From: Niveispirillum irakense DSM 11586 | GTDB lineage: Bacteria > Pseudomonadota > Alphaproteobacteria > Azospirillales > Azospirillaceae | Assembly: GCF_000429645.1 (NCBI RefSeq) | Contig: NZ_AUCG01000002.1 | Span: 1-64,000 of the forward strand | Length of the DNA: 64,000 nt | Direction: 5' to 3' | Shown: one piece after another, positions 1 to 64,000 of the stretch | Numbering within the stretch: position 1 is the stretch's first letter | How the letters are laid out: each line of letters opens with the position of its first letter | The notes under the pieces: model-generated | Seen by the model: only the letters and a program-made list of their open reading frames with translations | Databases searched by the model: none | What the model was told of the DNA's origin: nothing | Made by a program: the position numbers and the translations under genes

Positions 1-91
1 AAAGGAAAAAGGGAGATACAAGCTCACCCGCCGATGGCCAAACCATCGCACGGAGTGGCCGCAGCAGACATACAAGGGAGATTGGTATTAA

Positions 92-1474
92 TCAGGCCGG
101 GAACAGCAGGCTGACGCGCAGGCCCGGCTGGTCCATGCCGGGCCGGTGATCGTCCAGGCGCAACTCCGCATCATGCAGCCGGGCCACGGCGGCGGCCAGT
201 GACAGGCCCAGCCCATGGCCCGGTGTGCCGCGATGGGCTTCCAGCCGCACAAACCGTTCCAGCACCTTGTCCCGCTGGTCGGCGGGGATGCCCGGCCCCT
301 CATCGGCAACGGACAGCAGGGGGCGGCCCGTGCCGGCATCATGGCCGGCGGCCACCCGCACATGCCCGCCGGGGCTGGAATATTTGACCGCGTTCTCCAC
401 CAGATTGCTGGCAAGCTGGGCCAGCAATTGCCGGCTGCCGCGCACATGCACGGGGTCCTGGTTATGCAGTTCCAGGGTCAGGCCGCGCTCCTCGGCCAGG
501 GGCTCGTAAAGCTCGGCCACCTCCGCCACCAGGGCGGACAGGTCCACCGGTTCAAAATCGGCCCGCGCCCGGCCGGTTTCAGCGGCGGCGATGGTCAGGA
601 TGGCGTTGAACACCCCCAGCAGCCGGTCGATCTCGCCTATCGCCTGTTCCAGCGTGGCGGCCTGCGGGTCGGTCAGGTTGGGGTCCAGTTGCGCCAGTTC
701 CAGCCGGGCGCGCAGGCGGGACAGCGGCGTGCGCAGGTCATGGGCCACATTGTCGGTCACCTGCCGCATGCCCAGCATCAGGCGGCCGATCTCGTCCAGC
801 ATGCGGTTCAGCTTCATGACCAGCCGGTCGATCTCGTCGCCCGATCCGGTGGCCTCCAGCCGGTCGGCAAAGGAACCGGCGGTGATGCTGTCGATGGTGC
901 GGTTGATCTTCTCAATCCGCTCCGCCACGCGGCGGCTCATGTAAAGCGCGCCGACGGTGCCGATCACCAGCGCCAGCGACACGGCCCAGATCATGCCCAG
1001 CAGGATTTGCCCGCGCAGCAGATAGCGGTCGGTCATGTCATGCCCGACCAGCAGCCAGCCCAGATCGCGCACCGGCAGGATGATGGCAACGGCGGCGCGT
1101 TTGGCTTTCGGCTCCGTCCGGTTTTTGATGTCAAACTCAATCCAGCCCGGCTGGCTGGTGGCGATGGGCCAGTTGGCCAGATTGCCGGCCACAATCTCCC
1201 CCGCCGGGGTGGCGATAGCATAGATCATGTCGCTGCGCTGGTCGGCTGACCGTTCCGATATCAGCCGCAGCAGACCGATGCGCCCGCGCTCATTCAGGGC
1301 GGTGGATAATTCCTGCACCTCCCGCAGCACGGTTTCTTCCGTATGGCGGTTGATGAAGCCGGCGGTGAACCAATAGACAACCCCCAGCACGATCGCCACC
1401 GACAGGGTGAACAATGCCAGATGGAAGGCCGCCAGCCGGAAGGTGGTGGTGCGGAAGAAGCTATGCAGGTTCAC
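92..1474 (-). CDS. Sensor histidine kinase of an OmpR-type two-component system
   Basis: A 460-residue inner-membrane sensor kinase that should phosphorylate the response regulator encoded just upstream. An N-terminal membrane segment (about residues 14-39), a periplasmic region of about 115 residues and a second membrane segment (about 156-180) are followed by a HAMP linker (about 180-235). The H-box reads DNVAHDLRTP with the phospho-accepting His at 245. The C-terminal ATPase domain has the N box (NLVENAVKYS), the G1 motif (DEGPGIP) and the G2 motif (GHGLGL). The start overlaps the 3' end of the regulator gene by 14 bases, so the two are co-transcribed and probably translationally coupled. 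The signal sensed is unknown; the neighbouring divergent DegP-type protease hints at envelope stress, which is inference. Confidence 0.93.
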   Translation of the reverse strand: MNLHSFFRTTTFRLAAFHLALFTLSVAIVLGVVYWFTAGFINRHTEETVLREVQELSTALNERGRIGLLRLISERSADQRSDMIYAIATPAGEIVAGNLANWPIATSQPGWIEFDIKNRTEPKAKRAAVAIILPVRDLGWLLVGHDMTDRYLLRGQILLGMIWAVSLALVIGTVGALYMSRRVAERIEKINRTIDSITAGSFADRLEATGSGDEIDRLVMKLNRMLDEIGRLMLGMRQVTDNVAHDLRTPLSRLRARLELAQLDPNLTDPQAATLEQAIGEIDRLLGVFNAILTIAAAETGRARADFEPVDLSALVAEVAELYEPLAEERGLTLELHNQDPVHVRGSRQLLAQLASNLVENAVKYSSPGGHVRVAAGHDAGTGRPLLSVADEGPGIPADQRDKVLERFVRLEAHRGTPGHGLGLSLAAAVARLHDAELRLDDHRPGMDQPGLRVSLLFPA

Positions 1475-2147
1475 GTAAGGAATAACCAGCGCCGCGGACA
1501 GTATGGATCAGCGGCACCTCATGATCCTTGTCGATCTTCTGGCGCAGCCGGGCGATATGCACGTCGATGACATTGGTCTGGGGATCGAAATGATAGTCCC
1601 AGACATTTTCCAGCAGCATGGTGCGGGTCACCACATTGCCGGCATTGCGCAGAAGATATTCCAGAAGCTGGAATTCACGTGGCAGCAGGTCCACCGGCTT
1701 GGACCCGCGCTTCACGGTGCGGGCCAGCAGATCCATCTCCAGATCGGCGATCTGCAATTTGGTGACGGGGCCACCGGTGCCGGTGCCCTTGGTGCGGCGC
1801 TGCATCACCTCCAGCCGGGCCAGCAGCTCGGCAAAGGCGAAGGGCTTGGTCAGGTAATCATCCGCGCCGGCGCGCAGGCCCTTCACCCGGTCATCCACCG
1901 ATCCCAGGGCCGACAGGACCAAAGCCGGCGTATCATTGCCGGTGGCGCGCAGCACTTCCAGCAGCGACAGGCCATCGCGGCCGGGCAGCATCCGGTCCAC
2001 CACCAGCGCGTCATAGGGTTCCGATGCCGCCATGAACAGGCCGTCGCGGCCATTATCGGCATGGTCCACCACATGCCCGGCCTCTTTCAGGCCCTTGCAC
2101 AGGTAATCGGCGGTGGCGCGGTCGTCTTCGATGACAAGGATTTTCAT
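1461..2147 (-). CDS. OmpR/PhoB-family response regulator
   Basis: A 228-residue response regulator. The receiver domain (1-115) has the acidic pair EDD at 7-9, the phospho-acceptor Asp51 in VVDRMLPG and the conserved Lys101 in DDYLTKPF. The C-terminal winged-helix DNA-binding domain (about 130-226) ends with the family motif HTVRGAGYSL. It is the first gene of a two-gene minus-strand operon with the sensor kinase. Its leader contains a 13-bp perfect GC-rich hairpin about 40 bases before the start. It is divergent from the DegP-type protease gene, which it might control; no binding site could be assigned by eye. Confidence 0.95.
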   Translation of the reverse strand: MKILVIEDDRATADYLCKGLKEAGHVVDHADNGRDGLFMAASEPYDALVVDRMLPGRDGLSLLEVLRATGNDTPALVLSALGSVDDRVKGLRAGADDYLTKPFAFAELLARLEVMQRRTKGTGTGGPVTKLQIADLEMDLLARTVKRGSKPVDLLPREFQLLEYLLRNAGNVVTRTMLLENVWDYHFDPQTNVIDVHIARLRQKIDKDHEVPLIHTVRGAGYSLREPA

Positions 2148-2187
2148 GATGGCGGCAGTCTAGCCTTTCCCGGCCCTGAAAAGAAGT

Positions 2188-2219
2188 GTGGCCGGGCGGT
2201 TGGGGGACCGCCCGGCCAC
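2188..2219 (-). terminator. GC-rich hairpin in the leader of the two-component operon
   Basis: Two perfect 13-base arms (2188-2200 and 2207-2219) are separated by a six-base loop. On the minus strand the stem is followed by CTTCTTTTC, giving the look of an intrinsic terminator placed before the response-regulator start at 2147. It could stop upstream read-through, attenuate the operon, or simply be a palindromic repeat. Confidence 0.5.
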
Positions 2220-2411
2220 CAGGCAGGGGTAATGGGATCGAGAGACAGCAGCCTTGGGAACGTCGGGGTGGGGAAGGGAGTTCCCGAAGGCTACAGGATC
2301 GACGGGCGGGGTAAGGGGGGGCAGGTGCCCGTCGATCCATGTCGCCACCTTAGCCCCCGCCCCCTGACAGACTCATTTCCTGAACATGAACAATCTTTCA
2401 TCCGGCGATGT

Positions 2412-2438
2412 CTTGAACCGGGGCGGGTTTCTCCCCAA
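2412..2438 (+). promoter_or_regulatory. Possible RpoH (sigma-32) promoter for the DegP-type protease
   Basis: CTTGAA at 2412-2417 and CCCCAA at 2433-2438 are separated by 15 bases, close to the enterobacterial sigma-32 pattern CTTGAA / CCCCAT. The DegP family is commonly stress-induced. Transcription would start near 2446 and leave a leader of about 140 bases. The match is by eye and the alphaproteobacterial consensus differs somewhat. Confidence 0.4.
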
Positions 2439-2586
2439 CCACCGCCGCATGACAGATTTTTCATGGCCCTGTCAGGACGGCGTTGCCCGACCGGGTGCAG
2501 GATGCGTTCATCGAAAGAGCCGGTGGCGCCTTTGACCGAAGGGAAAGCCCCGGCCCTGGCAGCAAAGAATATATGGGAGTAATGGA

Positions 2587-4062
2587 ATGACCGTCCTGAA
2601 GACTGGGGCCCTTCGCCGCAACATGGCCGCGGCCCTGCTTGCCGGCACCGCCCTGCTGGGCGGGTTCACCACCGGTCTGGTGCCCGTTGCCGCCGCCGCC
2701 CCGTCAGAGGTGCTGGAGCGCGGTGGGATCGCCGATCTGGTGGAGCGCGTGTCCCCGGCGGTGGTGACCATCACGGCTGCCAAGAATGCGCCGGAACGTC
2801 CCGTGATGCGGGACATGCCGCCGGGTTTTGAGGAATTTCTGCGTCGCTTCGGCGTGCCGGGCCTGCCCGGTGAAGGTGGCGGCGGTGGCAGCCGCGCGCC
2901 CCAGGCCCGGGCTTTGGGTTCCGGCTTCGTGTTCGATGCTTCCGGCTATGTCGTCACCAACCGTCATGTCATCGCTGACGCGGACGAGGTGACGGTGACC
3001 TTCCAGGATGGGACGGAACGTGCAGCCGAAATCATCGGCGAGGATGAGAAGACCGACCTTGCCGTGCTGCGGGTCAAGACCGACAAGCCACTGCCGGCCC
3101 TGAAATTCGCCGATAGCGACAAGGTGCGTGTGGGTGATGTGGCGGTGGCCGTGGGCAACCCGTTCGGCCTGGGTGGCACGGTTACGGCGGGTATCGTGTC
3201 TGCCCGGTCGCGGGATATCGGCTCCGGCCCCTATGATGATTACATCCAGCTTGATGCCTCCATCAATCGCGGCAATAGCGGCGGCCCCACCTTCAACCTG
3301 TCGGGCGATGTGATCGGCATCAACACGGCCATCTTCTCGCCCAATGGCGGGTCGGTCGGTATCGGTTTCGCCATCCCGTCCAACATGGCCCGGCCCGTGG
3401 TGGAAGCGCTGAAGGAAGATGGCAAGATCGAGCGTGGCTGGCTGGGTGTCAGCCTGCAGCCCATGACCCAGGAACTGGCCGATGGTCTGGGCTTGCCTCA
3501 GGATGAAGGTGCCCTGATTGCCTCGGTAGAGCCGAAAAGCCCGGCTGAGAAAGGCGGCCTGAAGGCTGGCGATGTGGTGCTGAAGGCCGATGGCAAGCCG
3601 ATCAAGGATAGCCGCGATCTGGCCCGCCATGTCGGCATGGTCAGCCCCGGTACCAAGGTTGATCTCAGCGTATGGCGGGATGGGCGCGCGCGCTCCATGG
3701 ATATCACCGTGGCCCAGGCGCCGGGCAGCACCGAAAGCCGCATTGCCCGTGGCGGCATGCAGAAAGAGGACGGCACCGAAGTGGCCGGCCTGAAGCTGAC
3801 CACCCTGACCGACACCTGGCGTCAGCGCCTGGGTCTGGATGGGGAAGCATCGGGCGTTGTGGTGCTGGATGTGCCGGGCGATGTGGAAGGTCTGCGGGCC
3901 GGCGACCTGATCCAGTCGGTCAATAATACGCCTGTTGCCAAGCCTTCCGATGTCCAGGCCCAGGTGGCAGCCGCCGCCAAGGCCGGGCGCAAGAATGCCC
4001 TGGTCCGGGTCCGCCGGGGCGATAACAGCGCCTTTCTCACCATCCCGGTGAAGCCGGCATAA
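2587..4062 (+). CDS. Periplasmic Do/DegP-family serine protease
   Basis: A 491-residue HtrA/Do-type protease-chaperone that should degrade or refold damaged envelope proteins. A Sec signal peptide (about 1-38) has an alanine-rich cleavage region. The trypsin-like domain shows the catalytic triad His127 (TNRHVIA), Asp157 (KTDLAVL) and Ser231 (GNSGGP). Two PDZ domains follow (about 280-370 and 395-485), the usual DegP/MucD layout and length. Residues 94-101 form a glycine-rich stretch within the LA-loop region. The start ATG has a good ribosome site. It is transcribed away from a two-component system, a common arrangement for envelope-stress genes. Assignment to DegP, DegQ or MucD is not resolvable here. 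Confidence 0.95.
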   Translation: MTVLKTGALRRNMAAALLAGTALLGGFTTGLVPVAAAAPSEVLERGGIADLVERVSPAVVTITAAKNAPERPVMRDMPPGFEEFLRRFGVPGLPGEGGGGGSRAPQARALGSGFVFDASGYVVTNRHVIADADEVTVTFQDGTERAAEIIGEDEKTDLAVLRVKTDKPLPALKFADSDKVRVGDVAVAVGNPFGLGGTVTAGIVSARSRDIGSGPYDDYIQLDASINRGNSGGPTFNLSGDVIGINTAIFSPNGGSVGIGFAIPSNMARPVVEALKEDGKIERGWLGVSLQPMTQELADGLGLPQDEGALIASVEPKSPAEKGGLKAGDVVLKADGKPIKDSRDLARHVGMVSPGTKVDLSVWRDGRARSMDITVAQAPGSTESRIARGGMQKEDGTEVAGLKLTTLTDTWRQRLGLDGEASGVVVLDVPGDVEGLRAGDLIQSVNNTPVAKPSDVQAQVAAAAKAGRKNALVRVRRGDNSAFLTIPVKPA

Positions 4063-4179
4063 GGGTCCGACCGGAGCAGCGAAAGCGTTCATGATGGGGC
4101 GCGGCCGTGCTGGGGCTTGCCAGCGGCGGTCGCGCCCTTTCTCATGTGGGTTCTCTTTCCCAGCCAGGGATGAACGGGC

Positions 4180-4761
4180 ATGAATGGCGAAATCCGGCAA
4201 CTGGCCGAACAGCTTTTGGCCGACGGCGAATCGGTCCTGACCGACCGGGAACGGCGCGTTCTGGCCCGCATCGCCCATCGCCGTGCCATCAGCCGTAATG
4301 CGCGCGGGGATTATGAAGCGGGCATGAAACTGGGTGACCGGCTGGCCGATCAGGTGGCCCGCATCGGGGGGTCCTGGGGCTTCGTTGTCGGGTTCGGCCT
4401 GTTCATGCTGATCTGGATGGGGCTGAACGCGGCCTGGCTGGGGTTGGATTGGGACCCCTATCCCTTCATCCTGCTGAACCTGATGCTATCCACCCTGGCG
4501 GCGATCCAGGCCCCCATCATCATGATGTCGCAGAACCGGCAGGCGGCCAAGGACCGGGCCCAGGCCGCCATGGATTATGAGATCAATCTGAAGGCGGAAC
4601 TGGAAATCATGGCCCTGCATGAAAAACTGGACCGCCTGCGCACAGGGGAGATGGGAGACATGCTGCGCCAGCAGCAGGAGGATATCCGTTCCCTGCGCGT
4701 GCTTCTGGAAGGGCGATTGGGGGCGGGCGGATCGCCCCCAACCTCTTCCCCTCAGCCATAG
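4180..4761 (+). CDS. DUF1003 membrane protein
   Basis: A 193-residue protein of the DUF1003 family (function unknown). Two closely spaced transmembrane helices (about residues 63-86 and 92-115) are separated by a short loop with WDPYPF, and are followed by the family signature around MSQNRQAAKDR and a long charged C-terminal helix (about 120-180) likely to form a coiled coil. It lies about 115 bases after the DegP-type gene and might be co-transcribed with it. Its last 10 bases overlap the convergent phage scaffold-like gene, so the right boundary of the host segment is very tight. Confidence 0.85.
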   Translation: MNGEIRQLAEQLLADGESVLTDRERRVLARIAHRRAISRNARGDYEAGMKLGDRLADQVARIGGSWGFVVGFGLFMLIWMGLNAAWLGLDWDPYPFILLNLMLSTLAAIQAPIIMMSQNRQAAKDRAQAAMDYEINLKAELEIMALHEKLDRLRTGEMGDMLRQQQEDIRSLRVLLEGRLGAGGSPPTSSPQP

Positions 4762-5456
4762 GCCCGGCGGAAACCGTCCGTGACCTGGGCGATGAAGCCG
4801 GGATCACGGTCCCGCCAATAGCGCGGGTCCGCCACCATGCGCTGCAGGGCTGTCAGGTCGGTGCCACCATCGGCCCCGCCGCCGCGCAGCGGTTTCGGTT
4901 CGCCCGGCCCCTCACTCATCATCCGATGCAGGGCCAGCACCCCATCGGCGGTGCTGGCCAGTGCCTGGACCAGCGGGGCCGGCAGGTTGCGTTCTGCCCA
5001 GGCCAGGATGGCGGCGGCCCGGTCATGCCATTGCGCGGTCCCGCCAAAATGGCTGATCAGCCGTTCCATCTCCCGGTCGGCCTCGAATTCCCCGGCCATG
5101 TCGCGCAGCAGCGGCATCATCCTTTCCGCCGCCAGATCATACAGAAGCTGCGCCTGTTCTACGGTGAAGCCAGCCGCCGCCAGCTTCTCGTTGATCTCGG
5201 CATCGGGCTGGAACAGGCCGTGGGCGCATTCAATCCGGTAATCGGCGGCCTGGACCGGCGGCGGGGGTGGCACTGGGGCGGACAGGCGGCGTTCCAGTTC
5301 CAGATAGGATTTCAGCAGCGCTTCCACCCGGATGGTGCCGCTTTTGGCGTCCCAGAATTTGACCGGCACATGATCCGGGCGCGGTGGCACCGGATTGTCG
5401 GTCACCGGGACCGGATCGGCGTCGGTGTGGGCGTCGTTCTGCATATCCATGTCCAT
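4752..5456 (-). CDS. Phage capsid-assembly (scaffolding)-like protein
   Basis: A 234-residue acidic protein. The first part has the sequence VKFWDAKSGTIRVEALLKSY typical of scaffold-like proteins encoded beside T7-like portals, followed by a proline-rich linker (about 55-65), a helical middle and a C-terminal segment ending DPRYWRDRDPGF..FRRAYG. I chose the ATG at 5456 because AGGAGGAATAAG lies directly before it and the longer reading frame runs into the upstream gene. It is the last gene of the phage module. In podoviruses the major capsid gene normally follows; here the next gene is the host DUF1003 gene. The family call is from remembered motif similarity. Confidence 0.7.
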   Translation of the reverse strand: MDMDMQNDAHTDADPVPVTDNPVPPRPDHVPVKFWDAKSGTIRVEALLKSYLELERRLSAPVPPPPPVQAADYRIECAHGLFQPDAEINEKLAAAGFTVEQAQLLYDLAAERMMPLLRDMAGEFEADREMERLISHFGGTAQWHDRAAAILAWAERNLPAPLVQALASTADGVLALHRMMSEGPGEPKPLRGGGADGGTDLTALQRMVADPRYWRDRDPGFIAQVTDGFRRAYG

Positions 5457-5457
5457 C

Positions 5458-5703
5458 TTATTCCTCCTGTTGTGAAGCAAAGGGGGCGGCGGCCCCGCGC
5501 CGGGCCAGGGCGGCCAGCGACAGGACCAGGGCGCGCTGGCCTTCCAGATGGCGCAGCCGCGCCTCCGTAGCCTCGGGACCAAGCGCGATGTGGAAGAGTT
5601 GCCGGCGCAGATGCACCATCAGCAGCGCGCCATCGGCACTGGCGAACAGCCGGGCACAGGCCCGTTCCACGGCGCGGATATCGGGGGGATTGGCCTCATC
5701 CAT
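5458..5703 (-). CDS. Bbp19-like small phage protein
   Basis: An 81-residue protein resembling the Bbp19-like family found next to portal genes in podovirus-type elements. The recognisable parts are LFASADGALLMVHLRRQ near the middle and LGPEATEARLRHLEGQRALV towards the end. Its molecular role is not established. Its start overlaps the portal stop by 8 bases and its stop lies one base before the scaffold-like gene, so the three form one translational unit. Confidence 0.65.
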   Translation of the reverse strand: MDEANPPDIRAVERACARLFASADGALLMVHLRRQLFHIALGPEATEARLRHLEGQRALVLSLAALARRGAAAPFASQQEE

Positions 5704-7216
5704 ACATCCCCTCCATCACCGGTTCGACGGGGGTGGCGGGCAGGGGCTTTTCCCGCCGGATCAGCGCCGGCGGCACGCCTGCCGCATCGGCCAGGAAGCG
5801 GGCACAGGCGGCAAGATCGACGGCATCCAGGGCATCCGGCCCCAGGGATGACACGCTTTCCAGCCAGCGCAGCGTCACTTCCGCATCACGCTGTGCCTGG
5901 GCACGGGCCAGGGGTGACAGGATGCGGATACTGGCGGCCCGGCCATCGCCGGTAATATCCGGCACCAGCCCGCGCCGCCGCAAAATACCCAGGCAGCGGC
6001 GCACCAGCGGCACCAGCAGTTCCGATTGCAGCCGGCCAAAGGTGGCGCCCAGCAGCCGGGTCATTTCCGCACCCCGTTCCAGCACCTCCGTCGCGGTCAT
6101 GCGTGGCCCGTTGATTGGGGCCAGCCGGTCGGCCAGCAGGGCATGGCGGATGCGGGCGCGCAGATCATCCAGCACAAGCTGGCTGACATCAAACCGCCCC
6201 GGACTGGCCAGCGGCGTCAACCCGGCTGACCCTACGGCCTTGGGGATGATCGTTCCCGGCACCAGCCGGATCGCCGCCGGGTTCAACACCCCGTCATCAT
6301 CCGCCTGCCAGATGCCGGTGACAGCGATGCTGGCATTTTTCAGCACCAGCTCCACCACCTTGTTGGCGGTCTTGATATCCGGCAGGGCTTTCATCACCGG
6401 GCTGCGACCATAGGTTTCCCCCGGCGCCTTCAACCAGCGGAAGGCGATGAAGGGCATGTCGGTGAAGCGGCCGCGTGACAGCAGCGCTGGTTCCTCCCCG
6501 CCCATCAGGACAAACCAGTTCCATCCGCCTTCTCCGTCCGGCTCCACCGCTTCGATCAGGGGGAAAGGATGGGCGGGATTGGCCATGCCCTGTTCCCGCA
6601 CGGCAGCGGGCAGGGCCTCGGGGCCGAACCGTTCCTGCAAGGCGGCCAGGGGCAAAGCGGTGCGGCGGAACAGCCGGTCCAGCCGGCCCTCGCCCCCCTC
6701 CTCCAGCACCAGATCGGCCAGGGGAATGGCAGTGAAACGCAGGGCGGACGCAGCACCGGGGGCCGCTTCCTCCACCAGCAGGCAGCCGGTGCCGCCGGTG
6801 GCGACATCCAGCAAAGCCTGATGCGCCTCCACCGCGAAGTTGGACCGGTCCAACTGGCCCTGCAGCACCGTGGCGGCCTGTTCCAGCAGCGGGGCGATCT
6901 GGTCCTGCAGGTCCGGCGCCAGGGCGGGGCCGGGCACCAGTCCGGCCCATCGCGACCAGGGCGGGGTCAGTTGCGCCAAAAGGGCGGCGGCCAACTGATC
7001 CACCGCATCGGCGGCGGTGCCATCATAGAGAAAGTCGCCCCGCCGCTGGCCGGGGCTGGCCCCGCTGGTGAAGGCGGCGCTGTGCGGCAGGGCATGTTCA
7101 TAACAATCCCGCCACAGCGGTTCCCAGGGGGCACGCCGGTTGGCAGCCTGGAGATAGCGTTCCATCAACAGGCGTGCGATGGCGTCATCAGGTGGGGGAG
7201 CGGAACGGTTTCCCAT
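5696..7216 (-). CDS. Podovirus-type portal (head-to-tail connecting) protein
   Basis: A 506-residue protein of the T7-like head-tail connector family, which forms the ring at one capsid vertex through which DNA is packaged. Supporting features are the N-terminal RYLQAANRRAPWEPLWRDCY, the LYDGTAADAVDQLAAALLAQ segment (about 60-80) followed by TPPWSRW, and the central AFRWLKAPGETYGRSPVMKA with ALPDIKTANKV, all typical of the family; the length is normal. The ATG at 7216 lies one base after the stop of the preceding gene. No internal stop or frameshift is visible, so this gene is intact while an upstream neighbour is not. GC content matches the host. Confidence 0.85.
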   Translation of the reverse strand: MGNRSAPPPDDAIARLLMERYLQAANRRAPWEPLWRDCYEHALPHSAAFTSGASPGQRRGDFLYDGTAADAVDQLAAALLAQLTPPWSRWAGLVPGPALAPDLQDQIAPLLEQAATVLQGQLDRSNFAVEAHQALLDVATGGTGCLLVEEAAPGAASALRFTAIPLADLVLEEGGEGRLDRLFRRTALPLAALQERFGPEALPAAVREQGMANPAHPFPLIEAVEPDGEGGWNWFVLMGGEEPALLSRGRFTDMPFIAFRWLKAPGETYGRSPVMKALPDIKTANKVVELVLKNASIAVTGIWQADDDGVLNPAAIRLVPGTIIPKAVGSAGLTPLASPGRFDVSQLVLDDLRARIRHALLADRLAPINGPRMTATEVLERGAEMTRLLGATFGRLQSELLVPLVRRCLGILRRRGLVPDITGDGRAASIRILSPLARAQAQRDAEVTLRWLESVSSLGPDALDAVDLAACARFLADAAGVPPALIRREKPLPATPVEPVMEGMYG

Positions 7217-7217
7217 C

Positions 7218-7487
7218 TCATTCCCCCAGCAGGCTTTTGCGGCTGGGGGCCAGGGCACCCGGCGTCAGGATGCCGCGCCAGCCGGTCAGCACCGTGCCCG
7301 CCCGCCCGCCGGCCCGGCGCAGCAGGCTGCGTTCCCCGACGGTCAGGGCGGCACCTTCTTCCACTGCCGCTGCCGCCTCTGCTGTGGCGGTGGCGCTGGG
7401 CAGAAGCGGGGTGGGCGGGGCCGGCAGCGGGACGGCGGGCGGGGCATCGGCGGCGCGGGGCTTGGGCGCCGAGACGAGGCGGGCCAT
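7218..7487 (-). CDS. Small phage-associated protein upstream of the portal gene
   Basis: An 89-residue protein, proline- and alanine-rich in the first half, ending with TVLTGWRGILTPG..RKSLLGE. Small proteins with a C-terminal 'T-I/V-L-T-G/S ... K-T/S-L-L-G' ending commonly sit beside podovirus portal genes; the function is unknown. An excellent ribosome site AGGAGGAACCCC precedes the ATG at 7487, which decides the start. The frame is also open upstream and is the same frame that carries the C-terminal part of the broken neighbouring gene. Confidence 0.6.
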   Translation of the reverse strand: MARLVSAPKPRAADAPPAVPLPAPPTPLLPSATATAEAAAAVEEGAALTVGERSLLRRAGGRAGTVLTGWRGILTPGALAPSRKSLLGE

Positions 7488-7914
7488 GGGGTTCCTCCTG
7501 TTGGACGGGCAAAGGGGCGGCGGGCCGCCCAGATGGCGGTAAAGCTGCCAGGGGGTGAGGATCAGCGGGGCGTGCAGCCCCAGCAGCCGCTTGGCGACGG
7601 GCAACGCAGCTCAAGGGGGCGATCAGTCCGCCCGGCCGCACCGGCTGCCGGCGGGGGGCTGCCAGGACAGTGACGCCATGGCGGGTGAACCAGCCGGTCA
7701 GCGCCGGTTCCGTCATTGCCGGGTGGCGGGTCACCTCCATCCGGGTGGAAAGCGGGTCAATGATGATCCAGCCATCGGTGTCGGGCAGGGCGATGAAGAC
7801 ATGACGGAAACCGGGGCGCAGCCAGCGCAACCAGCCGATGCCGGTGGCATCGCAGAACATCAGCAGGGCGCGATCTTCAGCCCTTTGCCCGGCCCTGCCG
7901 GCCGGATGGGTCAT
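7488..7914 (-). pseudogene. Frameshifted phage-associated gene (DATG..LTPWQLYRHL protein)
   Basis: The ATG at 7914 overlaps the stop of the preceding gene (ATGA). The frame encodes LLMFCDATGIGWLRWLRPGF and continues to LIAPLSCVA, then becomes low-complexity nonsense. The expected continuation (VAKRLLGLHAP, LTPWQLYRHLGG) is found in the next frame, reached by removing one G from the GGG at 7599-7601 of the plus strand. After correction the frame has no stop before the next ATG at 7487, so the repaired gene would fuse to the small protein. It is either a decayed gene, a sequencing error in a short homopolymer, or, less likely, recoding. The family is not named; similar proteins sit upstream of portal genes. 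Confidence 0.6.
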
Positions 7915-8300
7915 TGCACGATGCCCTTTTCCCGCAGGACCGGCGTCAACCGGTCCAGCGCCTCCCGCCACAACAGAAGCGCACGGGCGTCCTGGGTGCG
8001 GCTGGCATCGGGGGCCAGCATGCGGCGGCCATAATGGGCCAGCACCAGCAGATGCTCGCGCAATAACCGCCGTTGCCGGTACAGCCAGTCCAGAATGCGC
8101 AGCATGTCCACCGGTTCGCACGGGCGGGAGAACAGGCCCTGCCCGGCGCGAATCCGGGCACCGTCCTGGCGGGCCTGCTGCGCCTGGATGAACCAGAACC
8201 AGGCCTGTTCGGTATCCTCAAAGGGCGTGGCTTCCGTCAGGGGCGGGTGGGCGCGGGATGTGGTCTGGTTGGGGGTGGGGCGATGGGGGAAAAGCATCAA
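7911..8300 (-). CDS. Conserved protein heading the phage-derived module
   Basis: A 129-residue soluble, arginine-rich, mostly helical protein. A characteristic core reads EQAWFWFIQAQQARQDGARI (about 30-50), then RPCEPVDMLRILDWLYRQRR and HYGRRM, ending LREKGIV. I recall similar sequences in phage-like regions of other alphaproteobacteria but cannot assign a function. It is the first gene of the leftward module, preceded by CGGAGGCG, and its promoter region is shared with the divergent S24-type repressor, so it is probably repressed by it. The start could be either of two adjacent ATGs (8300 or 8297). Confidence 0.65.
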   Translation of the reverse strand: MMLFPHRPTPNQTTSRAHPPLTEATPFEDTEQAWFWFIQAQQARQDGARIRAGQGLFSRPCEPVDMLRILDWLYRQRRLLREHLLVLAHYGRRMLAPDASRTQDARALLLWREALDRLTPVLREKGIVQ

Positions 8301-8328
8301 ACGCCTCCGAGTAAGGAATATAATCCCT

Positions 8329-8406
8329 GTATCCCATCGCCATGCATTGATGTCAATGTATTTATGAAAATCATCCTAGGGACGGCGTTTCGTGATTCTG
8401 GGATAC
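8329..8406. promoter_or_regulatory. Candidate operators between the phage module and the S24 repressor
   Basis: The 113-base divergent spacer holds GTATCCCA (8329-8336) and its exact inverse TGGGATAC (8399-8406), and between them a palindrome CATTGA-TG-TCAATG (8345-8358). On the minus strand the palindrome contains TTGACA, 17 bases before a weak -10-like GATACA that overlaps the first half-site. A repressor bound here could block both directions. All assignments are by eye. Confidence 0.45.
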
Positions 8407-8413
8407 TTCTCCC

Positions 8414-9061
8414 ATGCTCAAGCATACGGATATATGGCGGGCGATTGACCTGCTGGCCAATCGGCATGGTCTCTCCCCCTCGGGATTGGCCAAGCGCGGC
8501 GGCTTGGACCCGACGACCTTCAACAAGTCGAAGCGGACCACGCCCGATGGTAAGCTGCGCTGGCCCTCGACGGAGAGCATCGCCAAGGTTCTGGAAGCGA
8601 CGGGTAGCAGCTTCACCGAATTTGTTAACCTGACCAGTGGCGACGCCACCCTGCCGGAACCGACCCCGGCGGCATTGCGCCGCGTACCGGTGATCGGCTA
8701 TGCCCAGGCCGGGGCGGAAGGCTATTTCGACGATGCCGGCTACCCCTCCGGCACTGGCTGGGATGAGCTGGAATTTCCGCATGTTACGGACGAACATGCC
8801 TATGCGCTGGAAATTTCCGGCGACAGTATGGAACCGGTCTACCGCGATGGCGACATTATCATCGTCGCGCCCTCGGCCAGCCTGCGCCGGGGCGATCGGG
8901 TGGTTGTCCGTACCCGTGCCGGTGAAGTGATGGCCAAGCAACTCTCCCGCCAGACCGCCAACCGGGTTGAGCTGGTGTCCCTTAACCGGACCCATCCCGA
9001 CCGCAGCCTCGCCATGAACGAGGTCAGCTGGATCGCCCGCATCGTCTGGGCCAGCCAGTAA
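8414..9061 (+). CDS. S24/LexA-like phage-type repressor
   Basis: A 215-residue helix-turn-helix repressor with a C-terminal S24 (LexA/CI-type) peptidase domain. The N-terminal domain (about 1-70) has an atypical HTH with LAKRGGLDPTTFNKSKR. The C-terminal domain starts after residue 90 with an AQAG-type cleavage-region motif and contains SGDSMEP with the probable catalytic Ser and VMAKQL with the probable Lys. Such proteins bind divergent operators and self-cleave when RecA is activated by DNA damage. The ATG at 8414 has no clear ribosome site, so the message may be leaderless. The control of the adjacent phage-derived module is inferred from the divergent arrangement. Confidence 0.85.
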   Translation: MLKHTDIWRAIDLLANRHGLSPSGLAKRGGLDPTTFNKSKRTTPDGKLRWPSTESIAKVLEATGSSFTEFVNLTSGDATLPEPTPAALRRVPVIGYAQAGAEGYFDDAGYPSGTGWDELEFPHVTDEHAYALEISGDSMEPVYRDGDIIIVAPSASLRRGDRVVVRTRAGEVMAKQLSRQTANRVELVSLNRTHPDRSLAMNEVSWIARIVWASQ

Positions 9062-9234
9062 CGGCTTTATTGCCCTTTATCGTGGCTTATTCCCTGACCC
9101 GTCTACACCCAGATCGGTGAATAAGATGGGTTAGGTTGGCGTGAGTAACAATCATAAAAGAAGGCAGAAAAATGTTCGCCTTGCGGGCATACTTCCTTTG
9201 AAAACAGCTTGTTAACCATATAGAGAAGGGAAGC

Positions 9235-9636
9235 ATGAAACGAGAAAAACTCGCAGTTTTATGTAGTGGTATTATTTTGGGGCTAGCTATAATTTTTTTA
9301 CCTGATCAATTTTTATTCTCAAAGACTTCACCGAAATCATTTTGGACAGAATATTTTCCCTTACCTTTTGGGGCCGGTTGGTTCATTACATTCATCGTTT
9401 TGGTTCCTGTCATCTGGATTAATAACTCGGTATTGAGTGCCATCAAAGGCTCTATCGCCTCTTTATTGCTGTCTATTCTGATAGCAGTTCCAATATCTCT
9501 ATCTATTATCGGTAGAACACTATCACCCAATGAATTGCTATATCAGTATCCTTGGGTCGGTATCATTTGTGTTCCGCCTTTGCTCATGCATATTATTTTG
9601 CGGTGGCTAACCTGTTTTTACGCCAAAAATCGCTAA
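9235..9636 (+). CDS. AT-rich hypothetical membrane protein
   Basis: A 133-residue protein with four predicted transmembrane segments (about 8-26, 44-62, 67-90 and 103-122) and short loops. I recognise no family. Codon and base use are far more AT-rich than the flanking phage and host genes, including runs of T, which points to recent acquisition. The ATG follows GAGAAGGGAAGC, a good ribosome site. It stands alone between the repressor gene and an unannotated spacer. Confidence 0.6.
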   Translation: MKREKLAVLCSGIILGLAIIFLPDQFLFSKTSPKSFWTEYFPLPFGAGWFITFIVLVPVIWINNSVLSAIKGSIASLLLSILIAVPISLSIIGRTLSPNELLYQYPWVGIICVPPLLMHIILRWLTCFYAKNR

Positions 9637-9957
9637 AAAGCGGTATTGGCAACAAGGCGATGCTTCGCTTCGGTTGACCCAAAAGTGCAGCTTTTCTGAA
9701 ACCGCTGCTTCCGGCTGCATCGGTGGGGCGCCGTTCCCCCCCCCCCAAGGAACATGGGCCTGGAGTCGCCTCTGCCTTTGGGGGGATAAGCCTGTCTGTT
9801 GGCCTCAAATCGCGGTTTGATGGCCTGTCGTTGGCTGGGATATCGGGTGCCCTCTCGCGAAAAATGGATTCACAAAAGAGTATTAGGATTTTTATCCTTT
9901 AAAATGGAGTTGGTGCAGTTTAGGTTGAGCCTCGGACTCTTTCCACATGGATGACCG
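9637..9957. other. Intergenic spacer with an 11-base C tract
   Basis: The 321 bases hold no gene I can support. A run of eleven C lies at 9736-9746. A reading frame on the minus strand (to 9593) crosses the tract but has no family resemblance, so a phase-variable gene is not demonstrated. The last 100 bases are AT-rich and may carry the promoter of the following gene. Confidence 0.5.
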
Positions 9958-10308
9958 ATGTCCCAAACGCCTTCATCACCTGTGCCACCCCCTGACCTTG
10001 CTGCCGCCGATCCACTGAACCGTCTTCATCTGTCTTTTGATGGCCGGCCTCCGCCGATGGTGCGGCGGGTGCTGTTGGCGGGCGGGGAGGGGGCATGGGG
10101 CGCTCAATGGTGCGAAGGTCAGGCGCGTTTGACGGCCAGTCTTTGTGCCGATGCTGTGGGGGCTGTGGCTGTGCGCCGCTTGGCCCTCTCTGGCCGCGCG
10201 GTCCGGCGGGATCGCTGGCTTTTGCGCCTGACGGTGGCGGTGGCCCAGACGCGCCATCAGGCGGTTCATGCCTGGGTCATGAAGGCCAGCAGGCAGCCTG
10301 GATTCTGA
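9958..10308 (+). CDS. Hypothetical protein
   Basis: A 116-residue basic protein with no family I recognise. The N-terminal 15 residues are proline-rich; the rest alternates hydrophobic and arginine-rich stretches (VRRVLLAGG, VAVRRLALSGRAVRRDRWLLRL). It is GC-rich between two AT-rich spacers, has the third-position GC bias of host genes and ends shortly before the polysaccharide island. It could be a leftover host or phage gene; I cannot exclude a spurious frame. Confidence 0.4.
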   Translation: MSQTPSSPVPPPDLAAADPLNRLHLSFDGRPPPMVRRVLLAGGEGAWGAQWCEGQARLTASLCADAVGAVAVRRLALSGRAVRRDRWLLRLTVAVAQTRHQAVHAWVMKASRQPGF

Positions 10309-10499
10309 CGGAGTGAGGTGAATTAAGCCATGACTTCAGGGTGTTGTGAATTTTGGCTAGTTGGTCTAAAATCAACGACTTTTGTTTCTTATGAACCGGT
10401 TTAGAATTTTGAATGATACAGGTTGATGAGCATGTAAAATGCTAAATTCTATATATATGAGCCGATAGTCTATAATGTTGATTTTATTAGGAAAATGAG

Positions 10500-11354
10500 A
10501 TGAATAAGGAATTGGATGTTTTTTTCGGCATAACTGTCGTTATTGTCACTCACAATTCACAAGCCTCAATGGCGCAGACAATGGATTGCCTGAAAAGGCA
10601 AACGGTGGCACCAAATGAGGTTATCATCGTTGATAGTGGATCATCTGATACTTCTTATCTGGATGAATATAAAGGATATGCGAAAGTTCTTCTTGAGAAG
10701 AATATCGGATTTTGTGCTGCCAATAATTTGGCCATTGATATTTCCAATAAAGAAAATGATGTATTGTTATTAAATCCAGATTTGTTTCTGCCAGATGACT
10801 GGATGGAAAAGGCGATATCGATTTTTAATTCGGAAAAATCCGTTAAGGTTGGCGCTTTTTCTGGGCCGCTTCTCGGGTATGATCTTGAGGCTGGGAAGCC
10901 CTCTGGCCTAGTTGATGTGCTGGGTATTTACCGGAAATGGTATGGTCTTTGGTTTAACCAGGGGCAGGGGCAACCGATAGAGAATGTCTCTATACCGGAT
11001 AAGCCCTTTGAGCCGACGGCCCTTTGTGGCGCGCTGATGTTGATCCGTAGAAAGGTCCTGTCCCAGCTTCGGGCGCGGTGGGGCTTTGAGCTGGATCCAT
11101 CCCTGTTCATGTATAAGGATGATATTGATCTTTCACTCCGGATCAAAGGGCTGGGATGGGATTTGCTCGTCCATCCTGAATTATGGGCCTATCATTGCCG
11201 GGGATGGGCAAAGGATCGGAACAAGGCCTCTGTATGGGGCCGGCGGATATCAGCCCTTAATGAAATAAAACTTGCCTACCGTTTTCGCTCTCCATTCATC
11301 ATCATTTATATGATGAAATATTTTTATGTCCGATATATTGAAACGGGAAAATAA
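10500..11354 (+). CDS. Family 2 glycosyltransferase
   Basis: A 284-residue GT-A glycosyltransferase, probably cytoplasmic or membrane-peripheral, transferring a sugar from a nucleotide donor during surface-polysaccharide assembly. The N-terminus shows VVIVTHNSQ and IIVDSGSSD; LLNPDLFLPDDW supplies the metal-binding NPD motif near residue 95; the middle has ALCGALMLIRR and the acceptor-side MYKDDIDLSLR motif. This resembles the rhamnosyltransferase-like GT2 group. Base use is AT-rich at the 5' end. The next glycosyltransferase starts 7 bases after the stop, so the two are one operon; an AT-rich 190-base leader precedes it. Confidence 0.88.
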   Translation: MNKELDVFFGITVVIVTHNSQASMAQTMDCLKRQTVAPNEVIIVDSGSSDTSYLDEYKGYAKVLLEKNIGFCAANNLAIDISNKENDVLLLNPDLFLPDDWMEKAISIFNSEKSVKVGAFSGPLLGYDLEAGKPSGLVDVLGIYRKWYGLWFNQGQGQPIENVSIPDKPFEPTALCGALMLIRRKVLSQLRARWGFELDPSLFMYKDDIDLSLRIKGLGWDLLVHPELWAYHCRGWAKDRNKASVWGRRISALNEIKLAYRFRSPFIIIYMMKYFYVRYIETGK

Positions 11355-11360
11355 GTTGAA

Positions 11361-12578
11361 ATGATAAAAATATTGCACCTTATTCCAGAAATCCCTGTTC
11401 CTACAACATCGGGCGGCAAGGTTGTTTTCCTCGGGCATATGAAGGAATTGGCGTCCACGCCAGGTCTGATCATGCACACCATATGTGTAGATGCCGATGG
11501 TGACCGGGAGGCGGGTGCCGCGCAACTGAAGGCCGATTATAAAAATTTTGAGGTTTTTCCGCGCGCTACGCCCAGGTTGGGGAGCGGATGGCGTGGAAAG
11601 ATTTCTGCGTTGGATGTTTTCATCCGGTCGTCTTTTCCCCGTGCCTTTGCGGCGCGTAACAACGTTGCCGCCCGCTCCCGTATTGTCGAGCTGATGAAGG
11701 GGGGGGATGTGGATATGGTGATCGCCGATCACCTGACATCCATGGCCATGATGCCGCCCCCACCCTGGCCGGTTCCCGTCGTCATCATTAATCATAATGT
11801 TGAGCAGACGATCCTGCATCAGCAGGCATCCCTGTCGTCCTTCCCGCTGAATTTGGCATTGTCCATCGATGCCCGGCGCATGGCAGCGGTTGAGAACAAG
11901 GTCATCAAGGCTGCTGATCTGGTTGTTACCCTCACGCCCGAAGATGCAGCGGAACTATCGGACATTGGCGCGAAGACGCGGCTTTGCCCCTATATAATTC
12001 CGCCTGTTGAGGCGGGTTGGCACGATTGCGGTAACCAAGATATCCTGTTCGTGGGGTCTCTCGGTTACTTTCCCAACCGGGAAGCCATTGAATGGATGGT
12101 GCATGAATTGGCGCCGGCTTTGGAGCAGAAGCTTCCACCGGCGCGATTGCTGTTCGCTGGGGCCAAGCCGGATGATGTTCCCAAGGATTGGCCGGTTCGT
12201 TCGAATACAGTATTCCTCGGGCGGGTCTCTGACGAGCATCTGGCATCCCTTCATAGGGAGTCCGCGCTTTATTGCTGCCCCATGCGCTATGGCTCGGGGA
12301 TCAAGATCAAAATCCTGGATGCCGCATCTTACGGCATGCCGATTTTATGTTCTGCGGAAGGGCGGAGCGGTATTTCCTGGCTGCCGAATGCGACATTGAT
12401 CGATCGGACGGATCCGGCGCAACTGGCAGACAAAATTGCAGCGCTCCTTGCGGATCGTCCTGCCCTGCAGGCCATGGCAGGTTCCATAAAGGGCAGCCTG
12501 GGGCAGGTCGCCTCTCAGAGGAATGGTCTTCTCGGGACCATCATCCGCGATATCGTTAAAAAAGGAAAAGACAGTTAA
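11361..12578 (+). CDS. Family 4 (GT-B) glycosyltransferase
   Basis: A 405-residue GT-B glycosyltransferase. The N-terminal acceptor domain begins ILHLIPEIPVPTTSGGK with the glycine loop; the C-terminal donor domain has ILFVGSLGYFPN (about 225), the FLGRVSD strand and the nucleotide-sugar signature CCPMRYGSGIKIKILDAA followed by GMPILCS. The length is normal for the family. It sits 6 bases downstream of the GT2 gene. The two plus-strand genes converge on the minus-strand flippase gene, with a structured repeat between them. Donor and acceptor sugars cannot be told. Confidence 0.87.
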   Translation: MIKILHLIPEIPVPTTSGGKVVFLGHMKELASTPGLIMHTICVDADGDREAGAAQLKADYKNFEVFPRATPRLGSGWRGKISALDVFIRSSFPRAFAARNNVAARSRIVELMKGGDVDMVIADHLTSMAMMPPPPWPVPVVIINHNVEQTILHQQASLSSFPLNLALSIDARRMAAVENKVIKAADLVVTLTPEDAAELSDIGAKTRLCPYIIPPVEAGWHDCGNQDILFVGSLGYFPNREAIEWMVHELAPALEQKLPPARLLFAGAKPDDVPKDWPVRSNTVFLGRVSDEHLASLHRESALYCCPMRYGSGIKIKILDAASYGMPILCSAEGRSGISWLPNATLIDRTDPAQLADKIAALLADRPALQAMAGSIKGSLGQVASQRNGLLGTIIRDIVKKGKDS

Positions 12579-12583
12579 TAAAT

Positions 12584-12710
12584 ATCCGATTCCGGATTGG
12601 CATCATCGGCGACCGCCGCCGCACGGTCTTCGTCCGCGCACGCCAAGCCAAAGCATGTTTGCACGGGCAATTGAGCGCTTTGATCAGACCCTATAGGATC
12701 TGATCAAAGC
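12584..12710 (+). repeat. Diverged copy C of the multi-hairpin intergenic element
   Basis: It lies between two convergent genes. It shares with the clear copies the block CGGCGACCGCCGCCGC (12607-12622), then GCCAAGCC and CAATTGAGC, and ends in a long hairpin: two perfect 12-base arms GCTTTGATCAGA (12677-12688) and its inverse (12699-12710) around a 10-base loop. The first hairpin is reduced to ATCCG/CGGAT (12584-12597). The order of blocks is the same as in the copies at 19632 and 39935. It could also act as a two-way terminator. Confidence 0.55.
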
Positions 12711-12717
12711 AAGCATG

Positions 12718-13965
12718 TTAACGGAGTTTCCGATGGGCTAGAAAGAAGCGATAGCCCGAAATTAGAAAAACAAAACTTTCAGCGGATAAAATCGCAATTG
12801 CTGCGGCAATATGCATTTCTGTTCCCAGAAAATGCAGTATCAGCATGATGCCAAAATTTATGAAGGCCGCTGTCTTCAGCATCATGGCCCACAGTCCGTT
12901 TTCTCCGTAATTAAACATATATAAAGAAGAAAAGCATGTTCCTATGCCAACCAATAGGGGGACAGGGGCCAGGATGCGAAGCACGCGGGCAGATTCAAGA
13001 AAGTCTGGACCAAACGCCAGTAAGACCAGTTGGTCAGCACCCAGCATCATGATAAGCCCGCCCATAATGCCGACGCCACCCGTCAGTACCATGACTTGAC
13101 GGATAAGGCGCAGGCCGGCGGCTGGATTGCTCGATGCTAAATTAGCGACGCGTGGCATGGCCGCTTGGATGATTGCAGCCAGAAAGCCTTTACCCGCCCC
13201 CAGACAGCGATCCGCGATATTGAACTGCGCTGCGGCCACGGGGCCACCAAACAATCCAACAATAAAAGTTTGTGCGACTGTATAAATCTGGATCACAAAA
13301 TCAGCAGCAAATATACGCCACGCTTCTTTGATGCGTCTAAAAATAGCGTCTATCGCGGGAACTGATAAAACACTCCCAAAATGCCGGTTAATGAAAAGAA
13401 AAGAAACGATAGCCGGAAGAAGTGCTCCCACTGCGCTTAGGGTAATTGCAAGATTTGTGTCTTCCGGCCCTTTAACCAGAATGAATATTGCAATGACTCC
13501 GCATAATCGTCCCAACGTGGAACTGATGGCAATGACGCGAAACTGCTCCAAGCCTTGAAATAGCCAAGCCGGCGTAAGCAGGTTTAGAAATGCGATAAAG
13601 GGGACAAAGGGCAATACCACGCCCACGCCTGCTTCATGTGGAAGCCAACACCAGACTGCAAAAATGGCAGCGCTACACAGCCCGACCAGCGACATACGGA
13701 TAGCATATGCTTCCGTGATAATTTTTGCGACGCGGGCTGGATCCGCCTTATGAACAGCGACTTCTCTTGCAGCGCTCCAATTAAAGCCAAAATCGCATAT
13801 CACGCTCAACAGCGTGCCGGATGAAATCGCCCACGCATATTGCCCGAATTGAGCGGGGCCCAATGCGCGGGTAATGAACGGCAATATGAGCAATGGGATG
13901 AGGATGTTGGCTACATTGGTCAGTCCGATATAAGCGATATTCTTGATAATTTTCTTGTCGATCAT
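12718..13965 (-). CDS. Wzx-type polysaccharide flippase (MOP superfamily)
   Basis: A 415-residue integral membrane protein with about 12 hydrophobic segments, expected to flip lipid-linked oligosaccharide units across the inner membrane. The N-terminus NIAYIGLTNVANILIPLLIL and PFITRALGPAQFGQYAWA are typical of the RfbX/Wzx group. The start lies 14 bases after the stop of the upstream glycosyltransferase gene on the same strand, in the order glf, glycosyltransferase, flippase. The 3' end abuts the structured repeat. No Wzy-type polymerase is visible in the window. Confidence 0.9.
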   Translation of the reverse strand: MIDKKIIKNIAYIGLTNVANILIPLLILPFITRALGPAQFGQYAWAISSGTLLSVICDFGFNWSAAREVAVHKADPARVAKIITEAYAIRMSLVGLCSAAIFAVWCWLPHEAGVGVVLPFVPFIAFLNLLTPAWLFQGLEQFRVIAISSTLGRLCGVIAIFILVKGPEDTNLAITLSAVGALLPAIVSFLFINRHFGSVLSVPAIDAIFRRIKEAWRIFAADFVIQIYTVAQTFIVGLFGGPVAAAQFNIADRCLGAGKGFLAAIIQAAMPRVANLASSNPAAGLRLIRQVMVLTGGVGIMGGLIMMLGADQLVLLAFGPDFLESARVLRILAPVPLLVGIGTCFSSLYMFNYGENGLWAMMLKTAAFINFGIMLILHFLGTEMHIAAAIAILSAESFVFLISGYRFFLAHRKLR

Positions 13966-13979
13966 TCTACTTGCCGCAC

Positions 13980-15215
13980 TCAGGAGGGCTGCTCGCCATT
14001 AATAATGGCGCGGATATTGGCCTCCATGGCGTCGCCGGCGGCATCCCACGTCAATTTATGCGTCTCCTTCCAACCGGCGACCGCGATACGGTGACGATAT
14101 TCATGGTCCCGTATTAACCGGATGAGACCATCAGCAACCGACCGTGGTGATTGGGGCGCTACAACTTCCGCCGTTTCCCCGGGTATTGCATATTGTTCTG
14201 TCCCGGGTTGGGTCGTCACAACCGGAAGGCCGCAGGCCATGGCTTCTGCCGGGAAAAGCGGGAAGCTCTCATACCACGACGCGGATAACAGGATATCGGA
14301 TGCGCGATAGGCTTCGGCCAGCATGCTGGGCTGAAGAAAGCCAAGGCTCTTGTACGGCGCGATGTCATTATTGGGGGGGAGGGCGGCAGTACCGTACACA
14401 TGCCATTCAATCTGATAGTCAGGCAACTCGCGCCGGGCGATGGCGGTGGCTTCCGCCATCTCCTTAAACCCTTTCCAAGCCACATTGCGGCCCCCATAGC
14501 TAATAAGGGTAACCTTCCGGTGATCAGCCGGGACTATTGGCTTAGGAGTGCCGTTGAAGACGGCATGATCAATGGCACTGGGCGTCAGCATGACGTTCGC
14601 CTCAGGCACGGCAGTTTTGACCTGATTTAACAGCCAGGGAGAATTGGCCATCATATTCAGGCCAATCTTATAAGACAGTGCCGCCCGTTTGCGGGTTTGA
14701 TCTGGGTCTGAGCTGTCGTTGGCGAATACAACTTCATAATGCTGCATGAAATAGGCGAGCTTACCCGACCCAAACAGATAAACGGGTAGGGCTGTATCGT
14801 ATTGAGTTGCTATGGTGATGTCAGCTTCAGGGATCAGCTTGCGCAATATCTGGGCGTGAACAGCCTGCTCCATCTCCGGTGTCCAGAGCTTTGGCATTGA
14901 GCAAACCAGCTTCATGAAATCCCGCCTTATATGGGCGGGGCTGCCTTTGGACTTGTTAAGCACCCACGTCGCCAGGCTGCCCACCAGGTCCAATCCTCCG
15001 GATATCGCGGATTGTCGGGGCCAATGCTGCAACGTTCCGAATTCTTTAGGGAACCAGTCCGGATTCAGTGAGGGGCGCGTGGGGATGAGGGTCACCTGAT
15101 GGCCACGGCGATGAAGCTGGTGCGCATGTTCCAGAATACAAACGCTGCCACCCGTGAACTTTTCGCGATCAAGCGGGGGAATGATAATATTCACGCGCAA
15201 AGGGTGTGCAGCCAT
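13980..15215 (-). CDS. Family 4 (GT-B) glycosyltransferase
   Basis: A 411-residue glycosyltransferase using the ATG at 15215; a longer frame would overlap the glf gene and has an unrelated N-terminus. The acceptor domain starts RVNIIIPPLDREKFTGGSV; the donor domain has SYGGRNVAWKGFKEM and the family signature WYESFPLFPAEAMACGLPVV with the E-x7-E pattern. It lies between glf and the flippase gene in a minus-strand operon and 29 bases from the glf stop. Because glf supplies UDP-galactofuranose, a galactofuranosyl transfer is conceivable, but GT4 membership does not show it. Confidence 0.87.
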   Translation of the reverse strand: MAAHPLRVNIIIPPLDREKFTGGSVCILEHAHQLHRRGHQVTLIPTRPSLNPDWFPKEFGTLQHWPRQSAISGGLDLVGSLATWVLNKSKGSPAHIRRDFMKLVCSMPKLWTPEMEQAVHAQILRKLIPEADITIATQYDTALPVYLFGSGKLAYFMQHYEVVFANDSSDPDQTRKRAALSYKIGLNMMANSPWLLNQVKTAVPEANVMLTPSAIDHAVFNGTPKPIVPADHRKVTLISYGGRNVAWKGFKEMAEATAIARRELPDYQIEWHVYGTAALPPNNDIAPYKSLGFLQPSMLAEAYRASDILLSASWYESFPLFPAEAMACGLPVVTTQPGTEQYAIPGETAEVVAPQSPRSVADGLIRLIRDHEYRHRIAVAGWKETHKLTWDAAGDAMEANIRAIINGEQPS

Positions 15216-15244
15216 TTTGGTGCCTTGTTCTCTAGGCTGTGGAA

Positions 15245-16411
15245 TCAGATGGAAAGGGGCTTGCCGGTGGTGAACCGCGGCGCAACTTGGGTGTCGAAGC
15301 ATTTCAGCGCGGCACCGATTGCTTGATGCATATCCAGGTAACGATAGGTGCCCAGCCTGCCCCCAAAGATCACATTCGGCTCTTGGGCCGTCAGGGCCAC
15401 ATAACGCTCATACAGGTCGCGATCCTGCGGCGTGGCAATAGGGTAATACGGCTCATCACCAGCCTTCGCGAAGCGAGAAAATTCACGGGCGATAATTGTC
15501 TTCTGCCCGTCAAAAGGCCGCTCTGGATGCAGGTGGCGGAATTCGTGGATGCGGGTGAAAGGTATGTCCGCATCCGCATAATTCATGACCGATGTGCCCT
15601 GGAAATCAGGCGTATTTGCGACTTCCCATTCCAGATCGACAGTGCGCCAGCCGAGTTCTCCAAACTGGTAATCATAATAACGGTCGATCGCACCGGTATA
15701 GATCACCAGAGTCTTCGAAGGAATTAAGTGGCGAATATCAAAGAAATCCACCCCGAGCATGAGGCTGATCTTTGGATTCGACAGCATATTGCGGAAGATG
15801 GCCCCATAGCCGTCCCGCGGCATGCCTTCGTAGCGATCAAAGAAGTAGCGATCATCAAACGTAAAACGAACAGGCAGGCGACCGATGATGGAGGCGGGCA
15901 GCTGCTTGGGATCCGTTTGCCACTGCTTCATCGTATAGCCGCGGATAAAGGCCTCATAAAGGGGGCGGCCAATGGACTTGATCGCCTTTTCCTCCAGATT
16001 GGCAGGCTCCCCGATACTATCCGCCGCCATTTCGCGGGCGACCAGGGCTCGCGCTTCGTCTGGTGTGAAGTGACGCCCAAAGAAAGAAGATATCGTATGG
16101 AGATTGATCGGCATGGAGAAAACACGTTCACCATGCACTGTAAAGACGCGATGACGATAATCAGTAAACTCTGTAAATTTATTGATGTAGGTCCATACTT
16201 CCTCTGAATTGGTGTGGAAAATATGCGTGCCATAGGGATGGACTTCAATTCCGGTTTCCTGATTAATTTCAGAATAGCTGTTGCCACCGAAATGAGTGCG
16301 CTTATCGATGACAGCGACGGTCAGGCCCAGCTCCCGGGCTGCCCTTTCAGCAATAGTGGTGCCAAAAAAGCCGCTGCCAATAACAACCAGATCAAACCCG
16401 TCGAAATTCAT
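15245..16411 (-). CDS. glf: UDP-galactopyranose mutase
   Basis: A 388-residue flavoenzyme that interconverts UDP-galactopyranose and UDP-galactofuranose. It begins with the dinucleotide-binding fold (VVIGSGFFG at 10-18, then the acidic VIDKR and the family motif FGGNSYSE). The conserved GIEVHPYGTHIFHTN, RHRVF, MPINL, FIRGYTMKQW, RLPVRFTFDDRYF and PYYPI segments match Glf, and the length is normal. It heads the minus-strand polysaccharide operon. Its presence indicates that the surface glycan made here contains galactofuranose, which is an inference from the enzyme's known role. Confidence 0.96.
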   Translation of the reverse strand: MNFDGFDLVVIGSGFFGTTIAERAARELGLTVAVIDKRTHFGGNSYSEINQETGIEVHPYGTHIFHTNSEEVWTYINKFTEFTDYRHRVFTVHGERVFSMPINLHTISSFFGRHFTPDEARALVAREMAADSIGEPANLEEKAIKSIGRPLYEAFIRGYTMKQWQTDPKQLPASIIGRLPVRFTFDDRYFFDRYEGMPRDGYGAIFRNMLSNPKISLMLGVDFFDIRHLIPSKTLVIYTGAIDRYYDYQFGELGWRTVDLEWEVANTPDFQGTSVMNYADADIPFTRIHEFRHLHPERPFDGQKTIIAREFSRFAKAGDEPYYPIATPQDRDLYERYVALTAQEPNVIFGGRLGTYRYLDMHQAIGAALKCFDTQVAPRFTTGKPLSI

Positions 16412-17043
16412 GATGAAAAAGCCTTTCGATATAAGCTGCTTCAGCTTGCCGGAGAATATTTTTATAATTGCTGTCAGATATAACGCAAGTTACAGCAATG
16501 ATACGCTGCCATGAGCAGGGGTCGGTTGAGCCATGAGAAAATAGTCCTGTGTCGCATTCGTCGCTTCCGGGCGGAATCTGTACTCTTCCATATGCGCTCT
16601 GGGTGCGCCCCTTTCCTGGGAAGAAGGCCGACCGCACATGGCCGGTCTTATAACGGCCTTTCGTCATGCCTGCAAAACCTGATTTCCCGGCTCGGCGCAA
16701 GCCAGCTTTAAAGCCGGATCCATGCGCGGGCCGGCGGCATCGTTGCCGTCCCTGGATCTGCCCGGGGCAGGCTCCCCTTCCCGTAGGCGATCATCCTCAT
16801 GCGGAACCCGATGGCTGGTGGCCAGGGCATGCAGGAAGGGTGCCACCCGACGGGTTGCCTGAACATGGGGGATGCGGCAGTCGCAGGCGAGGCGCGCGCG
16901 AGACGGCTGGAAATGTATACGGCAGAAGGGTATCGTCCACCGTGCGGGCGCGGCGCTCCCCGATATGGTTGTAAAGATGGCTTGGCCCCCGATTTGGTAG
17001 TGATTAATTACCTTGCCTTAATTTGGGTAAATTGGAGTAAGTT
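16412..17043. other. 632-base gap in the polysaccharide island
   Basis: No gene is supported; the open frames here lack family resemblance and codon bias. The gap holds the divergent promoters of glf and the 17044 glycosyltransferase, and a GC-rich middle with the inverted segment GGCCGACCG / CGGTC near 16627-16650. The last 60 bases are AT-rich and end with GGAGTAAGTT before a GTG start. It may be scar tissue from a deleted gene. Confidence 0.5.
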
Positions 17044-18054
17044 GTGATATATTGTGTACTGGTTAATTGGAAAAACTGGAAAGACACCATTACTTGCCTG
17101 GAGAGCCTGCTTCAGCTTGAGGGGGAGATTCCGCGTATTATCATTTGCGACAATGGTTCGCCGGACGGGTCATTAGGCAAACTGGTCGATTGGGCGGAAG
17201 GGCGGCAGGCGGCAGATTTCAGTGGTTCTCCAATAGCCATCCGTCCTGCCGATAAGCCCCTCGCTTATACATGCCTGAGCGCGGATGAGGCGAAGTCAGG
17301 TGGGTTCAGTACCGATGCTGACCTGGTTTTTGTCGATATTGGGTATAATTCCGGCTTTGCGGCGGCCAATAATGTTGGCCTGTCTTACGCACTGTCCCGC
17401 AGAGACATGTCATTCGCCTGGATATTGAACAACGATACCGTTGCCGATCCTAAAAGCTTGATAGAATTGGCAAAGACCAGCCAGTCCACGCCCGGCTGCG
17501 GCATGTGTGGCTCGACGCTGGTCTATTATCACACCCCGGAAAAGATCCAGGCCTATGGTGGTGCCCGGATGGATTGGCGTTGGGCAACCTCCTATCATAT
17601 CGGGGAGGGAAGCGACTTTGGCAGCCATCTTGCCGTTAAGAACATGCAGATGGATTATATTGTCGGTGCTTCCATCCTCGTTTCCAGGGAATTCCTCGAC
17701 CATGTCGGGTTGATGTATGAGGATTATTTTCTGTATTTTGAGGAAATTGATTGGGCGGTGAGGGGGCGTGATAAATTTTCCCTGGCTTACGCTCCGCTAA
17801 GCTTGGTCTATCACAAGGAGGGTGCCTCCTCTGGTCTGAGTGTCCAGACGGAACCTCGCTATGGGGCACCTGCTGATTATTACCTGCATCGCAACCGCCT
17901 ACTTTTCACCCGTCGCCATCGGCCCTGGATGCTACCTTTGGTGGCGGCACGTTTGTTAGGCGTCTTCGCGAATTCCATTCTCAAACGCCGCTGGGGGCGG
18001 GTGCGGATGTTTCTCACGCTCCATTTCTGGACCTCCAAGGGTAAATTGCCCTGA
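17044..18054 (+). CDS. Family 2 glycosyltransferase (rhamnosyltransferase-like)
   Basis: A 336-residue GT-A enzyme with a GTG start preceded by TGGAGTAAG. VLVNWKNWKDTITCLESLLQ and IICDNGSPDGSL form the donor-binding part; an insertion of about 50 residues follows; FAAANNVGLSYAL and WILNNDTVADP give the metal-binding motif; YIVGASILVSREF and YEDYFLYFEEIDW complete the family pattern. The C-terminus has a hydrophobic, basic stretch that may touch the membrane. It is the last gene of the polysaccharide island, and its 3' end faces the convergent amidotransferase-like gene. Confidence 0.87.
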   Translation: MIYCVLVNWKNWKDTITCLESLLQLEGEIPRIIICDNGSPDGSLGKLVDWAEGRQAADFSGSPIAIRPADKPLAYTCLSADEAKSGGFSTDADLVFVDIGYNSGFAAANNVGLSYALSRRDMSFAWILNNDTVADPKSLIELAKTSQSTPGCGMCGSTLVYYHTPEKIQAYGGARMDWRWATSYHIGEGSDFGSHLAVKNMQMDYIVGASILVSREFLDHVGLMYEDYFLYFEEIDWAVRGRDKFSLAYAPLSLVYHKEGASSGLSVQTEPRYGAPADYYLHRNRLLFTRRHRPWMLPLVAARLLGVFANSILKRRWGRVRMFLTLHFWTSKGKLP

Positions 18055-18090
18055 GACTTTGACTGGGGCCGTGTCCTGGCGGGGAAAGGT

Positions 18091-18873
18091 TTATCCCCGC
18101 CGACCCGCCGCATAGGCCCGCACGGCATCGCCAAAGGCGGTCAGTAAAGCGGCATAGGGCGGGTTTTCCCAGAAATGCCATTCCGGGTGCCATTGTACAC
18201 CGATGGCAAAGCCGGGGCCGTCGGTCAGGCGAATGCCTTCGATCTGGCCATCGGGTGCCGTCGCTTCCACCGTCAGGCCGGGGGCCAGCCGGTCAATCCC
18301 CTGCTGGTGCAGGGAATTGACCATCATTTCCGTCTGGCCCGTGACCTGGGCGAACAGGCCGCCGGGCGTCAGCGCCACCTTATGGGCCGGGGCATATTGC
18401 ACCTCGACCGGGGCTTCTTTCGGCTCCCGATGGTCCATGCGGCCCGGCACTTCCTGCACACGCGGATAAAGGGTGCCGCCCAGGGCGACATTCATTTCCT
18501 GAAAGCCACGACAGACAGCGAAAAGGGGCAGGCCCCGGGCCAGCGCGCCTTTCAGCAGGGGCAGGGTGGTGGCGTCGCGGTCCGTATCCAGCGGCGGGGT
18601 GATCATCGCGTCCGGCAGCCCATAATGGCGGGGATGCAGGTTGCTGGGGCTGCCGGTCAGGAACAGCCCGTCCAGCCGGTCCAGCAGGCTATCGACATCC
18701 CACCAATCGCCCAAAGCCGGGATCAGCAGCGGCTGGCAGCCGGCACCGTGGCTGACGGCACGGATATATTTATCGCCCACGACATGGAAAGGGTGTGGTC
18801 CCAGCTCCCGCGCGTCGCAGGGCAGGCCAACCAGGGGGGTGGATTTGGGCGCGGTGGACGGCATGGGCAACAA
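18091..18873 (-). CDS. Class I glutamine-amidotransferase-like (PuuD-type) hydrolase
   Basis: A 260-residue protein of the peptidase C26 family, which includes gamma-glutamyl-GABA hydrolase. The catalytic Cys lies in FAVCRGFQEMNV (about 117), the His/Glu pair in GVQWHPEWH (about 230), and the region after LFLTGSPSNLHP is typical of PuuD. Substrate identity is not shown: no other putrescine-pathway genes are nearby, so it may act on another gamma-glutamyl compound. It lies about 50 bases after lolA on the same strand and could be co-transcribed with it. Confidence 0.88.
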   Translation of the reverse strand: MLPMPSTAPKSTPLVGLPCDARELGPHPFHVVGDKYIRAVSHGAGCQPLLIPALGDWWDVDSLLDRLDGLFLTGSPSNLHPRHYGLPDAMITPPLDTDRDATTLPLLKGALARGLPLFAVCRGFQEMNVALGGTLYPRVQEVPGRMDHREPKEAPVEVQYAPAHKVALTPGGLFAQVTGQTEMMVNSLHQQGIDRLAPGLTVEATAPDGQIEGIRLTDGPGFAIGVQWHPEWHFWENPPYAALLTAFGDAVRAYAAGRRG

Positions 18874-18927
18874 TCATCCCCAGTCACGAAAGTCGGATAG
18901 GGGATGGTAGCTGCTGCCGGGCCGGCG

Positions 18928-19578
18928 TCAATCCCGGTCCCGGCCGCGGGTCGGGTTGCGGAAATAGAACAGGTTCCGGTTCAACGAGGCGCCGAATTCC
19001 GGATTCTGCAAGGCGACATCGGTGGTACGGCCCTGGGCATCCAGCACCCGCCATTGCCGCAGGGCGAACGGGCTTTCTTCAAAGACCAGGGTCAGGCTGC
19101 CCAGGCCCGGATCTTTGCTCTGCACCAGGGTGACTTCCAGCACCCCATCCTGGCGGGTCATGTCGGTGACATTCACATCGCCGGACAGGGTGATCCGGTC
19201 GCGCAGCAGGAAATCGGCCAGTGTGCTGCCGATGGGGGCGTTCTGCTGCTCCTTCACCTCCGCGTCCCAGTAATAGACGAACTTGCCATCGGCGACGATG
19301 AAGTCCTCTGCCGGGGGGGCGAAATCAATCCGCATCCGACCGGGGCGCAGCAGGGAGAAGGTGCCCTGCCGGCTGCGCCCGTCATCGGTGGTCTGGATGA
19401 AGGCGGATTTCAGGCTGGTGATGCCGTTCAGATAGGTCTGAACCTTCTCCAGCGTGGCGGGTTTTTCGGCGGCGGGCACCGGGGCGGCCAGCGCAGCGGT
19501 GGGCGACACCACCATCGCGGTCAGCGGGGCCAGGGCGAGGAAGGTGAAGGCCAGGGCGGCCGGCATTGTCTTGCGCAT
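18928..19578 (-). CDS. lolA: Outer-membrane lipoprotein carrier protein LolA
   Basis: A 216-residue periplasmic chaperone that carries lipoproteins from the LolCDE complex to the outer membrane. A Sec signal peptide (about 1-31, ending TAALA-AP) precedes a half beta-barrel with VQTYLNGITSLKSAFIQ, SRQGTFSLLRPGRMRIDFAPP and FVYYWDAEVKE, all characteristic of LolA. The length is normal. A structured intergenic repeat (copy A) lies 54 bases upstream of its start, so the element may affect its expression. Confidence 0.9.
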   Translation of the reverse strand: MRKTMPAALAFTFLALAPLTAMVVSPTAALAAPVPAAEKPATLEKVQTYLNGITSLKSAFIQTTDDGRSRQGTFSLLRPGRMRIDFAPPAEDFIVADGKFVYYWDAEVKEQQNAPIGSTLADFLLRDRITLSGDVNVTDMTRQDGVLEVTLVQSKDPGLGSLTLVFEESPFALRQWRVLDAQGRTTDVALQNPEFGASLNRNLFYFRNPTRGRDRD

Positions 19579-19631
19579 GGATGCCTGTCTAACGCCCGAT
19601 CATGGCAGAAATCGGGGATAAGGACGGTAAT

Positions 19632-19762
19632 ACCAGGCCCGATGAACTGGACTCATCGGGTCTGGTTCGGCGGCGACTGCCGCCGCGCGGCACATGCCGC
19701 GTAGCCAAGCTGCCAAATGGCAGCGCCGGCGACTGAGGTCGGTGATCGGTGACGATTACCGA
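19632..19762 (+). repeat. Five-hairpin intergenic element, copy A
   Basis: Five consecutive inverted repeats: H1 ACCAGGCCCGATGA (19632-19645) with TCATCGGGTCTGGT (19653-19666); H2 CGGCGGC-GACT-GCCGCCG (19668-19685); H3 CGCGGCA-CA-TGCCGCG (19686-19701); H4 GCTGCCA-AA-TGGCAGC (19709-19724); H5 TCGGTGATCG-GTGA-CGATTACCGA (19739-19762). The linkers GTAGCCAAGC and GCCGGCGA are shared with copy B at 39935, while stems H3, H4 and H5 differ by compensating changes. It lies between the carbonic anhydrase 3' end and the lolA 5' end, antisense to both. The function is unknown. Confidence 0.8.
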
Positions 19763-19817
19763 GACTTGGGATTATAGCCGGTGGCAACGCACCGCTCCCG
19801 CCCCTGGTTCCCCGATT

Positions 19818-20519
19818 TTATTCGCTTAAAGGTATGGAAGGAAGGCTGGTGCTGCGCAGACGGGGGCGGATCTGGGGGATGGGGTGGAACCCGCCCGATG
19901 CCTCGTCCAGGATATGCAACTCGGCGGCGCCCACATCGAACAGCATGCCATGCAGGCTCAGCTTGCCTTCCTGCTCCATGGCCGCGATCCAGGGGAAGGT
20001 GCGCAAATTGTTCAGCGACAGCTTCACCACGGCGCGTTCCAGCGTCGGCAGGTCCAGCGGTTCGCCAGGGGTGGTCACGTCGCGCACCTGCTCCAGGGCC
20101 GGATCGGCGATGGATACCCACTGGCTGATGAAGTCGCTGTTGGACTGGCTGCGATCATGGGTCAGGGCGGCGACACCGCCGCACAGGGAATGGCCCATCA
20201 CCACCAGCGATTCCACACCCAGTTCCCGCACCGCAAATTCCAGGGCGGCACTGGTACCGTGATAATCCTCGCTCGGTTTATAGGGGGGCACGAGGTTCGC
20301 CACATTCCGGATCACGAACAGGTCGCCCGGTTGTGCTGCGAAAATCAGGGTGGGATCGACCCGGCTGTCACAGCAGGTGATCAGGGCTGCTTTCGGTTTC
20401 TGGCCCGCCCAAGCCAAGGTGCGGAACAAACCGCGCTGATGACGGAAATTGGTGCGGCGGAACTCGCGGAACCCGTCGATCAAGTCCTTCAGCATGCGAT
20501 CGTCCTCTGAAGCCAGCAT
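19818..20519 (-). CDS. Beta-class carbonic anhydrase
   Basis: A 233-residue cytoplasmic zinc enzyme that hydrates CO2 to bicarbonate. Zinc ligands are visible in CCDSRVDP (Cys and the Asp-Arg dyad) and in GHSLCGG (His-x2-Cys). FVIRNVANLVPP and GTSAALEFAV are family landmarks. I prefer the start at 20519 (or 20495); the longer frame to 20594 has an N-terminus without family features. The C-terminal 20 residues are proline- and arginine-rich. It is followed by the five-hairpin element before lolA. Confidence 0.93.
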   Translation of the reverse strand: MLASEDDRMLKDLIDGFREFRRTNFRHQRGLFRTLAWAGQKPKAALITCCDSRVDPTLIFAAQPGDLFVIRNVANLVPPYKPSEDYHGTSAALEFAVRELGVESLVVMGHSLCGGVAALTHDRSQSNSDFISQWVSIADPALEQVRDVTTPGEPLDLPTLERAVVKLSLNNLRTFPWIAAMEQEGKLSLHGMLFDVGAAELHILDEASGGFHPIPQIRPRLRSTSLPSIPLSE

Positions 20520-20598
20520 TTCGTCGCGCAAAATGCGCCGGGTCGCTCCCCTTGTCCAGAAAACGCAATATTCAGGACCACGCGGGTGGCCCATGCGT

Positions 20599-21243
20599 TC
20601 ACAGCGCAGCCAGCGCCAGCAACAGCCCCGCGGCGATCAGCAGCAGCCCGGTTCCCCGGTTCAGCCATAAGGTCGCCCGGCGACCAGACAGGCGGCGGGC
20701 CAGCGTCCGGCCCCCGGCGGCATAGGTCATGATCCAGCCGAACTCGATCACCAGCATCACCGCGACCAGGATGGAAAGCTGTGGTGCCACCGGCTGGGCC
20801 GGGTCCAGGAATTGCGGGAAGAAGGCGGCCATGAAGATCAGCGCCTTGGGATTGCTGGCCGTGATCAGCGTACCCTGCATGAACAGGCCGGCGCGGCTGC
20901 CTTCCCGCCCTTTCCCGGTGACGGCGGAGGCCGCTGCCGCCTCTTCCCCTTCAGCCGGTACCGGTGCGCGCAGGGCCTGCACCCCCAGCCAGACCAGATA
21001 GGCCACACCCAGCCATTTGAAGATCATGAAGGCGGTGGGCGACGCGGCCAGCAGCACGCCCAGCCCCAGGGCTGACAGGGCGGCCAGCATGCCCAGGGCC
21101 GCACACATGCCGATACCGCCCCAGGCCGCCCCGCCCAGCCCGTGCCTCACCCCCATGCTCAACGCCGACAGCATGTTCGGTCCCGGCGTGGCCGACAGGA
21201 AGAAGCAGGTGGCAAGGAAAATGCCCAGCGTCTGGATATTCAT
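20599..21243 (-). CDS. LysE/RhtB-family amino-acid exporter
   Basis: A 214-residue inner-membrane protein with six hydrophobic segments. It starts MNIQTLGIFLATCFFLSATPGPN, containing the ATPGPN signature of LysE/RhtB exporters, followed by GVRHGLGGAAWGGIG and, near residue 120, ITASNPKALIFM. The substrate is unknown. I chose the ATG at 21243 because the family motif begins there; the longer frame adds an unrelated leader. The gene lies downstream of the MarR-type regulator on the same strand (about 50 bases) and could share its transcript. Confidence 0.9.
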   Translation of the reverse strand: MNIQTLGIFLATCFFLSATPGPNMLSALSMGVRHGLGGAAWGGIGMCAALGMLAALSALGLGVLLAASPTAFMIFKWLGVAYLVWLGVQALRAPVPAEGEEAAAASAVTGKGREGSRAGLFMQGTLITASNPKALIFMAAFFPQFLDPAQPVAPQLSILVAVMLVIEFGWIMTYAAGGRTLARRLSGRRATLWLNRGTGLLLIAAGLLLALAAL

Positions 21244-21295
21244 GATGGCGGGTGCGGCTCGGGTGCGGGGTGGGGGAAATGCCTTGGCGCCCTGG

Positions 21296-21763
21296 TCAGA
21301 TGGTTTTGACCGGGGCGCGGCTCTGATCGTTATTGGCATCGACCAGGCGTCGCAGCAAGCCCAGGAAAACGTGGCGCTCGCCTGCGTCCAGCGGGGACAG
21401 CAGCCTTTCACTGATCCGGGCCAGGGGTTCCTCGCTGCGGGCCATGAAATCGGCCCCTTCCGGCGTCGGGAAGGTCAGCCTTGCGCGCCGGTTATGGGGG
21501 GCCACTTCGCGCCGGATCAGCCCACGCGCCTCCAGCCGGTCCAGCACGCCGGTCACGGTCGTCCGGTCCAGGGCGGCGCGCGATCCCAGCCAGGTCTGGT
21601 CCTGCCCCGGATGGGCCGCGATCAGCGACAGCAGCCCGAATTGCGGCGGGGTCATATCCATCATCGCCGTCTCTTCCAGAAACAGCGCGACACTGATCTG
21701 CCAGAGCCGGCGGATCAGGAATCCCGGCATCGCTTCAAGCTGGTCCATCGTTTTTCCTGCCAT
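21296..21763 (-). CDS. MarR-family transcriptional regulator
   Basis: A 155-residue regulator. After an N-terminal dimerisation helix (LEAMPGFLIRRLWQISVALF) it has the winged helix-turn-helix MTPPQFGLLSLIAAHPG, LGSRAALDRTTVTGVLDRLE and the wing RREVAPHNRRARL. The start is either 21763 or 21748; neither has a strong ribosome site. It is divergent from the EmrAB-type pump genes, the classical layout in which a MarR repressor is released by the pump's substrates. A palindromic candidate operator lies in the shared promoter region. Confidence 0.9.
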   Translation of the reverse strand: MAGKTMDQLEAMPGFLIRRLWQISVALFLEETAMMDMTPPQFGLLSLIAAHPGQDQTWLGSRAALDRTTVTGVLDRLEARGLIRREVAPHNRRARLTFPTPEGADFMARSEEPLARISERLLSPLDAGERHVFLGLLRRLVDANNDQSRAPVKTI

Positions 21764-21887
21764 GGTTCCGGCACTTGTTCGGTGTGCCGTTGGAGAAGGT
21801 CTAGGAGGCAAGGTAGGCGTTGCCGGCATGGGGTTCCCACTATTCCGCTGCGTGGCTCCCATGCGGATTGTGCGCTGCACAGTGAAA

Positions 21888-21916
21888 TTCAGCGTACTAA
21901 TATTCAGCATACTGAA
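21888..21916. promoter_or_regulatory. Candidate MarR operator
   Basis: In the 220-base divergent spacer, TTCAGCGTACT (21888-21898) is repeated as TTCAGCATACT (21903-21913), 15 bases apart centre to centre. The second copy is part of the palindrome TTCAG-CATA-CTGAA (21903-21916). MarR proteins usually bind palindromes of about this size overlapping divergent promoters. The assignment rests on position and symmetry only. Confidence 0.5.
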
Positions 21917-21983
21917 AATAAGCATGCAAGAGTCTTGTCGTGACGCGACCGGTTGCGACCCTCCTGCAAGGAAAGCAACCATC

Positions 21984-23150
21984 ATGTCCGTTGAACCCAC
22001 CCGCCCCGTCCAGACCGATCCCGCCCCCTCATCCAGCCCTGCGGCAGCCCATGACCATGGGCCGGGGGCATTGGGCGCGCGACCCCGCTCGGCCCTGGTG
22101 GGGGGGCTGCGTCGGCTGGCAGTGCCGCTATTTGCTGTCGCCAGCGTTCTGGCGCTGGTGCTGGTCGCGACCGACCGTTGGGAAGGCTGGGTAGGGGCAT
22201 CGGATATCCAGGTGACGGACAATGCCACCATCCGCGCGGATATCAGCCGCCTGGGAGCCAGGGTGTCAGGGGCGGTGCGCCATGTCGCGGTGGCGGATTA
22301 TCAGAAAGTGAAGGCGGGTGACCTGCTGCTGGAGATTGACCCGGCCGAATATCAGGCTGCGGTGGATCAGGCGGCAGCCTCTGTCGCCAGCGCCAGGGCG
22401 GCCCTGGACAATCTCGCCAACCAGATGGACCAGCAGCGTGCTGCCATCGCCCAGGCCGATGCGAAGCGGCTGGCCGCCCAGGCTGGCAATCGACAGACCC
22501 GGCTGGAAGAGGAACGGCAGGCCGATCTGCTGAAACGGGGCCTTGCCGGTACCCGGCAGAAGCTGGAACAGGCCAGCGCCGACCATGACAAGGCCTCGGC
22601 GGAAGGACAGGCTGCCACGGCGGCGCTGGGCGCCGCCCACAGCCAGTTGGATGTGCTGAAGGGGCAGGAGGCGCAACTGGCCGCCAGCCTGCGTGCGGCG
22701 GAAGCTGCGCTGGAGGCGGCACGCCTGCGCCTGTCCTATACCCGCATCACCGCCCCCGTGGATGGGGTGGTGGGGGAAAGGCTGGTGCATGAAGGGGATT
22801 ATGTTGCGGTGGGCGCCAGCCTGATCGCTGTGGTGCCGCTGCCGCAGGTCCATGTCACGGCCAATTACAAGGAAACCCAGCTTACCCGCGTCGTGCCGGG
22901 GCAGAAGGTGGATATCAGGGTCGATATGTTCCCCGGCCAGGAAATCCATGGCCATGTGGCGCGGATGGCGCCGGCCAGCGGCTCCACCTTCGCCCTGCTG
23001 CCGCCGGACAATGCCACGGGCAATTTCACCAAGGTGGTGCAGCGCATCCCGGTGCGGATTGAACTGGAGCCCGGCCAGCCGCTGCTGGATCGGCTGCGTC
23101 CTGGCATGTCGGTGGAAACCCGCATCCATACGGATCAGGCTGGGTCATGA
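21984..23150 (+). CDS. HlyD/EmrA-family membrane fusion protein
   Basis: A 388-residue periplasmic adaptor of a tripartite efflux pump. A cytoplasmic proline-rich tail (1-40) is followed by one transmembrane helix (about 45-63), a barrel-sandwich lipoyl half (VRHVAVADYQKVKAGDLLLEID), a long alpha-helical hairpin (about 115-240), the second lipoyl half (ITAPVDGVVGERLVHEGDYV) and the beta-barrel domain (ANYKETQLTRVVPGQKVDI). The ATG at 21984 follows GGAAAG; the longer upstream frame is not family-like. The stop overlaps the start of the transporter gene. Drug type is unknown. Confidence 0.92.
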   Translation: MSVEPTRPVQTDPAPSSSPAAAHDHGPGALGARPRSALVGGLRRLAVPLFAVASVLALVLVATDRWEGWVGASDIQVTDNATIRADISRLGARVSGAVRHVAVADYQKVKAGDLLLEIDPAEYQAAVDQAAASVASARAALDNLANQMDQQRAAIAQADAKRLAAQAGNRQTRLEEERQADLLKRGLAGTRQKLEQASADHDKASAEGQAATAALGAAHSQLDVLKGQEAQLAASLRAAEAALEAARLRLSYTRITAPVDGVVGERLVHEGDYVAVGASLIAVVPLPQVHVTANYKETQLTRVVPGQKVDIRVDMFPGQEIHGHVARMAPASGSTFALLPPDNATGNFTKVVQRIPVRIELEPGQPLLDRLRPGMSVETRIHTDQAGS

Positions 23151-24727
23151 GTGCGGCCACGCCCGTCAGCGACGGCCCGATCTCCGTCGGCCGTCGCTCC
23201 CATCATCCGCTGCTGGCGGTCGCGGCGGTGCTGCTGGGCGCCTACATGACCAATTTCCATTCCCGGATTTTCTCCACCGGTCTGGCGGACCTGCGCGGCG
23301 CCTTCGGGCTGGGCATGGATGAAGGGGCGTGGCTGTCCACCATTGCCCAGGCGCCGCAAATCCTTATCGCCCCCTGCGTGGCCTGGCTGGTCACCGTGTT
23401 CGGGGTGCGCCGGGTGCTGGTGGTGCCGGCTTTCCTCTATGGCGCCCTGTGCCTTGTCACCCCCTTCATCCGCGATAGTGGCGGGTTGATGCTGATCCAT
23501 GCGGTGGAAGGGTTGCTGCTGGGCCTGTTCGTGCCGGCCACGCTGACCGTGATCCTGCGCAACCTGCCCATGAAATGGTGGGTGCCGGCGGTGGCGGTCT
23601 ATGTGTTCCGGCAGGCATTCGCCATCAATTCCGGTATCGATCTGGTCGGGCTTTATACCCAGGACTGGGGCTGGCAGTGGCTGTACTGGCAGGATGTGGT
23701 GCTGGCACCGCTGATGGGCCTGTGTGCCTGGGCCGGCGCCCCGCGGGAACCGGTGGACCCCGATCTGCTGCATCGGGCCGACTGGGGCGGCATGCTGCTG
23801 TTCGGGTCGGGGCTGGCCATGCTTTATATCGCGCTGGACCAGGGCAACCGGCTGGACTGGCTTGAATCCGGTCTGGTGACGGCCTTCCTGGCCGGGGGTA
23901 TCCTGCTGCTGCTGCTGTTTGCCATCAATGAATGGCTGGTGGAACAGCCCTGGGCCAGCGCGCGGGTGTTGCTGTCGCGCAATCTCGGTCTCACCCTGCT
24001 GGTATCGTTGCTCTATACCTTTGCCTCCGTTTCCAACTCTGCCCTGATCCCGAATTTCCTGTCGACGGTCGGTCATTTGCGGCCGGAACAGGTGGGGCCG
24101 CTGCTGTTGCAATGGGGGGCCCTGCCGCTGCTGGTGCTGATGCCGCTCTGCGTCTGGCTGCTGGGGCGGGTGGATGCGCGGGCGCTGGTGATTGTGGGCC
24201 TGTCCGCCTTCGGGCTTGCCGCACTGATGGGCACGGGCGTCACGCATGACTGGCGGCTGGATGATTTCCGCCTGATGCTGTTGCTTCAGGCGGTGGGGCA
24301 CTGCTTCACTTTCCTGCCCATCGTGGTGCTGGCGCTGGCCAATACCAACCCCGCCCGCGCCACCACCGTTTCCGCCTATATCCAGGTATTGCGGGTGGAT
24401 GGGGTGGTGCTGGCCTCTGCCTTGGCCACCACGGGCCTGCGTCTGTCGGAACAGCTTCACTCCAACCTGATCGGGCTGCATCTGCCCCAGGGCGACAAGG
24501 CGGTGACCGATGCGGTAGGCGCCCTTGGCCATGCCATGGCCGGCCAGGGGCAGGCGGCGGCACAGGCGTTCGGCCTGTCCAATCTGGCATCCCTGGTGCA
24601 ACGGGAAGCGACGGTTCTTTCCTATATTGACGGGTTCTGGGCCTGCTTCGCCCTGGCGCTGGCCGGTATCCTGACCATCGCGCTCACCACCCGCCCGCCG
24701 GCCGGTCCCTTTACCCCCGCCCGATAG
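23147..24727 (+). CDS. MFS transporter, DHA2/EmrB-like
   Basis: A 526-residue major-facilitator drug:H+ antiporter with about 14 hydrophobic segments. AYMTNFHSRIFSTGLADLRGA and GMDEGAWLSTIAQAPQIL correspond to the first helices; the loop with FGVRRVLVV gives motif A. It overlaps the adaptor gene by 4 bases (ATGA), so pump and adaptor are made together. With an outer-membrane channel from elsewhere it would expel hydrophobic compounds or organic acids. The group resembles EmrB-like aromatic-acid exporters, but no substrate can be assigned. Confidence 0.92.
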   Translation: MSAATPVSDGPISVGRRSHHPLLAVAAVLLGAYMTNFHSRIFSTGLADLRGAFGLGMDEGAWLSTIAQAPQILIAPCVAWLVTVFGVRRVLVVPAFLYGALCLVTPFIRDSGGLMLIHAVEGLLLGLFVPATLTVILRNLPMKWWVPAVAVYVFRQAFAINSGIDLVGLYTQDWGWQWLYWQDVVLAPLMGLCAWAGAPREPVDPDLLHRADWGGMLLFGSGLAMLYIALDQGNRLDWLESGLVTAFLAGGILLLLLFAINEWLVEQPWASARVLLSRNLGLTLLVSLLYTFASVSNSALIPNFLSTVGHLRPEQVGPLLLQWGALPLLVLMPLCVWLLGRVDARALVIVGLSAFGLAALMGTGVTHDWRLDDFRLMLLLQAVGHCFTFLPIVVLALANTNPARATTVSAYIQVLRVDGVVLASALATTGLRLSEQLHSNLIGLHLPQGDKAVTDAVGALGHAMAGQGQAAAQAFGLSNLASLVQREATVLSYIDGFWACFALALAGILTIALTTRPPAGPFTPAR

Positions 24728-24848
24728 CCGCATCCGACCAAAATCTCACCGACCTGGACCAAAGGTCAGGTGCGCGCCATGTGCTGTTTCCGCCACAATA
24801 GTGGTGTGGGTGCCATGCCTGCACACGCAACGGGGAAGGGGCGGGCGG

Positions 24849-26639
24849 TTGACAGCGATCAACGAGATCATATTCCTGGTCGGGCTGCTGTTGCTGCTGG
24901 CCATCCTGGCCGGGCGGGTCTCCTCCCGTCTGGGTGCGCCCTTGCTGCTGGTCTTCCTGGGGCTGGGCATGCTGGCGGGGGAGGATGGGCCCGGCCGCAT
25001 CGCCTTTCATGATTTCCACATGGCTTATCTGCTGGGCAGCATCGCCCTGGCCGTCATCCTGTTCGATGGCGGGTTGCGCACCCGGCTGGAGACATTCCGC
25101 CTTGTCCGCAGCCCGGCCCTGGTTCTGTCCACAATCGGGGTGCTGGCGACGGTTCTGGTCACCGGGGCGCTGGCATCCTGGGTGCTGGGTCTCGGCTGGG
25201 CGGAAGGGTTCCTGATCGGCGCCATTGTCGGCTCCACCGATGCGGCGGCGGTGTTCTTCCTGCTCAATCTGCGGGGCATGCGGCTGCGCGGCCGGGTGGC
25301 GGCAACGCTGGAGGTGGAATCTGGCATCAATGACCCCATGGCGGTGCTGCTGACGCTGCTGGCGGTGGAACTGGTGACGGTGGCGGGGCCGGTCGCCCCG
25401 CTGGATCTGGTGCTGGAACTGGTGCGCCAGCTTGCCGGCGGCACCCTTCTGGGGCTGGGGGCGGGCTTTCTGCTGGTGTGGCTGGTCAACCGGCTGGATC
25501 TGGCGGATGGGCTTTATCCCATCCTGGCCTTGTCCTTCACCCTGTTCCTGTTCGGCGGGGCGCAGGCGGCGGGCACGTCCGGCTTCATGGCTGTCTATCT
25601 GGCTGGGCTGATCCTGGGCAACCGCCGGCACAAGGCGGACCGGCTGATCCGGCGCTTCCATGATGGTCTGGCCTGGCTGGCCCAGATCGGCCTGTTCGTC
25701 ATGCTGGGTTTGCTGGTCACTCCATCCCGGCTGGAGGCGCAGTGGCTGCCCGGTGCCCTGGTGGCGCTGGGCCTGATGCTGGTGGCCCGCCCGCTGGCGG
25801 TTTTCCTCTGTCTCGCCCCCTTCCGCTATACGCTGGCGGAGCGGGTTTATGTCAGTTGGGTCGGCCTGCGCGGCGCGGTGCCCATCGTGCTGGCAACCAT
25901 TCCCGTACTGGCCGGCGTGCCGAACGCGCAGGTCTATTTTGGCGTGGCCTTTGTTGTCGTGCTGCTGTCGCTGCTGGTCCAGGGCTGGACGGTGGGCCCC
26001 TCGGCCCGGCTGCTGGGCCTGCTGGCGCCACCCCAGCCGGAACCGCCCACCCGTGCCGATGTTGACCTGCCCGGCGGCACTGGGCAGCTTGCGGTCTTCA
26101 CCGTGGCGCGTGACAGCGAGGCGGCCCTGCGCGGTCGGGGCCGGCTGATCATCCCCGAAACGGTGCAGATGCTGGCCCTGATCCAGAATGGCCGCCCCGT
26201 CCGGCCAGAGGATGCAGTAGGGCTGCAACCCGGCGACACGGTGTTGGCCATGGGGGACAGCGACGCGCTGGCCGTGATGGACCGGCTGTTTGGCCGCCGG
26301 GCTGCCAATGGCACGGCTGACCGCCCGGCCGGGGATTTCCAGGTTCAGGGCGATATCCCGGCCCAGTCGGTGGGGCTGATCTATGGGTTTGAAGCCGGCG
26401 CGATGGGCCACCGGCCGCTTTCCGCCTTCATCCGGCAGACATTGGGTCGCGATCCGGCCTTGGGCGACCGGCTGCGGGTGGGAGAAATTGACCTGATCGT
26501 CGCCGCTGTGGAGGAGGGGGAGGCCTCCCTGGTCGGGATTGATCTCACGCCGCCAGTTTCCGGCTGGGCGGCTTTGCGTGCCCGGCTGACCGGGTTTGGT
26601 AATTTTTGGCGCCGCCGACCGCCGTCAGCGCAGATATAG
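24849..26639 (+). CDS. Potassium/proton antiporter (NhaP2/CvrA type)
   Basis: A 596-residue protein. A CPA1-type exchanger domain (about 1-385, 12-13 hydrophobic segments) contains VILFDGGLRTR, GSTDAAAVFFLL and LEVESGINDPMAVLL, the usual ion-site signatures. A TrkA-C domain follows (about 415-490, VARDSEAAL .. RPEDAVGLQPGDTVLAMG), then a CorC/HlyC-like domain (about 500-585). This order matches the NhaP2/CvrA family. I prefer the TTG at 24849, preceded by GGGGAAGGGG, over an ATG at 24801, because the first helix starts there. It probably exports K+ for pH or osmotic control. Confidence 0.9.
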   Translation: MTAINEIIFLVGLLLLLAILAGRVSSRLGAPLLLVFLGLGMLAGEDGPGRIAFHDFHMAYLLGSIALAVILFDGGLRTRLETFRLVRSPALVLSTIGVLATVLVTGALASWVLGLGWAEGFLIGAIVGSTDAAAVFFLLNLRGMRLRGRVAATLEVESGINDPMAVLLTLLAVELVTVAGPVAPLDLVLELVRQLAGGTLLGLGAGFLLVWLVNRLDLADGLYPILALSFTLFLFGGAQAAGTSGFMAVYLAGLILGNRRHKADRLIRRFHDGLAWLAQIGLFVMLGLLVTPSRLEAQWLPGALVALGLMLVARPLAVFLCLAPFRYTLAERVYVSWVGLRGAVPIVLATIPVLAGVPNAQVYFGVAFVVVLLSLLVQGWTVGPSARLLGLLAPPQPEPPTRADVDLPGGTGQLAVFTVARDSEAALRGRGRLIIPETVQMLALIQNGRPVRPEDAVGLQPGDTVLAMGDSDALAVMDRLFGRRAANGTADRPAGDFQVQGDIPAQSVGLIYGFEAGAMGHRPLSAFIRQTLGRDPALGDRLRVGEIDLIVAAVEEGEASLVGIDLTPPVSGWAALRARLTGFGNFWRRRPPSAQI

Positions 26640-26642
26640 AGG

Positions 26643-28628
26643 TTACTTGCCCCCATGGGCGGCCAGCAGGCGCTTGGTTTCAGCCGGGTTGGCAGTCATG
26701 GGGATGGAGAATTTCACCACCGTGCCCTGGCCGGGGGCGCTGTCCAGCATCAGCTCACCGCCATGGCGCAGCACCAGATCGCGCACCAGCGTCAGGCCCA
26801 GACCGGTGCCGGTTTCGCCCTGCGTGCCCGGCCGGCTGGTTTTCGGCCCCGTTTCCATCGCCTCTGCCAGCAGGTCCGGCTCCATCCCCACACCCTTGTC
26901 GGTCACCGCCACCTCCAGCCGGTCACCCATGGCGCGCGACGTGACATGCACCGCCCCGTCAGGATGGCTGAACTTTACCGCATTCATCAACAGGTTGCGC
27001 AGCACGGCCAGGATCATGGTGCGGTCGGCCAGTACCCAGCGGTCGCCGACCGCATCCAGGATCTGGATATTCTTGGCCTGGGCTGTGGGCGTGACATCGC
27101 GGATCGCATGGGCCACCACATCCCGGATGGGGAAGATGGCCGGGGCGAAGGGCGTGCCCGACATCTGCACCCGCGACCATTGCAGCAGGTTTTCCAGCAG
27201 GTCGAAAACCTTACGCGCCATTTCATGCACCGACCGGGCGAAATCGGCTGTCTGGTCGGGGGCCATGCGCGGGGCATGGTCGGCCAGTTCCTGGGTCATG
27301 CCCAGCATAGAATTGAAGGGCCCGCGCAGATCGTGGGAGATCAGGGAGAAGAAGCGCGTCTTCTCCCTGTTCAGGAAATCCAGCTCATCATGGGCGGCGC
27401 GCAGGTCGGTCAAGGCCCGCTCCGCAGCGGCCCTGGCGTCGCGTTCGGCCTGCATGGCGGCATCGCGTACGGCCAGCGACCGCTGCGTCAGCCGCCGCGT
27501 CACGAACAGCACTACGGTCAGCGCCGCCAGAAATCCGATGACGGAAATCAGCACATCTTTCATTGCCGGTACCAGGATATTCAGTGGCGGCACGATATAG
27601 ACGACCCGCCACGGGGCCTGCTCCAGCGCGGCTGACACCAGGAATGGTTCTGAGATGCCGCGCGTGGCACCGTCCGCGGTCAGGCGTTCCGCCGCGTCGG
27701 GGACCAGTTGCTCCAGCCGCAGGGGTTCCTGTTCCAGCGCGCTTCCAGTACGCAGAATGATGGTGCCCTCACCATCGATCAGCAGCATCTGGGAGCCGGA
27801 CCGGGTAACGGCTCCCAGTTTCTGCTTCAGCCCTTCCAGCAGCAGTTCGATCGTGAAGGTGCCGAAATAGCGGCCATGCAGCGACAGTGGCAAGGACAGG
27901 GCCGCCGTTGCCGCCGGGCCTTTCTGCGACAGGGTCCAGACTTGCTTTTCCCCAGGGTTCATCTGGGGGGCGGCCTGACGGAAAGGCGGATATGTCACGA
28001 CCTGCAACAGCAGGTCGCTATCATCACTATGGATCCAGGGATGCACCGCCACCATGCCGCTGACAGACGCATAGATCAGCCGGTTCGTATCCGGAACCAG
28101 GCTGCTGGTCACGGCCATCAATGGCAGCATCTGCACCGCCATGGCCGCTTCCTGGCGCCAGATATCCCGGTCGGGCCGGGAAATGCCGGGCTGCTGGCTG
28201 GCATCCAGGTCCGACATGGCGATGATATTGCCGATCTGTTCCGTCAGATAGGGCGGGGGCAGCCGGTTCAGCGTATAGGCCTGATCCGGCTGGTCGCCTG
28301 GGTTGCTGGACAGCAGGGCCGACAGCAGGGGGCTGCGCGGCACATCCTCGGGCGCTGGATATTCGGCATAGAAATATTCCGCCCGCTGGCGCAGGGCGGC
28401 CAGATGGCCACCGGCGATCTGGAACTGCCCGTCCAGGGCGGCGGCCCGGGCGCGAATCTGGCTTCCGATAATGGTTTCAATGGCGGCGATGCGGTCATTG
28501 ATATGGGACCAGAGCAGATATCCGCCCAGCAATGCCCCGGCAACCAGGGCCACAATCAGCACGCGGTCCGTCCGCGCCGTCCCGGTAACGGGATGCGTCT
28601 TGATGCTTGCCGCTTGGGATCGCTTCAT
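26643..28628 (-). CDS. Membrane sensor histidine kinase with large periplasmic sensor
   Basis: A 661-residue sensor kinase. A first membrane helix (about 22-40), a periplasmic domain of about 310 residues with the pattern of a double-Cache fold, and a second membrane helix (about 357-377) are followed by a coiled-coil linker and the dimerisation domain, with the phospho-accepting His432 in LISHDLRGPF. The ATPase domain has LLMNAVKFSHPDG, TDKGVGM and GTGLGL. No response regulator is adjacent, so it is an orphan kinase. Its stop lies 3 bases from the stop of the convergent antiporter gene. Confidence 0.9.
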   Translation of the reverse strand: MKRSQAASIKTHPVTGTARTDRVLIVALVAGALLGGYLLWSHINDRIAAIETIIGSQIRARAAALDGQFQIAGGHLAALRQRAEYFYAEYPAPEDVPRSPLLSALLSSNPGDQPDQAYTLNRLPPPYLTEQIGNIIAMSDLDASQQPGISRPDRDIWRQEAAMAVQMLPLMAVTSSLVPDTNRLIYASVSGMVAVHPWIHSDDSDLLLQVVTYPPFRQAAPQMNPGEKQVWTLSQKGPAATAALSLPLSLHGRYFGTFTIELLLEGLKQKLGAVTRSGSQMLLIDGEGTIILRTGSALEQEPLRLEQLVPDAAERLTADGATRGISEPFLVSAALEQAPWRVVYIVPPLNILVPAMKDVLISVIGFLAALTVVLFVTRRLTQRSLAVRDAAMQAERDARAAAERALTDLRAAHDELDFLNREKTRFFSLISHDLRGPFNSMLGMTQELADHAPRMAPDQTADFARSVHEMARKVFDLLENLLQWSRVQMSGTPFAPAIFPIRDVVAHAIRDVTPTAQAKNIQILDAVGDRWVLADRTMILAVLRNLLMNAVKFSHPDGAVHVTSRAMGDRLEVAVTDKGVGMEPDLLAEAMETGPKTSRPGTQGETGTGLGLTLVRDLVLRHGGELMLDSAPGQGTVVKFSIPMTANPAETKRLLAAHGGK

Positions 28629-28808
28629 GCCTTTGCCTGTTCCGGCGTGCCCCCTTTTCCGCGTTCACCACGCCGGCAAGGATGCTCTATCGTTTCATCA
28701 GGAATCTCTACCACCAATCCTGGCATGGCGGCAACGAAAGGGGGTGCCGCGACTGTGGTTCCGTCGGGTATGGTCGGAAGGATAGCGGAAAATTTTTGAC
28801 GATTTCTG

Positions 28809-28836
28809 TTGACAGGTCAGCCCCGCCCCCTTATCA
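28809..28836 (+). promoter_or_regulatory. Sigma-70-type promoter for tRNA-Ile
   Basis: TTGACA (28809-28814) and TTATCA (28831-28836) are separated by 16 bases, and the tRNA starts at 28853. The -35 is a perfect consensus match and the position is as expected for a stable-RNA promoter. Confidence 0.6.
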
Positions 28837-28852
28837 CCGCGCTCCACGAGAT

Positions 28853-28928
28853 GGGCGCGTAGCTCAGGGGTTAGAGCACTCGCCTGATAAGCGAGAGGTC
28901 GGTGGTTCGATTCCACCCGCGCCCACCA
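28853..28928 (+). tRNA. tRNA-Ile (GAU), first copy
   Basis: A 76-base cloverleaf: acceptor stem GGGCGCG/CGCGCCC, D arm with AGCTCAGGGGTTAGAGC, anticodon stem CTCGC/GCGAG around loop CTGATAA (anticodon GAT), T arm GGTGG-TTCGATT-CCACC, and encoded CCA end. It reads AUC and AUU codons. It lies outside an rRNA operon and is repeated identically 172 bases downstream. Confidence 0.97.
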
Positions 28929-28962
28929 TCCCGTCTCAACCTGCGCTTTGCAGGGTGAACCG

Positions 28963-28989
28963 GCCGGCGTCAAGCCGGCTTTTGTGTTT
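28963..28989 (+). terminator. Intrinsic terminator after the first tRNA-Ile
   Basis: GCCGGC-GTCAA-GCCGGC (28963-28979; the left arm extends as CCGGCCGGC) is followed by TTTTGTGTTT. A smaller hairpin CCTGC/GCAGG lies just before it. Confidence 0.65.
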
Positions 28990-29024
28990 CTGGTGTGCGG
29001 GCGATCAGGCCGCCATCATGGGAT

Positions 29025-29100
29025 GGGCGCGTAGCTCAGGGGTTAGAGCACTCGCCTGATAAGCGAGAGGTCGGTGGTTCGATTCCACCCGCGCCCACCA
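29025..29100 (+). tRNA. tRNA-Ile (GAU), second copy
   Basis: Identical over all 76 bases to the copy at 28853, including the encoded CCA. No clear promoter of its own is visible after the terminator-like structure, so it may depend on read-through. Confidence 0.97.
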
Positions 29101-29130
29101 TTCTTCCAGCAGCATCAGCTTGATGATCGG

Positions 29131-29152
29131 GTCGGCCTCGCGCCGGCTTTTT
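29131..29152 (+). terminator. Intrinsic terminator after the second tRNA-Ile
   Basis: GTCGGC-CTCGC-GCCGGC (29131-29147) with one G-U pair, followed by TTTTT. It resembles the end of the first terminator, suggesting that a tRNA-plus-terminator unit was duplicated. Confidence 0.6.
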
Positions 29153-29236
29153 GCATTTCTGGGCCGGTGGCGGCGGGCCTTGTCCTTTGGGCAATTTACC
29201 CGGCATCCTGGGATCAACCATTCCAGGGTCAACGCC

Positions 29237-30022
29237 ATGTCCTGTCTGCCTTCCATTTTCATCTCTCATGGCTCGCCCATGCTGGCGCTGGAGCCGCAGG
29301 CGCCGGCCCACCAGTTTCTGCGGGATTTGGCGGGGATGCTGCCCCGCCCCACCGCCATCCTGGCCGTCTCCGCCCATTGGGAGACGGTGGAGCCGGCCCT
29401 GTCCCTGGCAGCGCAGCCGGCGACGATCCATGATTTCCGCGGCTTTCCGCCAGCCCTCTATGCCATGCGCTATCCGGCGCCTGGCGCGCCGGCCCTGGCG
29501 CATCAGGCGGCGGATCTGCTGGCGGGTGCCGGCTTCGCCCCCCAGCTCAGCCCCGACCGGGGGCTGGATCATGGGGCCTGGACGCCGCTCAGCCTGGCCT
29601 GGCCGGCAGCGGATATTCCCATCACCCAATTATCGGTGCAGCCGCGCCGCGATGCCGCCTTTCATGCAGCCATCGGTGCCGCCCTGCGCCCCCTGCGCCA
29701 GCAGGGGGTGCTGATCCTGGGGTCGGGCAGCTTCACCCATAATCTGATGGAGTTTCGCGGTCAGGCGCCGGACGATCCCGTGCCGGACTGGGTCAGCCGC
29801 TTTGCCGACTGGATGCGTGCCGCCCTTGTGGAAGGGCGAACCGCGGATGTGCTGGCCTGGGACCGGCTGGCGCCGGAGGCACGGCGCAACCATCCCACGC
29901 CCGAACATCTCTGGCCGCTTTACAGCGCGCTGGGCGCGGGGGAGCCGGGACGGCCGGCACGGCTGCTCCACAGCAGCATCGACCGCGCTATCCTGGCAAT
30001 GGACGCCTTCGCCTTCGATTAA
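29237..30022 (+). CDS. DODA/LigB-type extradiol ring-cleavage dioxygenase
   Basis: A 261-residue protein of the class III extradiol dioxygenase family that includes 4,5-DOPA dioxygenase YgiD. Probable metal and catalytic histidines are seen in IFISHGSPM, SAHWE, GLDHGAWTPL and GSGSFTHNLM. I use the ATG at 29237, where family similarity begins; the longer frame would start inside the tRNA terminator. The natural substrate is a catechol, unknown here. Its 3' end faces the phenylalanine hydroxylase gene 3 bases away, and its neighbourhood suggests aromatic-compound metabolism, though most DODA-type proteins are poorly characterised. Confidence 0.88.
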   Translation: MSCLPSIFISHGSPMLALEPQAPAHQFLRDLAGMLPRPTAILAVSAHWETVEPALSLAAQPATIHDFRGFPPALYAMRYPAPGAPALAHQAADLLAGAGFAPQLSPDRGLDHGAWTPLSLAWPAADIPITQLSVQPRRDAAFHAAIGAALRPLRQQGVLILGSGSFTHNLMEFRGQAPDDPVPDWVSRFADWMRAALVEGRTADVLAWDRLAPEARRNHPTPEHLWPLYSALGAGEPGRPARLLHSSIDRAILAMDAFAFD

Positions 30023-30025
30023 GCC

Positions 30026-30946
30026 TTATACCGTCCGGCCCGGCCCATAAAGCCGGTCGGATGGCAGCACGCCGGTGGGGTCGATTTCCGGCATGGCCTT
30101 CACCTGGGTATAAAGCGGGCCGAAATCGCGTTCCGTCGCCTGGAAAAGCTGGTCGTAGCTGTCCAGCACGAAATATGTCGCCTGATAATTATCGATCCGG
30201 TAGCGGGTGCGCATCACCCGTTCCAGATCGAACCCCACCCGGTGCGGCTTGGCGCTGTCGATGCAGAATTGCGTCTCCCCGCTGGAAGACAGCATGCCGG
30301 CGCCATAGGCGCGCAGGCCATCGCGCGTGGCGATCAGGCCGAATTCCACCATGTACCAGTAAAGCCGGGCCAGTTGTTCCAGCGCGCCCGCTGCGATGGC
30401 CTGGGGGCCCTTGGCACCATAGGCCTGCAGGTAATCGGCAAAGACCGGATGGGTCAGCAGCGGCACATGGCCGAAGAAATCGTGGAACACATCCGGTTCC
30501 ACCAGATAATCCATCTCGTCCGGCCGGCGCAGCCAGTTGGTGACGGGGAAGCGCCGTGCGGCCAGATGCTCGAAAAATTCCTTTTCCGGGATCAGGCCGG
30601 GCACGGCGACAAGGCGCCAGCCGGTCGCCTTTTCCAGCACCTCCGACGCGCGGCGGAAATCGGGGATGCCGTCTGCCACATCCAGCCGGCGTAAGCCTTC
30701 GATAAATTCCGGTGCCGCATAGCGCGCCAGCAGGGCCGACTGGCGGCGATAGAGCGTGCGCCACAGCCCATGTTCTGCCGCCGTATAATGCTGCCAGCCC
30801 TGGTCGATCGTGTAATCGGCCGCCATCTGGCGGTAATCGCCGCGCAGGGCCGTACCGGTCTTACCGCTTTCTGCCACGCGGGCGGCAAAATCGCCGCCGC
30901 CTTTATCGCCCCGCCCGGCATCTTGGTGTCCGGTGTCATTGCGCAT
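30026..30946 (-). CDS. phhA: Phenylalanine 4-monooxygenase
   Basis: A 306-residue monomeric-type bacterial phenylalanine hydroxylase that makes tyrosine using tetrahydropterin, O2 and Fe(II). The iron site is visible as the two His in FHDFFGHVPLL and the Glu in LYWYMVEFGL; EKATGWRLVAVPGLIP and FCIDSAKPHRVGF are family landmarks. The N-terminal 40 residues are variable. GGGAGGAGGAAG provides a very strong ribosome site. Together with the Lrp-type regulator and HPPD gene to its right it outlines phenylalanine breakdown to homogentisate; the aminotransferase and homogentisate dioxygenase genes are not in the window. Confidence 0.95.
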   Translation of the reverse strand: MRNDTGHQDAGRGDKGGGDFAARVAESGKTGTALRGDYRQMAADYTIDQGWQHYTAAEHGLWRTLYRRQSALLARYAAPEFIEGLRRLDVADGIPDFRRASEVLEKATGWRLVAVPGLIPEKEFFEHLAARRFPVTNWLRRPDEMDYLVEPDVFHDFFGHVPLLTHPVFADYLQAYGAKGPQAIAAGALEQLARLYWYMVEFGLIATRDGLRAYGAGMLSSSGETQFCIDSAKPHRVGFDLERVMRTRYRIDNYQATYFVLDSYDQLFQATERDFGPLYTQVKAMPEIDPTGVLPSDRLYGPGRTV

Positions 30947-31126
30947 GGTCGCTTCCTCCTCCCATGGGGATGCTTATCTGCGCAATTTTACCGCTGCCGG
31001 GCGGCCATTATCTTGCGGATGTGCTCAGGTGCTCACCATTCGGCGCAACATCTGCCGGGAAAACCATGTGGTCACCGCCATATTCTGCCGACGCTGTAGG
31101 TGCGCTGCGGCAAGGGGGAAGGGGGA

Positions 31127-31603
31127 TCAGCCGGCTTTGGGCAAAGGCAGGGAGGTGGAATGTTTCACCACATCCAGCACAAAGCTGGATTTCACCTCCT
31201 TCACCCCCTTGATCGACAGCAGCTTGCGCATGGACAGCTCGGCAAAGGCGTCCAGATCCTCCACCACCACCTGCAGCAGATAATCCATCGTCCCCGTCAT
31301 GACGAAGCAGGACACCACTTCCGGCAACAGCAGGATACCGCGACGGAAATCGGCATCGCCTTCCGCATTCTGGTCGATCTTGATCTCCACGAAGGCGACC
31401 ACGCCCATGCCCAGCTTGCGGCGGTCCAGGATGGCGGTATAGCCCTGGATATAGCCCTGCTCCTCCAGGTCGCGCACCCGGCGCAGGCAGGGGCTGGGCG
31501 ACAGGCCCACCTGTTCCGCCAGATCGACATTGGAAAGGCGGCCGTTGCGCTGCAATGCGGAAAGAATGCGGATATCTGCCGCGTCCAAACCGTTGGTTCC
31601 CAT
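31127..31603 (-). CDS. Lrp/AsnC-family transcriptional regulator
   Basis: A 158-residue regulator. The N-terminal HTH ([20 protein letters not shown] .. [20 protein letters not shown]) and the C-terminal RAM ligand-binding domain ([21 protein letters not shown]) are complete. I prefer the ATG at 31603, preceded by GGGGGCAG, to a TTG at 31633. It is divergent from the HPPD gene and upstream of phenylalanine hydroxylase on its own strand, so it probably controls tyrosine/phenylalanine catabolism in response to an aromatic amino acid. An inverted motif GAGCAATTTCTC (31628-31639) lies at the start of the shared spacer. Confidence 0.93.
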
Positions 31604-31744
31604 TTTCTGCCCCCAAGTCGAGATGTTGAGCAATTTCTCACCAGAGAGTGCCCGATTTTCCCGTCACTTCGCAAGGACATGCCCCGGCCCCTGCCCGTAT
31701 CATCCGAAACAAGTTATCGACCAAACCATTCCAGGGAGGATGAC

Positions 31745-32860
31745 ATGGCTGACGGCGGCACCGCGCGCGTGGAAAATGGCAAGCTGGTGGGTGACCTGTG
31801 GGAAAACCCCATGGGCACCGACGGTTTTGAATTTGTCGAATATACCGCCCCGGATGTGGCGGCTTTGGGTGCCCTGTTCACCACCATGGGCTTCACCAAG
31901 GTGGCGACCCACCGGTCCAAGAAGGTCGATCTCTATCGCCAGGGCGACATCAACTTCATCGTCAATGGCGAGGCGGACAGCCTGGCCCAGCAATTTGCCC
32001 GCGACCATGGCCCCAGCGCCTGCGCCATGGCCTTCCGGGTCAAGGATGCCGCGTTTGCGCATAAGCGCGCCATCGACCTGGGGGCCAAGGAGGTGAAGGG
32101 GGCCATAGGCCCGATGGAACTGAACATCCCGGCCATCGAAGGGATCGGCGGCAGCCTGATCTATCTGGTGGACCGCTATAAAAGCCCGGCTTCCATCTAT
32201 GATATCGACTTTGTGCCGGTGGAAGGGGCGGACCAGAACCCCGTCGGCTGCGGTCTGGTGGAGGTTGACCACCTGACCCACAATGTCCATCGCGGGCGCA
32301 TGGACTATTTCTATGATTTCTACAGCAAGCTCTTCAATTTCCGGCAGATCCGCTATTTCGACATTGAAGGCAAGCTGACGGGGCTGAAAAGCCGGGCGCT
32401 GACCGCCCCCTGCGGCAAGATCCGCATCCCGATCAATGAGAGCGCCGGCGCCGAAGGCCGGGTTGATCAGATTGAGGAATATCTGCGCGAATATAAGGGC
32501 GAAGGTATCCAGCATATCGCGCTCTCCACCAACGACATCATCAAGACCTATGATGCGTTGAAGGCGAACGGCATCACCTTCATGACCCCGCCGCCGGCAA
32601 CATATTATGACATGCTGGAAGAACGGCTGCCCGGCCATGGCCAGCCGACCGAGGAACTGCGCCAGCGCGGCATCCTGCTGGATGGGGCACCGGGCGGCGG
32701 CTTGCTTTTGCAGATCTTCACCGCCACCGTGATCGGCCCGATCTTCTTTGAGATCATCCAGCGCAAGGGCGATGATGGGTTCGGCGAGGGCAATTTCCGC
32801 GCCTTGTTCGAGAGCATCGAGCGCGATCAGGTGGAACGTGGCGTGCTGAAGGGCGATTGA
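31745..32860 (+). CDS. hppD: 4-hydroxyphenylpyruvate dioxygenase
   Basis: A 371-residue Fe(II) enzyme converting 4-hydroxyphenylpyruvate to homogentisate in tyrosine catabolism. Two vicinal-oxygen-chelate halves are present; iron ligands are the His in [10 protein letters not shown], the His in [11 protein letters not shown] and the Glu in [22 protein letters not shown] and the C-terminal [17 protein letters not shown] are diagnostic. The start at 31745 has the ribosome site AGGGAGGATGAC; the frame is open further left but crosses the Lrp gene. A strong terminator follows. Confidence 0.96.
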
Positions 32861-32885
32861 TTGCCTTTAGGCCGGGCCTAGATGG

Positions 32886-32917
32886 CGGGGGGCGTTTCGG
32901 TGCCCCCCGTTTGTTTT
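32886..32917 (+). terminator. Intrinsic terminator after the HPPD gene
   Basis: CGGGGGGC (32886-32893) pairs with GCCCCCCG (32902-32909) around an 8-base loop, followed by TTTGTTTTT. The convergent sirtuin gene ends just beyond, so it may serve both directions. Confidence 0.85.
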
Positions 32918-32923
32918 TCAGGC

Positions 32924-33706
32924 TCAGCGTATCGCCAGCAGGGCATCCACCAGGGCAGGCACCGTCTGGCTGGCAGGGCCATACAGGCCGCTATGGAACA
33001 GATGCGCCCCGTCTGTTGCTTCCAGATTGACCTCTACCGTCACCGCCCCGGCGGCGCGGGCTTCCGCCACAAAGCCGGCGGCAGGATAGACATTGCCCGA
33101 TGTGCCGATGGAGATGAACAGGTCGTTGGGTTCCATCGCTTCCAGCGCATCGCCGATCCTGTCCATGAAGAGCGGCATTTCCCCAAACCAGACGATATGC
33201 GGCCGCAGATAGCCGACCCGCCCGCAAGCGGGGCAGGTGTCGGTATCGGACAGGTCACCCGTCCAGGGATGCAGCCCGCCGCATTCGGTACAGCGCGCCT
33301 TCATCAATTCCCCATGCATGGCGATCAGGTCGGTGGAACCGGCCCGGTCATGCAGATCATCCACGTTCTGTGTCACCAGCAGCACCGGCCCCTGCCATTC
33401 CCGTTCCAGCCGCGCCAGGGCGTGATGGGCCGGGTTGGGCTGGACGGCAGGGTCCAGCAAGGCCTGGCGGCGGGCATTATAGAAACCCTGCACCTTGTCC
33501 GGATCGCGGGCAAAGGCGCCGGGCGTTGCCACATCCTCCAGCCGCACCTGGGCCCAGATGCCATCGGCATCGCGGAACGTGTGCAACCCGGATTCCCGGC
33601 TGATCCCGGCCCCTGTCAGGATGATGATGGCGGCATCGGGGCGCAGCCGGCGCAGATGGCGGGCGAGATCATCGGGCAGGGAAGCGGGGGCGGGCAGGGG
33701 TGACAT
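32924..33706 (-). CDS. cobB: NAD-dependent protein deacylase (sirtuin, CobB-like)
   Basis: A 260-residue SIR2-family enzyme that removes acyl groups from lysines using NAD. Visible motifs are the NAD-binding GAGISRESGLHTFRD, the catalytic His region TQNVDDLHDRAG and HGELMKARC, and a zinc site with CTECG and CPACG. The FYNARR segment gives the Tyr-x2-Arg pair seen in class III sirtuins, which favours desuccinylase or demalonylase activity. An ATG at 33760 is an alternative start with an unconserved leader. Neither start has a strong ribosome site. Confidence 0.92.
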   Translation of the reverse strand: MSPLPAPASLPDDLARHLRRLRPDAAIIILTGAGISRESGLHTFRDADGIWAQVRLEDVATPGAFARDPDKVQGFYNARRQALLDPAVQPNPAHHALARLEREWQGPVLLVTQNVDDLHDRAGSTDLIAMHGELMKARCTECGGLHPWTGDLSDTDTCPACGRVGYLRPHIVWFGEMPLFMDRIGDALEAMEPNDLFISIGTSGNVYPAAGFVAEARAAGAVTVEVNLEATDGAHLFHSGLYGPASQTVPALVDALLAIR

Positions 33707-33828
33707 GGGTTTTGATTGGCCGGATGGTGGCGGAAAGGATGGTGATGCTATCATCCCCATCCTTGCAGGCCCAGACCATGGGACGCGGCCTGCCTCTCAC
33801 CCGCCTTCTTGTTGGATAGAGACTTTCA

Positions 33829-34296
33829 ATGCCTGCCATCCTGTTTGTCTGCACGGGTAATATCTGTCGTTCCCCAACCGCAGAGGGGGTGTTCCGCCAT
33901 CTGGTGGCGCAGGCGGGGCTGGAGGACCAGTTCACCATCGATAGCGCCGGCACCCACGCTTATCATGTCGGGGAGCCGCCGGATCACCGCTCCGCTGCTG
34001 CGGCGGAACGGCGCGGTTATGATCTCAGCCCGCTTCGCGCCCGTGCGCTGGTCCCGGCGGATTATGACCGGTTCGACCTGCTGCTGGCGATGGATCGCGG
34101 CCATCTGGAGATTATGCAGCGCAAGCGCCCCGCCGGCAGCCGGGCGGAACTGTCCCTGTTCCTGGACCATGCCCCGGCGCCCCTGAAAGGCCGCGACGTG
34201 CCCGACCCCTATTATGGCGAGGGCCGCCATTTCGGGGAGGTGCTGGATCTGGTGGAAGCAGGTTCACGCGCCCTGCTGCGCAAACTGACGGCGTAA
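33829..34296 (+). CDS. Low-molecular-weight protein tyrosine phosphatase
   Basis: A 155-residue enzyme with the P-loop VCTGNICRSPTAEG (Cys11 nucleophile, Arg17) near the N-terminus and the general-acid loop DVPDPYYG at about 124. The length is typical. In polysaccharide loci such enzymes dephosphorylate Wzc-type kinases, but here it stands apart from that island and no kinase is adjacent. It is divergent from the sirtuin and convergent with the LytTR gene. Confidence 0.93.
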   Translation: MPAILFVCTGNICRSPTAEGVFRHLVAQAGLEDQFTIDSAGTHAYHVGEPPDHRSAAAAERRGYDLSPLRARALVPADYDRFDLLLAMDRGHLEIMQRKRPAGSRAELSLFLDHAPAPLKGRDVPDPYYGEGRHFGEVLDLVEAGSRALLRKLTA

Positions 34297-34324
34297 AGGG
34301 CAGGGGTAACGCTCTGGTGTCCTG

Positions 34325-35179
34325 TTATCCCTCCCCGCGCAAGGCGGCCAGGGCCTGGGGATAGCGGCGGGAGAGCGGGATATTCTGCCCATCTGTCAGG
34401 GTCAGGGCATAATCACCTGACCCTTCCGGTGCCAGTGCCCGGACATGGGCGGGATTGACCAGCCAGGACCGGTGTGTGCGCAGGAAACCCTGCGCGCCCA
34501 GACTTTTGCCAAGCTGGGTCAGCGTGGTCCGCATCAGGGGGCGGGTGCCGTCCTTCAACAGGAATTCCACATAATTCCCGGCTGATTGAGCGGCCAGGAT
34601 ATCGGCTATTGGCACCCGCAGCAGCCGTGCCCCGTCCCTTATATCCAGGCTGGGCGGCCCCAAGGGTGCTGTTGGCAGGGCTGGCACTTTGGCCGGGGGG
34701 ATCGCTTCCCCTTCCGGCATCCGGGCTGCTGCCTGGGGACGCCCCACGCCATGGGCCAGGAAAATGGCCGCGATAACGACATAGGACAGCACGTCTTTGC
34801 GGAATTCATAGAGCATCACCTCCGGGCTCAGCCGGAAATAATAATCCAGGTCGAACAGGTGATTGCACAGGGCCCGCAACCCCGCCATCCCCAGCACATG
34901 CAGCAGGGAGAACAGGCAGGCCCCCATCAGGTGGGTCACCGCCTGCCGCTGCCAGGGCGCCGTGACCGGCACCTTGGCCAGGGCAAGGCCAGCGATCCAA
35001 GCACAGGCCAATATGGCGATGGCGCTGGTCCCTTCCGTCATCACCGGGAACCACCAGGCGACCGGCCGGCCCAGCCAGGTCCGGTTCTGCAGCTCTGTGA
35101 AGACATTGATGCTGTTGGAGACCAGCAGCAGCAGGCAGAGGGAGAGATAGGGCTGCCAGCGCAAGAAGGTGCCGTTCAT
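34325..35179 (-). CDS. Membrane-bound LytTR-family transcriptional regulator
   Basis: A 284-residue protein (longer starts at 35221 and 35332 are possible, but the last overlaps the divergent gene). Four transmembrane helices occupy about residues 5-145, then a proline-rich linker and a C-terminal LytTR DNA-binding domain (LLRVPIADILAAQSAGNYVEF, LGAQGFLRTHRSWLVNP, IPLSRRYPQAL). It lacks a receiver domain, so any signal is sensed by the membrane part. The start I chose is preceded by GGGGCGGG. It is divergent from an acyltransferase-family membrane protein with only 140 bases between starts, suggesting a regulator-target or regulator-partner pair. Confidence 0.88.
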   Translation of the reverse strand: MNGTFLRWQPYLSLCLLLLVSNSINVFTELQNRTWLGRPVAWWFPVMTEGTSAIAILACAWIAGLALAKVPVTAPWQRQAVTHLMGACLFSLLHVLGMAGLRALCNHLFDLDYYFRLSPEVMLYEFRKDVLSYVVIAAIFLAHGVGRPQAAARMPEGEAIPPAKVPALPTAPLGPPSLDIRDGARLLRVPIADILAAQSAGNYVEFLLKDGTRPLMRTTLTQLGKSLGAQGFLRTHRSWLVNPAHVRALAPEGSGDYALTLTDGQNIPLSRRYPQALAALRGEG

Positions 35180-35319
35180 CCCGCCCCGCGCGCCGTTTGT
35201 CCCAGCCGTCCCGCCCGGCATCCCAGCGGCATCGCCATCCGTCCCTGGTGCCTTGCCGTCCCCGGCCCGGTCGCGCCTATCAGGGCCATCGACGATCCTG
35301 TCAGGCTCTTGAGGTGACG

Positions 35320-36510
35320 ATGAATACCGCACTGCTATCCGCTCCCCGGATCGATACAGGCCCCGGTCCCACGCCTGGACGGCTGGCCTTTCTGGATTGG
35401 GTCAGGGTGGGCGCTTTCGGCCTGCTGATCTTCTACCATGTCGGCATGTTTTATGTGACCTGGGACTGGCATGTGAAGAGCGACCATGCCGGTCATGGGC
35501 TGGAACCGCTGATGCTGCTGACCAATCCCTGGCGGCTGACCCTGCTGTTCCTGATATCCGGGGTGGCCACCCGCTTCATGGCCGACAAACTGCCCCTGGC
35601 GCCGCTGTTGCGGGCGCGGCTGGCGCGGCTGGGCATTCCGCTTCTGTTCGGCATGGCGGTGCTGGTGGCGCCCCAGCCTTATTACGAGGTGGTGGAAAAG
35701 CTGGGCTATGGCGATGGTTTCATCGCCTTCTATGCCCGCTATCTCAGCTTCGATGGCAGCTTCTGCCGGGGCGATGATTGCCTGATACTGCCAACCTGGA
35801 ACCATCTCTGGTTTGTGGCCTATCTGCTGGTTTACACTCTGGTGCTGGGCGCGCTGCTGGCACTGTCACCGCGCCGGCTGGCAAACCCCTTACCCCCGGC
35901 CTGGATGGTGCGCGGCCCCTGGCTGCTGGTGCTGCCGGTCCTTTTCCTGGCGCTGCTGCGCCTGTTCCTGCTGCCGCATTTTGAGATTACCCATGCGCTG
36001 GTGGATGATTGGTACAATCACGCCATGTCGTTCAGCGCCTTTCTGTTCGGGTTCGCCATCGCCCGGCAGGATCGGGTCTGGGCACGGGCAGAGGCATTGC
36101 GGGTGCCGGCGCTGCTGCTGGGGCTGGTGACCTGGATCGCCTTTGCCACCTATGTCTGGCAATATCGGGAAAGCGACCCGCCAGAGGCGCTGCGCATGGT
36201 GATGCGGATTATCTATGCCGGGCAGCAATGGGGCTTCATCATCGCCATCCTGGGCTTTGCCCGCCGCTATCTGAACCATGGCAACCGCTGGCTCTCTTAT
36301 CTCAGCGTCGGGGTCTTTCCCTTTTACATCATCCATCAGACCGCCATCGTCGTGGCTGCCCACCATCTGAAGGCGCTGGGCCTGCCCGTGGTGCTGGAAG
36401 CGGTGCTGCTGATTGCCATCACCATCGCTGCCTGCCTGCTGACCTATGAGGCAGCACGCCGCATCCCCGTCCTGCGACCATTCTTCGGGCTGAAAAGGGG
36501 CGGCGGCTAA
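35320..36510 (+). CDS. Acyltransferase-3 family membrane protein (OpgC/MdoC-like)
   Basis: A 396-residue inner-membrane protein with about ten transmembrane helices. It begins with RLAFLDWVRVGAFGLLIFYH (the conserved acyltransferase-3 start with the catalytic-type His), then LFLISGVATRFM and LLRARLARLGIPLLFG. It resembles the OpgC-like group that O-acylates glucans or other glycans with succinyl or acetyl groups. It ends with a helix-rich region carrying FYIIHQTAIVV. The ATG at 35320 is preceded by GAGGTGAC. It faces away from the LytTR regulator; the substrate is unknown. Confidence 0.85.
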   Translation: MNTALLSAPRIDTGPGPTPGRLAFLDWVRVGAFGLLIFYHVGMFYVTWDWHVKSDHAGHGLEPLMLLTNPWRLTLLFLISGVATRFMADKLPLAPLLRARLARLGIPLLFGMAVLVAPQPYYEVVEKLGYGDGFIAFYARYLSFDGSFCRGDDCLILPTWNHLWFVAYLLVYTLVLGALLALSPRRLANPLPPAWMVRGPWLLVLPVLFLALLRLFLLPHFEITHALVDDWYNHAMSFSAFLFGFAIARQDRVWARAEALRVPALLLGLVTWIAFATYVWQYRESDPPEALRMVMRIIYAGQQWGFIIAILGFARRYLNHGNRWLSYLSVGVFPFYIIHQTAIVVAAHHLKALGLPVVLEAVLLIAITIAACLLTYEAARRIPVLRPFFGLKRGGG

Positions 36511-36606
36511 GCAATTCTTTACATATTGGCGCGCAAGATCGTTTCTGGCGCCGAGACAGGAGGTGCCAGCGTTTTTCGGGGTGGGAATTTGCAGTTGGCG
36601 GCGGCA

Positions 36607-37137
36607 ATGGCGGAACAGGCGGCGGATACCGCCGGAGTGGCGGATGTGAGACTGCGCGAGCTGGTGGCCTATTGGGCCGGCCTGCGCGGTGACCGTGCCG
36701 CCCCGCCGCGTGCCGCCCTGGACCCCGCCGGCATGCTGGCGCTGTTGCCCTGGGTCGCCCTTCTTGATGTGCAGCAGGACGGGTTCCAGCTACGGCTGGC
36801 CGGCACGGCGCTGGAGGCGATCTGCGGCCGGTCTTTGACCGGCGTGCGGCTGGCCCAGCCTGCGGTTGACGGGATCGACCCGGACCTTCTGGACTGGCTG
36901 CGCCATGCCTGCCACGCCCGCGTTCCCCTTTCCCTTCAGGCGGTGGTCACGACAAGGCGCGGCCCCGGTCGCCTGCAGGCCGTGATCCTGCCTTTGTCCA
37001 GCGATGGGGAGAGTGTGGACAAGCTGTTGTGCGGCTGCGTGCCGGTTGGTGGCATGCGCAGCGGCGGGGCCTTGTTCCGCCGCGACGATCCGGCCCTGGC
37101 GCTGACCAATGTCACCGCTATTACCTTGATGGTTTGA
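36607..37137 (+). CDS. PAS-fold protein (PAS_5 type)
   Basis: A 176-residue soluble protein of the short alphaproteobacterial PAS family: LVAYWAGLRGDRAAPPRAAL, MLALLPWVALLDVQQDGFQLRLAGT and LCGRSLTG-like AICGRSLTGV. No output domain is present, so the partner is unknown. The start is uncertain: ATG at 36607, a TTG near 36592 behind GGTGGGAA, or a TTG at 36526. It lies between the acyltransferase and mutS genes. A second member of the same family is encoded at 49643. Confidence 0.7.
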   Translation: MAEQAADTAGVADVRLRELVAYWAGLRGDRAAPPRAALDPAGMLALLPWVALLDVQQDGFQLRLAGTALEAICGRSLTGVRLAQPAVDGIDPDLLDWLRHACHARVPLSLQAVVTTRRGPGRLQAVILPLSSDGESVDKLLCGCVPVGGMRSGGALFRRDDPALALTNVTAITLMV

Positions 37138-37200
37138 CGGCGGCTTTGGCTGGTGTAGGGTCCGCCCATCGGACCCCTTTGCCTGCCCAAAGCTGTCACC

Positions 37201-39930
37201 TTGTCCAAAAACACCAGCACTGCCAGTCCCGCCGCCCCCGTTTCCCCCATGATGGTCCAGTATCTGGACATCAAGGGGCAGCATCCAGGCTCGCTGCTCT
37301 TCTATCGCATGGGCGATTTTTACGAGCTGTTCTTTGACGACGCCGTGCAGGCGGCGGCAGCGCTCGACATCACGCTCACCAAGCGCGGCCAGCATCAGGG
37401 GGAGGAAATCCCCATGTGCGGCGTGCCGGTGCATTCCCATGAACAATATCTGCTGCGGCTGATCCGCCAGGGTTTCCGTGTCGCCATCTGCGAACAGACG
37501 GAAGACCCGGCGGAAGCGAAGAAGCGTGGTTCCAAATCCGTTGTCCGGCGGGAGGTGGTGCGCGTCGTCACCCCCGGTACCATCACCGAGGATGGCTTGC
37601 TGGATGCCCGGTCGAACAATTATCTGGCGGCCTTGGCGGAAGCCGGCGGCGAGGGTGGCCTTGCCTGGCTGGACCTGTCCACGGGCGAGTTGACCCTGGC
37701 CCCGGTGGACCGCGCCGGGCTGGGGGCAGCATTGGCAAGGCTGGCACCGGGGGAGGTGCTGCTGCCCGAACGGCTGTTCCAGTTGGACGAGTTGGAGCCG
37801 GTCTGGGGTGAATGGCGCAACCGCCTGACCATCCAGCCCAATGCACGGTTTGACAGCGAGAATGGCCGCCAGCGCCTGCTGGCGCTTTATGGCGTGGGTA
37901 CGCTGGATGCGTTCGGTGCCTTTACAAGGGCAGAGGTGGCCGCCGCCGGTGCCCTGGTCGATTATGTGGAACTGACCCAGAAGGGAAGGTTGCCGCGCTT
38001 TGATACGCCGCGCCGCCAGGGCGCGGGGCAGGTGCTGGAAATTGATCCCGCCACCCGTCGCAACCTGGAACTGACCCGTACCATGACCGGCGACCGGCGT
38101 GGCAGCCTGCTGGCCGCCATCGACCGCACCGTGACGGGTGCCGGCGCACGCCTGCTGGCCGCCCGGCTTTCAGCGCCTTTGACCGATCCGGCCCGCATTG
38201 CCCGGCGGCTGGATATGGTGTCGCTGCTGGTGGAACAGACGCATCTGCGCCTGGATATAAGGGCAGAGCTGGGCCAGACGCCGGATATGGAACGTTCCCT
38301 GTCACGGCTGACACTGGATCGCGGCAGCCCGCGCGATCTCGCCTGCATCCGCGATGGACTGGCCCGCGCCGTGGCGTTACGCGGGCGGCTGGCCTATGGC
38401 GATGCCGGGCCGCTGCCGGAAGGTTTGGCGCGGGTGGCCAATGGGTTGCTGGGCGGTGAAGGGGCGGATCACGAGGCGCTGATCGACCTGTTGTCGAAGG
38501 CGTTGGGCCCGGAACTGCCGCTGCTGGCCCGCGATGGCGGCTTCATCGCGGCGGGATATTCCGCCCCGCTGGATGAGTTGAAGGGCCTGCGGGATGACAG
38601 CCGCCGGCATATTGCCGGGCTGCAGGCGCACTATGCTGACCAGACGGGCATCCAGTCCCTGAAGATCCGCCATAATAATGTGCTGGGCTACTATATTGAG
38701 GTAACGGCCCTCCATGCCGACAAGCTGATGTCGGAAAAGCACCGGGCCGATTTCATCCACCGCCAGACCATGGCAGGCGCGGTGCGCTTCACCACCGTTG
38801 CCCTGTCGGAGCTGGAGCGCAAGGTGGCGGAGGCTGGTGACCGGGCGCTGGCGTTGGAACTGGACCTGTTTGCCAAGCTGGTGGCCGAGGTGGTGGCGAA
38901 AGCCGATTACATCGCCGCCACTGCCCGCGCGCTGGCCACGCTGGACGTGACGGCGGCCCTTGCCGAACTGGCGGTGGAGCGCAACTGGTGCCGCCCGCAT
39001 TTGAGCGATGATCTGACGTTTGAGATCAGCGCCGGCCGGCATCCGGTGGTGGAGGAAGCGCTAGCCGACCAGGGCGGCGGGGCCTTTGTCGCCAATGATT
39101 GCGGCCTGTCGCCCGGCCAGCGCCTGTGGCTGCTGACCGGCCCCAACATGGCCGGTAAATCCACCTTCCTGCGCCAGAATGCGCTGATTGCTGTGCTGGC
39201 GCAGTTGGGGGCCTATGTGCCGGCATCCAGCGCCCATATTGGCGTGGTGGATAAGCTGTTCAGCCGCGTGGGCGCGGCGGATGATCTGGCGCGCGGTCGT
39301 TCCACCTTCATGGTGGAGATGGTGGAGACGGCCACCATCCTCAATCAGGCGACCCGCCGGTCGCTGGTGATCCTGGATGAGATCGGGCGCGGCACGGCAA
39401 CCTTCGACGGTCTGTCCATCGCCTGGGCCTGCGTGGAACATCTGCATGAGGTGGCAGGCTGCCGGGGCCTGTTCGCCACCCATTATCACGAGTTGACGGC
39501 GCTGGCGGCCAAGCTGGCCGAGCTTTCCTGCCACACGATGCGGATCAAGGAATGGCGTGGCGAGGTGGTGTTCCTGCATGAGGTGGCAGCCGGATCGGCC
39601 GACCGTTCCTACGGCATCCATGTCGCCCGGCTGGCCGGCCTGCCGCCGGCGGTGATCCACCGGGCCGAACAGGTGCTGAAAATCCTGGAAAAGGGCGATC
39701 AGGCCAGTGCCGCCACGCGGCTGGCCGATGACCTGCCCTTGTTCGCGGCCCTGGCGAGGCCGGCACCGGCGCCTGTGGCGGCACCCGACCCGGTGGCCGC
39801 CGGCCCGTCAGTGGTGGAAGGGGCCTTGCGGGATATCAATCCCGACGACCTGACCCCTCGTCAGGCACTGGAGGAACTCTACCGGCTGCGCCGCCTCCTG
39901 ACGGAAGGTGAGGGCGGCGACGGAAAGTGA
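37201..39930 (+). CDS. mutS: DNA mismatch repair protein MutS
   Basis: A 909-residue MutS that recognises mismatches and starts repair with MutL. The N-terminal mismatch-binding motif is [12 protein letters not shown] (Phe-x-Glu), the connector and lever domains follow, and the C-terminal ATPase has [13 protein letters not shown] (Walker A, about 645), the ABC-type signature region and [20 protein letters not shown] (Walker B), then FATHYHEL. The C-terminal tail has the tetramerisation-type ending [18 protein letters not shown]. The first codon is TTG at 37201. A five-hairpin repeat follows directly after the stop. Confidence 0.98.
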
Positions 39931-39934
39931 TCAT

Positions 39935-40069
39935 ACCAGAAGCCCGGTGAGTGGAACTCATCTGGCTTCTGGTACGGCGGCGACCGCCGCCGCGCCGCAC
40001 ATGCGGCGTAGCCAAGCCAACAGATGTTGGCGCCGGCGATTGAGGCTGGTGATCGGCTACGATCACCAG
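39935..40069 (+). repeat. Five-hairpin intergenic element, copy B
   Basis: Five consecutive inverted repeats: H1 ACCAGAAGCCCGGTGA (39935-39950) with TCATCTGGCTTCTGGT (39958-39973); H2 CGGCGGC-GACC-GCCGCCG (39975-39992); H3 CGCCGCA-CA-TGCGGCG (39993-40008); H4 GCCAACA-GA-TGTTGGC (40016-40031); H5 CTGGTGATCG-GCTA-CGATCACCAG (40046-40069). It fills the space between the convergent mutS and marC genes almost exactly. Loops and linkers match copy A while paired stem positions change together. It could terminate both genes, but its complexity exceeds that of a simple terminator. Confidence 0.8.
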
Positions 40070-40078
40070 GACGGGCTA

Positions 40079-40714
40079 TTACGTCATCCAGCCGGGGAAC
40101 AGGGCGCGCAGGCCGGCGGCGATGATTTCGACCGCCACGGCAGCCAGCAGCAGGCCGGTCAAGCGGTTCATGATGTTCAGCCCGGTCTGGCCCAGTTTGT
40201 TGCCGATCGGCACGGCCAGCCGCAGGGTGACCAGCAGGCCGGCGCAGACCACCAGGATGCAGGCGACCAGCACGGCGAAATGTTCCCAGCCATGGCCGCG
40301 CTGCGCCTCGATGATGACGGCGGAGATGGAGCCGGGACCGGCCAGCAGCGGCAGGCCCAGCGGCACGACGCCGATGGCGGTGCGCTGGCCCGCCTCATCC
40401 GCTTCCTGTTCGGTATGTTTCACGGCGCTGACCGTGGCATTCAGCAGCGACAGGGCGATCAGCAGCAGCACGATACCGCCACCGACGCGGAAGCTGGCCA
40501 GACTGGTGCCCAGCACGGTCAGGATGGCGTCACCTAAGAAAACCGAACTGACCAGCACCGACGCGACGGTCAGCACGGCTGACTGGGCGATGCCGTTGCG
40601 TTCCTTCCGCGAACGCCCCTCCGTCATGCCCAGGAAGATGGGAATGGCGGCAAAGGGGGTGAGGATGGCGAACAGGGCGATCAGGAAACGGGAATATTCA
40701 GACCAGGCTTCCAT
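40079..40714 (-). CDS. MarC-family integral membrane protein
   Basis: A 211-residue inner-membrane protein with six hydrophobic segments. The MarC/YchE pattern is visible in LFAILTPFAAIPIFLGMTEG near the start, then GGGIVLLLIALSLL and PLGLPLLAGPGSISAVII. MarC proteins were once linked to multiple antibiotic resistance, but their function is unknown. It is convergent with mutS, with copy B of the structured element between. Confidence 0.92.
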   Translation of the reverse strand: MEAWSEYSRFLIALFAILTPFAAIPIFLGMTEGRSRKERNGIAQSAVLTVASVLVSSVFLGDAILTVLGTSLASFRVGGGIVLLLIALSLLNATVSAVKHTEQEADEAGQRTAIGVVPLGLPLLAGPGSISAVIIEAQRGHGWEHFAVLVACILVVCAGLLVTLRLAVPIGNKLGQTGLNIMNRLTGLLLAAVAVEIIAAGLRALFPGWMT

Positions 40715-40987
40715 GGCAGTCCGGTGGAGAAGTTATGTATGGGGCTGGATGGGTGGGGCGTTGGGGTGATTGTCGCTGACCGGTGCGGGCCTTGAGGGGG
40801 GCACCGGTTGCAGCCCCTTTTCAACCATCTGTGAATTTGGTCCGGGCGACAAGGGCTGTAACAGGCCACCCGCGATCAAGCCGGCGAAGCTACATCAAGC
40901 CGCCATGGGGGATAAGGGCGAAGTTGGTTAAAACCCTGCCGCCGCGTGTACGGCTGCCATGAGGGGCGGGCAGGGCAAGGCTGGGGA

Positions 40988-42352
40988 TCAACGCCGGGGC
41001 AGGCCGATGGCTCCCAGGGTGCGGGCGTCGGTCAGATCGGCATCGGTCAGGTTGATTCCCTCGCACCGGGCGCCGGAAAGGTCGGCATTCACCATACTGG
41101 CGCCCGACAGGTTGGCCCCTGACAGGTTGGCGCCCGTGAGGCTGGCCTGGGTCATCACCGCCCGCTGCATATCCGCCCCGGTCAGGTCTGCCCCGTCAAA
41201 ACGGGCGCGCAGCAGGTTGGCACTCCACAGCCTTGTCTGGTTGCTCTGGATCTGCACGGGCCCGATCTCTGCCCCTGCCATGCGGGCACCGGTCAGTGTT
41301 GTGCGTTCCAGCGAGGCGCCGCGCAGATCGGCCCCGGTCAGGTCGGCGTCGCGCAGATCGGCCAGGGACAGGTCAGCCATGGGCAGGATGGCGCCAGAGA
41401 GATTGGCGCCGCGCAGCATCGTGCAATGCATCAGGGCGGCGGACAGGGTGCGGCCGGACAAATCCTGGCCCGCCAGATCAACGCCGGACAGGTCCGCCCG
41501 CACCCCCTGCTTGCCCTGGCTGTCCACCCATTGCCGGTGATCATCCAGCATGCGGTTCAGGTCGCGCCCATCCTCCCCCAGCGTCCGGCAGGTGACGGCA
41601 CCCGTCAGGTTGGCGACGGCGCGGGTGGCATCATCCATGATCACGCCGATCAGGTCGGCGCTCATGAAGCGGGTGGCGCCCAGATCGGCCCCGGACAGGT
41701 TGGCCCCGTTCAGCTTGGCGCCGGACAGGTTGGCCTCCCGCAGGTCGGCGCCCTGCAGGTCGCACCCGGTCAGGTTGGAATTGGTCAGGTTGGCGCGGAT
41801 GAATTTGGTGCCGCGCAGGATGGCATCCGTCAGGTCCGTCTGCATGATGAAGGCATTGGACACCCGCGCCCGTGACAGGTCGGCGGCGCGGATGGTTGCC
41901 ACCGACATTTCGGTGCTGACCTGGATCGCCTCAAACTCATGCGGGGTGACATCGCCATTGGCACGCACATGCATGATGGTGCCGTCGCGCAGGTCGCAAT
42001 CGGCCAGCACCGCTTCGGACAGGACCGCCCCGCGCAGACACGCCCCGCGCAAATCGGCTTTGCGCAGGTCCGCCCCTTCCAGATTGGCCAGCCGCAGGTC
42101 TGCGGCATAGAAATTGGCCTGTCGCAGATTGGCGCGCGTCAGCCTTGTGCCGAACAGCTTGGCGCCCGACAGGTCGGCATCGGTCAGGTCCAGCCCCGAC
42201 AGGTCCATATGGGAAAGGTCGCGCAGCTTCAGCATGGCGCGCATGCCCCCGGCCTGCCCGCGCAAAAAGGCCTGGTGCCGGCCGACAATGGCCTGCAATT
42301 CGGCCGCCGAGATGCGTGAGCGGTTCGGCTCCTGCCCCATTACTTGCGTCAT
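40988..42352 (-). CDS. Long pentapeptide-repeat protein
   Basis: A 454-residue protein built mainly of A(D/N)LXX pentapeptide repeats in three blocks (about residues 42-130, 165-270 and 308-445), expected to form a right-handed beta-helix. The N-terminal 40 residues are helical (RISAAELQAIVGRHQAFLRG). Between the blocks lie about 25-40-residue non-repeat linkers (ANGDVTPHEFEAIQVS at about 138; LGEDGRDLNRMLDDHRQWVD at about 265). No signal peptide or membrane segment is seen. Some members mimic DNA and inhibit gyrase, others are scaffolds; no function is supported here. It stands alone with open spacers on both sides. Confidence 0.9.
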   Translation of the reverse strand: MTQVMGQEPNRSRISAAELQAIVGRHQAFLRGQAGGMRAMLKLRDLSHMDLSGLDLTDADLSGAKLFGTRLTRANLRQANFYAADLRLANLEGADLRKADLRGACLRGAVLSEAVLADCDLRDGTIMHVRANGDVTPHEFEAIQVSTEMSVATIRAADLSRARVSNAFIMQTDLTDAILRGTKFIRANLTNSNLTGCDLQGADLREANLSGAKLNGANLSGADLGATRFMSADLIGVIMDDATRAVANLTGAVTCRTLGEDGRDLNRMLDDHRQWVDSQGKQGVRADLSGVDLAGQDLSGRTLSAALMHCTMLRGANLSGAILPMADLSLADLRDADLTGADLRGASLERTTLTGARMAGAEIGPVQIQSNQTRLWSANLLRARFDGADLTGADMQRAVMTQASLTGANLSGANLSGASMVNADLSGARCEGINLTDADLTDARTLGAIGLPRR

Positions 42353-42647
42353 CTTCGCTCATGCTCCCGACCGATACGGGTTACCCAGTGTGACTATAGC
42401 CCGGAGGGTATTCAACAATGCATATGAGTTTCAGGGGCTGGGGCACAAGCGAAGACTAGGGGGTATGCCCCACGTTGCCATCTATTAAAAAATTGTTAAT
42501 CAAATAGATTTGCACAATATATGATTGCTAATATATGTTTATTATACGTAAGGATGGGATTCTACGGATTTCGCATCCCTCTATTCTCAGATACTCAATG
42601 TAAGGAGGTGCCACCCGAAGGGGCCCGGCCAGAGCCAGGATGAACGG

Positions 42648-44168
42648 ATGTTTTTTGGTAAATCGACGCGCACGACGGATGCCGAGGACGAGGCGGTAAA
42701 GCAGATGAACCTGCTGGGCCGTTATGCGGGCGTCGGGTTATGGGACGCCTTGTTGCATGATGGCGACCCGATGCATGCCCAAAGCCGCTGGCGTTGGTCG
42801 GATGAATTTCGGCGTCTGCTGGGGTTCGAACATGGGGACCAGAACGGCTTTCCCAATATCGTCAGTTCCTGGGCTGACCGGCTGCATCCGGATGATGCCG
42901 CTGCCACCTTCTCTGCTTTCAGCGCCTGTCTGAATGATCGGAGCGGTCGCACGGGATATGATGTAACCAACCGCCTGCGGATGAAGAATAACGAATATCG
43001 CTGGTTCCGTGCCGTCGGCGGGGTTTCTCGCGATGCACAGGGTCGGCCGTTGCGCGCCTGCGGGTCGCTGATTGATATCCATGATCAGAAAAACCAACTG
43101 GAACGCATGGATCTGCTGGACCAGCATGCGGGTGTCGGCCTCTGGGATGCGCTGCTGCATGAAGGCGATGCGATGCATCCGAAAAGCCGCTGGCGCTGGT
43201 CCAATGAATTTCGCCGCCTTGCCGGTTTCCGGGATCAGAGTGATTTTCCTGATCTGGTCAATTCCTGGTCCGATCGGCTGCATCCGGACGATGCCGGCCC
43301 CACCTTCGAGGCGTTCGGGGCCTGCATGGCCGATAAGACGGGGCGGACTCCCTATGATGTCGCCTATCGGATGAAAGTGAAGGATGGCAGCTATCGCTGG
43401 TTCCGGGCCGTCGGCGGTGTCGCGCGGGATGCCCAGGGCCGGCCGCTGCGCGCCTGCGGTTCCCTGATCGATATCCATGGCCAGAAGATGGCCGAGTTGA
43501 AGCAGCAGGAGGCGGAAAAGGAAAGAAGGCGCGTCATCCTGGACATTGCCGACACCCTGACCTCGCGCGTGGAAGAATCGGCCAATCGGGCCAACAGCAA
43601 TACCCAGACCGTGGCATCGGCCACGGAGGAACTGTCCGCCTCCATTGCTGAAATCAGCGAGCGTGCCACCAAGGCTGCCGCCGCTGCTGCCAACGCCTCC
43701 ACCGAGACCGGCCGCACCAACGAGGCGGTGCAGGCCCTTGTGACGGCGAGCGAACGGATCGGCGTCGTGGTGAAGCTGATCAATGACATTGCCAGCCAGA
43801 CCAATCTGCTGGCCCTCAACGCGACGATTGAGGCGGCCCGTGCCGGCGATGCCGGCAAGGGCTTTGCCGTCGTGGCCACGGAGGTGAAATCCCTGGCCAA
43901 GCAGACGGCCAGTGCCACTGACGAAATCGCTGAGCAGATATCGTCGGTGCAGCAGGAGGCTAACCGCGCCGTTGCCGCCATCCGCGGCATCGGTACCATC
44001 ATTAATGATGTGCAGGGCATTTCCGCCACCATCGCCTCTTCGGTCGCCCAGCAGGACGCCGCCACCCGGGAAATTTCCGCCAGTGTCAGCCATGTCGCGC
44101 GGGATATCAGTGAGGTGACGGAAAATGTGCGCGGGGTGACCCAGCAACTGCGTGGCTCTAGCCGGTAA
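42648..44168 (+). CDS. Soluble methyl-accepting chemotaxis protein with duplicated PAS domains
   Basis: A 506-residue cytoplasmic chemoreceptor without any transmembrane segment. Two PAS domains (about 20-150 and 150-280) are close duplicates: both carry GVGLWDALLH, MH..SRWRWS(D/N)EFRRL, DRLHPDDA, YRWFRAVGGV and GRPLRACGSLIDIH. The signalling domain has the CheA/CheW-binding tip [20 protein letters not shown] and ends LRGSSR, with no C-terminal CheR-docking pentapeptide. The PAS domains may bind haem, flavin or a small molecule; no ligand residue can be named. The 295-base spacer upstream is AT-rich and contains AAGGAGGTG as a distant ribosome-like site. Confidence 0.9.
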   Translation: MFFGKSTRTTDAEDEAVKQMNLLGRYAGVGLWDALLHDGDPMHAQSRWRWSDEFRRLLGFEHGDQNGFPNIVSSWADRLHPDDAAATFSAFSACLNDRSGRTGYDVTNRLRMKNNEYRWFRAVGGVSRDAQGRPLRACGSLIDIHDQKNQLERMDLLDQHAGVGLWDALLHEGDAMHPKSRWRWSNEFRRLAGFRDQSDFPDLVNSWSDRLHPDDAGPTFEAFGACMADKTGRTPYDVAYRMKVKDGSYRWFRAVGGVARDAQGRPLRACGSLIDIHGQKMAELKQQEAEKERRRVILDIADTLTSRVEESANRANSNTQTVASATEELSASIAEISERATKAAAAAANASTETGRTNEAVQALVTASERIGVVVKLINDIASQTNLLALNATIEAARAGDAGKGFAVVATEVKSLAKQTASATDEIAEQISSVQQEANRAVAAIRGIGTIINDVQGISATIASSVAQQDAATREISASVSHVARDISEVTENVRGVTQQLRGSSR

Positions 44169-44321
44169 CGCATCAAGGGGTGGGGGCCCCATCAGGCCGG
44201 GTTTGCAGTTCAGCCTTCCCGGGCTGATGGTTGACTCAACGCCCCCACCCCTGTATCACCGGCCATCATTCCGGGATGGGCTTGTGCTGTTCCGGTTCGG
44301 TCTATCGGCGCTGAGGCGCCC

Positions 44322-44354
44322 CGCCAGTCCGCGAGTGTCGCGCACTGGCGCTTT
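44322..44354 (+). terminator. Nested hairpin before ffh
   Basis: CGCCAGT-C-CGCGA (44322-44334) pairs with TCGCG-C-ACTGGCG (44338-44350) around GTG with one C-C mismatch, followed by CTTTTGCGTTT. It ends about 60 bases before the ffh start. It may terminate the chemoreceptor transcript or regulate ffh. Confidence 0.55.
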
Positions 44355-44410
44355 TGCGTTTGGGGATACCTGATCGTAAAAGACAACGGGTGCGACGGCA
44401 GGAGGATGGT

Positions 44411-45769
44411 ATGTTCGACGGTTTGACGGGACGGCTTGGCGATATTTTCGACCGCCTGCGCAAGCGCGGGGCGTTGTCGGAGGATGACGTCAACGCGGCG
44501 CTCCGCGAAGTCCGCATCGCGCTGCTGGAAGCCGACGTCGCCCTGCCCGCCGTGAAGGCTTTTGTCTCCGGCGTGAAGGAAAAGGCCATCGGGACGGAGG
44601 TGCTGCGCGGCATCAATCCGGGTCAGATGGTCATCAAGATCGTCCATGACCATCTGGTGGAACTGCTGGGCAGCACGGTTGAAGAAATCAACCTGACGGC
44701 CACGCCGCCGGTGCCGATCCTGATGCTGGGCCTGCAGGGCTCGGGCAAGACCACCACATCCGCCAAGATCGCCCTGCGCCTGAAGAACCGGGACAAGAAA
44801 AAGGTCCTGATGGCGTCGCTGGACACGCGCCGCCCCGCCGCCCAGGAACAGTTGAAGGTTCTGGGTGACCAGACCGGTGTGGCGACCCTGCCCATCATCA
44901 AGGGCCAAACCCCGGTGGAGATCGCCAGGCGCGCCATGGAAACGGCGCGCCTGGAAGGCTTTGACGTGGTCATGCTGGATACGGCCGGCCGCCTTGCCAT
45001 CGACGAGGAGTTGATGGATGAGGTGGTGGCCATCCGCGACGCCACCAAGCCGGTGGAAAGCCTGCTGGTCGTGGATGCCATGACCGGTCAGGACGCCGTG
45101 ACCGTCGCCACCAATTTCAATGACCGCGTGGGCATCACCGGCATCGTCATGACCCGCATCGACGGCGATGCGCGCGGCGGTGCGGCCCTGTCCATGCGCC
45201 ATGTCACCGGCAAGCCCATCAAGCTGATGGGTGTGGGTGAAAAGACCGACGCGCTGGAGCCATTCCATCCCGACCGTATCGCTGGCCGTATTCTGGGCAT
45301 GGGCGACGTGGTCAGCCTGGTGGAAAAGGCCGCCGAGAGCATCGACAAGGAAGAAGCCGAAAAGCTGGCGAAGAAGCTGGAAAAAGGCGGCTTTGACCTG
45401 GACGATATGCTGACCCAGATGCGCCAGATCTCCAAGCTGGGCGGCATGGGCGGGATGCTGAACCTGCTGCCCGGCGTGGGCAAGATCAAGGAACAGCTCA
45501 AGGGCGCCAATATTGATGAGAGCATCCTGAAGCGTCAGGAAGCCATCATCCTGTCCATGACCAAGAAAGAGCGTAAGAAGCCGGATATCCTGAATGCGTC
45601 GCGCCGCCGCCGCATCGCGCTGGGCGCCGGGGTGACCGTGGCCGACGTGAACCGCCTGATCAAGCAGTATCAGGATATGTCGGAAATGATGAAGAAGATG
45701 AAGAAGATGGGCCAGAAGGGCCTGATGCGCCAGGGCCTGGGTGCCCTGATGCCCAAGGGCCTGCGCTGA
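44411..45769 (+). CDS. ffh: Signal recognition particle protein Ffh
   Basis: A 452-residue SRP54-type GTPase that, with 4.5S RNA and FtsY, targets nascent membrane proteins. The N domain is followed by the G domain with GLQGSGKTTTSAKI (G1), DTRRPAAQEQL, DTAGRLAIDEE (G3) and TRIDGDARGGAAL, and by the methionine-rich M domain (about 320-445, with MGGMGGMLNLLPG and MKKMKKMGQKG). The ATG at 44411 has GGAGGATGG before it; a TTG frame further upstream is open but not conserved. It overlaps the acetyltransferase gene by one base and heads the ribosome-related operon. Confidence 0.97.
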   Translation: MFDGLTGRLGDIFDRLRKRGALSEDDVNAALREVRIALLEADVALPAVKAFVSGVKEKAIGTEVLRGINPGQMVIKIVHDHLVELLGSTVEEINLTATPPVPILMLGLQGSGKTTTSAKIALRLKNRDKKKVLMASLDTRRPAAQEQLKVLGDQTGVATLPIIKGQTPVEIARRAMETARLEGFDVVMLDTAGRLAIDEELMDEVVAIRDATKPVESLLVVDAMTGQDAVTVATNFNDRVGITGIVMTRIDGDARGGAALSMRHVTGKPIKLMGVGEKTDALEPFHPDRIAGRILGMGDVVSLVEKAAESIDKEEAEKLAKKLEKGGFDLDDMLTQMRQISKLGGMGGMLNLLPGVGKIKEQLKGANIDESILKRQEAIILSMTKKERKKPDILNASRRRRIALGAGVTVADVNRLIKQYQDMSEMMKKMKKMGQKGLMRQGLGALMPKGLR

Positions 45770-46902
45770 TGGTTCTGCCGGCAGGCCAGTCTGCAGGGGC
45801 GGCGAATACCGCCCCTGACCATGCAACGCTGATAACGGCGCGGCTTGTGCTGCGCCCGATCTCCGAGGGCGACCTGGAGGCGGTGCATGGCCTGCTGACC
45901 GATCCGGACAGCATGAAATACTGGTCACACCCGCCGCATGACGATCTGGAACAGTCGCGGGCATCGCTGAAACAGGCGATGCTGGATGATGGGACCTGCC
46001 GTACCTGGGCCATCACCACCGATGGCGGCAAATGCCTGGGCTGGGCCACCATCTTCCTGGTCAAGGACCGCATGGGCTGGACCGGCTATATCCTGGCGCC
46101 GGAGTTGCGCGGCCAGGGGCTGGCGGAAGAAGCCATGCGCCCCGTGCTGAATTACGCTTTCGATGTCTGGGGTCTGCACCGGCTGGGTGCCACCATCGAT
46201 CCGCGAAACCACGCTTCGGGCGGGTTGCTGCGGCGGCTGGGCTTTGTCCAGGAAGGCCACCAGCGCCGTGACTTTGTTTACGGCACGGACTATCTGGATA
46301 CGGGTGTTTTCGGCCTGCTGGCCGATGATTGGCGTATCCGCCGCGACCAGCCGGTCTCCGTACCGGTGCTGCGCGAAGGACCGGTGGTGCTGCGCCCCTT
46401 GCGCGCCCGTGACGCCGATGCCCTTCATGCCGCCTATGGCGATGCGGACAGCATGCGTTACATGCCGCATGCCCATTATGACAGCATCGACCAGACGCGC
46501 GCCAAGATCGCCAGCATCGTTGCCGGTGTCAGCGCCAGCCGCAACTGGGCCATCACCAGCGATGGTGGGGAATGCCTGGGTTGGGCCCTGCTGCATAAGG
46601 AAACCACGGCGCAGGTCGAACTGGGCTATGTGCTGGTGCCGGCCGCCCGTGGACGCGGGCTGGCCAAGGCCGCCGGACTTGCCCTGCTGCGCCATGCCTT
46701 CATCGACCTGGGCAAGAACCGGGTGGAAGCCGTGCTGGACCCGCGCAATCTGGCCTCTGCGGCTGTGCTGCGGGCGTTGGGCTTCACCCTGGAAGGCGTG
46801 CGCCGCCAGTGCTTTTCCCGCGAGGATGGGGTTGTCGACAGCGCCATCTACGGTCTTCTCGGCGCCGAATGGGCCGATCAGCAATTGCGGGGGAAGGGCT
46901 GA
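45769..46902 (+). CDS. Tandem-domain GNAT acetyltransferase
   Basis: A 377-residue protein made of two RimJ/RimL-like GNAT domains (about 20-185 and 200-370). Each has the start pattern [17 protein letters not shown] / [16 protein letters not shown], the acetyl-CoA loop region ([21 protein letters not shown]) and the end pattern [16 protein letters not shown] / [16 protein letters not shown]. Both halves keep the acetyl-CoA-binding glycine motif, so both may be active. Target unknown; the position between ffh and rpsP invites the idea of a ribosomal or translation-related substrate, which is speculation. Its start overlaps the ffh stop. Confidence 0.88.
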
Positions 46903-47086
46903 TGCGTCGCCCCCGCTTTCCCATGGTGGCCGGTCGGGCGCGTCCGCGCGCCGCCGGCCTTCCATCCCGTGGCGCCCGCCAAGGGTGCCACATCCCTCCC
47001 GTCTTTCGTGCCCGATCTGGACGGGCACAGGCTTCAGACGGTCTGTCCCATCCAGAGAACTGCTTTTAAACCAAGGAAGTAATCAA

Positions 47087-47440
47087 ATGTCCGTGAAGAT
47101 CCGTCTGGCCCGTGGTGGCTCCAAGAAGCGTCCGTTCTACAGCATCGTCATCGCCGACACCCGCGCCCCGCGCGACGGCGCCTTCATCGAGAAGGTCGGC
47201 ACCTACAACCCGATGCTGGCCTCCGATCATCCGGAGCGCGTGGTGCTGAAGGAAGAGGCCATCAAGGGCTGGCTGGCCAAGGGCGCGCAGCCGACCGACC
47301 GCGTTGCCAAGTTCCTCGGCAAGGCCAACCTGATCGCCGCCCCGGCCATCAGCGAGACCCCGAAGAAGTCCGCCCCGAAGGCGAAGGCCCAGGAGCGCGC
47401 CAAGCTGGCCGCCAAGGCCGCTGAAGCCGCTGCCGAATAA
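47087..47440 (+). CDS. rpsP: 30S ribosomal protein S16
   Basis: A 117-residue S16. The N-terminal 85 residues are canonical ([41 protein letters not shown]); an alanine/lysine-rich C-terminal tail (about 88-117) is common in alphaproteobacteria. AAGGAAG precedes the ATG at 47087. It is first of rpsP-rimM-trmD-rplS, with an unusually structured gap before rimM. Confidence 0.98.
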
Positions 47441-47449
47441 TGAGGCGAC

Positions 47450-47572
47450 GGGCCGGGATGGCACCACCATCCCGGCCCGGTGGTTTCTAGAGCCACCTGC
47501 GTTTAATTGAACGCAAGATGGCTCTAGCAGAGTCTGTCTGCGAGCGGATTCACGCCAAAAGGCGATCCGCTC
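47450..47572 (+). repeat. Three successive hairpins between rpsP and rimM
   Basis: First, GGGCCGGGATGG (47450-47461) pairs with CCATCCCGGCCC (47467-47478). Second, CTAGAGCCA (47487-47495) pairs with TGGCTCTAG (47519-47527), enclosing the inner stem TGCGTT/AACGCA (47498-47515). Third, GAGCGGAT (47542-47549) pairs with ATCCGCTC (47565-47572), enclosing CGCC-AAAA-GGCG. Only the first is followed by a short T run. They occupy nearly all of the 145-base spacer and could set different expression for rpsP and the downstream genes. Confidence 0.7.
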
Positions 47573-47585
47573 TAAGGAAAGAGTA

Positions 47586-48218
47586 ATGACCGATCGCGTT
47601 TGCGTCGCCCAGATCATTGGATCGCACGGGGTGCATGGGCGTCTGCGGGTGAAGAGCTTCACCGCCGACCCGGAAGCCCTGTTCGATTACAACCCGCTGA
47701 CCGACGAGGCCGGCACGCGCCAGTTCACCCTGCGCATGACCGGCATGGGCAAGGACCATCTTCTGGTCGAGGCCAGCGGCGTGAAGGGGCGTGATGCCGC
47801 CGACGCGCTGAAAGGCGTGCGCCTGTTCGTGGACCGCGACCGCCTGCCCGCGATCGAGGATGAGGACGAGTTCTACCATACCGACCTGATCGGGCTGGTA
47901 ACCGTGACCGAGGGCCCGGAAGGCGATGTCGCCTTCGGTGCCATCAAGGCCATCCATGATTTCGGTGCCGGCGACATGCTGGAGATCAACCATGTCTCCG
48001 GCAAAACCGTCTTCATCCCCTTCAGCCGCGCCTGTGTGCCGCTGATCGACGTGAAGGCGTCGCGCGTGGTCGTGGAACCGCCCGTCAACCTCTTCACCCC
48101 GGCCAAGCCGGACCCGGAAGAGCTGGCGGAAATGGGCGGCAAGCTGGACCTGGATGACGAACCGGCAGCGGACGACTCGGGCGAAAACGCAGCGGCGGAG
48201 ACGGGCGAGGCCCGTTGA
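47586..48218 (+). CDS. rimM: Ribosome maturation factor RimM
   Basis: A 210-residue 16S rRNA processing factor needed for 30S head assembly. The N-terminal RimM domain has [20 protein letters not shown] and the C-terminal PRC-barrel starts near [13 protein letters not shown], with VLIPF-like [16 protein letters not shown]. An acidic C-terminal tail (about 180-210) is extra. GGAAAGAGTA serves as ribosome site, directly after the third hairpin. trmD starts 4 bases after the stop. Confidence 0.97.
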
Positions 48219-48222
48219 TCCC

Positions 48223-49074
48223 ATGTCCGACGCGCAAAGCCCCCATACGCCGGCTGAACAGCCCGCCTTCCATGTCAGTGTTTTGACCCTGTTCCCGGAG
48301 ATGTTTCCGGGCACATTGGGCCTGTCACTGGCCGGAAAGGCGCTGGAACGCGGCATCTGGGCGCTGGAAACGCTGGACATCCGCGAATTCGCGCGCGATA
48401 AGCATCGCTCCGTGGACGACACCCCGTTCGGCGGTGGCCCTGGCATGGTGATGCGGGCGGATGTGCTGGATGCAGCCATCCGGGAAGCATTGGCCCGGCA
48501 GGAAGCCAAAGGCATCAAACGGGGTCGGCTTGTCTACCTCTCCCCGCGCGGTCGCGTGCTGGATCAGGCTCTTGTGCGAGAGATCGCGCAGGAAGGGTCC
48601 GTCACATTGCTGTGCGGGCGCTATGAAGGGGTGGATGAGCGGGTCATCCAGGAACATCACCTGGAGGAGGTTTCTCTGGGTGATTTCGTGCTGTCCGGTG
48701 GTGAACCGGCGGCCCTCTGTCTGATCGACGCCGTGGTCCGGCTGCTGCCGGGCGTCATGGGCAACGTGGAGACGGCAGGGGAAGAGAGTTTTGAGCGGGG
48801 ATTGTTAGAGTATCCCCATTATACGCGGCCACCCGTCTGGAATGGCCGTGCGGTGCCGGAAGTCCTTTTTTCCGGTCACCATGAGAAGGTCCGGGCCTGG
48901 CGGCTCGAACAGGCAGAACAGATCACAGCGGCCCGACGGCCGGACCTGTGGTCCGCTTACCTGGAAAGCCGCCCGACCCCAAAGGTGAAGAAACGCCGAG
49001 CCCGTCGGGCATCGGCCGAGCCAACCAAAACCACCGAAACCCCGGACGGGAGCGGTGGCAGTACCGAAGGATGA
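48223..49074 (+). CDS. trmD: tRNA (guanine-N1)-methyltransferase TrmD
   Basis: A 283-residue SPOUT methyltransferase that makes m1G37 in t[53 protein letters not shown] and [21 protein letters not shown], including the knotted SAM site, are canonical, as are [21 protein letters not shown] and the C-terminal arginine-rich helix. A basic tail of about 35 residues (KKRRARRAS and on) exceeds the usual length. The ATG at 48223 is chosen by family alignment; the longer frame overlaps rimM. Confidence 0.97.
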
Positions 49075-49079
49075 GTATT

Positions 49080-49475
49080 ATGAACATTCTGCAGAAGCTG
49101 GAAGCCGAACAGGTCGCCAAGCTGACCGAAGGCAAGAAGATCCCGACCTTCTCCCCCGGCGACACCGTGAAGGTGAACGTGAAGGTGACCGAAGGCACGC
49201 GTGAGCGTATCCAGGCCTATGAAGGCGTTGTGATCGCCCGCAAGAATGCCGGCATCAATTCCAGCTTCACCGTCCGCAAGATCTCCTACGGCGAAGGTGT
49301 GGAGCGCGTGTTCCCGCTGTACAGCCCGCGTCTGGACAGCATCGAACTGGTCCGCAAGGGTCAGGTCCGTCGCGCCAAGCTGTATTACCTGCGCGGCCTG
49401 ACCGGCAAGTCCGCTCGTATCGCCGAGCGCACGACCGGCCGCGGCATGAAGAACGGCCGCTCCATCGCCGAGTGA
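49080..49475 (+). CDS. rplS: 50S ribosomal protein L19
   Basis: A 131-residue L19 with [53 protein letters not shown] and [19 protein letters not shown], all typical. An in-frame ATG at 49071 overlaps the trmD stop, but AAGGATGAG is better spaced for the ATG at 49080. It is the last gene of the operon and is followed by a strong terminator. Confidence 0.97.
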
Positions 49476-49507
49476 TTATACAGCCCCTTCAAGGGCTGTG
49501 AGTATGC

Positions 49508-49549
49508 AAACGCCCCGCCGGGTCTCCGGCGGGGCGTTTCGCTTTTCTT
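49508..49549 (+). terminator. Intrinsic terminator of the rpsP-rplS operon
   Basis: AAACGCCCCGCCGG (from 49508) pairs with CCGGCGGGGCGTTT (to 49539) around a four-base loop, followed by CGCTTTTCTT. A weaker hairpin CAGCCC/GGGCTG lies at 49482-49499. Confidence 0.9.
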
Positions 49550-49642
49550 AATCTTACGGATAGCGTCACCCATCCTTTGATGGACAGGGGACGGCCTGAC
49601 GGGCACCATGATTGGATCATTTGAAACGAACGGGCGATCCCC

Positions 49643-50182
49643 ATGCCTGGTTCCCTTGATCCGATTGCCGCCGCGCCCGCTGAATCCGGTGACAGCCTGC
49701 ACCTGATGCTACAGCCCCTGCTGCCCTGGTGGCGGGGGCTGCCCGTAGCGGAAAAGGGCGTGCCGCTGTGGCAGGGCGATCTGGTGTTCGATCTGAAACC
49801 CTGGATGGGCCATATGCTGATGGTCCGCTTTCCGGCGGGCGGGGCGTCTCCCCGCTACACGCTCTATGGTTCGGAACTGGTCAGCTTCAGCGGCCATGAC
49901 CTGACAGGCCGGGAAATCCATAGCGGCAACAATCCAGGTTTTCAGGAAGCGTCAAAGGCCTATCTGCAATGCCATGCCGCCCGCAGGCCCCATTGGGGGC
50001 GCCTGCGCGTGGACCTGCCACACGGCCTGAAGGTGCGATATGACCGGCTGCTGCTGCCTTTCATGTGCGCGGATGGCGATGCCCGCGTCCTGGGCGTCAT
50101 CCGGTTTGATTTTAACCTGCCCCGCAACTGGCGACGGGAAGATTTCACTTTGGCAGTGGAACAGGAACGGTTGTTGAGCTGA
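49643..50182 (+). CDS. PAS-fold protein (PAS_5 type)
   Basis: A 179-residue soluble protein of the alphaproteobacterial short PAS family: LLPWWRGLPVAEKGVPLWQG, FDLKPWMGHMLMVRF, RYTLYGSELVSFSGHDLTGREI and a C-terminal strand LGVIRFDF. It has no output domain. The N-terminal 20 residues are variable. It is a single-gene unit between the rplS terminator and the nad operators. The family is the same as the 36607 protein. Confidence 0.75.
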   Translation: MPGSLDPIAAAPAESGDSLHLMLQPLLPWWRGLPVAEKGVPLWQGDLVFDLKPWMGHMLMVRFPAGGASPRYTLYGSELVSFSGHDLTGREIHSGNNPGFQEASKAYLQCHAARRPHWGRLRVDLPHGLKVRYDRLLLPFMCADGDARVLGVIRFDFNLPRNWRREDFTLAVEQERLLS

Positions 50183-50287
50183 AAAAAGCCGTCCACCCAG
50201 CAAGAATGTTGCGTCGCACATATGCATGATGTGCCTATCGGCACTGTGACACAGGCGTGACATGCGCCTTACACAGGCTTGACACCC

Positions 50288-50338
50288 CTTATACTCTGAG
50301 CGAGCATAAGGGGGAGTAATGCTCAGTTGGAGCATAAG
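50288..50338. promoter_or_regulatory. Two palindromic operator-like sites before nadA
   Basis: CTTATACTC-TGAGC-GAGCATAAG (50288-50310) is an inverted repeat with 8 of 9 paired positions; ATGCTC-AGTTG-GAGCAT (50319-50335) is a perfect 6-base pair with the same right half GAGCATAAG. Centre-to-centre spacing is about 28 bases. They lie 60-110 bases before the nadA start. Alphaproteobacterial nad operons are known to be controlled by repressors such as NadQ; the exact motif match was not checked. Confidence 0.55.
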
Positions 50339-50396
50339 TCAATCCTGTTGCCGTCTCCCGCCGGGTGGAAAGGGAACGGCCCCGGAGTGCTAGTCG

Positions 50397-51407
50397 ATGA
50401 ACGCTGCCGATCTGGCCTATACCCCCGCCATCGCTGAGGCGACAAAGCCGATCTATGAAAAGGTCCGCTCTATCATTCCGGAAGTGGAATGGCCGTTCCA
50501 TGCCCCGCTGGTCCATGCGATCAACCGGCTGAAGAAGGAACGCAACGCCATCATCCTGGCGCATAATTATCAGGCGCCGGAAATTTTCCACACGGTGGCG
50601 GATATTGTCGGGGACAGCCTGCTGCTGGCGCGCAAGGCGGCGGAGACGGAAGCCGATGTGATCGTGCTGGCCGGCGTGCATTTCATGGCGGAGACGGCCA
50701 AGATCCTGTCGCCGGAAAAGACGGTGCTGATGCCGGCCATGGATGCCGGCTGTTCTTTGGCCGACAGCATCACCGCAGCCGATGTGCGCCTGCTGCGGGA
50801 AACCTATCCCGGCGTGCCGATTGCCACTTATGTCAACACGTCTGCCGCCGTGAAGGCGGAGAGCGATGTGTGCATCACGTCCGGCAACGCGGTGGAGGTG
50901 ATCAACTCCCTGCCGGGGGACGAGGTGCTGTGCATCCCCGATGAATATCTGGCCAAATGGGTGGCGACCCAGACCACGAAGAAGGTCATCGCCTGGAAGG
51001 GCCATTGTGAGGTGCATGAGCGCTTCACGGGGGAGCAGTTGCGGGCCTACCGCACCCAGTTCAAGGGTGACCTGACCATCATCGCCCATCCGGAATGCCC
51101 GCCGGAAGTGCTGGCGGAGGCTGATTTCGTCGGCTCCACCGCCAAGATGCAGGATTATGTGGAAGGCCAGCAGCCCAAGCGCGTGCTGCTGATCACCGAA
51201 TGTTCCATGGCCGATAATCTGGCGGCCACCAACCCGGCGGTGGAGTTTGTCCGCCCCTGCAACCTGTGCCCGCATATGCGCCGCATCACCCTGTCCAACA
51301 TCCTGGAAAGCCTGCAGACCATGCAGCCCCAGGTGCATGTCGATCCGGCCATCGCCGGCCGGGCACGGCTGTCGGTGGAACGGATGCTGGCGGTGGGCAA
51401 GAAGTAA
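50397..51407 (+). CDS. nadA: Quinolinate synthase
   Basis: A 336-residue [4Fe-4S] enzyme that condenses iminoaspartate with dihydroxyacetone phosphate to quinolinate. Visible landmarks are [36 protein letters not shown] (first cluster Cys), [21 protein letters not shown] (second Cys) and [13 protein letters not shown] (third). This is the usual long form. It is the first gene of nadA-nadB-nadC and lies behind the two palindromes. The ATG at 50397 has GGAGTGCTAG upstream. Confidence 0.97.
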
Positions 51408-51448
51408 GCAGCGGTTGCTTGACCGGCCCGGTGCGTGAGGGAACGAGA

Positions 51449-53059
51449 ATGCAGATGCGGCAGGCTGATATCGTCATTATCGGGTCCGGCATGGCCGGGC
51501 TGGTCGCGGCTTTGCGGCTGGCCCCGCGCCGGGTGACGCTTTTGACCAAGACGGACGATCTGCCCGGCGGGTCCAGCCATTGGGCGCAGGGCGGCATCGC
51601 GGCTGCCATCGACCCGGCCGACAATCCCGCCGACCATGCCGCCGATACGGTGGCGGCCGGTGCCGGCCTGACCGATCCCGCCATGGCCGATCTGTTGACG
51701 GCGGAAGGGGCGACCCGGCTGGCCGCATGGGTGGAAGCAGGCCTGCCCTTTGATCGCACGCCGGAAGGCAGGCTGTGCCTGGGCCGGGAAGCAGCGCATG
51801 GCGCGGCCCGTGTGCTGCATGCCGGCGGTGATGCCACCGGCCGCACCCTGATTGCCGATCTGGCCGCCCGCGTGCGCGCCGCCGCCCATGTGACGGTGGA
51901 AACCGGTGCCTTCGCCTGGGATCTGGTCACTAGCCGCCAGGGCGCCATAGCCGGGGTGCTGGCCCATCATGGTGATGCCGGCTGGGTTCTCCACCGCACC
52001 GGCACTGTGCTGCTGGCAACCGGCGGCATCGGCCAGCTTTACCGCCACACCACCAACCCGGTAGAGGCGACGGGCGATGGTCAGGCCATGGCCGCCCGCG
52101 CCGGGGCCGTATTGGCGGATATGGAATTTGTTCAGTTCCACCCCACCGCCTTTGCTGCCGGTCGCATGGGCCAAGTGCCCCTGCTGACGGAAGCGCTGCG
52201 CGGGGCCGGCGCCCGGCTGCTGGACGGGGATGGCAACCGCTTCATGGAAGCCGAACATCCGCTGGCTGAGCTGGCGCCACGTGACATTGTCGCCAAGGCT
52301 ATTGGCCGCCGCGTGGCCGCCGGGCAGCCCGTCTATCTGGATTTGCGCGCCATCTGGGCGGCCGGCGGGGCCACGCAATTCCCCACCGTGGCCGGCATCT
52401 GTGAAGCTGCCGGGATTGACCCGGCGGAAAGCCCGGTGCCGGTGGCGCCGGCAGCCCATTACCATATGGGCGGCATCGTCACGGATGAAGAGGGCCGCAC
52501 CAGCGTGCCCGGCCTTTATGCGGCGGGGGAGGTTGCCTGTACCGGTGTGCATGGCGCCAACCGGCTGGCCAGCAATTCCCTGCTGGAAGCCCTGGTCTTC
52601 GCCGAACGCGCCGCCGCCCACATCCTGGCAAGCCCCGCTATCGCCCCGGCCCCCGTGGCCCTGCCGGACATGCCGGCCACGGGGGCCCCGCCCCAGGCGG
52701 CACGGGAAGCGGCCTTGCAGGCTGCGGCGATCATGGCGGAAGGGGCGGGGCTGTTGCGCGATGGGGCCGGTTTGGCCCAGGCGCAGACGGAATTGGCCGC
52801 CCTGGCAGCGAGTACGAGCGATGAGCGCATCCTGCTGGAAGCCGATGCCATCCGGCTGGCCGGGGAATGGCGCAACCGCCTGCTGGTATCCGGCCTGATC
52901 CTGAAGGCGGCTGCCGCCCGGCAGGAAAGCCGGGGCGCGCATCAGCGCGCCGACTGGCCGGCGACACGGCCGGAATGGCGTCGCCGCCAGCACCTTACCA
53001 TTGACGGTCTACTGACCGACCGGGCCGCCTCCCGGCCCGCCTTCCTGATTGACCGGTGA
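51449..53059 (+). CDS. nadB: L-aspartate oxidase
   Basis: A 536-residue flavoprotein that oxidises L-aspartate to iminoaspartate for quinolinate synthesis. The FAD fold is [19 protein letters not shown] (6-24); [53 protein letters not shown] and [10 protein letters not shown] are the family motifs. The C-terminal domain has [14 protein letters not shown]-type sequence. The start at 51449 follows TGAGGGAACGAG; the open frame extending left overlaps nadA. It is 41 bases after nadA and 7 bases before nadC. Confidence 0.97.
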
Positions 53060-53066
53060 TTGTGTG

Positions 53067-53918
53067 ATGACCCTGCCGCTTTACCCCCTGATGTATGATG
53101 GCCTGATCCGTGCCGCCCTGGCGGAGGATCTGGGCCTGGCCGGGGATTTGACCACGGATGCCTGCGTGCCGGCCGATGCCCGCGCCAAGGCCTTGTTCCG
53201 CGCCCGGCATGACGGGGTGGTGGCGGGGCTGGATGCAGCGCTGCATGCCTTCGCTTTGCTGGACCCGTCCTTGCGCATCACCACCCATGTAGGTGATGGC
53301 GACAGGATCGCACCCGGCACCGTGCTGGCAACAGTGGAAGGGGCGGCCCGACCGATCCTGTCGGCTGAACGCACGGCCTTGAACCTGCTGGGCCGGCTCT
53401 GCGGCATCGCGTCGGAAACGCGGCGGCTGGCCGACCGGATCGCGGGTACGGGCGCGCAGATCGTCTGCACCCGCAAGACCACGCCCGGCCTGCGCGCGCT
53501 GGAAAAATATGCCGTCCGCGTCGGCGGCGGCGGCAATCACCGCTTTGCGCTGGATGATGCCGTGCTGATCAAGGACAACCATCTGGTCGCGGCGGGCGGC
53601 CTGCGCGCGGCGGTGGAGCGTGCGCGGGCCTGCGTCGGCCACATGGTCAAGATCGAGGTGGAGGTTGATACGCTCGACCAGTTGGCGGAGTTGATCGACC
53701 TGAAGGTCGATGCCGTGCTGCTGGACAATATGGATGTGCCGACGCTGAAGCGCGCCATTGCCATGGTGGATGGGCGCATGATCACGGAAGCATCCGGCGG
53801 CGTGACGCCGGACACGATCCGGGCCATTGCCGAGACGGGCGTCACCCTGATCTCGCTGGGCTGGCTGACCCATTCGGTGAAGAATTTCGATATCGGCCTG
53901 GATTTCGATCCGGCGTGA
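53067..53918 (+). CDS. nadC: Nicotinate-nucleotide diphosphorylase (quinolinate phosphoribosyltransferase)
   Basis: A 283-residue enzyme that decarboxylates and phosphoribosylates quinolinate to nicotinate mononucleotide, completing de novo NAD precursor synthesis. [71 protein letters not shown] and [17 protein letters not shown] are canonical. The ATG at 53067 is chosen over an open TTG at 53049. It ends the nad operon and converges on the KamA-like gene. Confidence 0.97.
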
Positions 53919-53936
53919 TGACCCGGGGCGGGTAGC

Positions 53937-54995
53937 CTATCCCTTATAAGGATGCCGCTGCCCGCGCGGGTCTTCCACGATCCAGGCATCGTCGCCATCC
54001 TGGGTCAGGTAATCCTGGCCCAGGGGCACCTTGCCATGGCCGCCGGGTATATCCAGCACATAGGTGGGCTGGCAGATGCCGGACACGTCGCCGCGCAACT
54101 CCCGCATCAGGGCCCGGCCTTCAGCAATGCTGGTGCGGAAATGGGCCGTGCCCTTGGCCAGATCGCCATGATGCAAATAATGCGGCTTCACCCGTGCCGA
54201 TATCAGGGCGCGGAAGGTGCGGGTCAGCGTCGCCACATCATCATTCAACCCGCGCAGCAGCACGGTCTGGGCCAGCATCGGCAGGCCGGCATCCACCAGC
54301 CGGCCGATGGCCGCCACCTGATCGGGTCCCAATTCCTGCCAATGGTTGGAATGCAGCATGATCCAGGTGGGGATGCGCGCCCCCTTCAAGGCGGCCACCA
54401 TCTCCGCATCAATCCGGTCGGGATCAACCACGGGCACGCGGGTATGGATGCGCACCAGCCCCAGATGCGGGATGGCGTTCAGCCGCGCGATCAGATCCCC
54501 CATCCGGCGGGGGGACAGGATCATCGGGTCGCCGCCGGTCAGGATCACTTCCCAGATCTGCGGATTGCCGGCGATATAGGCCAGCGCTGCTTCCAGTTCC
54601 GCCTCGTCCAGCGCTTCTGATCCCGGTCCCACCATCTCCCGCCGGAAGCAGAAGCGGCAATAGACCGGGCAGGCATGGACCGGCTTCAGCAGCACCCGGT
54701 CATGATAGCGATGGGTGATGCCCTTTACGGGGGTGAAGGGTTCATCCCCGATCGGGTCGGCCAGTTCCGCCGGCTGGATGTCCAGCTCCCGCGCGTCGGG
54801 CAGGAATTGGCGGCCCACCGGGTCATTCACATCGGCGGGGTTGATCCGGTCGGCCATGGCCGGCGTTACCGCCACGGCGAATTGTGCCGCCACCTGTTCC
54901 AGGGCGGGCAGCGCATCAGGCGCAATCAGCCCATGATCGGCCAGATCCTGGGGGCGGCGCAGCGTGCGGGTGGGGGAAAGACGGTCGCGGGGCAT
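53937..54995 (-). CDS. Lysine-2,3-aminomutase-like radical SAM protein
   Basis: A 352-residue radical SAM enzyme. The [4Fe-4S] motif is CPVYCRFCFRRE (Cys-x3-Cys-x2-Cys), preceded by HRYHDRVLLKPVHA and followed by EVILTGGDPMILSPRR and RIHTRVPVVDPDRI, as in KamA/EpmB-type proteins. It is shorter than the clostridial aminomutases. It may be an EF-P lysine modifier or a free-lysine mutase; no epmA or efp gene is in the window. I prefer the ATG at 54995 over 55067. The next gene on the strand is ogt, about 90 bases upstream. Confidence 0.87.
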   Translation of the reverse strand: MPRDRLSPTRTLRRPQDLADHGLIAPDALPALEQVAAQFAVAVTPAMADRINPADVNDPVGRQFLPDARELDIQPAELADPIGDEPFTPVKGITHRYHDRVLLKPVHACPVYCRFCFRREMVGPGSEALDEAELEAALAYIAGNPQIWEVILTGGDPMILSPRRMGDLIARLNAIPHLGLVRIHTRVPVVDPDRIDAEMVAALKGARIPTWIMLHSNHWQELGPDQVAAIGRLVDAGLPMLAQTVLLRGLNDDVATLTRTFRALISARVKPHYLHHGDLAKGTAHFRTSIAEGRALMRELRGDVSGICQPTYVLDIPGGHGKVPLGQDYLTQDGDDAWIVEDPRGQRHPYKG

Positions 54996-55088
54996 GGGCC
55001 GATAGGTGCCCCCTTGGCCCAACCCGGTCAAGGGGTGCCGGGGCCGATGCAGCCATGCCGGCAGCAAGGGGACCGGGGCGATCCTGGC

Positions 55089-55613
55089 TCACAAAGGCAG
55101 GTGCTGCCCCGCCTCATGCGCCAGCAGCCAGCGCTTGCGCTCCAGCCCGCCGCCATAGCCGGTCAGGGTGCCATTGGCGCCGATCACCCGGTGGCAAGGC
55201 ACGATGATGGCGATGGGGTTGGCGCCATTGGCCAGCCCCACGGCGCGAACCGCCTTGGCCAGCCCGATCCGGGCCGCCAGCCCGCCATAGGAGAGGGTCT
55301 GACCGGCGGGGATGGTGCGCAGCGCCTGCCAGACCTGACGCTGGAAGGGCGTGCCGGCAGTATGGGTCTCAATCCCCTCAATCGCGGTCACCTCGCCCGC
55401 GAAATAAGCCTCCAGCCGGTCACGTAATGTTTGGGGTGCGGCACCGGGCGACAGGCTGACGGCACCATAATGGCGGGCCAGCAGCCGGTCCATCCGCGGC
55501 CGATAATCATGGAAATCCAGCGCCCGCAGCCGGCCCTGCCCGTCGGTGACCAGATACATGGTGCCGACCGGGCTTGCCATTTCATCCAGGAAAAGGGGAA
55601 GAGGCGTTGTCAT
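55089..55613 (-). CDS. ogt: Methylated-DNA--protein-cysteine methyltransferase
   Basis: A 174-residue DNA repair protein that takes alkyl groups from O6-alkylguanine to its own cysteine. The active site is IIVPCHRVIG, with TPFQRQVWQALRTIPAGQTLSYGGLA and GYGGGLERKRWLLAHE nearby. No Ada regulatory domain is present, so this is the Ogt-type form. A perfect 9-base palindrome lies 79-102 bases upstream (55692-55715) and could be an operator. Confidence 0.94.
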   Translation of the reverse strand: MTTPLPLFLDEMASPVGTMYLVTDGQGRLRALDFHDYRPRMDRLLARHYGAVSLSPGAAPQTLRDRLEAYFAGEVTAIEGIETHTAGTPFQRQVWQALRTIPAGQTLSYGGLAARIGLAKAVRAVGLANGANPIAIIVPCHRVIGANGTLTGYGGGLERKRWLLAHEAGQHLPL

Positions 55614-55691
55614 GGGGGCCTGTCCGTTTGCCGATAGGGGGGCAGAGTAACCCCGCCCCCCGCCGCCGTCTCGCGGTTTTCGGACATGGTC

Positions 55692-55715
55692 ATTGTTGAG
55701 GCTTGACTCAACAAT
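55692..55715. promoter_or_regulatory. Palindrome upstream of ogt
   Basis: ATTGTTGAG (55692-55700) and CTCAACAAT (55707-55715) are perfect inverted arms around GCTTGA. There is no T run on either strand, which argues against a terminator for the DUF885 gene and for a protein-binding site in front of ogt. Confidence 0.5.
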
Positions 55716-55754
55716 TCAGGGGGATTTGATCGCAGTGAAGCGCCTTAATCCCGA

Positions 55755-57569
55755 TTAAGCCTTGGACCAAGCCTCAACTTCTTCGGCCAGAACATCCAGC
55801 GGGATACGGCCATTGCGCAGCACCGTATCGTGGAAGCCCTTGATGTTGAACCGGCTGCCCATGCGCTTTTCAGCCGCCGCCCGCAGTTCCATGATCTTCA
55901 GCATGCCGATCTTGTAGGAGGTGGCCTGCGCCGGCCAGCCGATATAGCGGTCGATCTCGCGCGCGGCGCCATCAACATCCATCGGCGTGTTTGTCGTGAA
56001 ATAGGTGATGGCCTTTTCCCGGTCCCATTTCTTGGCATGGATGCCGGTATCCACCACCAGCCGCACGGCGCGCCACAGCTCTGCCACCAGCCGCCCGTAA
56101 TCGCTGTAAGGGTCCTGGAAGCCGCCCATCTCCTTGGCCAGATTCTCGGTATAGAGCGCCCAGCCCTCGGCAAAGGCGGAATAGCCGCCGCCGAATTTCT
56201 GGAAATCCGGCACGCCTTCCAGTTCCTGGGCGATGGCGATCTGCATGTGATGGCCGGGAATGCCCTCATGATAGGTCAGCGTTTCCAGCCCATAGATCGG
56301 CCGGGCGCGCATATTGGACAGGTTGGCATAGAAGATGCCGGGCCGGCTGCCATCGGGCGACGGGCTGTTATAGAAGGCGCTGGGGGCGGATTTCTCACGG
56401 AACGGCTCCACCGCCCGCACTTCCATCGGCGCCTTGGGCTGCAGGCCGAAATAGGCGTCCAGCCGGGTGCGGATCACGTCTGTATAGTCGCGCGCCTTTT
56501 GCAGATAGGCGGCTTTCCCCTCTGGTGTGTCGGGGAAATAGAACCGGTCATCATCGCGGGTATAGTCGAAGAAGGCGGCCAGATCGCCCTTGAAATCCAC
56601 CTTCTTCATGATGGCGCGGATATCGCCATGGATGCGCGCCACTTCCGACAGGCCGATCTGGTGAACCGCGCCCGCCGTCAGCGGCAGGGAGGTCCAGCGC
56701 TTCAGGCAGGCGGCATAGAAAGCCCCGCCATTGGGCAGGCGCCACACGCCATGGTCCGGGTTGGCACGCGGTGCCGCCCCTTGCAGCCATGCGATCAGCG
56801 AAAGATAGGCCGGCTGTACCGCGCTGGTCAGCGCCTGCTCGGCTTGCGCCAGCAGGTCGGCCCGCTCCCCTTCCGGCAGCTTTTCCAGCTTCGCCTTCAG
56901 GTCAGCATAAAGCGGGGCGTCGCTGCCAGCACTGGCCTGGAAGGGGCGGCCGCTGATCTGGTTGCGGCAGGCCTGGATCAGGTCGGGGAAGAAATAGCGC
57001 GGCGGCAGGATGCCGGCAGCATCGGCTTCTTTCAGCGTTTCTTCGGTCTGGCCGAAATAGCGGGGAAACTGGTTGAGGCGGGAAATGTAAGCCAGATAAT
57101 CGGCCCGGTCCGCCACCTTGTGCTGGTTGATCAATTGCACCGGCAAGCTGGTATGGGGGCCGCCCACCAGGGTCATGGCGTAATCATGATGGCGCCAGCG
57201 ATATTGTTCACGCGACTGTTCCAGCCGCAGTTTCAACAGCTTTGCGTAAAACCGCGCGCGTTCCGACAGGTCCGGGCTGGTCAGCCGGGCCAGTTCCGCC
57301 AGATCGGCGCCATCCTGGGCATGGTCGGCGGCGGCACGGGCGGGACCAACCTCGTCAAGCTGGTCATAGCCGGTCTTGCGGCCCAACTGCATGGCCCGCA
57401 GGGGGCTCTGCGCCAAGTCACGCTCAAACATGGCCTGGAAGAAATCATACAGCGCCTTGTCCGCCGGATTGGCGCTGTCCTGGGTTTGGGCCCAGGCGGC
57501 CAAGGGCGGCAGGCAGACACCAGCGGCCAGCACCCCACCGGCCTGGAGAAGGAAACGTCGATGCAACAT
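55755..57569 (-). CDS. Tat-exported DUF885 family protein
   Basis: A 604-residue secreted protein. The N-terminus MLHRRFLLQAGGVLAAGVCL has the twin-arginine motif and a hydrophobic core, ending AAWAQ, so it is likely folded before export. The DUF885 domain fills the rest; YHEGIPGHHMQIA (about 430) contains an HExxxHH-like metal-binding motif of the family, which is thought to contain metallopeptidases or hydrolases. The C-terminus ends DVLAEEVEAWSKA. Activity is unproven. It stands between a chemoreceptor gene upstream and ogt downstream on the same strand. Confidence 0.9.
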   Translation of the reverse strand: MLHRRFLLQAGGVLAAGVCLPPLAAWAQTQDSANPADKALYDFFQAMFERDLAQSPLRAMQLGRKTGYDQLDEVGPARAAADHAQDGADLAELARLTSPDLSERARFYAKLLKLRLEQSREQYRWRHHDYAMTLVGGPHTSLPVQLINQHKVADRADYLAYISRLNQFPRYFGQTEETLKEADAAGILPPRYFFPDLIQACRNQISGRPFQASAGSDAPLYADLKAKLEKLPEGERADLLAQAEQALTSAVQPAYLSLIAWLQGAAPRANPDHGVWRLPNGGAFYAACLKRWTSLPLTAGAVHQIGLSEVARIHGDIRAIMKKVDFKGDLAAFFDYTRDDDRFYFPDTPEGKAAYLQKARDYTDVIRTRLDAYFGLQPKAPMEVRAVEPFREKSAPSAFYNSPSPDGSRPGIFYANLSNMRARPIYGLETLTYHEGIPGHHMQIAIAQELEGVPDFQKFGGGYSAFAEGWALYTENLAKEMGGFQDPYSDYGRLVAELWRAVRLVVDTGIHAKKWDREKAITYFTTNTPMDVDGAAREIDRYIGWPAQATSYKIGMLKIMELRAAAEKRMGSRFNIKGFHDTVLRNGRIPLDVLAEEVEAWSKA

Positions 57570-57682
57570 GTGAAGACCCTGTCCGAATTATTGTTTCAGC
57601 CAGGGTGATGGAAAAATGCCTCGCCGGTCAAGCCAGCCCGGCAAGGGGAGGGGACGGAAGGAAACCCTTCCGCCCCACACCA

Positions 57683-59371
57683 TTACCCGGCGCGGACGCG
57701 CTGGATGAAGCGGTCGACTTCCTGACGCAGGGTTTCCGCCTCGCGTGACAGGCTGCTGGATGCATCCAGTACATTGCTGGCGGACTGGCTGGTGCTATAG
57801 GCGGTCTGCTGCACACCGCTGATATTGTTGCTGATTTCCTGCGTGCCGACGGCGGCCTGCTGGACATTGCGGGCAATCTCGCGGGTAGCGGCGTCCTGCT
57901 CTTCCACGGCAGCAGCGATGGTGGTGGAGATTTCGTTGATCTCCCCGATGGTGCGGGTCACTTCCAGCGTGGCGGAAACCGCGCTGCCGGTGGCCTGCTG
58001 GATGGCGGCGATACGCGCGGAAATATCCTCCGTTGCTTTCGCGGTCTGGCTGGCCAGGCTTTTCACCTCACTTGCCACGACGGCGAAGCCCTTGCCGGCA
58101 TCGCCGGCGCGGGCGGCTTCGATCGTCGCGTTCAGCGCCAGCAGGTTGGTCTGGCCGGCAATATCAGCGATCAACTGCACCACGGCGCCGATGGCTTCGG
58201 CTTCCTTGGCCAGGGCCTGGATGGTGCGGTTGGTGCCTTCCGCCCGTTCCGTCGCCGTGCGGGCAATGGTGGCCGAGGTGCCAACCTGGCGGCTGATTTC
58301 ACTGATGGAACTGGTCATTTCTTCCGCAGAGGCAGCAACCGTCTGCACATTGGCGGAAGTCTGCTCCGTGGCGGCGGAGACAATGCCGGTCTGGCTGCGG
58401 GCCTGCTCGGCGGCGCTGGACAGGCTCTGGGCATTGGCGTTCAGTTCGGTGGCGGCAGAAGCCACCAGCGACACCACGCCCATCACGCTGGCCTCGAAAT
58501 TATCGGCCAGTTCCAGCAGCGCCTTGCGACGCTCGGCCTCGGCGCGGATTTCCGCCTGCTTGGCTTCCTCTTCCAGTTGACGGGCGCGGATGGCATTGGC
58601 CTTGAAGGTCTCCAGGGCGGCGGCCAGCTTGCCGATCTCGTCCCCCCGGCCCAGGCCCGGCACGGTGACGGTCAGGTCGCCACCCGCCACCTTGCCCATG
58701 GCGCCGGTTACATCACCGATAGGGCCGGAGATGGTGAAGCGGGCGATATAGAAGGCCAGCCCGCCAAACATCAGCAGGCCCAGCCCGCTCAGCGTCAGGA
58801 CGAGATTGCGGGAGAAAATGGAATCGTCTGTAAGTTGGTCGGACAAGGCAGTCATCTCCTGCCTGACCTGATCCGTCAGCTTCACATTGGCATCCCGCAA
58901 CGCATCAAGGGTGGGGTCGAAGGACGCATTCAGAATATTAAGGGCCTCCTCGTTCCTGTTGGACAGGGCCAGAGGCTTGATCTGATCATAATATTTCATC
59001 AACTCTTCGAACTGAGATCGAAGTTGGGCAATATCCTGACTATGCTCAGGGGCTTCCTGGATTATTTTGGTATAAGCGGTAAATATGGCTTCCTGATTCC
59101 GACTGACATTTTCGACCGCAGCCTGCATCCGGCTCTGATCTGTTTGGGCGATAAGCTTATAGGTCTGGCGACCAACGGCGGTAATCGCGCGGTTGGCGCG
59201 GGCAAGCTCAATCGTGGCGGCCACGTCGTTATTTAGCAGGTCGCTATAACTATCATCGACTGTCATCAAACGCTGGGTGGCGAAAATTGCGGCGAACAGG
59301 GTCAGCAGTGCCATCAGGGCAATGATGCCGAGGATACGTGCCGATATGCTGAAGCGGGAGAGAGCCATCAT
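57683..59371 (-). CDS. Membrane methyl-accepting chemotaxis protein
   Basis: A 562-residue chemoreceptor. A transmembrane helix (about 8-30), a periplasmic four-helix-bundle sensor (about 31-185), a second membrane helix (about 190-212), a HAMP domain (about 212-265) and the cytoplasmic signalling domain are in order. The tip reads [20 protein letters not shown]; glutamine/glutamate-rich methylation regions flank it. There is no CheR-docking tail. I prefer the ATG at 59371 or 59368; a start at 59434 adds a non-membrane leader. The 220-base AT-rich spacer upstream holds its promoter. Confidence 0.93.
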
Positions 59372-59658
59372 CGCACCAAGGTCATAAAGCGTTAAGGTTG
59401 TCCGTTTTTTGCACAACCTTCGGTCTATCTCCACAGCCCGTCCGGATATCTATTCTTTTGGTTACATATGAAACATATATTGGAAAGAAGAGAAGGGGGT
59501 GGCATTTATTAATATTTATAATCATATGCGGTTCTTGATATTATTTTGGTTTTTTATGGTTATTGATTGGTATGCGTAACGAGTGTGCGGCGTCACATCC
59601 ACCGCTGCCGTTGCTGCGTTAAGGCTCTATCTGTTTCCCGTCAGCAGGGCTTGCCGCC

Positions 59659-60675
59659 ATGAATGCCATTCCCTTTTCCGTCCTTGACCTGTCGCCGGTT
59701 CCCATGGGCGCCAGTGTGGCCGACGCGCTGCATAACAGCGCCGATCTGGCTCGCCATGCCGAAGGTCTGGGATATCGGCGTTATTGGCTGGCGGAACATC
59801 ATTCCATGCCCGGCATCGCCAGCGCCGCCACATCCGTGGTCATTGGCCATGTCGCAGCGGCGACCCGTCATATCCGGGTGGGGGCGGGCGGCATCATGCT
59901 GCCCAACCATTCGCCATTACAGGTGGCTGAACAGTTCGGCACGCTGGAGGCATTGTTTCCGGGCCGGATTGATCTGGGGCTGGGCCGTGCGCCGGGCACC
60001 GATGGCGCCACGTCGGCCGCGCTGCGCCGGACACTGGCGGGCAGCGCCGATCATTTCCCGGCCGATGTGGTGGAGTTGCTGAATTATTTCGGTCCCGCCG
60101 ACGCCCTGGCCCGGGTGCGGGCCGTGCCGGGAGAGGGGATGGAAATCCCGGTCTGGATCCTGGGCTCCTCCCTGTTCGGGGCGGAACTGGCGGCGGAACT
60201 GGGCCTGCCCTATGCCTTCGCCTCCCATTTCGCACCCGATTATGTGGTGGAGGCGCTGGAGCTTTACCGGTCGCGCTTCCGCCCGTCGGACCGGCTGGCC
60301 AAGCCCTATGCGATGGTGGGGCTGAATGTCTATGCCGCCGATGATGATGCCACGGGCCGCCTGCTTTTCACCTCCATCCAGCAGCAGTTCCTGGCGCTGC
60401 GCCGGGGTAATCCCGGCCTGCTGCCGCCGCCGGATGGGGAGATTGAAGCGCGGATGAGCCCGCAGGAAGCGGCTGGGGTGCGCCGGGCCCTGGCTTTCTC
60501 CGCCATCGGGGGGCCGGAAGCGGTGCGTGACCGTATCGCCGCCCTGCTGGCACTGGCCAAGCCGGACGAGGTGATGGTGGCGGCGCAGATTTATGACCAT
60601 GCCGCCCGCAAACGCTCTTACAGCATCCTGGCAGATGTGTTGCGGGACAGCGGGCTGGGGACGCTGGGCGCGTGA
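59659..60675 (+). CDS. LLM-class flavin-dependent oxidoreductase
   Basis: A 338-residue luciferase-like monooxygenase-family protein. [34 protein letters not shown] and [20 protein letters not shown] are characteristic of the YhbW/MsnO8-like group with a TIM-barrel FMN or F420 site. The oxidised substrate is unknown. It is transcribed alone, divergent from the chemoreceptor and convergent with the DUF599 gene 6 bases away. Confidence 0.9.
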
Positions 60676-60681
60676 TGCGCC

Positions 60682-61485
60682 TTAAATCCCCTTGCTTAAC
60701 CTTTCCCTGGCATGGGTCGGGCTTTCCCCCATGCCCTGTGCCGTGTAGCGGGCGACGGCGTCAAAAGCAGCAGAGCGGAATTGCCGCCGCCACAAAACAT
60801 AGGTGACCAGCACCACCAGCCCCATGAAAATATAGGGATGCACCATCCAGCCCAGGCTGGCGAAGGCATAGTAATAGCCGCGCAGGCCCCGGTTGAAGCT
60901 GGTGATGGCCAGGGTCATCATCTTGGCGGCGGCCTTGGCGGTGATGGTCGCCTCTTCCCCCGGTTCCAGCGGCGCACCGCCGACCAGGGCGATGGTGTAG
61001 TTGAACTGCCGGACCGCCCAGGTGAAGCAGAAGAAGCTGTAGACGAAGATACCCAGCAGCAGCACCAGCTTCATCTCGAACAGGGTGCGCTCCGTGGGCT
61101 GGGTGAAGCCCAGTTCCATCACCACCTTGTGCGATGCCTCAGCGGAGGCCAGCACGCCCAGCAGGCCGGCCAGCACCAGCACCGTGGTGCTGGCGAAGAA
61201 GGAGACGGAATGGATCAGATGGCCGATCAGCATGCTGTCCATCACCCGGTTGTCCCGGTACAGCATGTTGGTCATCCAGCGGATGCGGATACGCATCATA
61301 TGCTGGTTCAGGCTGACGGGGCTGCCCTGGCGCCTGTCGGTCAGCCAGCCATACCCCCACCAGGTGGCGATGAACAGCACCAAGGCGGCAAGGTCCAGCC
61401 AGGACAGGGAGAAGGGCAGTGCCATGGAAACGGCCATCGTCTTATCGGTTCGATAGGGTGGAAGAAGACTGTATTTCAATGACAT
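60682..61485 (-). CDS. DUF599 family membrane protein
   Basis: A 267-residue inner-membrane protein of unknown function with about four to five hydrophobic segments (about 24-45, 90-115, 140-160, 210-232). SLNQHMMRIRIRWM, NRVMDSMLIGHLIHSVSFFA and FNRGLRGYYYAFASLGWMVHP are DUF599 landmarks. An alternative ATG lies at 61437. It is divergent from the aldo/keto reductase gene, with 140 bases between. Confidence 0.85.
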   Translation of the reverse strand: MSLKYSLLPPYRTDKTMAVSMALPFSLSWLDLAALVLFIATWWGYGWLTDRRQGSPVSLNQHMMRIRIRWMTNMLYRDNRVMDSMLIGHLIHSVSFFASTTVLVLAGLLGVLASAEASHKVVMELGFTQPTERTLFEMKLVLLLGIFVYSFFCFTWAVRQFNYTIALVGGAPLEPGEEATITAKAAAKMMTLAITSFNRGLRGYYYAFASLGWMVHPYIFMGLVVLVTYVLWRRQFRSAAFDAVARYTAQGMGESPTHARERLSKGI

Positions 61486-61625
61486 TCCCTATCCCTGCCG
61501 TCCAGCGCGATTGCGTGGCCTCGGACCTGGGGGGATGGGCTGTCTTTCTTTTGGGGGTGGTGCCGGCGATCCTGCCGGCCTATCTCTGCCGTAACCCGAT
61601 ATCCTGCTAATAGGGAAGCCGTTCC

Positions 61626-62669
61626 ATGGAACATCGCCGGCTTGGCCGCACCGACCTTTCCGTTCCCGTCATCTGCCTGGGCACCATGACCTGGGGCAAC
61701 CAGAACAGCGAGGCCGAAGGCCATGCCCAGATGGATCTGGCGCTGGATCATGGGCTGACCTTCTGGGACACGGCAGAAATGTACGCCGCCCCTCCCGCCG
61801 CCGAAACCTATGGCCGGACGGAGGAGATCATCCGCACCTGGTTCGCCCGCAACGGGCGGCGCCAGGATATCGTGCTGGCCAGCAAGGTGATCGGCAATGC
61901 CGATGGCGGCTTCCCCTATGTCCGGGGCGGCGGTGCCAGGGCTGACCGGGCCAATATCCTGGCGGCGGTGGAAGCCAGCCTGAAGCGGCTGGGCACGGAT
62001 TATATCGACCTGTACCAGCTTCACTGGCCCGACCGCACGGCTGACCGGTTCGGCCGTACCATCGCCAACCCCGTCGCCGCGGTGGACGAGGTGGCGATTG
62101 AGGAGACGCTGGGCGTGTTCGATGATCTGGTGCGCCAGGGCAAGATCCGCCATGTCGGCATTTCCAATGAAACCGCCTGGGGCACCATGCGCTATGTGCT
62201 GGCGGCGGAGAAAATGGGGCTGACGCGCATCGTCTCCATCCAGAATCCCTATAGCCTGCTGAATCGCAGCTTTGAGATGGGGCTGGCCGAGGTGGCGCTG
62301 CGGGAGGATGTGGGGCTGCTGGCCTATTCCCCGCTGGCCGCCGGTACGCTGACCGGCAAATATCTGGATGGCGCGATGCCGGCCGGTGCCCGCCGCGCCA
62401 TTGACGGGCGGAAATCCCGCTATGACACGCCGCGCGCCGATCCGGCGGTGAGGGCCTATCTGGATATTGCCCGCCGCCATGGGCTGGACCCGGCGCAGAT
62501 GGCCATCGCCTTCACCATCGCCCGGCCCTTCACCACCAGTTCCATCATCGGCGCCACCAGCCTGGAACAGCTCCGCATCGCCATCGGTGCCGCCGATCTG
62601 GTGCTGTCGGATGATGTGATGGCGGAACTGGATGCGGTCCACGCCGCCAATCCCAACCCCTGCCTGTAA
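61626..62669 (+). CDS. Aldo/keto reductase (Tas-like)
   Basis: A 347-residue NADPH-dependent oxidoreductase of the TIM-barrel aldo/keto reductase family, closest in pattern to Tas/YajO. GTMTWGNQNSEAEGHAQMD, FWDTAEMYA with the catalytic Tyr, LASKVIG with the Lys and YQLHWPDR with the His are visible. An insert with PPAAETYGRTEEII follows the Tyr loop, as in Tas. Substrate unknown. ThpR follows after 18 bases and may be co-transcribed. Confidence 0.92.
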   Translation: MEHRRLGRTDLSVPVICLGTMTWGNQNSEAEGHAQMDLALDHGLTFWDTAEMYAAPPAAETYGRTEEIIRTWFARNGRRQDIVLASKVIGNADGGFPYVRGGGARADRANILAAVEASLKRLGTDYIDLYQLHWPDRTADRFGRTIANPVAAVDEVAIEETLGVFDDLVRQGKIRHVGISNETAWGTMRYVLAAEKMGLTRIVSIQNPYSLLNRSFEMGLAEVALREDVGLLAYSPLAAGTLTGKYLDGAMPAGARRAIDGRKSRYDTPRADPAVRAYLDIARRHGLDPAQMAIAFTIARPFTTSSIIGATSLEQLRIAIGAADLVLSDDVMAELDAVHAANPNPCL

Positions 62670-62687
62670 CCAGGGAGGGTAAAGGGG

Positions 62688-63239
62688 GTGCTGCGGCTTT
62701 TCATCGGTATCGGCCTGCCGGAAGGCGTGCGTGACGGGCTCTCCCGTTGCGCATCCGGCCTGCCCGGCGCCCGCTGGGTGGCGCCGGAGAATTACCATCT
62801 GACGCTGCGTTTCATCGGGGAGGTGGATGAAGGTGTGGCAGAAGATGTGAACGAGGCTCTCGATCTCGTCGTTGCCCCGCCCTTCACCCTGACGCTGGAC
62901 GGGCTGGGCAGTTTCGGCAAGGGGCATAAGGCCCGCGCGCTCTGGGCCGGGGTGGCCCCGTCCGATCCGCTATTGCACCTGCAGGCCAAGGTGGAATCGG
63001 CCCTGGTGCGCGCGGGCCTGGCCCCGGAGGAGCGCAAATACAGCCCCCATGTCACCCTGGCCTATCTGGGCGGGGAAACGCCGGCGGAGAAGCTGGGCCG
63101 CTATATGGAGGCGAATGGGCTGCTGCGGGAAGGGCCGTTCCCGGTCGATCATTTCACGCTGTATGAAAGCGTGCTGGGCAAGACCGGCCCCACCTATCAC
63201 CCGTTGCAGGATTACCCGCTGGGCGGCTGGCAACCGTGA
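62688..63239 (+). CDS. thpR: RNA 2',3'-cyclic phosphodiesterase (2H family)
   Basis: A 183-residue 2H phosphoesterase that opens 2',3'-cyclic phosphates (earlier called 2'-5' RNA ligase). The two catalytic H-x-T-L motifs are YHLTLRFIGEVDE (about 44) and HVTLAYLGG (about 122). It starts with GTG preceded by AGGGAGGG. The physiological RNA substrate is unknown. It is the second gene after the aldo/keto reductase and converges on the Fnr-type gene. Confidence 0.92.
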   Translation: MLRLFIGIGLPEGVRDGLSRCASGLPGARWVAPENYHLTLRFIGEVDEGVAEDVNEALDLVVAPPFTLTLDGLGSFGKGHKARALWAGVAPSDPLLHLQAKVESALVRAGLAPEERKYSPHVTLAYLGGETPAEKLGRYMEANGLLREGPFPVDHFTLYESVLGKTGPTYHPLQDYPLGGWQP

Positions 63240-63257
63240 CCTTTCACGCGGCAGGGA

Positions 63258-63962
63258 TCAGGCGGCGCCGTCCGCCAGATCCTGCAGCCCGTCGCGGTCA
63301 TTGATGCGGACCTTGCCGCCTTCCAGCAGGGCAATGACATTGCTGGTCTTCAACTGGGTGAAGGTGCGGCTGACCGTTTCCGTGGTCAGGCCCAGATAAT
63401 CGGCAATGTCCGACCGGCTCATCGGCACATGGACGGGATTGTCCTTGAAGCCGCGCCGCACGGCCCGCTGCGACAGCAGCAGCAGGAAGGAGGCGATGCG
63501 CTCCTTCGCGTTCTTGCGGCCCAGCAGCAGCATCTGGTCCTGGGCGGCGGCCAGCTCGTTCGACGCCATGGCGAACAGCCGGCGCTGCATCTTGGGATAT
63601 TCTTCCAGCAGCGCTTCCAGCCGGCGGCGGGGGAAGCGGCAAAGCGTGGCGGATGTTACCGCCTCTGCCGAATAGGCATAAGTGTCGTTCACCGACAGGC
63701 CCAGGAAATCACCCGGCAGCAGGAAACCGGTAATCTGGCGCCGCCCGTCAGGCAACAGCTTGTACAGCTTCATGGTGCCAGAGGTGACGTTGAACAGCAT
63801 GTCGGCCCCATCCCCTTCAGAGAAGAGGGTGTGGCCGGTATCCACCTTCATGTTGGTCAGGATTTCTGCCAGACGGCGCAGTTCTTCCGCCTCCAGTGCC
63901 GAACAGACGGAAAGGGAACGTACCGGGCAGGCACCGCACGGGTTCATGTCCGCCTGTGCCAC
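63258..63962 (-). CDS. Crp/Fnr-family oxygen-responsive regulator (FnrN/FixK-like)
   Basis: At least 234 residues. The N-terminus has CGACPVRSLSVC (Cys-x2-Cys-x7-Cys), and a fourth Cys lies in SATLCRFP; this cluster-binding pattern marks a true Fnr-type sensor rather than Crp. A cyclic-nucleotide-like domain (about 28-150) is followed by the HTH with MSRSDIADYLGLTTETVSRTF, whose E-x2-S-R recognition helix fits TTGAT-type Fnr boxes. The start shown is a GTG; the frame stays open to the window edge, so the true start may lie outside. It would control low-oxygen genes. Confidence 0.92.
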   Translation of the reverse strand: MAQADMNPCGACPVRSLSVCSALEAEELRRLAEILTNMKVDTGHTLFSEGDGADMLFNVTSGTMKLYKLLPDGRRQITGFLLPGDFLGLSVNDTYAYSAEAVTSATLCRFPRRRLEALLEEYPKMQRRLFAMASNELAAAQDQMLLLGRKNAKERIASFLLLLSQRAVRRGFKDNPVHVPMSRSDIADYLGLTTETVSRTFTQLKTSNVIALLEGGKVRINDRDGLQDLADGAA

Positions 63963-64000
63963 CTGCGCCGCAAGGCTGGCCGGTGCGCCGGCCTTGTGAT

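Follow-up and report, generated by a model that had tools for sequence, protein, structure and literature searches.

A MITE-like repeat with a covarying hairpin core in Niveispirillum irakense and other Alphaproteobacteria

Two intergenic segments of Niveispirillum irakense DSM 11586 carry five hairpins in the same order, with stems that differ pairwise between the two. Both lie in the window, i.e., the whole stretch of 64,000 nucleotides that was analysed (positions 1 to 64,000 of contig NZ_AUCG01000002.1). The question raised by this arrangement is whether it represents a small RNA, a bidirectional terminator or a mobile palindromic repeat, all three of which had been offered as guesses in the original prediction. 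The evidence identifies a MITE-like transposable element and supports neither a small RNA nor a terminator. More precisely, we put the probability at roughly 0.88 that it is a non-autonomous, gene-less DNA transposon, mostly 144–158 bp long, with TACCA...TGGTA ends and a TNA target.

Copies in the window and in other genomes

Sequence inspection and folding against shuffles bear out the five hairpins of copies A and B, their common order and their positions, as well as the pairwise differences in the H3 and H4 stems (Table 1). The limits initially proposed hold for the hairpins but not for the element, whose ends, set from those of other family copies, lie a few bases further out. Folding energies are -90.4 kcal/mol for A and -90.1 kcal/mol for B compared with shuffle means near -57 (z about -8.2), and none of 200 shuffles was as good. 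The flanking words are unmatched at both copies, a point against the transposon reading. At site A, both flanks are present in 8 of 10 other genomes of the genus and the gap between them is 122–185 bp shorter in all 8, while at site B mutS and marC are non-adjacent in relatives.

Table 1. Coordinates of copies A, B and C and of their parts in the window.
Feature	Positions	Strand	Sequence or remark	Basis
Copy A	19631-19771	+	TACCA...TGGGA; right end decayed	
A left flanking word	19628-19630	+	TAA (TNA type)	sequence; family target word TNA
A hairpin H1	19632-19666	+	left terminal palindrome	fold
A hairpin H2	19668-19685	+	CGGCGGC-GACT-GCCGCCG	fold, sequence
A hairpin H3	19686-19701	+	CGCGGC-ACAT-GCCGCG	fold, sequence
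A linker	19701-19710	+	GTAGCCAAGC	sequence
A hairpin H4	19709-19724	+	GCTGCC-AAAT-GGCAGC	fold, sequence
A hairpin H5	19739-19762	+	right terminal palindrome	fold
A right flanking word	19772-19774	+	TTA, differs from left TAA	sequence
Copy B	39934-40078	+	TACCA...GGCTA; right end decayed	
B left flanking word	39931-39933	+	TCA; abuts mutS stop codon TGA (39928-39930)	sequence
B hairpin H1	39934-39974	+		fold
B hairpin H2	39975-39992	+	CGGCGGC-GACC-GCCGCCG	fold, sequence
B hairpin H3	39993-40008	+	CGCCGC-ACAT-GCGGCG	fold, sequence
B linker	40008-40017	+	GTAGCCAAGC	sequence
B hairpin H4	40016-40031	+	GCCAAC-AGAT-GTTGGC	fold, sequence
B hairpin H5	40046-40069	+	CTGGTGATCG-GCTA-CGATCACCAG	sequence, fold
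B right flanking word	40079-40081	+	TTA; is the stop codon of a marC-like gene (TAA, minus strand)	sequence
Copy C (third, decayed)	12602-12710	+	core 12602-12676 (34.9 bits, E 3.4e-4); H5-like palindrome 12677-12710	

The element is dispersed, as had been supposed, since a model-based search of the genome and its relatives returned many further copies. The core model finds 55 places (E ≤ 0.001) in this genome of 5.45 Mb, which belongs to the Niveispirillum genus group, and at least 150 in the related strain RU38E. Within the family it hits 55 of the 82 genomes, and among 385 genomes drawn from the class it hits 26. The element is present in several families of Alphaproteobacteria, and Nitrospirillum amazonense is among its carriers. 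All 17 loci read from other families of the class keep the linker AGCCAAG with at most one mismatch, and 16 have the tail YTGAGG and one ATGAGG; these loci were found with the model, and the conservation seen in them therefore partly reflects how they were picked. Core-only and tandem copies devoid of terminal hairpins (L238, L079, L086) also exist and count against the transposon reading, since a core lacking both ends may be able to persist or to spread. In agreement with the initial remark that the layout fits no known named family, no Rfam family matches the element above its gathering threshold in the window and 20 loci; the highest sub-threshold hit for A, with 25.7 bits and E 0.0056, is to Pseudomon-groES (minus strand), whose threshold is 50. 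No publication was recognised as describing the element in a literature search whose coverage lay mostly outside subscription journals.

Ends, target site and relation to known repeats

Both ends could be located in 122 copies, 60 of which have exact TACCA and TGGTA termini. The length of these is 144–180 bp throughout and 144–158 bp in 58. Identical trinucleotides, nearly always TNA, flank 44 of the 60 exact-end copies (shuffled mean 15.9), a number reached by none of 10000 shuffles. TNA is found on both sides in 50 of the 60, and the middle base is shared in 44 of these 50; for words lying 3 and 6 bp farther from the ends, matches fall to the chance level (2/60 and 1/60). Without the exact-end filter, 43 of the 77 copies located first have matching flanks (shuffled mean 12.8). 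Moreover, two copies are inserted into other members of the family. One (L147) sits in a linker with TAA doubled, and its flanks, when joined with a single TAA, give a gapless alignment with L091 (90 % over 109 bp). The other (L158) sits in an H4 loop with TTA doubled, and its joined flanks can be aligned, with small gaps, to L136 and similar members. Duplicated target sites and these nested copies make the repeat a transposable element, and the guess of a mobile palindromic repeat was thus the right one. When the left end is compared with the reversed right end in 43 copies, whose first five bases (TACCA) are identical by selection, identity remains elevated until about position 30 and falls beyond it. 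The terminal inverted repeats are imperfect, about 30 bp long, and each is itself palindromic (H1 and H5).

According to passages of PMC2229807 and PMC10969869, bacterial MITEs such as Correia/NEMIS, ERIC and RUP are likewise short, gene-less, folded and mostly intergenic, with terminal inverted repeats and a target duplication; a list in the former gives Correia, ERIC and RUP with TA at the termini. The element differs from them by its TNA duplication, TACCA ends, five separate hairpins and a conserved, covarying three-hairpin core. The Caulobacter CcrM-associated intergenic repeats (CIR) are also alphaproteobacterial and intergenic and consist of hairpin arms and a linker; in the portions of PMC2229807 and PMC10969869 devoted to them, they measure about 110 bp, their arms number two, and GANTC is conserved at a loop. 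By this description they are distinct from an element with five hairpins in which GANTC is depleted (12 found in 75 copies versus 38.1 expected from mononucleotide shuffles); the H1 loop region contains GANTC in 9 of the 75. Membership in CIR, whose source description is reportedly that of Chen and Shapiro in 2003, was rejected for want of the conserved loop GANTC.

Insertion sequences of the IS1031 group, which belongs to the IS5 family, insert at TNA. A section of PMC2516522 mentions an insertion site of three bases for the group, a length that the element shares. At a locus of the genus (L167), an insertion sequence has TCA on both sides and ends in GAGCCTGATCCG... rather than TACCA. We take it by its ends to be IS1031-like, and IS1031 was discarded as the parent because GAGCCTGATCCG differs from TACCA.

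The failure to find an autonomous partner speaks against the transposon reading. A TACCA-ended autonomous element was not found among 30 of the 44 DDE_Tnp_1 matches of the genus: a lone end-like word occurs at 7 of these 30 loci and a pair around the gene at none. Likewise, no autonomous element was found among 100 of the 104 TNATACCAA sites of this genome, where the sole fitting pair 500–3500 bp apart spans a copy plus one gene, presumably yebC. For one subfamily in RU38E, a comparison of lists places the core at the usual spacing for 32 of 38 right ends, and no autonomous element was seen at the five right ends that lack a core. Of the six remaining right ends, L248 is a solo end, and the genes beside it presumably encode a ferredoxin, a monooxygenase and an acyl-CoA dehydrogenase. 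Three others are minis some 31 bp in length, whose flanking words agree at L250 and L252 but differ at L249. L251 is a decayed copy, and L253 is one that has lost most of its H5.

The paired core and its competing explanations

Counting pairs against shuffles, 98.1 % of 2233 stem cells are paired, double changes affect 16 of 22 stem pairs, and double-change cells number 326 versus 83 in shuffles. Three H4 pairs that had been left free in the search pattern form perfectly complementary triplets in 50 of 54 distinct copies, with 8 different triplets. The covariation initially claimed from A and B thus extends far past these two copies.

Paired changes could arise without any selection on the fold if mutation were templated by the hairpin, one arm being copied onto the other. 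Many of the stem switches turn G-C into C-G in copies that hardly differ elsewhere. These would fit such a process, as would the clustered changes in one H2 arm that distinguish the same-site copies L124 and L134. However, the L124 cluster breaks pairing rather than restoring it, and the in-place stem changes in four same-site pairs are single-sided and uncompensated. We consider this explanation unlikely.

Strong covariation is also what a structured RNA would display, whether a small RNA or a 3'-UTR element. Transposition would have dispersed this RNA, and selection at each site would now maintain its fold. The linker and tail kept in other families, partly through the way the loci were picked, point the same way. 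So does the placement of stop codons, which adjoin 21 of 45 left ends but 5 of 45 right ends, where one would expect 16.2 of 43 and 11.7 of 42, respectively. When both ends are pooled, 26 of 85 abut a stop codon versus 27.9 expected if all intergenic TNA are equally likely, so no extra stop-codon preference is needed and special targeting was rejected. Since TAA and TGA stops are themselves TNA sites, insertion there rebuilds the stop and would be tolerated. Against an RNA selected in place, single-sided stem cells show no significant wobble bias (G-T 24 versus A-C 16, p 0.27), copies between tandem genes are evenly divided (15 on the genes' strand, 15 on the other), no promoter-like site was seen at A or B, Rfam yields nothing at threshold, and same-site stem changes are uncompensated. 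This reading, and with it the small RNA guess, is therefore improbable.

A bidirectional terminator spread between genes is very unlikely. Gene context, derived from a GC3-based ORF heuristic and not from annotation, was classified for 60 of 71 copies (7 overlapping a predicted ORF and 4 at locus edges were excluded): 25 lie between convergent and 5 between divergent genes, compared with 51 and 41 of the 235 intergenic regions of the same loci, copy-bearing ones included. This bias would suit a terminator but is also explained if insertions that hit genes or promoters are lost, and a scan of A and B revealed no T-run terminator-like site on either strand, contrary to the initial guess. Finally, a 3-bp target duplication is, to our knowledge, not expected of the Y1/RAYT mechanism. 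A REP/BIME-type palindrome moved by RAYT, a Y1 transposase that acts on hairpins, is hence scarcely credible: the element resembles REP/BIME, as partly described in PMC2817692, in being palindromic, dispersed and at times in tandem arrays, and it is intergenic and of high copy number, but it has this duplication, and Y1_Tnp has no match in this genome and, of 7 further carriers tested, matches in just 1.

A proposed role of the fold

The MITE-like element inserts at TNA and doubles these 3 bp, as would be expected if it were moved in trans by a DDE transposase, the enzyme class that we infer. The central H2-H3-H4 block stays paired while its stem letters change in pairs. The lack of wobble bias, the even gene orientation and the uncompensated same-site changes, the latter based on four same-site pairs, suggest that the fold benefits the spread of the element itself: it would be selected during propagation, and settled copies would decay. 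For example, hairpins or a cruciform might be read by the transposition machinery, or the fold might keep insertions harmless on both strands.

A further-reaching proposal, which can only be tentative, is that of a class-wide mobile family in which selection and transmission act on the internal three-hairpin array itself. Each round of spread would require the fold, whether formed by DNA or by RNA; lineages would therefore diverge by compensatory changes, and copies that have settled would decay. Such a transposon, with its terminal palindromes and TNA target, would be recognised partly by structure and mobilised by an enzyme that is not known to act on elements of this kind.

This abundant repeat has no Rfam entry, and it raises a testable question, namely for what reason a MITE keeps its internal hairpins paired. 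It also calls for caution in RNA discovery by covariation, since strong stem covariation, usually taken to prove a functional RNA, can ride on a transposable element.

Copies in the window and beyond

The two intergenic copies A and B lie where the original prediction placed them and have in common five hairpins (H1 to H5), linkers and a tail, while their exact limits had to be moved according to the ends of other copies (see table). The folding energy of each is about -90 kcal/mol (z-score near -8). The description as dispersed is borne out by many further copies: blastn with A as query finds 37 genomic places at E<=1, and a covariance model (R1) that is based on 24 copies and covers the central block H2-H3-linker-H4 finds 68 at E<=1, 55 of them at E<=0.001.

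With up to 60 candidates scored per genome, 55 of 82 genomes of the family, in 10 of 13 genera, match R1 at E<=0.001. Strain RU38E, which like Niveispirillum sp. SYP-B3756 belongs to the genus of the window, has at least 150 matches (150 of 150 candidates scored). In a sample of the class, with 12 candidates scored per genome, 26 of 385 genomes (20 of 276 genera) match at E<=1e-5, three in this genus and 23 outside the family. For 17 of the 23, one locus per genome was inspected; all 17 carry the AGCCAAG linker (one mismatch at most), their tail is YTGAGG in 16 and ATGAGG in one, and TACCA-like ends occur in some. Carriers in a pattern scan (57 stretches) were Niveispirillum, Azospirillum sp. 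RU38E, a MAG labelled Azospirillum, Nitrospirillum amazonense, one Azospirillaceae MAG and one MAG labelled Acetobacteraceae. Among plasmids there are eight places, all in one Niveispirillum record; the phages searched gave no match. Tandem arrays of the core, with a spacing of about 88–116 bp, occur at L238, L079, L086 and L158, in some genomes without terminal hairpins. In another alphaproteobacterial family, a SAM-alpha riboswitch (L229:435-515) lies about 1 kb from a copy.

No Rfam 15 entry scores above threshold anywhere on the element, in agreement with the earlier statement that no named family was known with this layout; below threshold, A is matched best by Pseudomon-groES (25.7 bits where 50 are required, E 0.0056). 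To our knowledge, the nearest described alphaproteobacterial repeat is CIR. Compared by description, CIR has a GANTC loop, whereas such a loop is not the rule here.

Copies, tandem core arrays and same-site pairs (RU38E and SYP-B3756)
Feature	Location	Remarks
Copy A	19631-19771	flanked by a lolA-like and a carbonic-anhydrase-like gene, both on the minus strand
Copy B	39934-40078	mutS on one side, convergent marC-like gene on the other
Copy C	12602-12710	third copy, decayed
Tandem core array	G384 contig C5 26470-26771	
Tandem core array	G462 (RU38E) contig C20 12165-12457	
Same-site pair	L120/L141	again as L272/L310
Same-site pair	L125/L135	again as L260/L338; differences in loops only
Same-site pair	L124/L134	H2 arm broken in L124
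Same-site pair	L276/L349	

Ends, target duplication and mobility

The element ends in TACCA and TGGTA. Both ends were located in 122 distinct copies; after 62 lacking one exact end had been set aside, 44 of the remaining 60 are flanked by the same trinucleotide on both sides (15.9 by shuffling), while words further outside match at chance level. A first set, not filtered for exact ends, gave 43 of 77 against 12.8. The words duplicated, TAA, TTA, TGA and TCA, conform to TNA, the target word of the IS1031 group. Moreover, two copies are nested in other members with the target word doubled; at L147 the flanks joined by a single TAA align gap-free to an uninterrupted member, and at L158 they align with small gaps. 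Of the natures first proposed for the element, it is thus the mobile palindromic repeat that these flanks and nested copies support.

Both flanks of site A are found in 8 of 10 other genomes of the genus, where the gap between them is 122-185 bp shorter in 8 of 8, as if the site were empty, the divergence being too great for a base-exact junction. Among 40 SYP-B3756 loci, ends were located in 28, and three of these had both flanks matched in a comparison with 60 RU38E loci out of at least 150 copies; a fourth same-site pair was found separately.

Left end and reversed right end are similar up to about position 30, so that H1 and H5 are palindromes within terminal inverted repeats. RU38E also has derivatives only about 31 bp long (L250, L252; flanks TTA/TTA or TGA/TGA), apparently internal deletions between repeats common to H1 and H5. 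A deleted copy of 118 bp (C1:839288-839405) has TGA on both sides.

On its size, ends and target duplication the element is filed as MITE-like, an autonomous partner with TACCA ends not having been found in the searches made. No such IS was found around the 30 of 44 transposase matches examined (one Pfam family), among 100 of 104 sites listed by end words in the genome, or behind the right ends of one RU38E subfamily. A single end-word pair fits a 500-3500 bp spacing, and it spans an element copy and one gene, which we take to be yebC. No RAYT match was found in this genome. A 3-bp target duplication with inverted ends points to a DDE-type transposase, and the natural reading is that such an enzyme would have moved the element in trans. 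An IS element of the genus (L167), presumably like those of the IS1031 group, has TCA on both sides and ends in GAGCCTGATCCG, not TACCA. According to PMC2516522, insertion sites of three bases are common in this group.

Placement relative to genes

An ORF heuristic assigned 25 of 71 copies to convergent, 30 to tandem (15 on each strand) and 5 to divergent gene pairs; of the others, 7 overlap predicted ORFs and 4 are at edges. Intergenic regions at the same loci comprise 51 convergent, 143 tandem and 41 divergent ones. Left ends adjoin a stop codon in 21 of 45 cases in which a gene lies upstream, and right ends do so in 5 of 45; random intergenic TNA insertion predicts 16.2 of 43 and 11.7 of 42. 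Given this expectation, TNA targeting together with loss of insertions within genes explains the total. A stop codon hit by an insertion is rebuilt by the target duplication.

The right flank of B, TTA, coincides with the marC stop codon, and its left flank, TCA, comes directly after that of mutS. Since these genes, adjacent in the window (39928-40081) with B exactly at their junction, are apart in the relatives searched, B may mark a rearrangement. Elsewhere in the window, two tRNA-Ile (GAT) genes with identical sequences lie about 100 bp apart (28853-28928 and 29025-29100). The tRNA-Ile (GAT) is usually located in rRNA operons; nevertheless, no rRNA match was found in the window.

Covariation of the stems

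The covariation claimed from A and B extends well beyond them. Among 121 core matches (102 distinct), 98.1% of 2233 stem cells are paired and double changes occur in 16 of 22 pairs, these counts, like those below, being of sequences and not of independent events. The matches score 0.410 for covariation, compared with 0.093 in shuffles and no more than 0.074 with partners slid. H4 alone has 28 distinct stems among 102 sequences, 91 of them perfect. Since a search by model is biased towards paired sequences, copies were also collected with a pattern leaving three H4 pairs free; the free triplet is perfectly complementary in 50 of 54 distinct copies, with eight different triplets.

A small RNA or a bidirectional terminator, both suggested earlier, is disfavoured. 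Selection on the RNA of one strand should make G-T exceed A-C, and single-sided stem cells comprise 24 G-T and 16 A-C (p 0.27), with other mismatches in 27 further cells; strand relative to genes is even among tandem copies, and scans of A and B revealed no site resembling a terminator or a promoter. A rival explanation of the paired changes is hairpin-templated mutation. One variant of the left arm of H2, with ATGCTGC in place of CGGCGGC, was counted in four distinct copies (L114, L124 and L147 among the loci), which suggests that either a broken-stem variant has spread or copies have undergone conversion with one another. In the four same-site pairs, a small sample, stem differences are single-sided where readable; pairing therefore seems to be kept between spreading lineages, not repaired in place.
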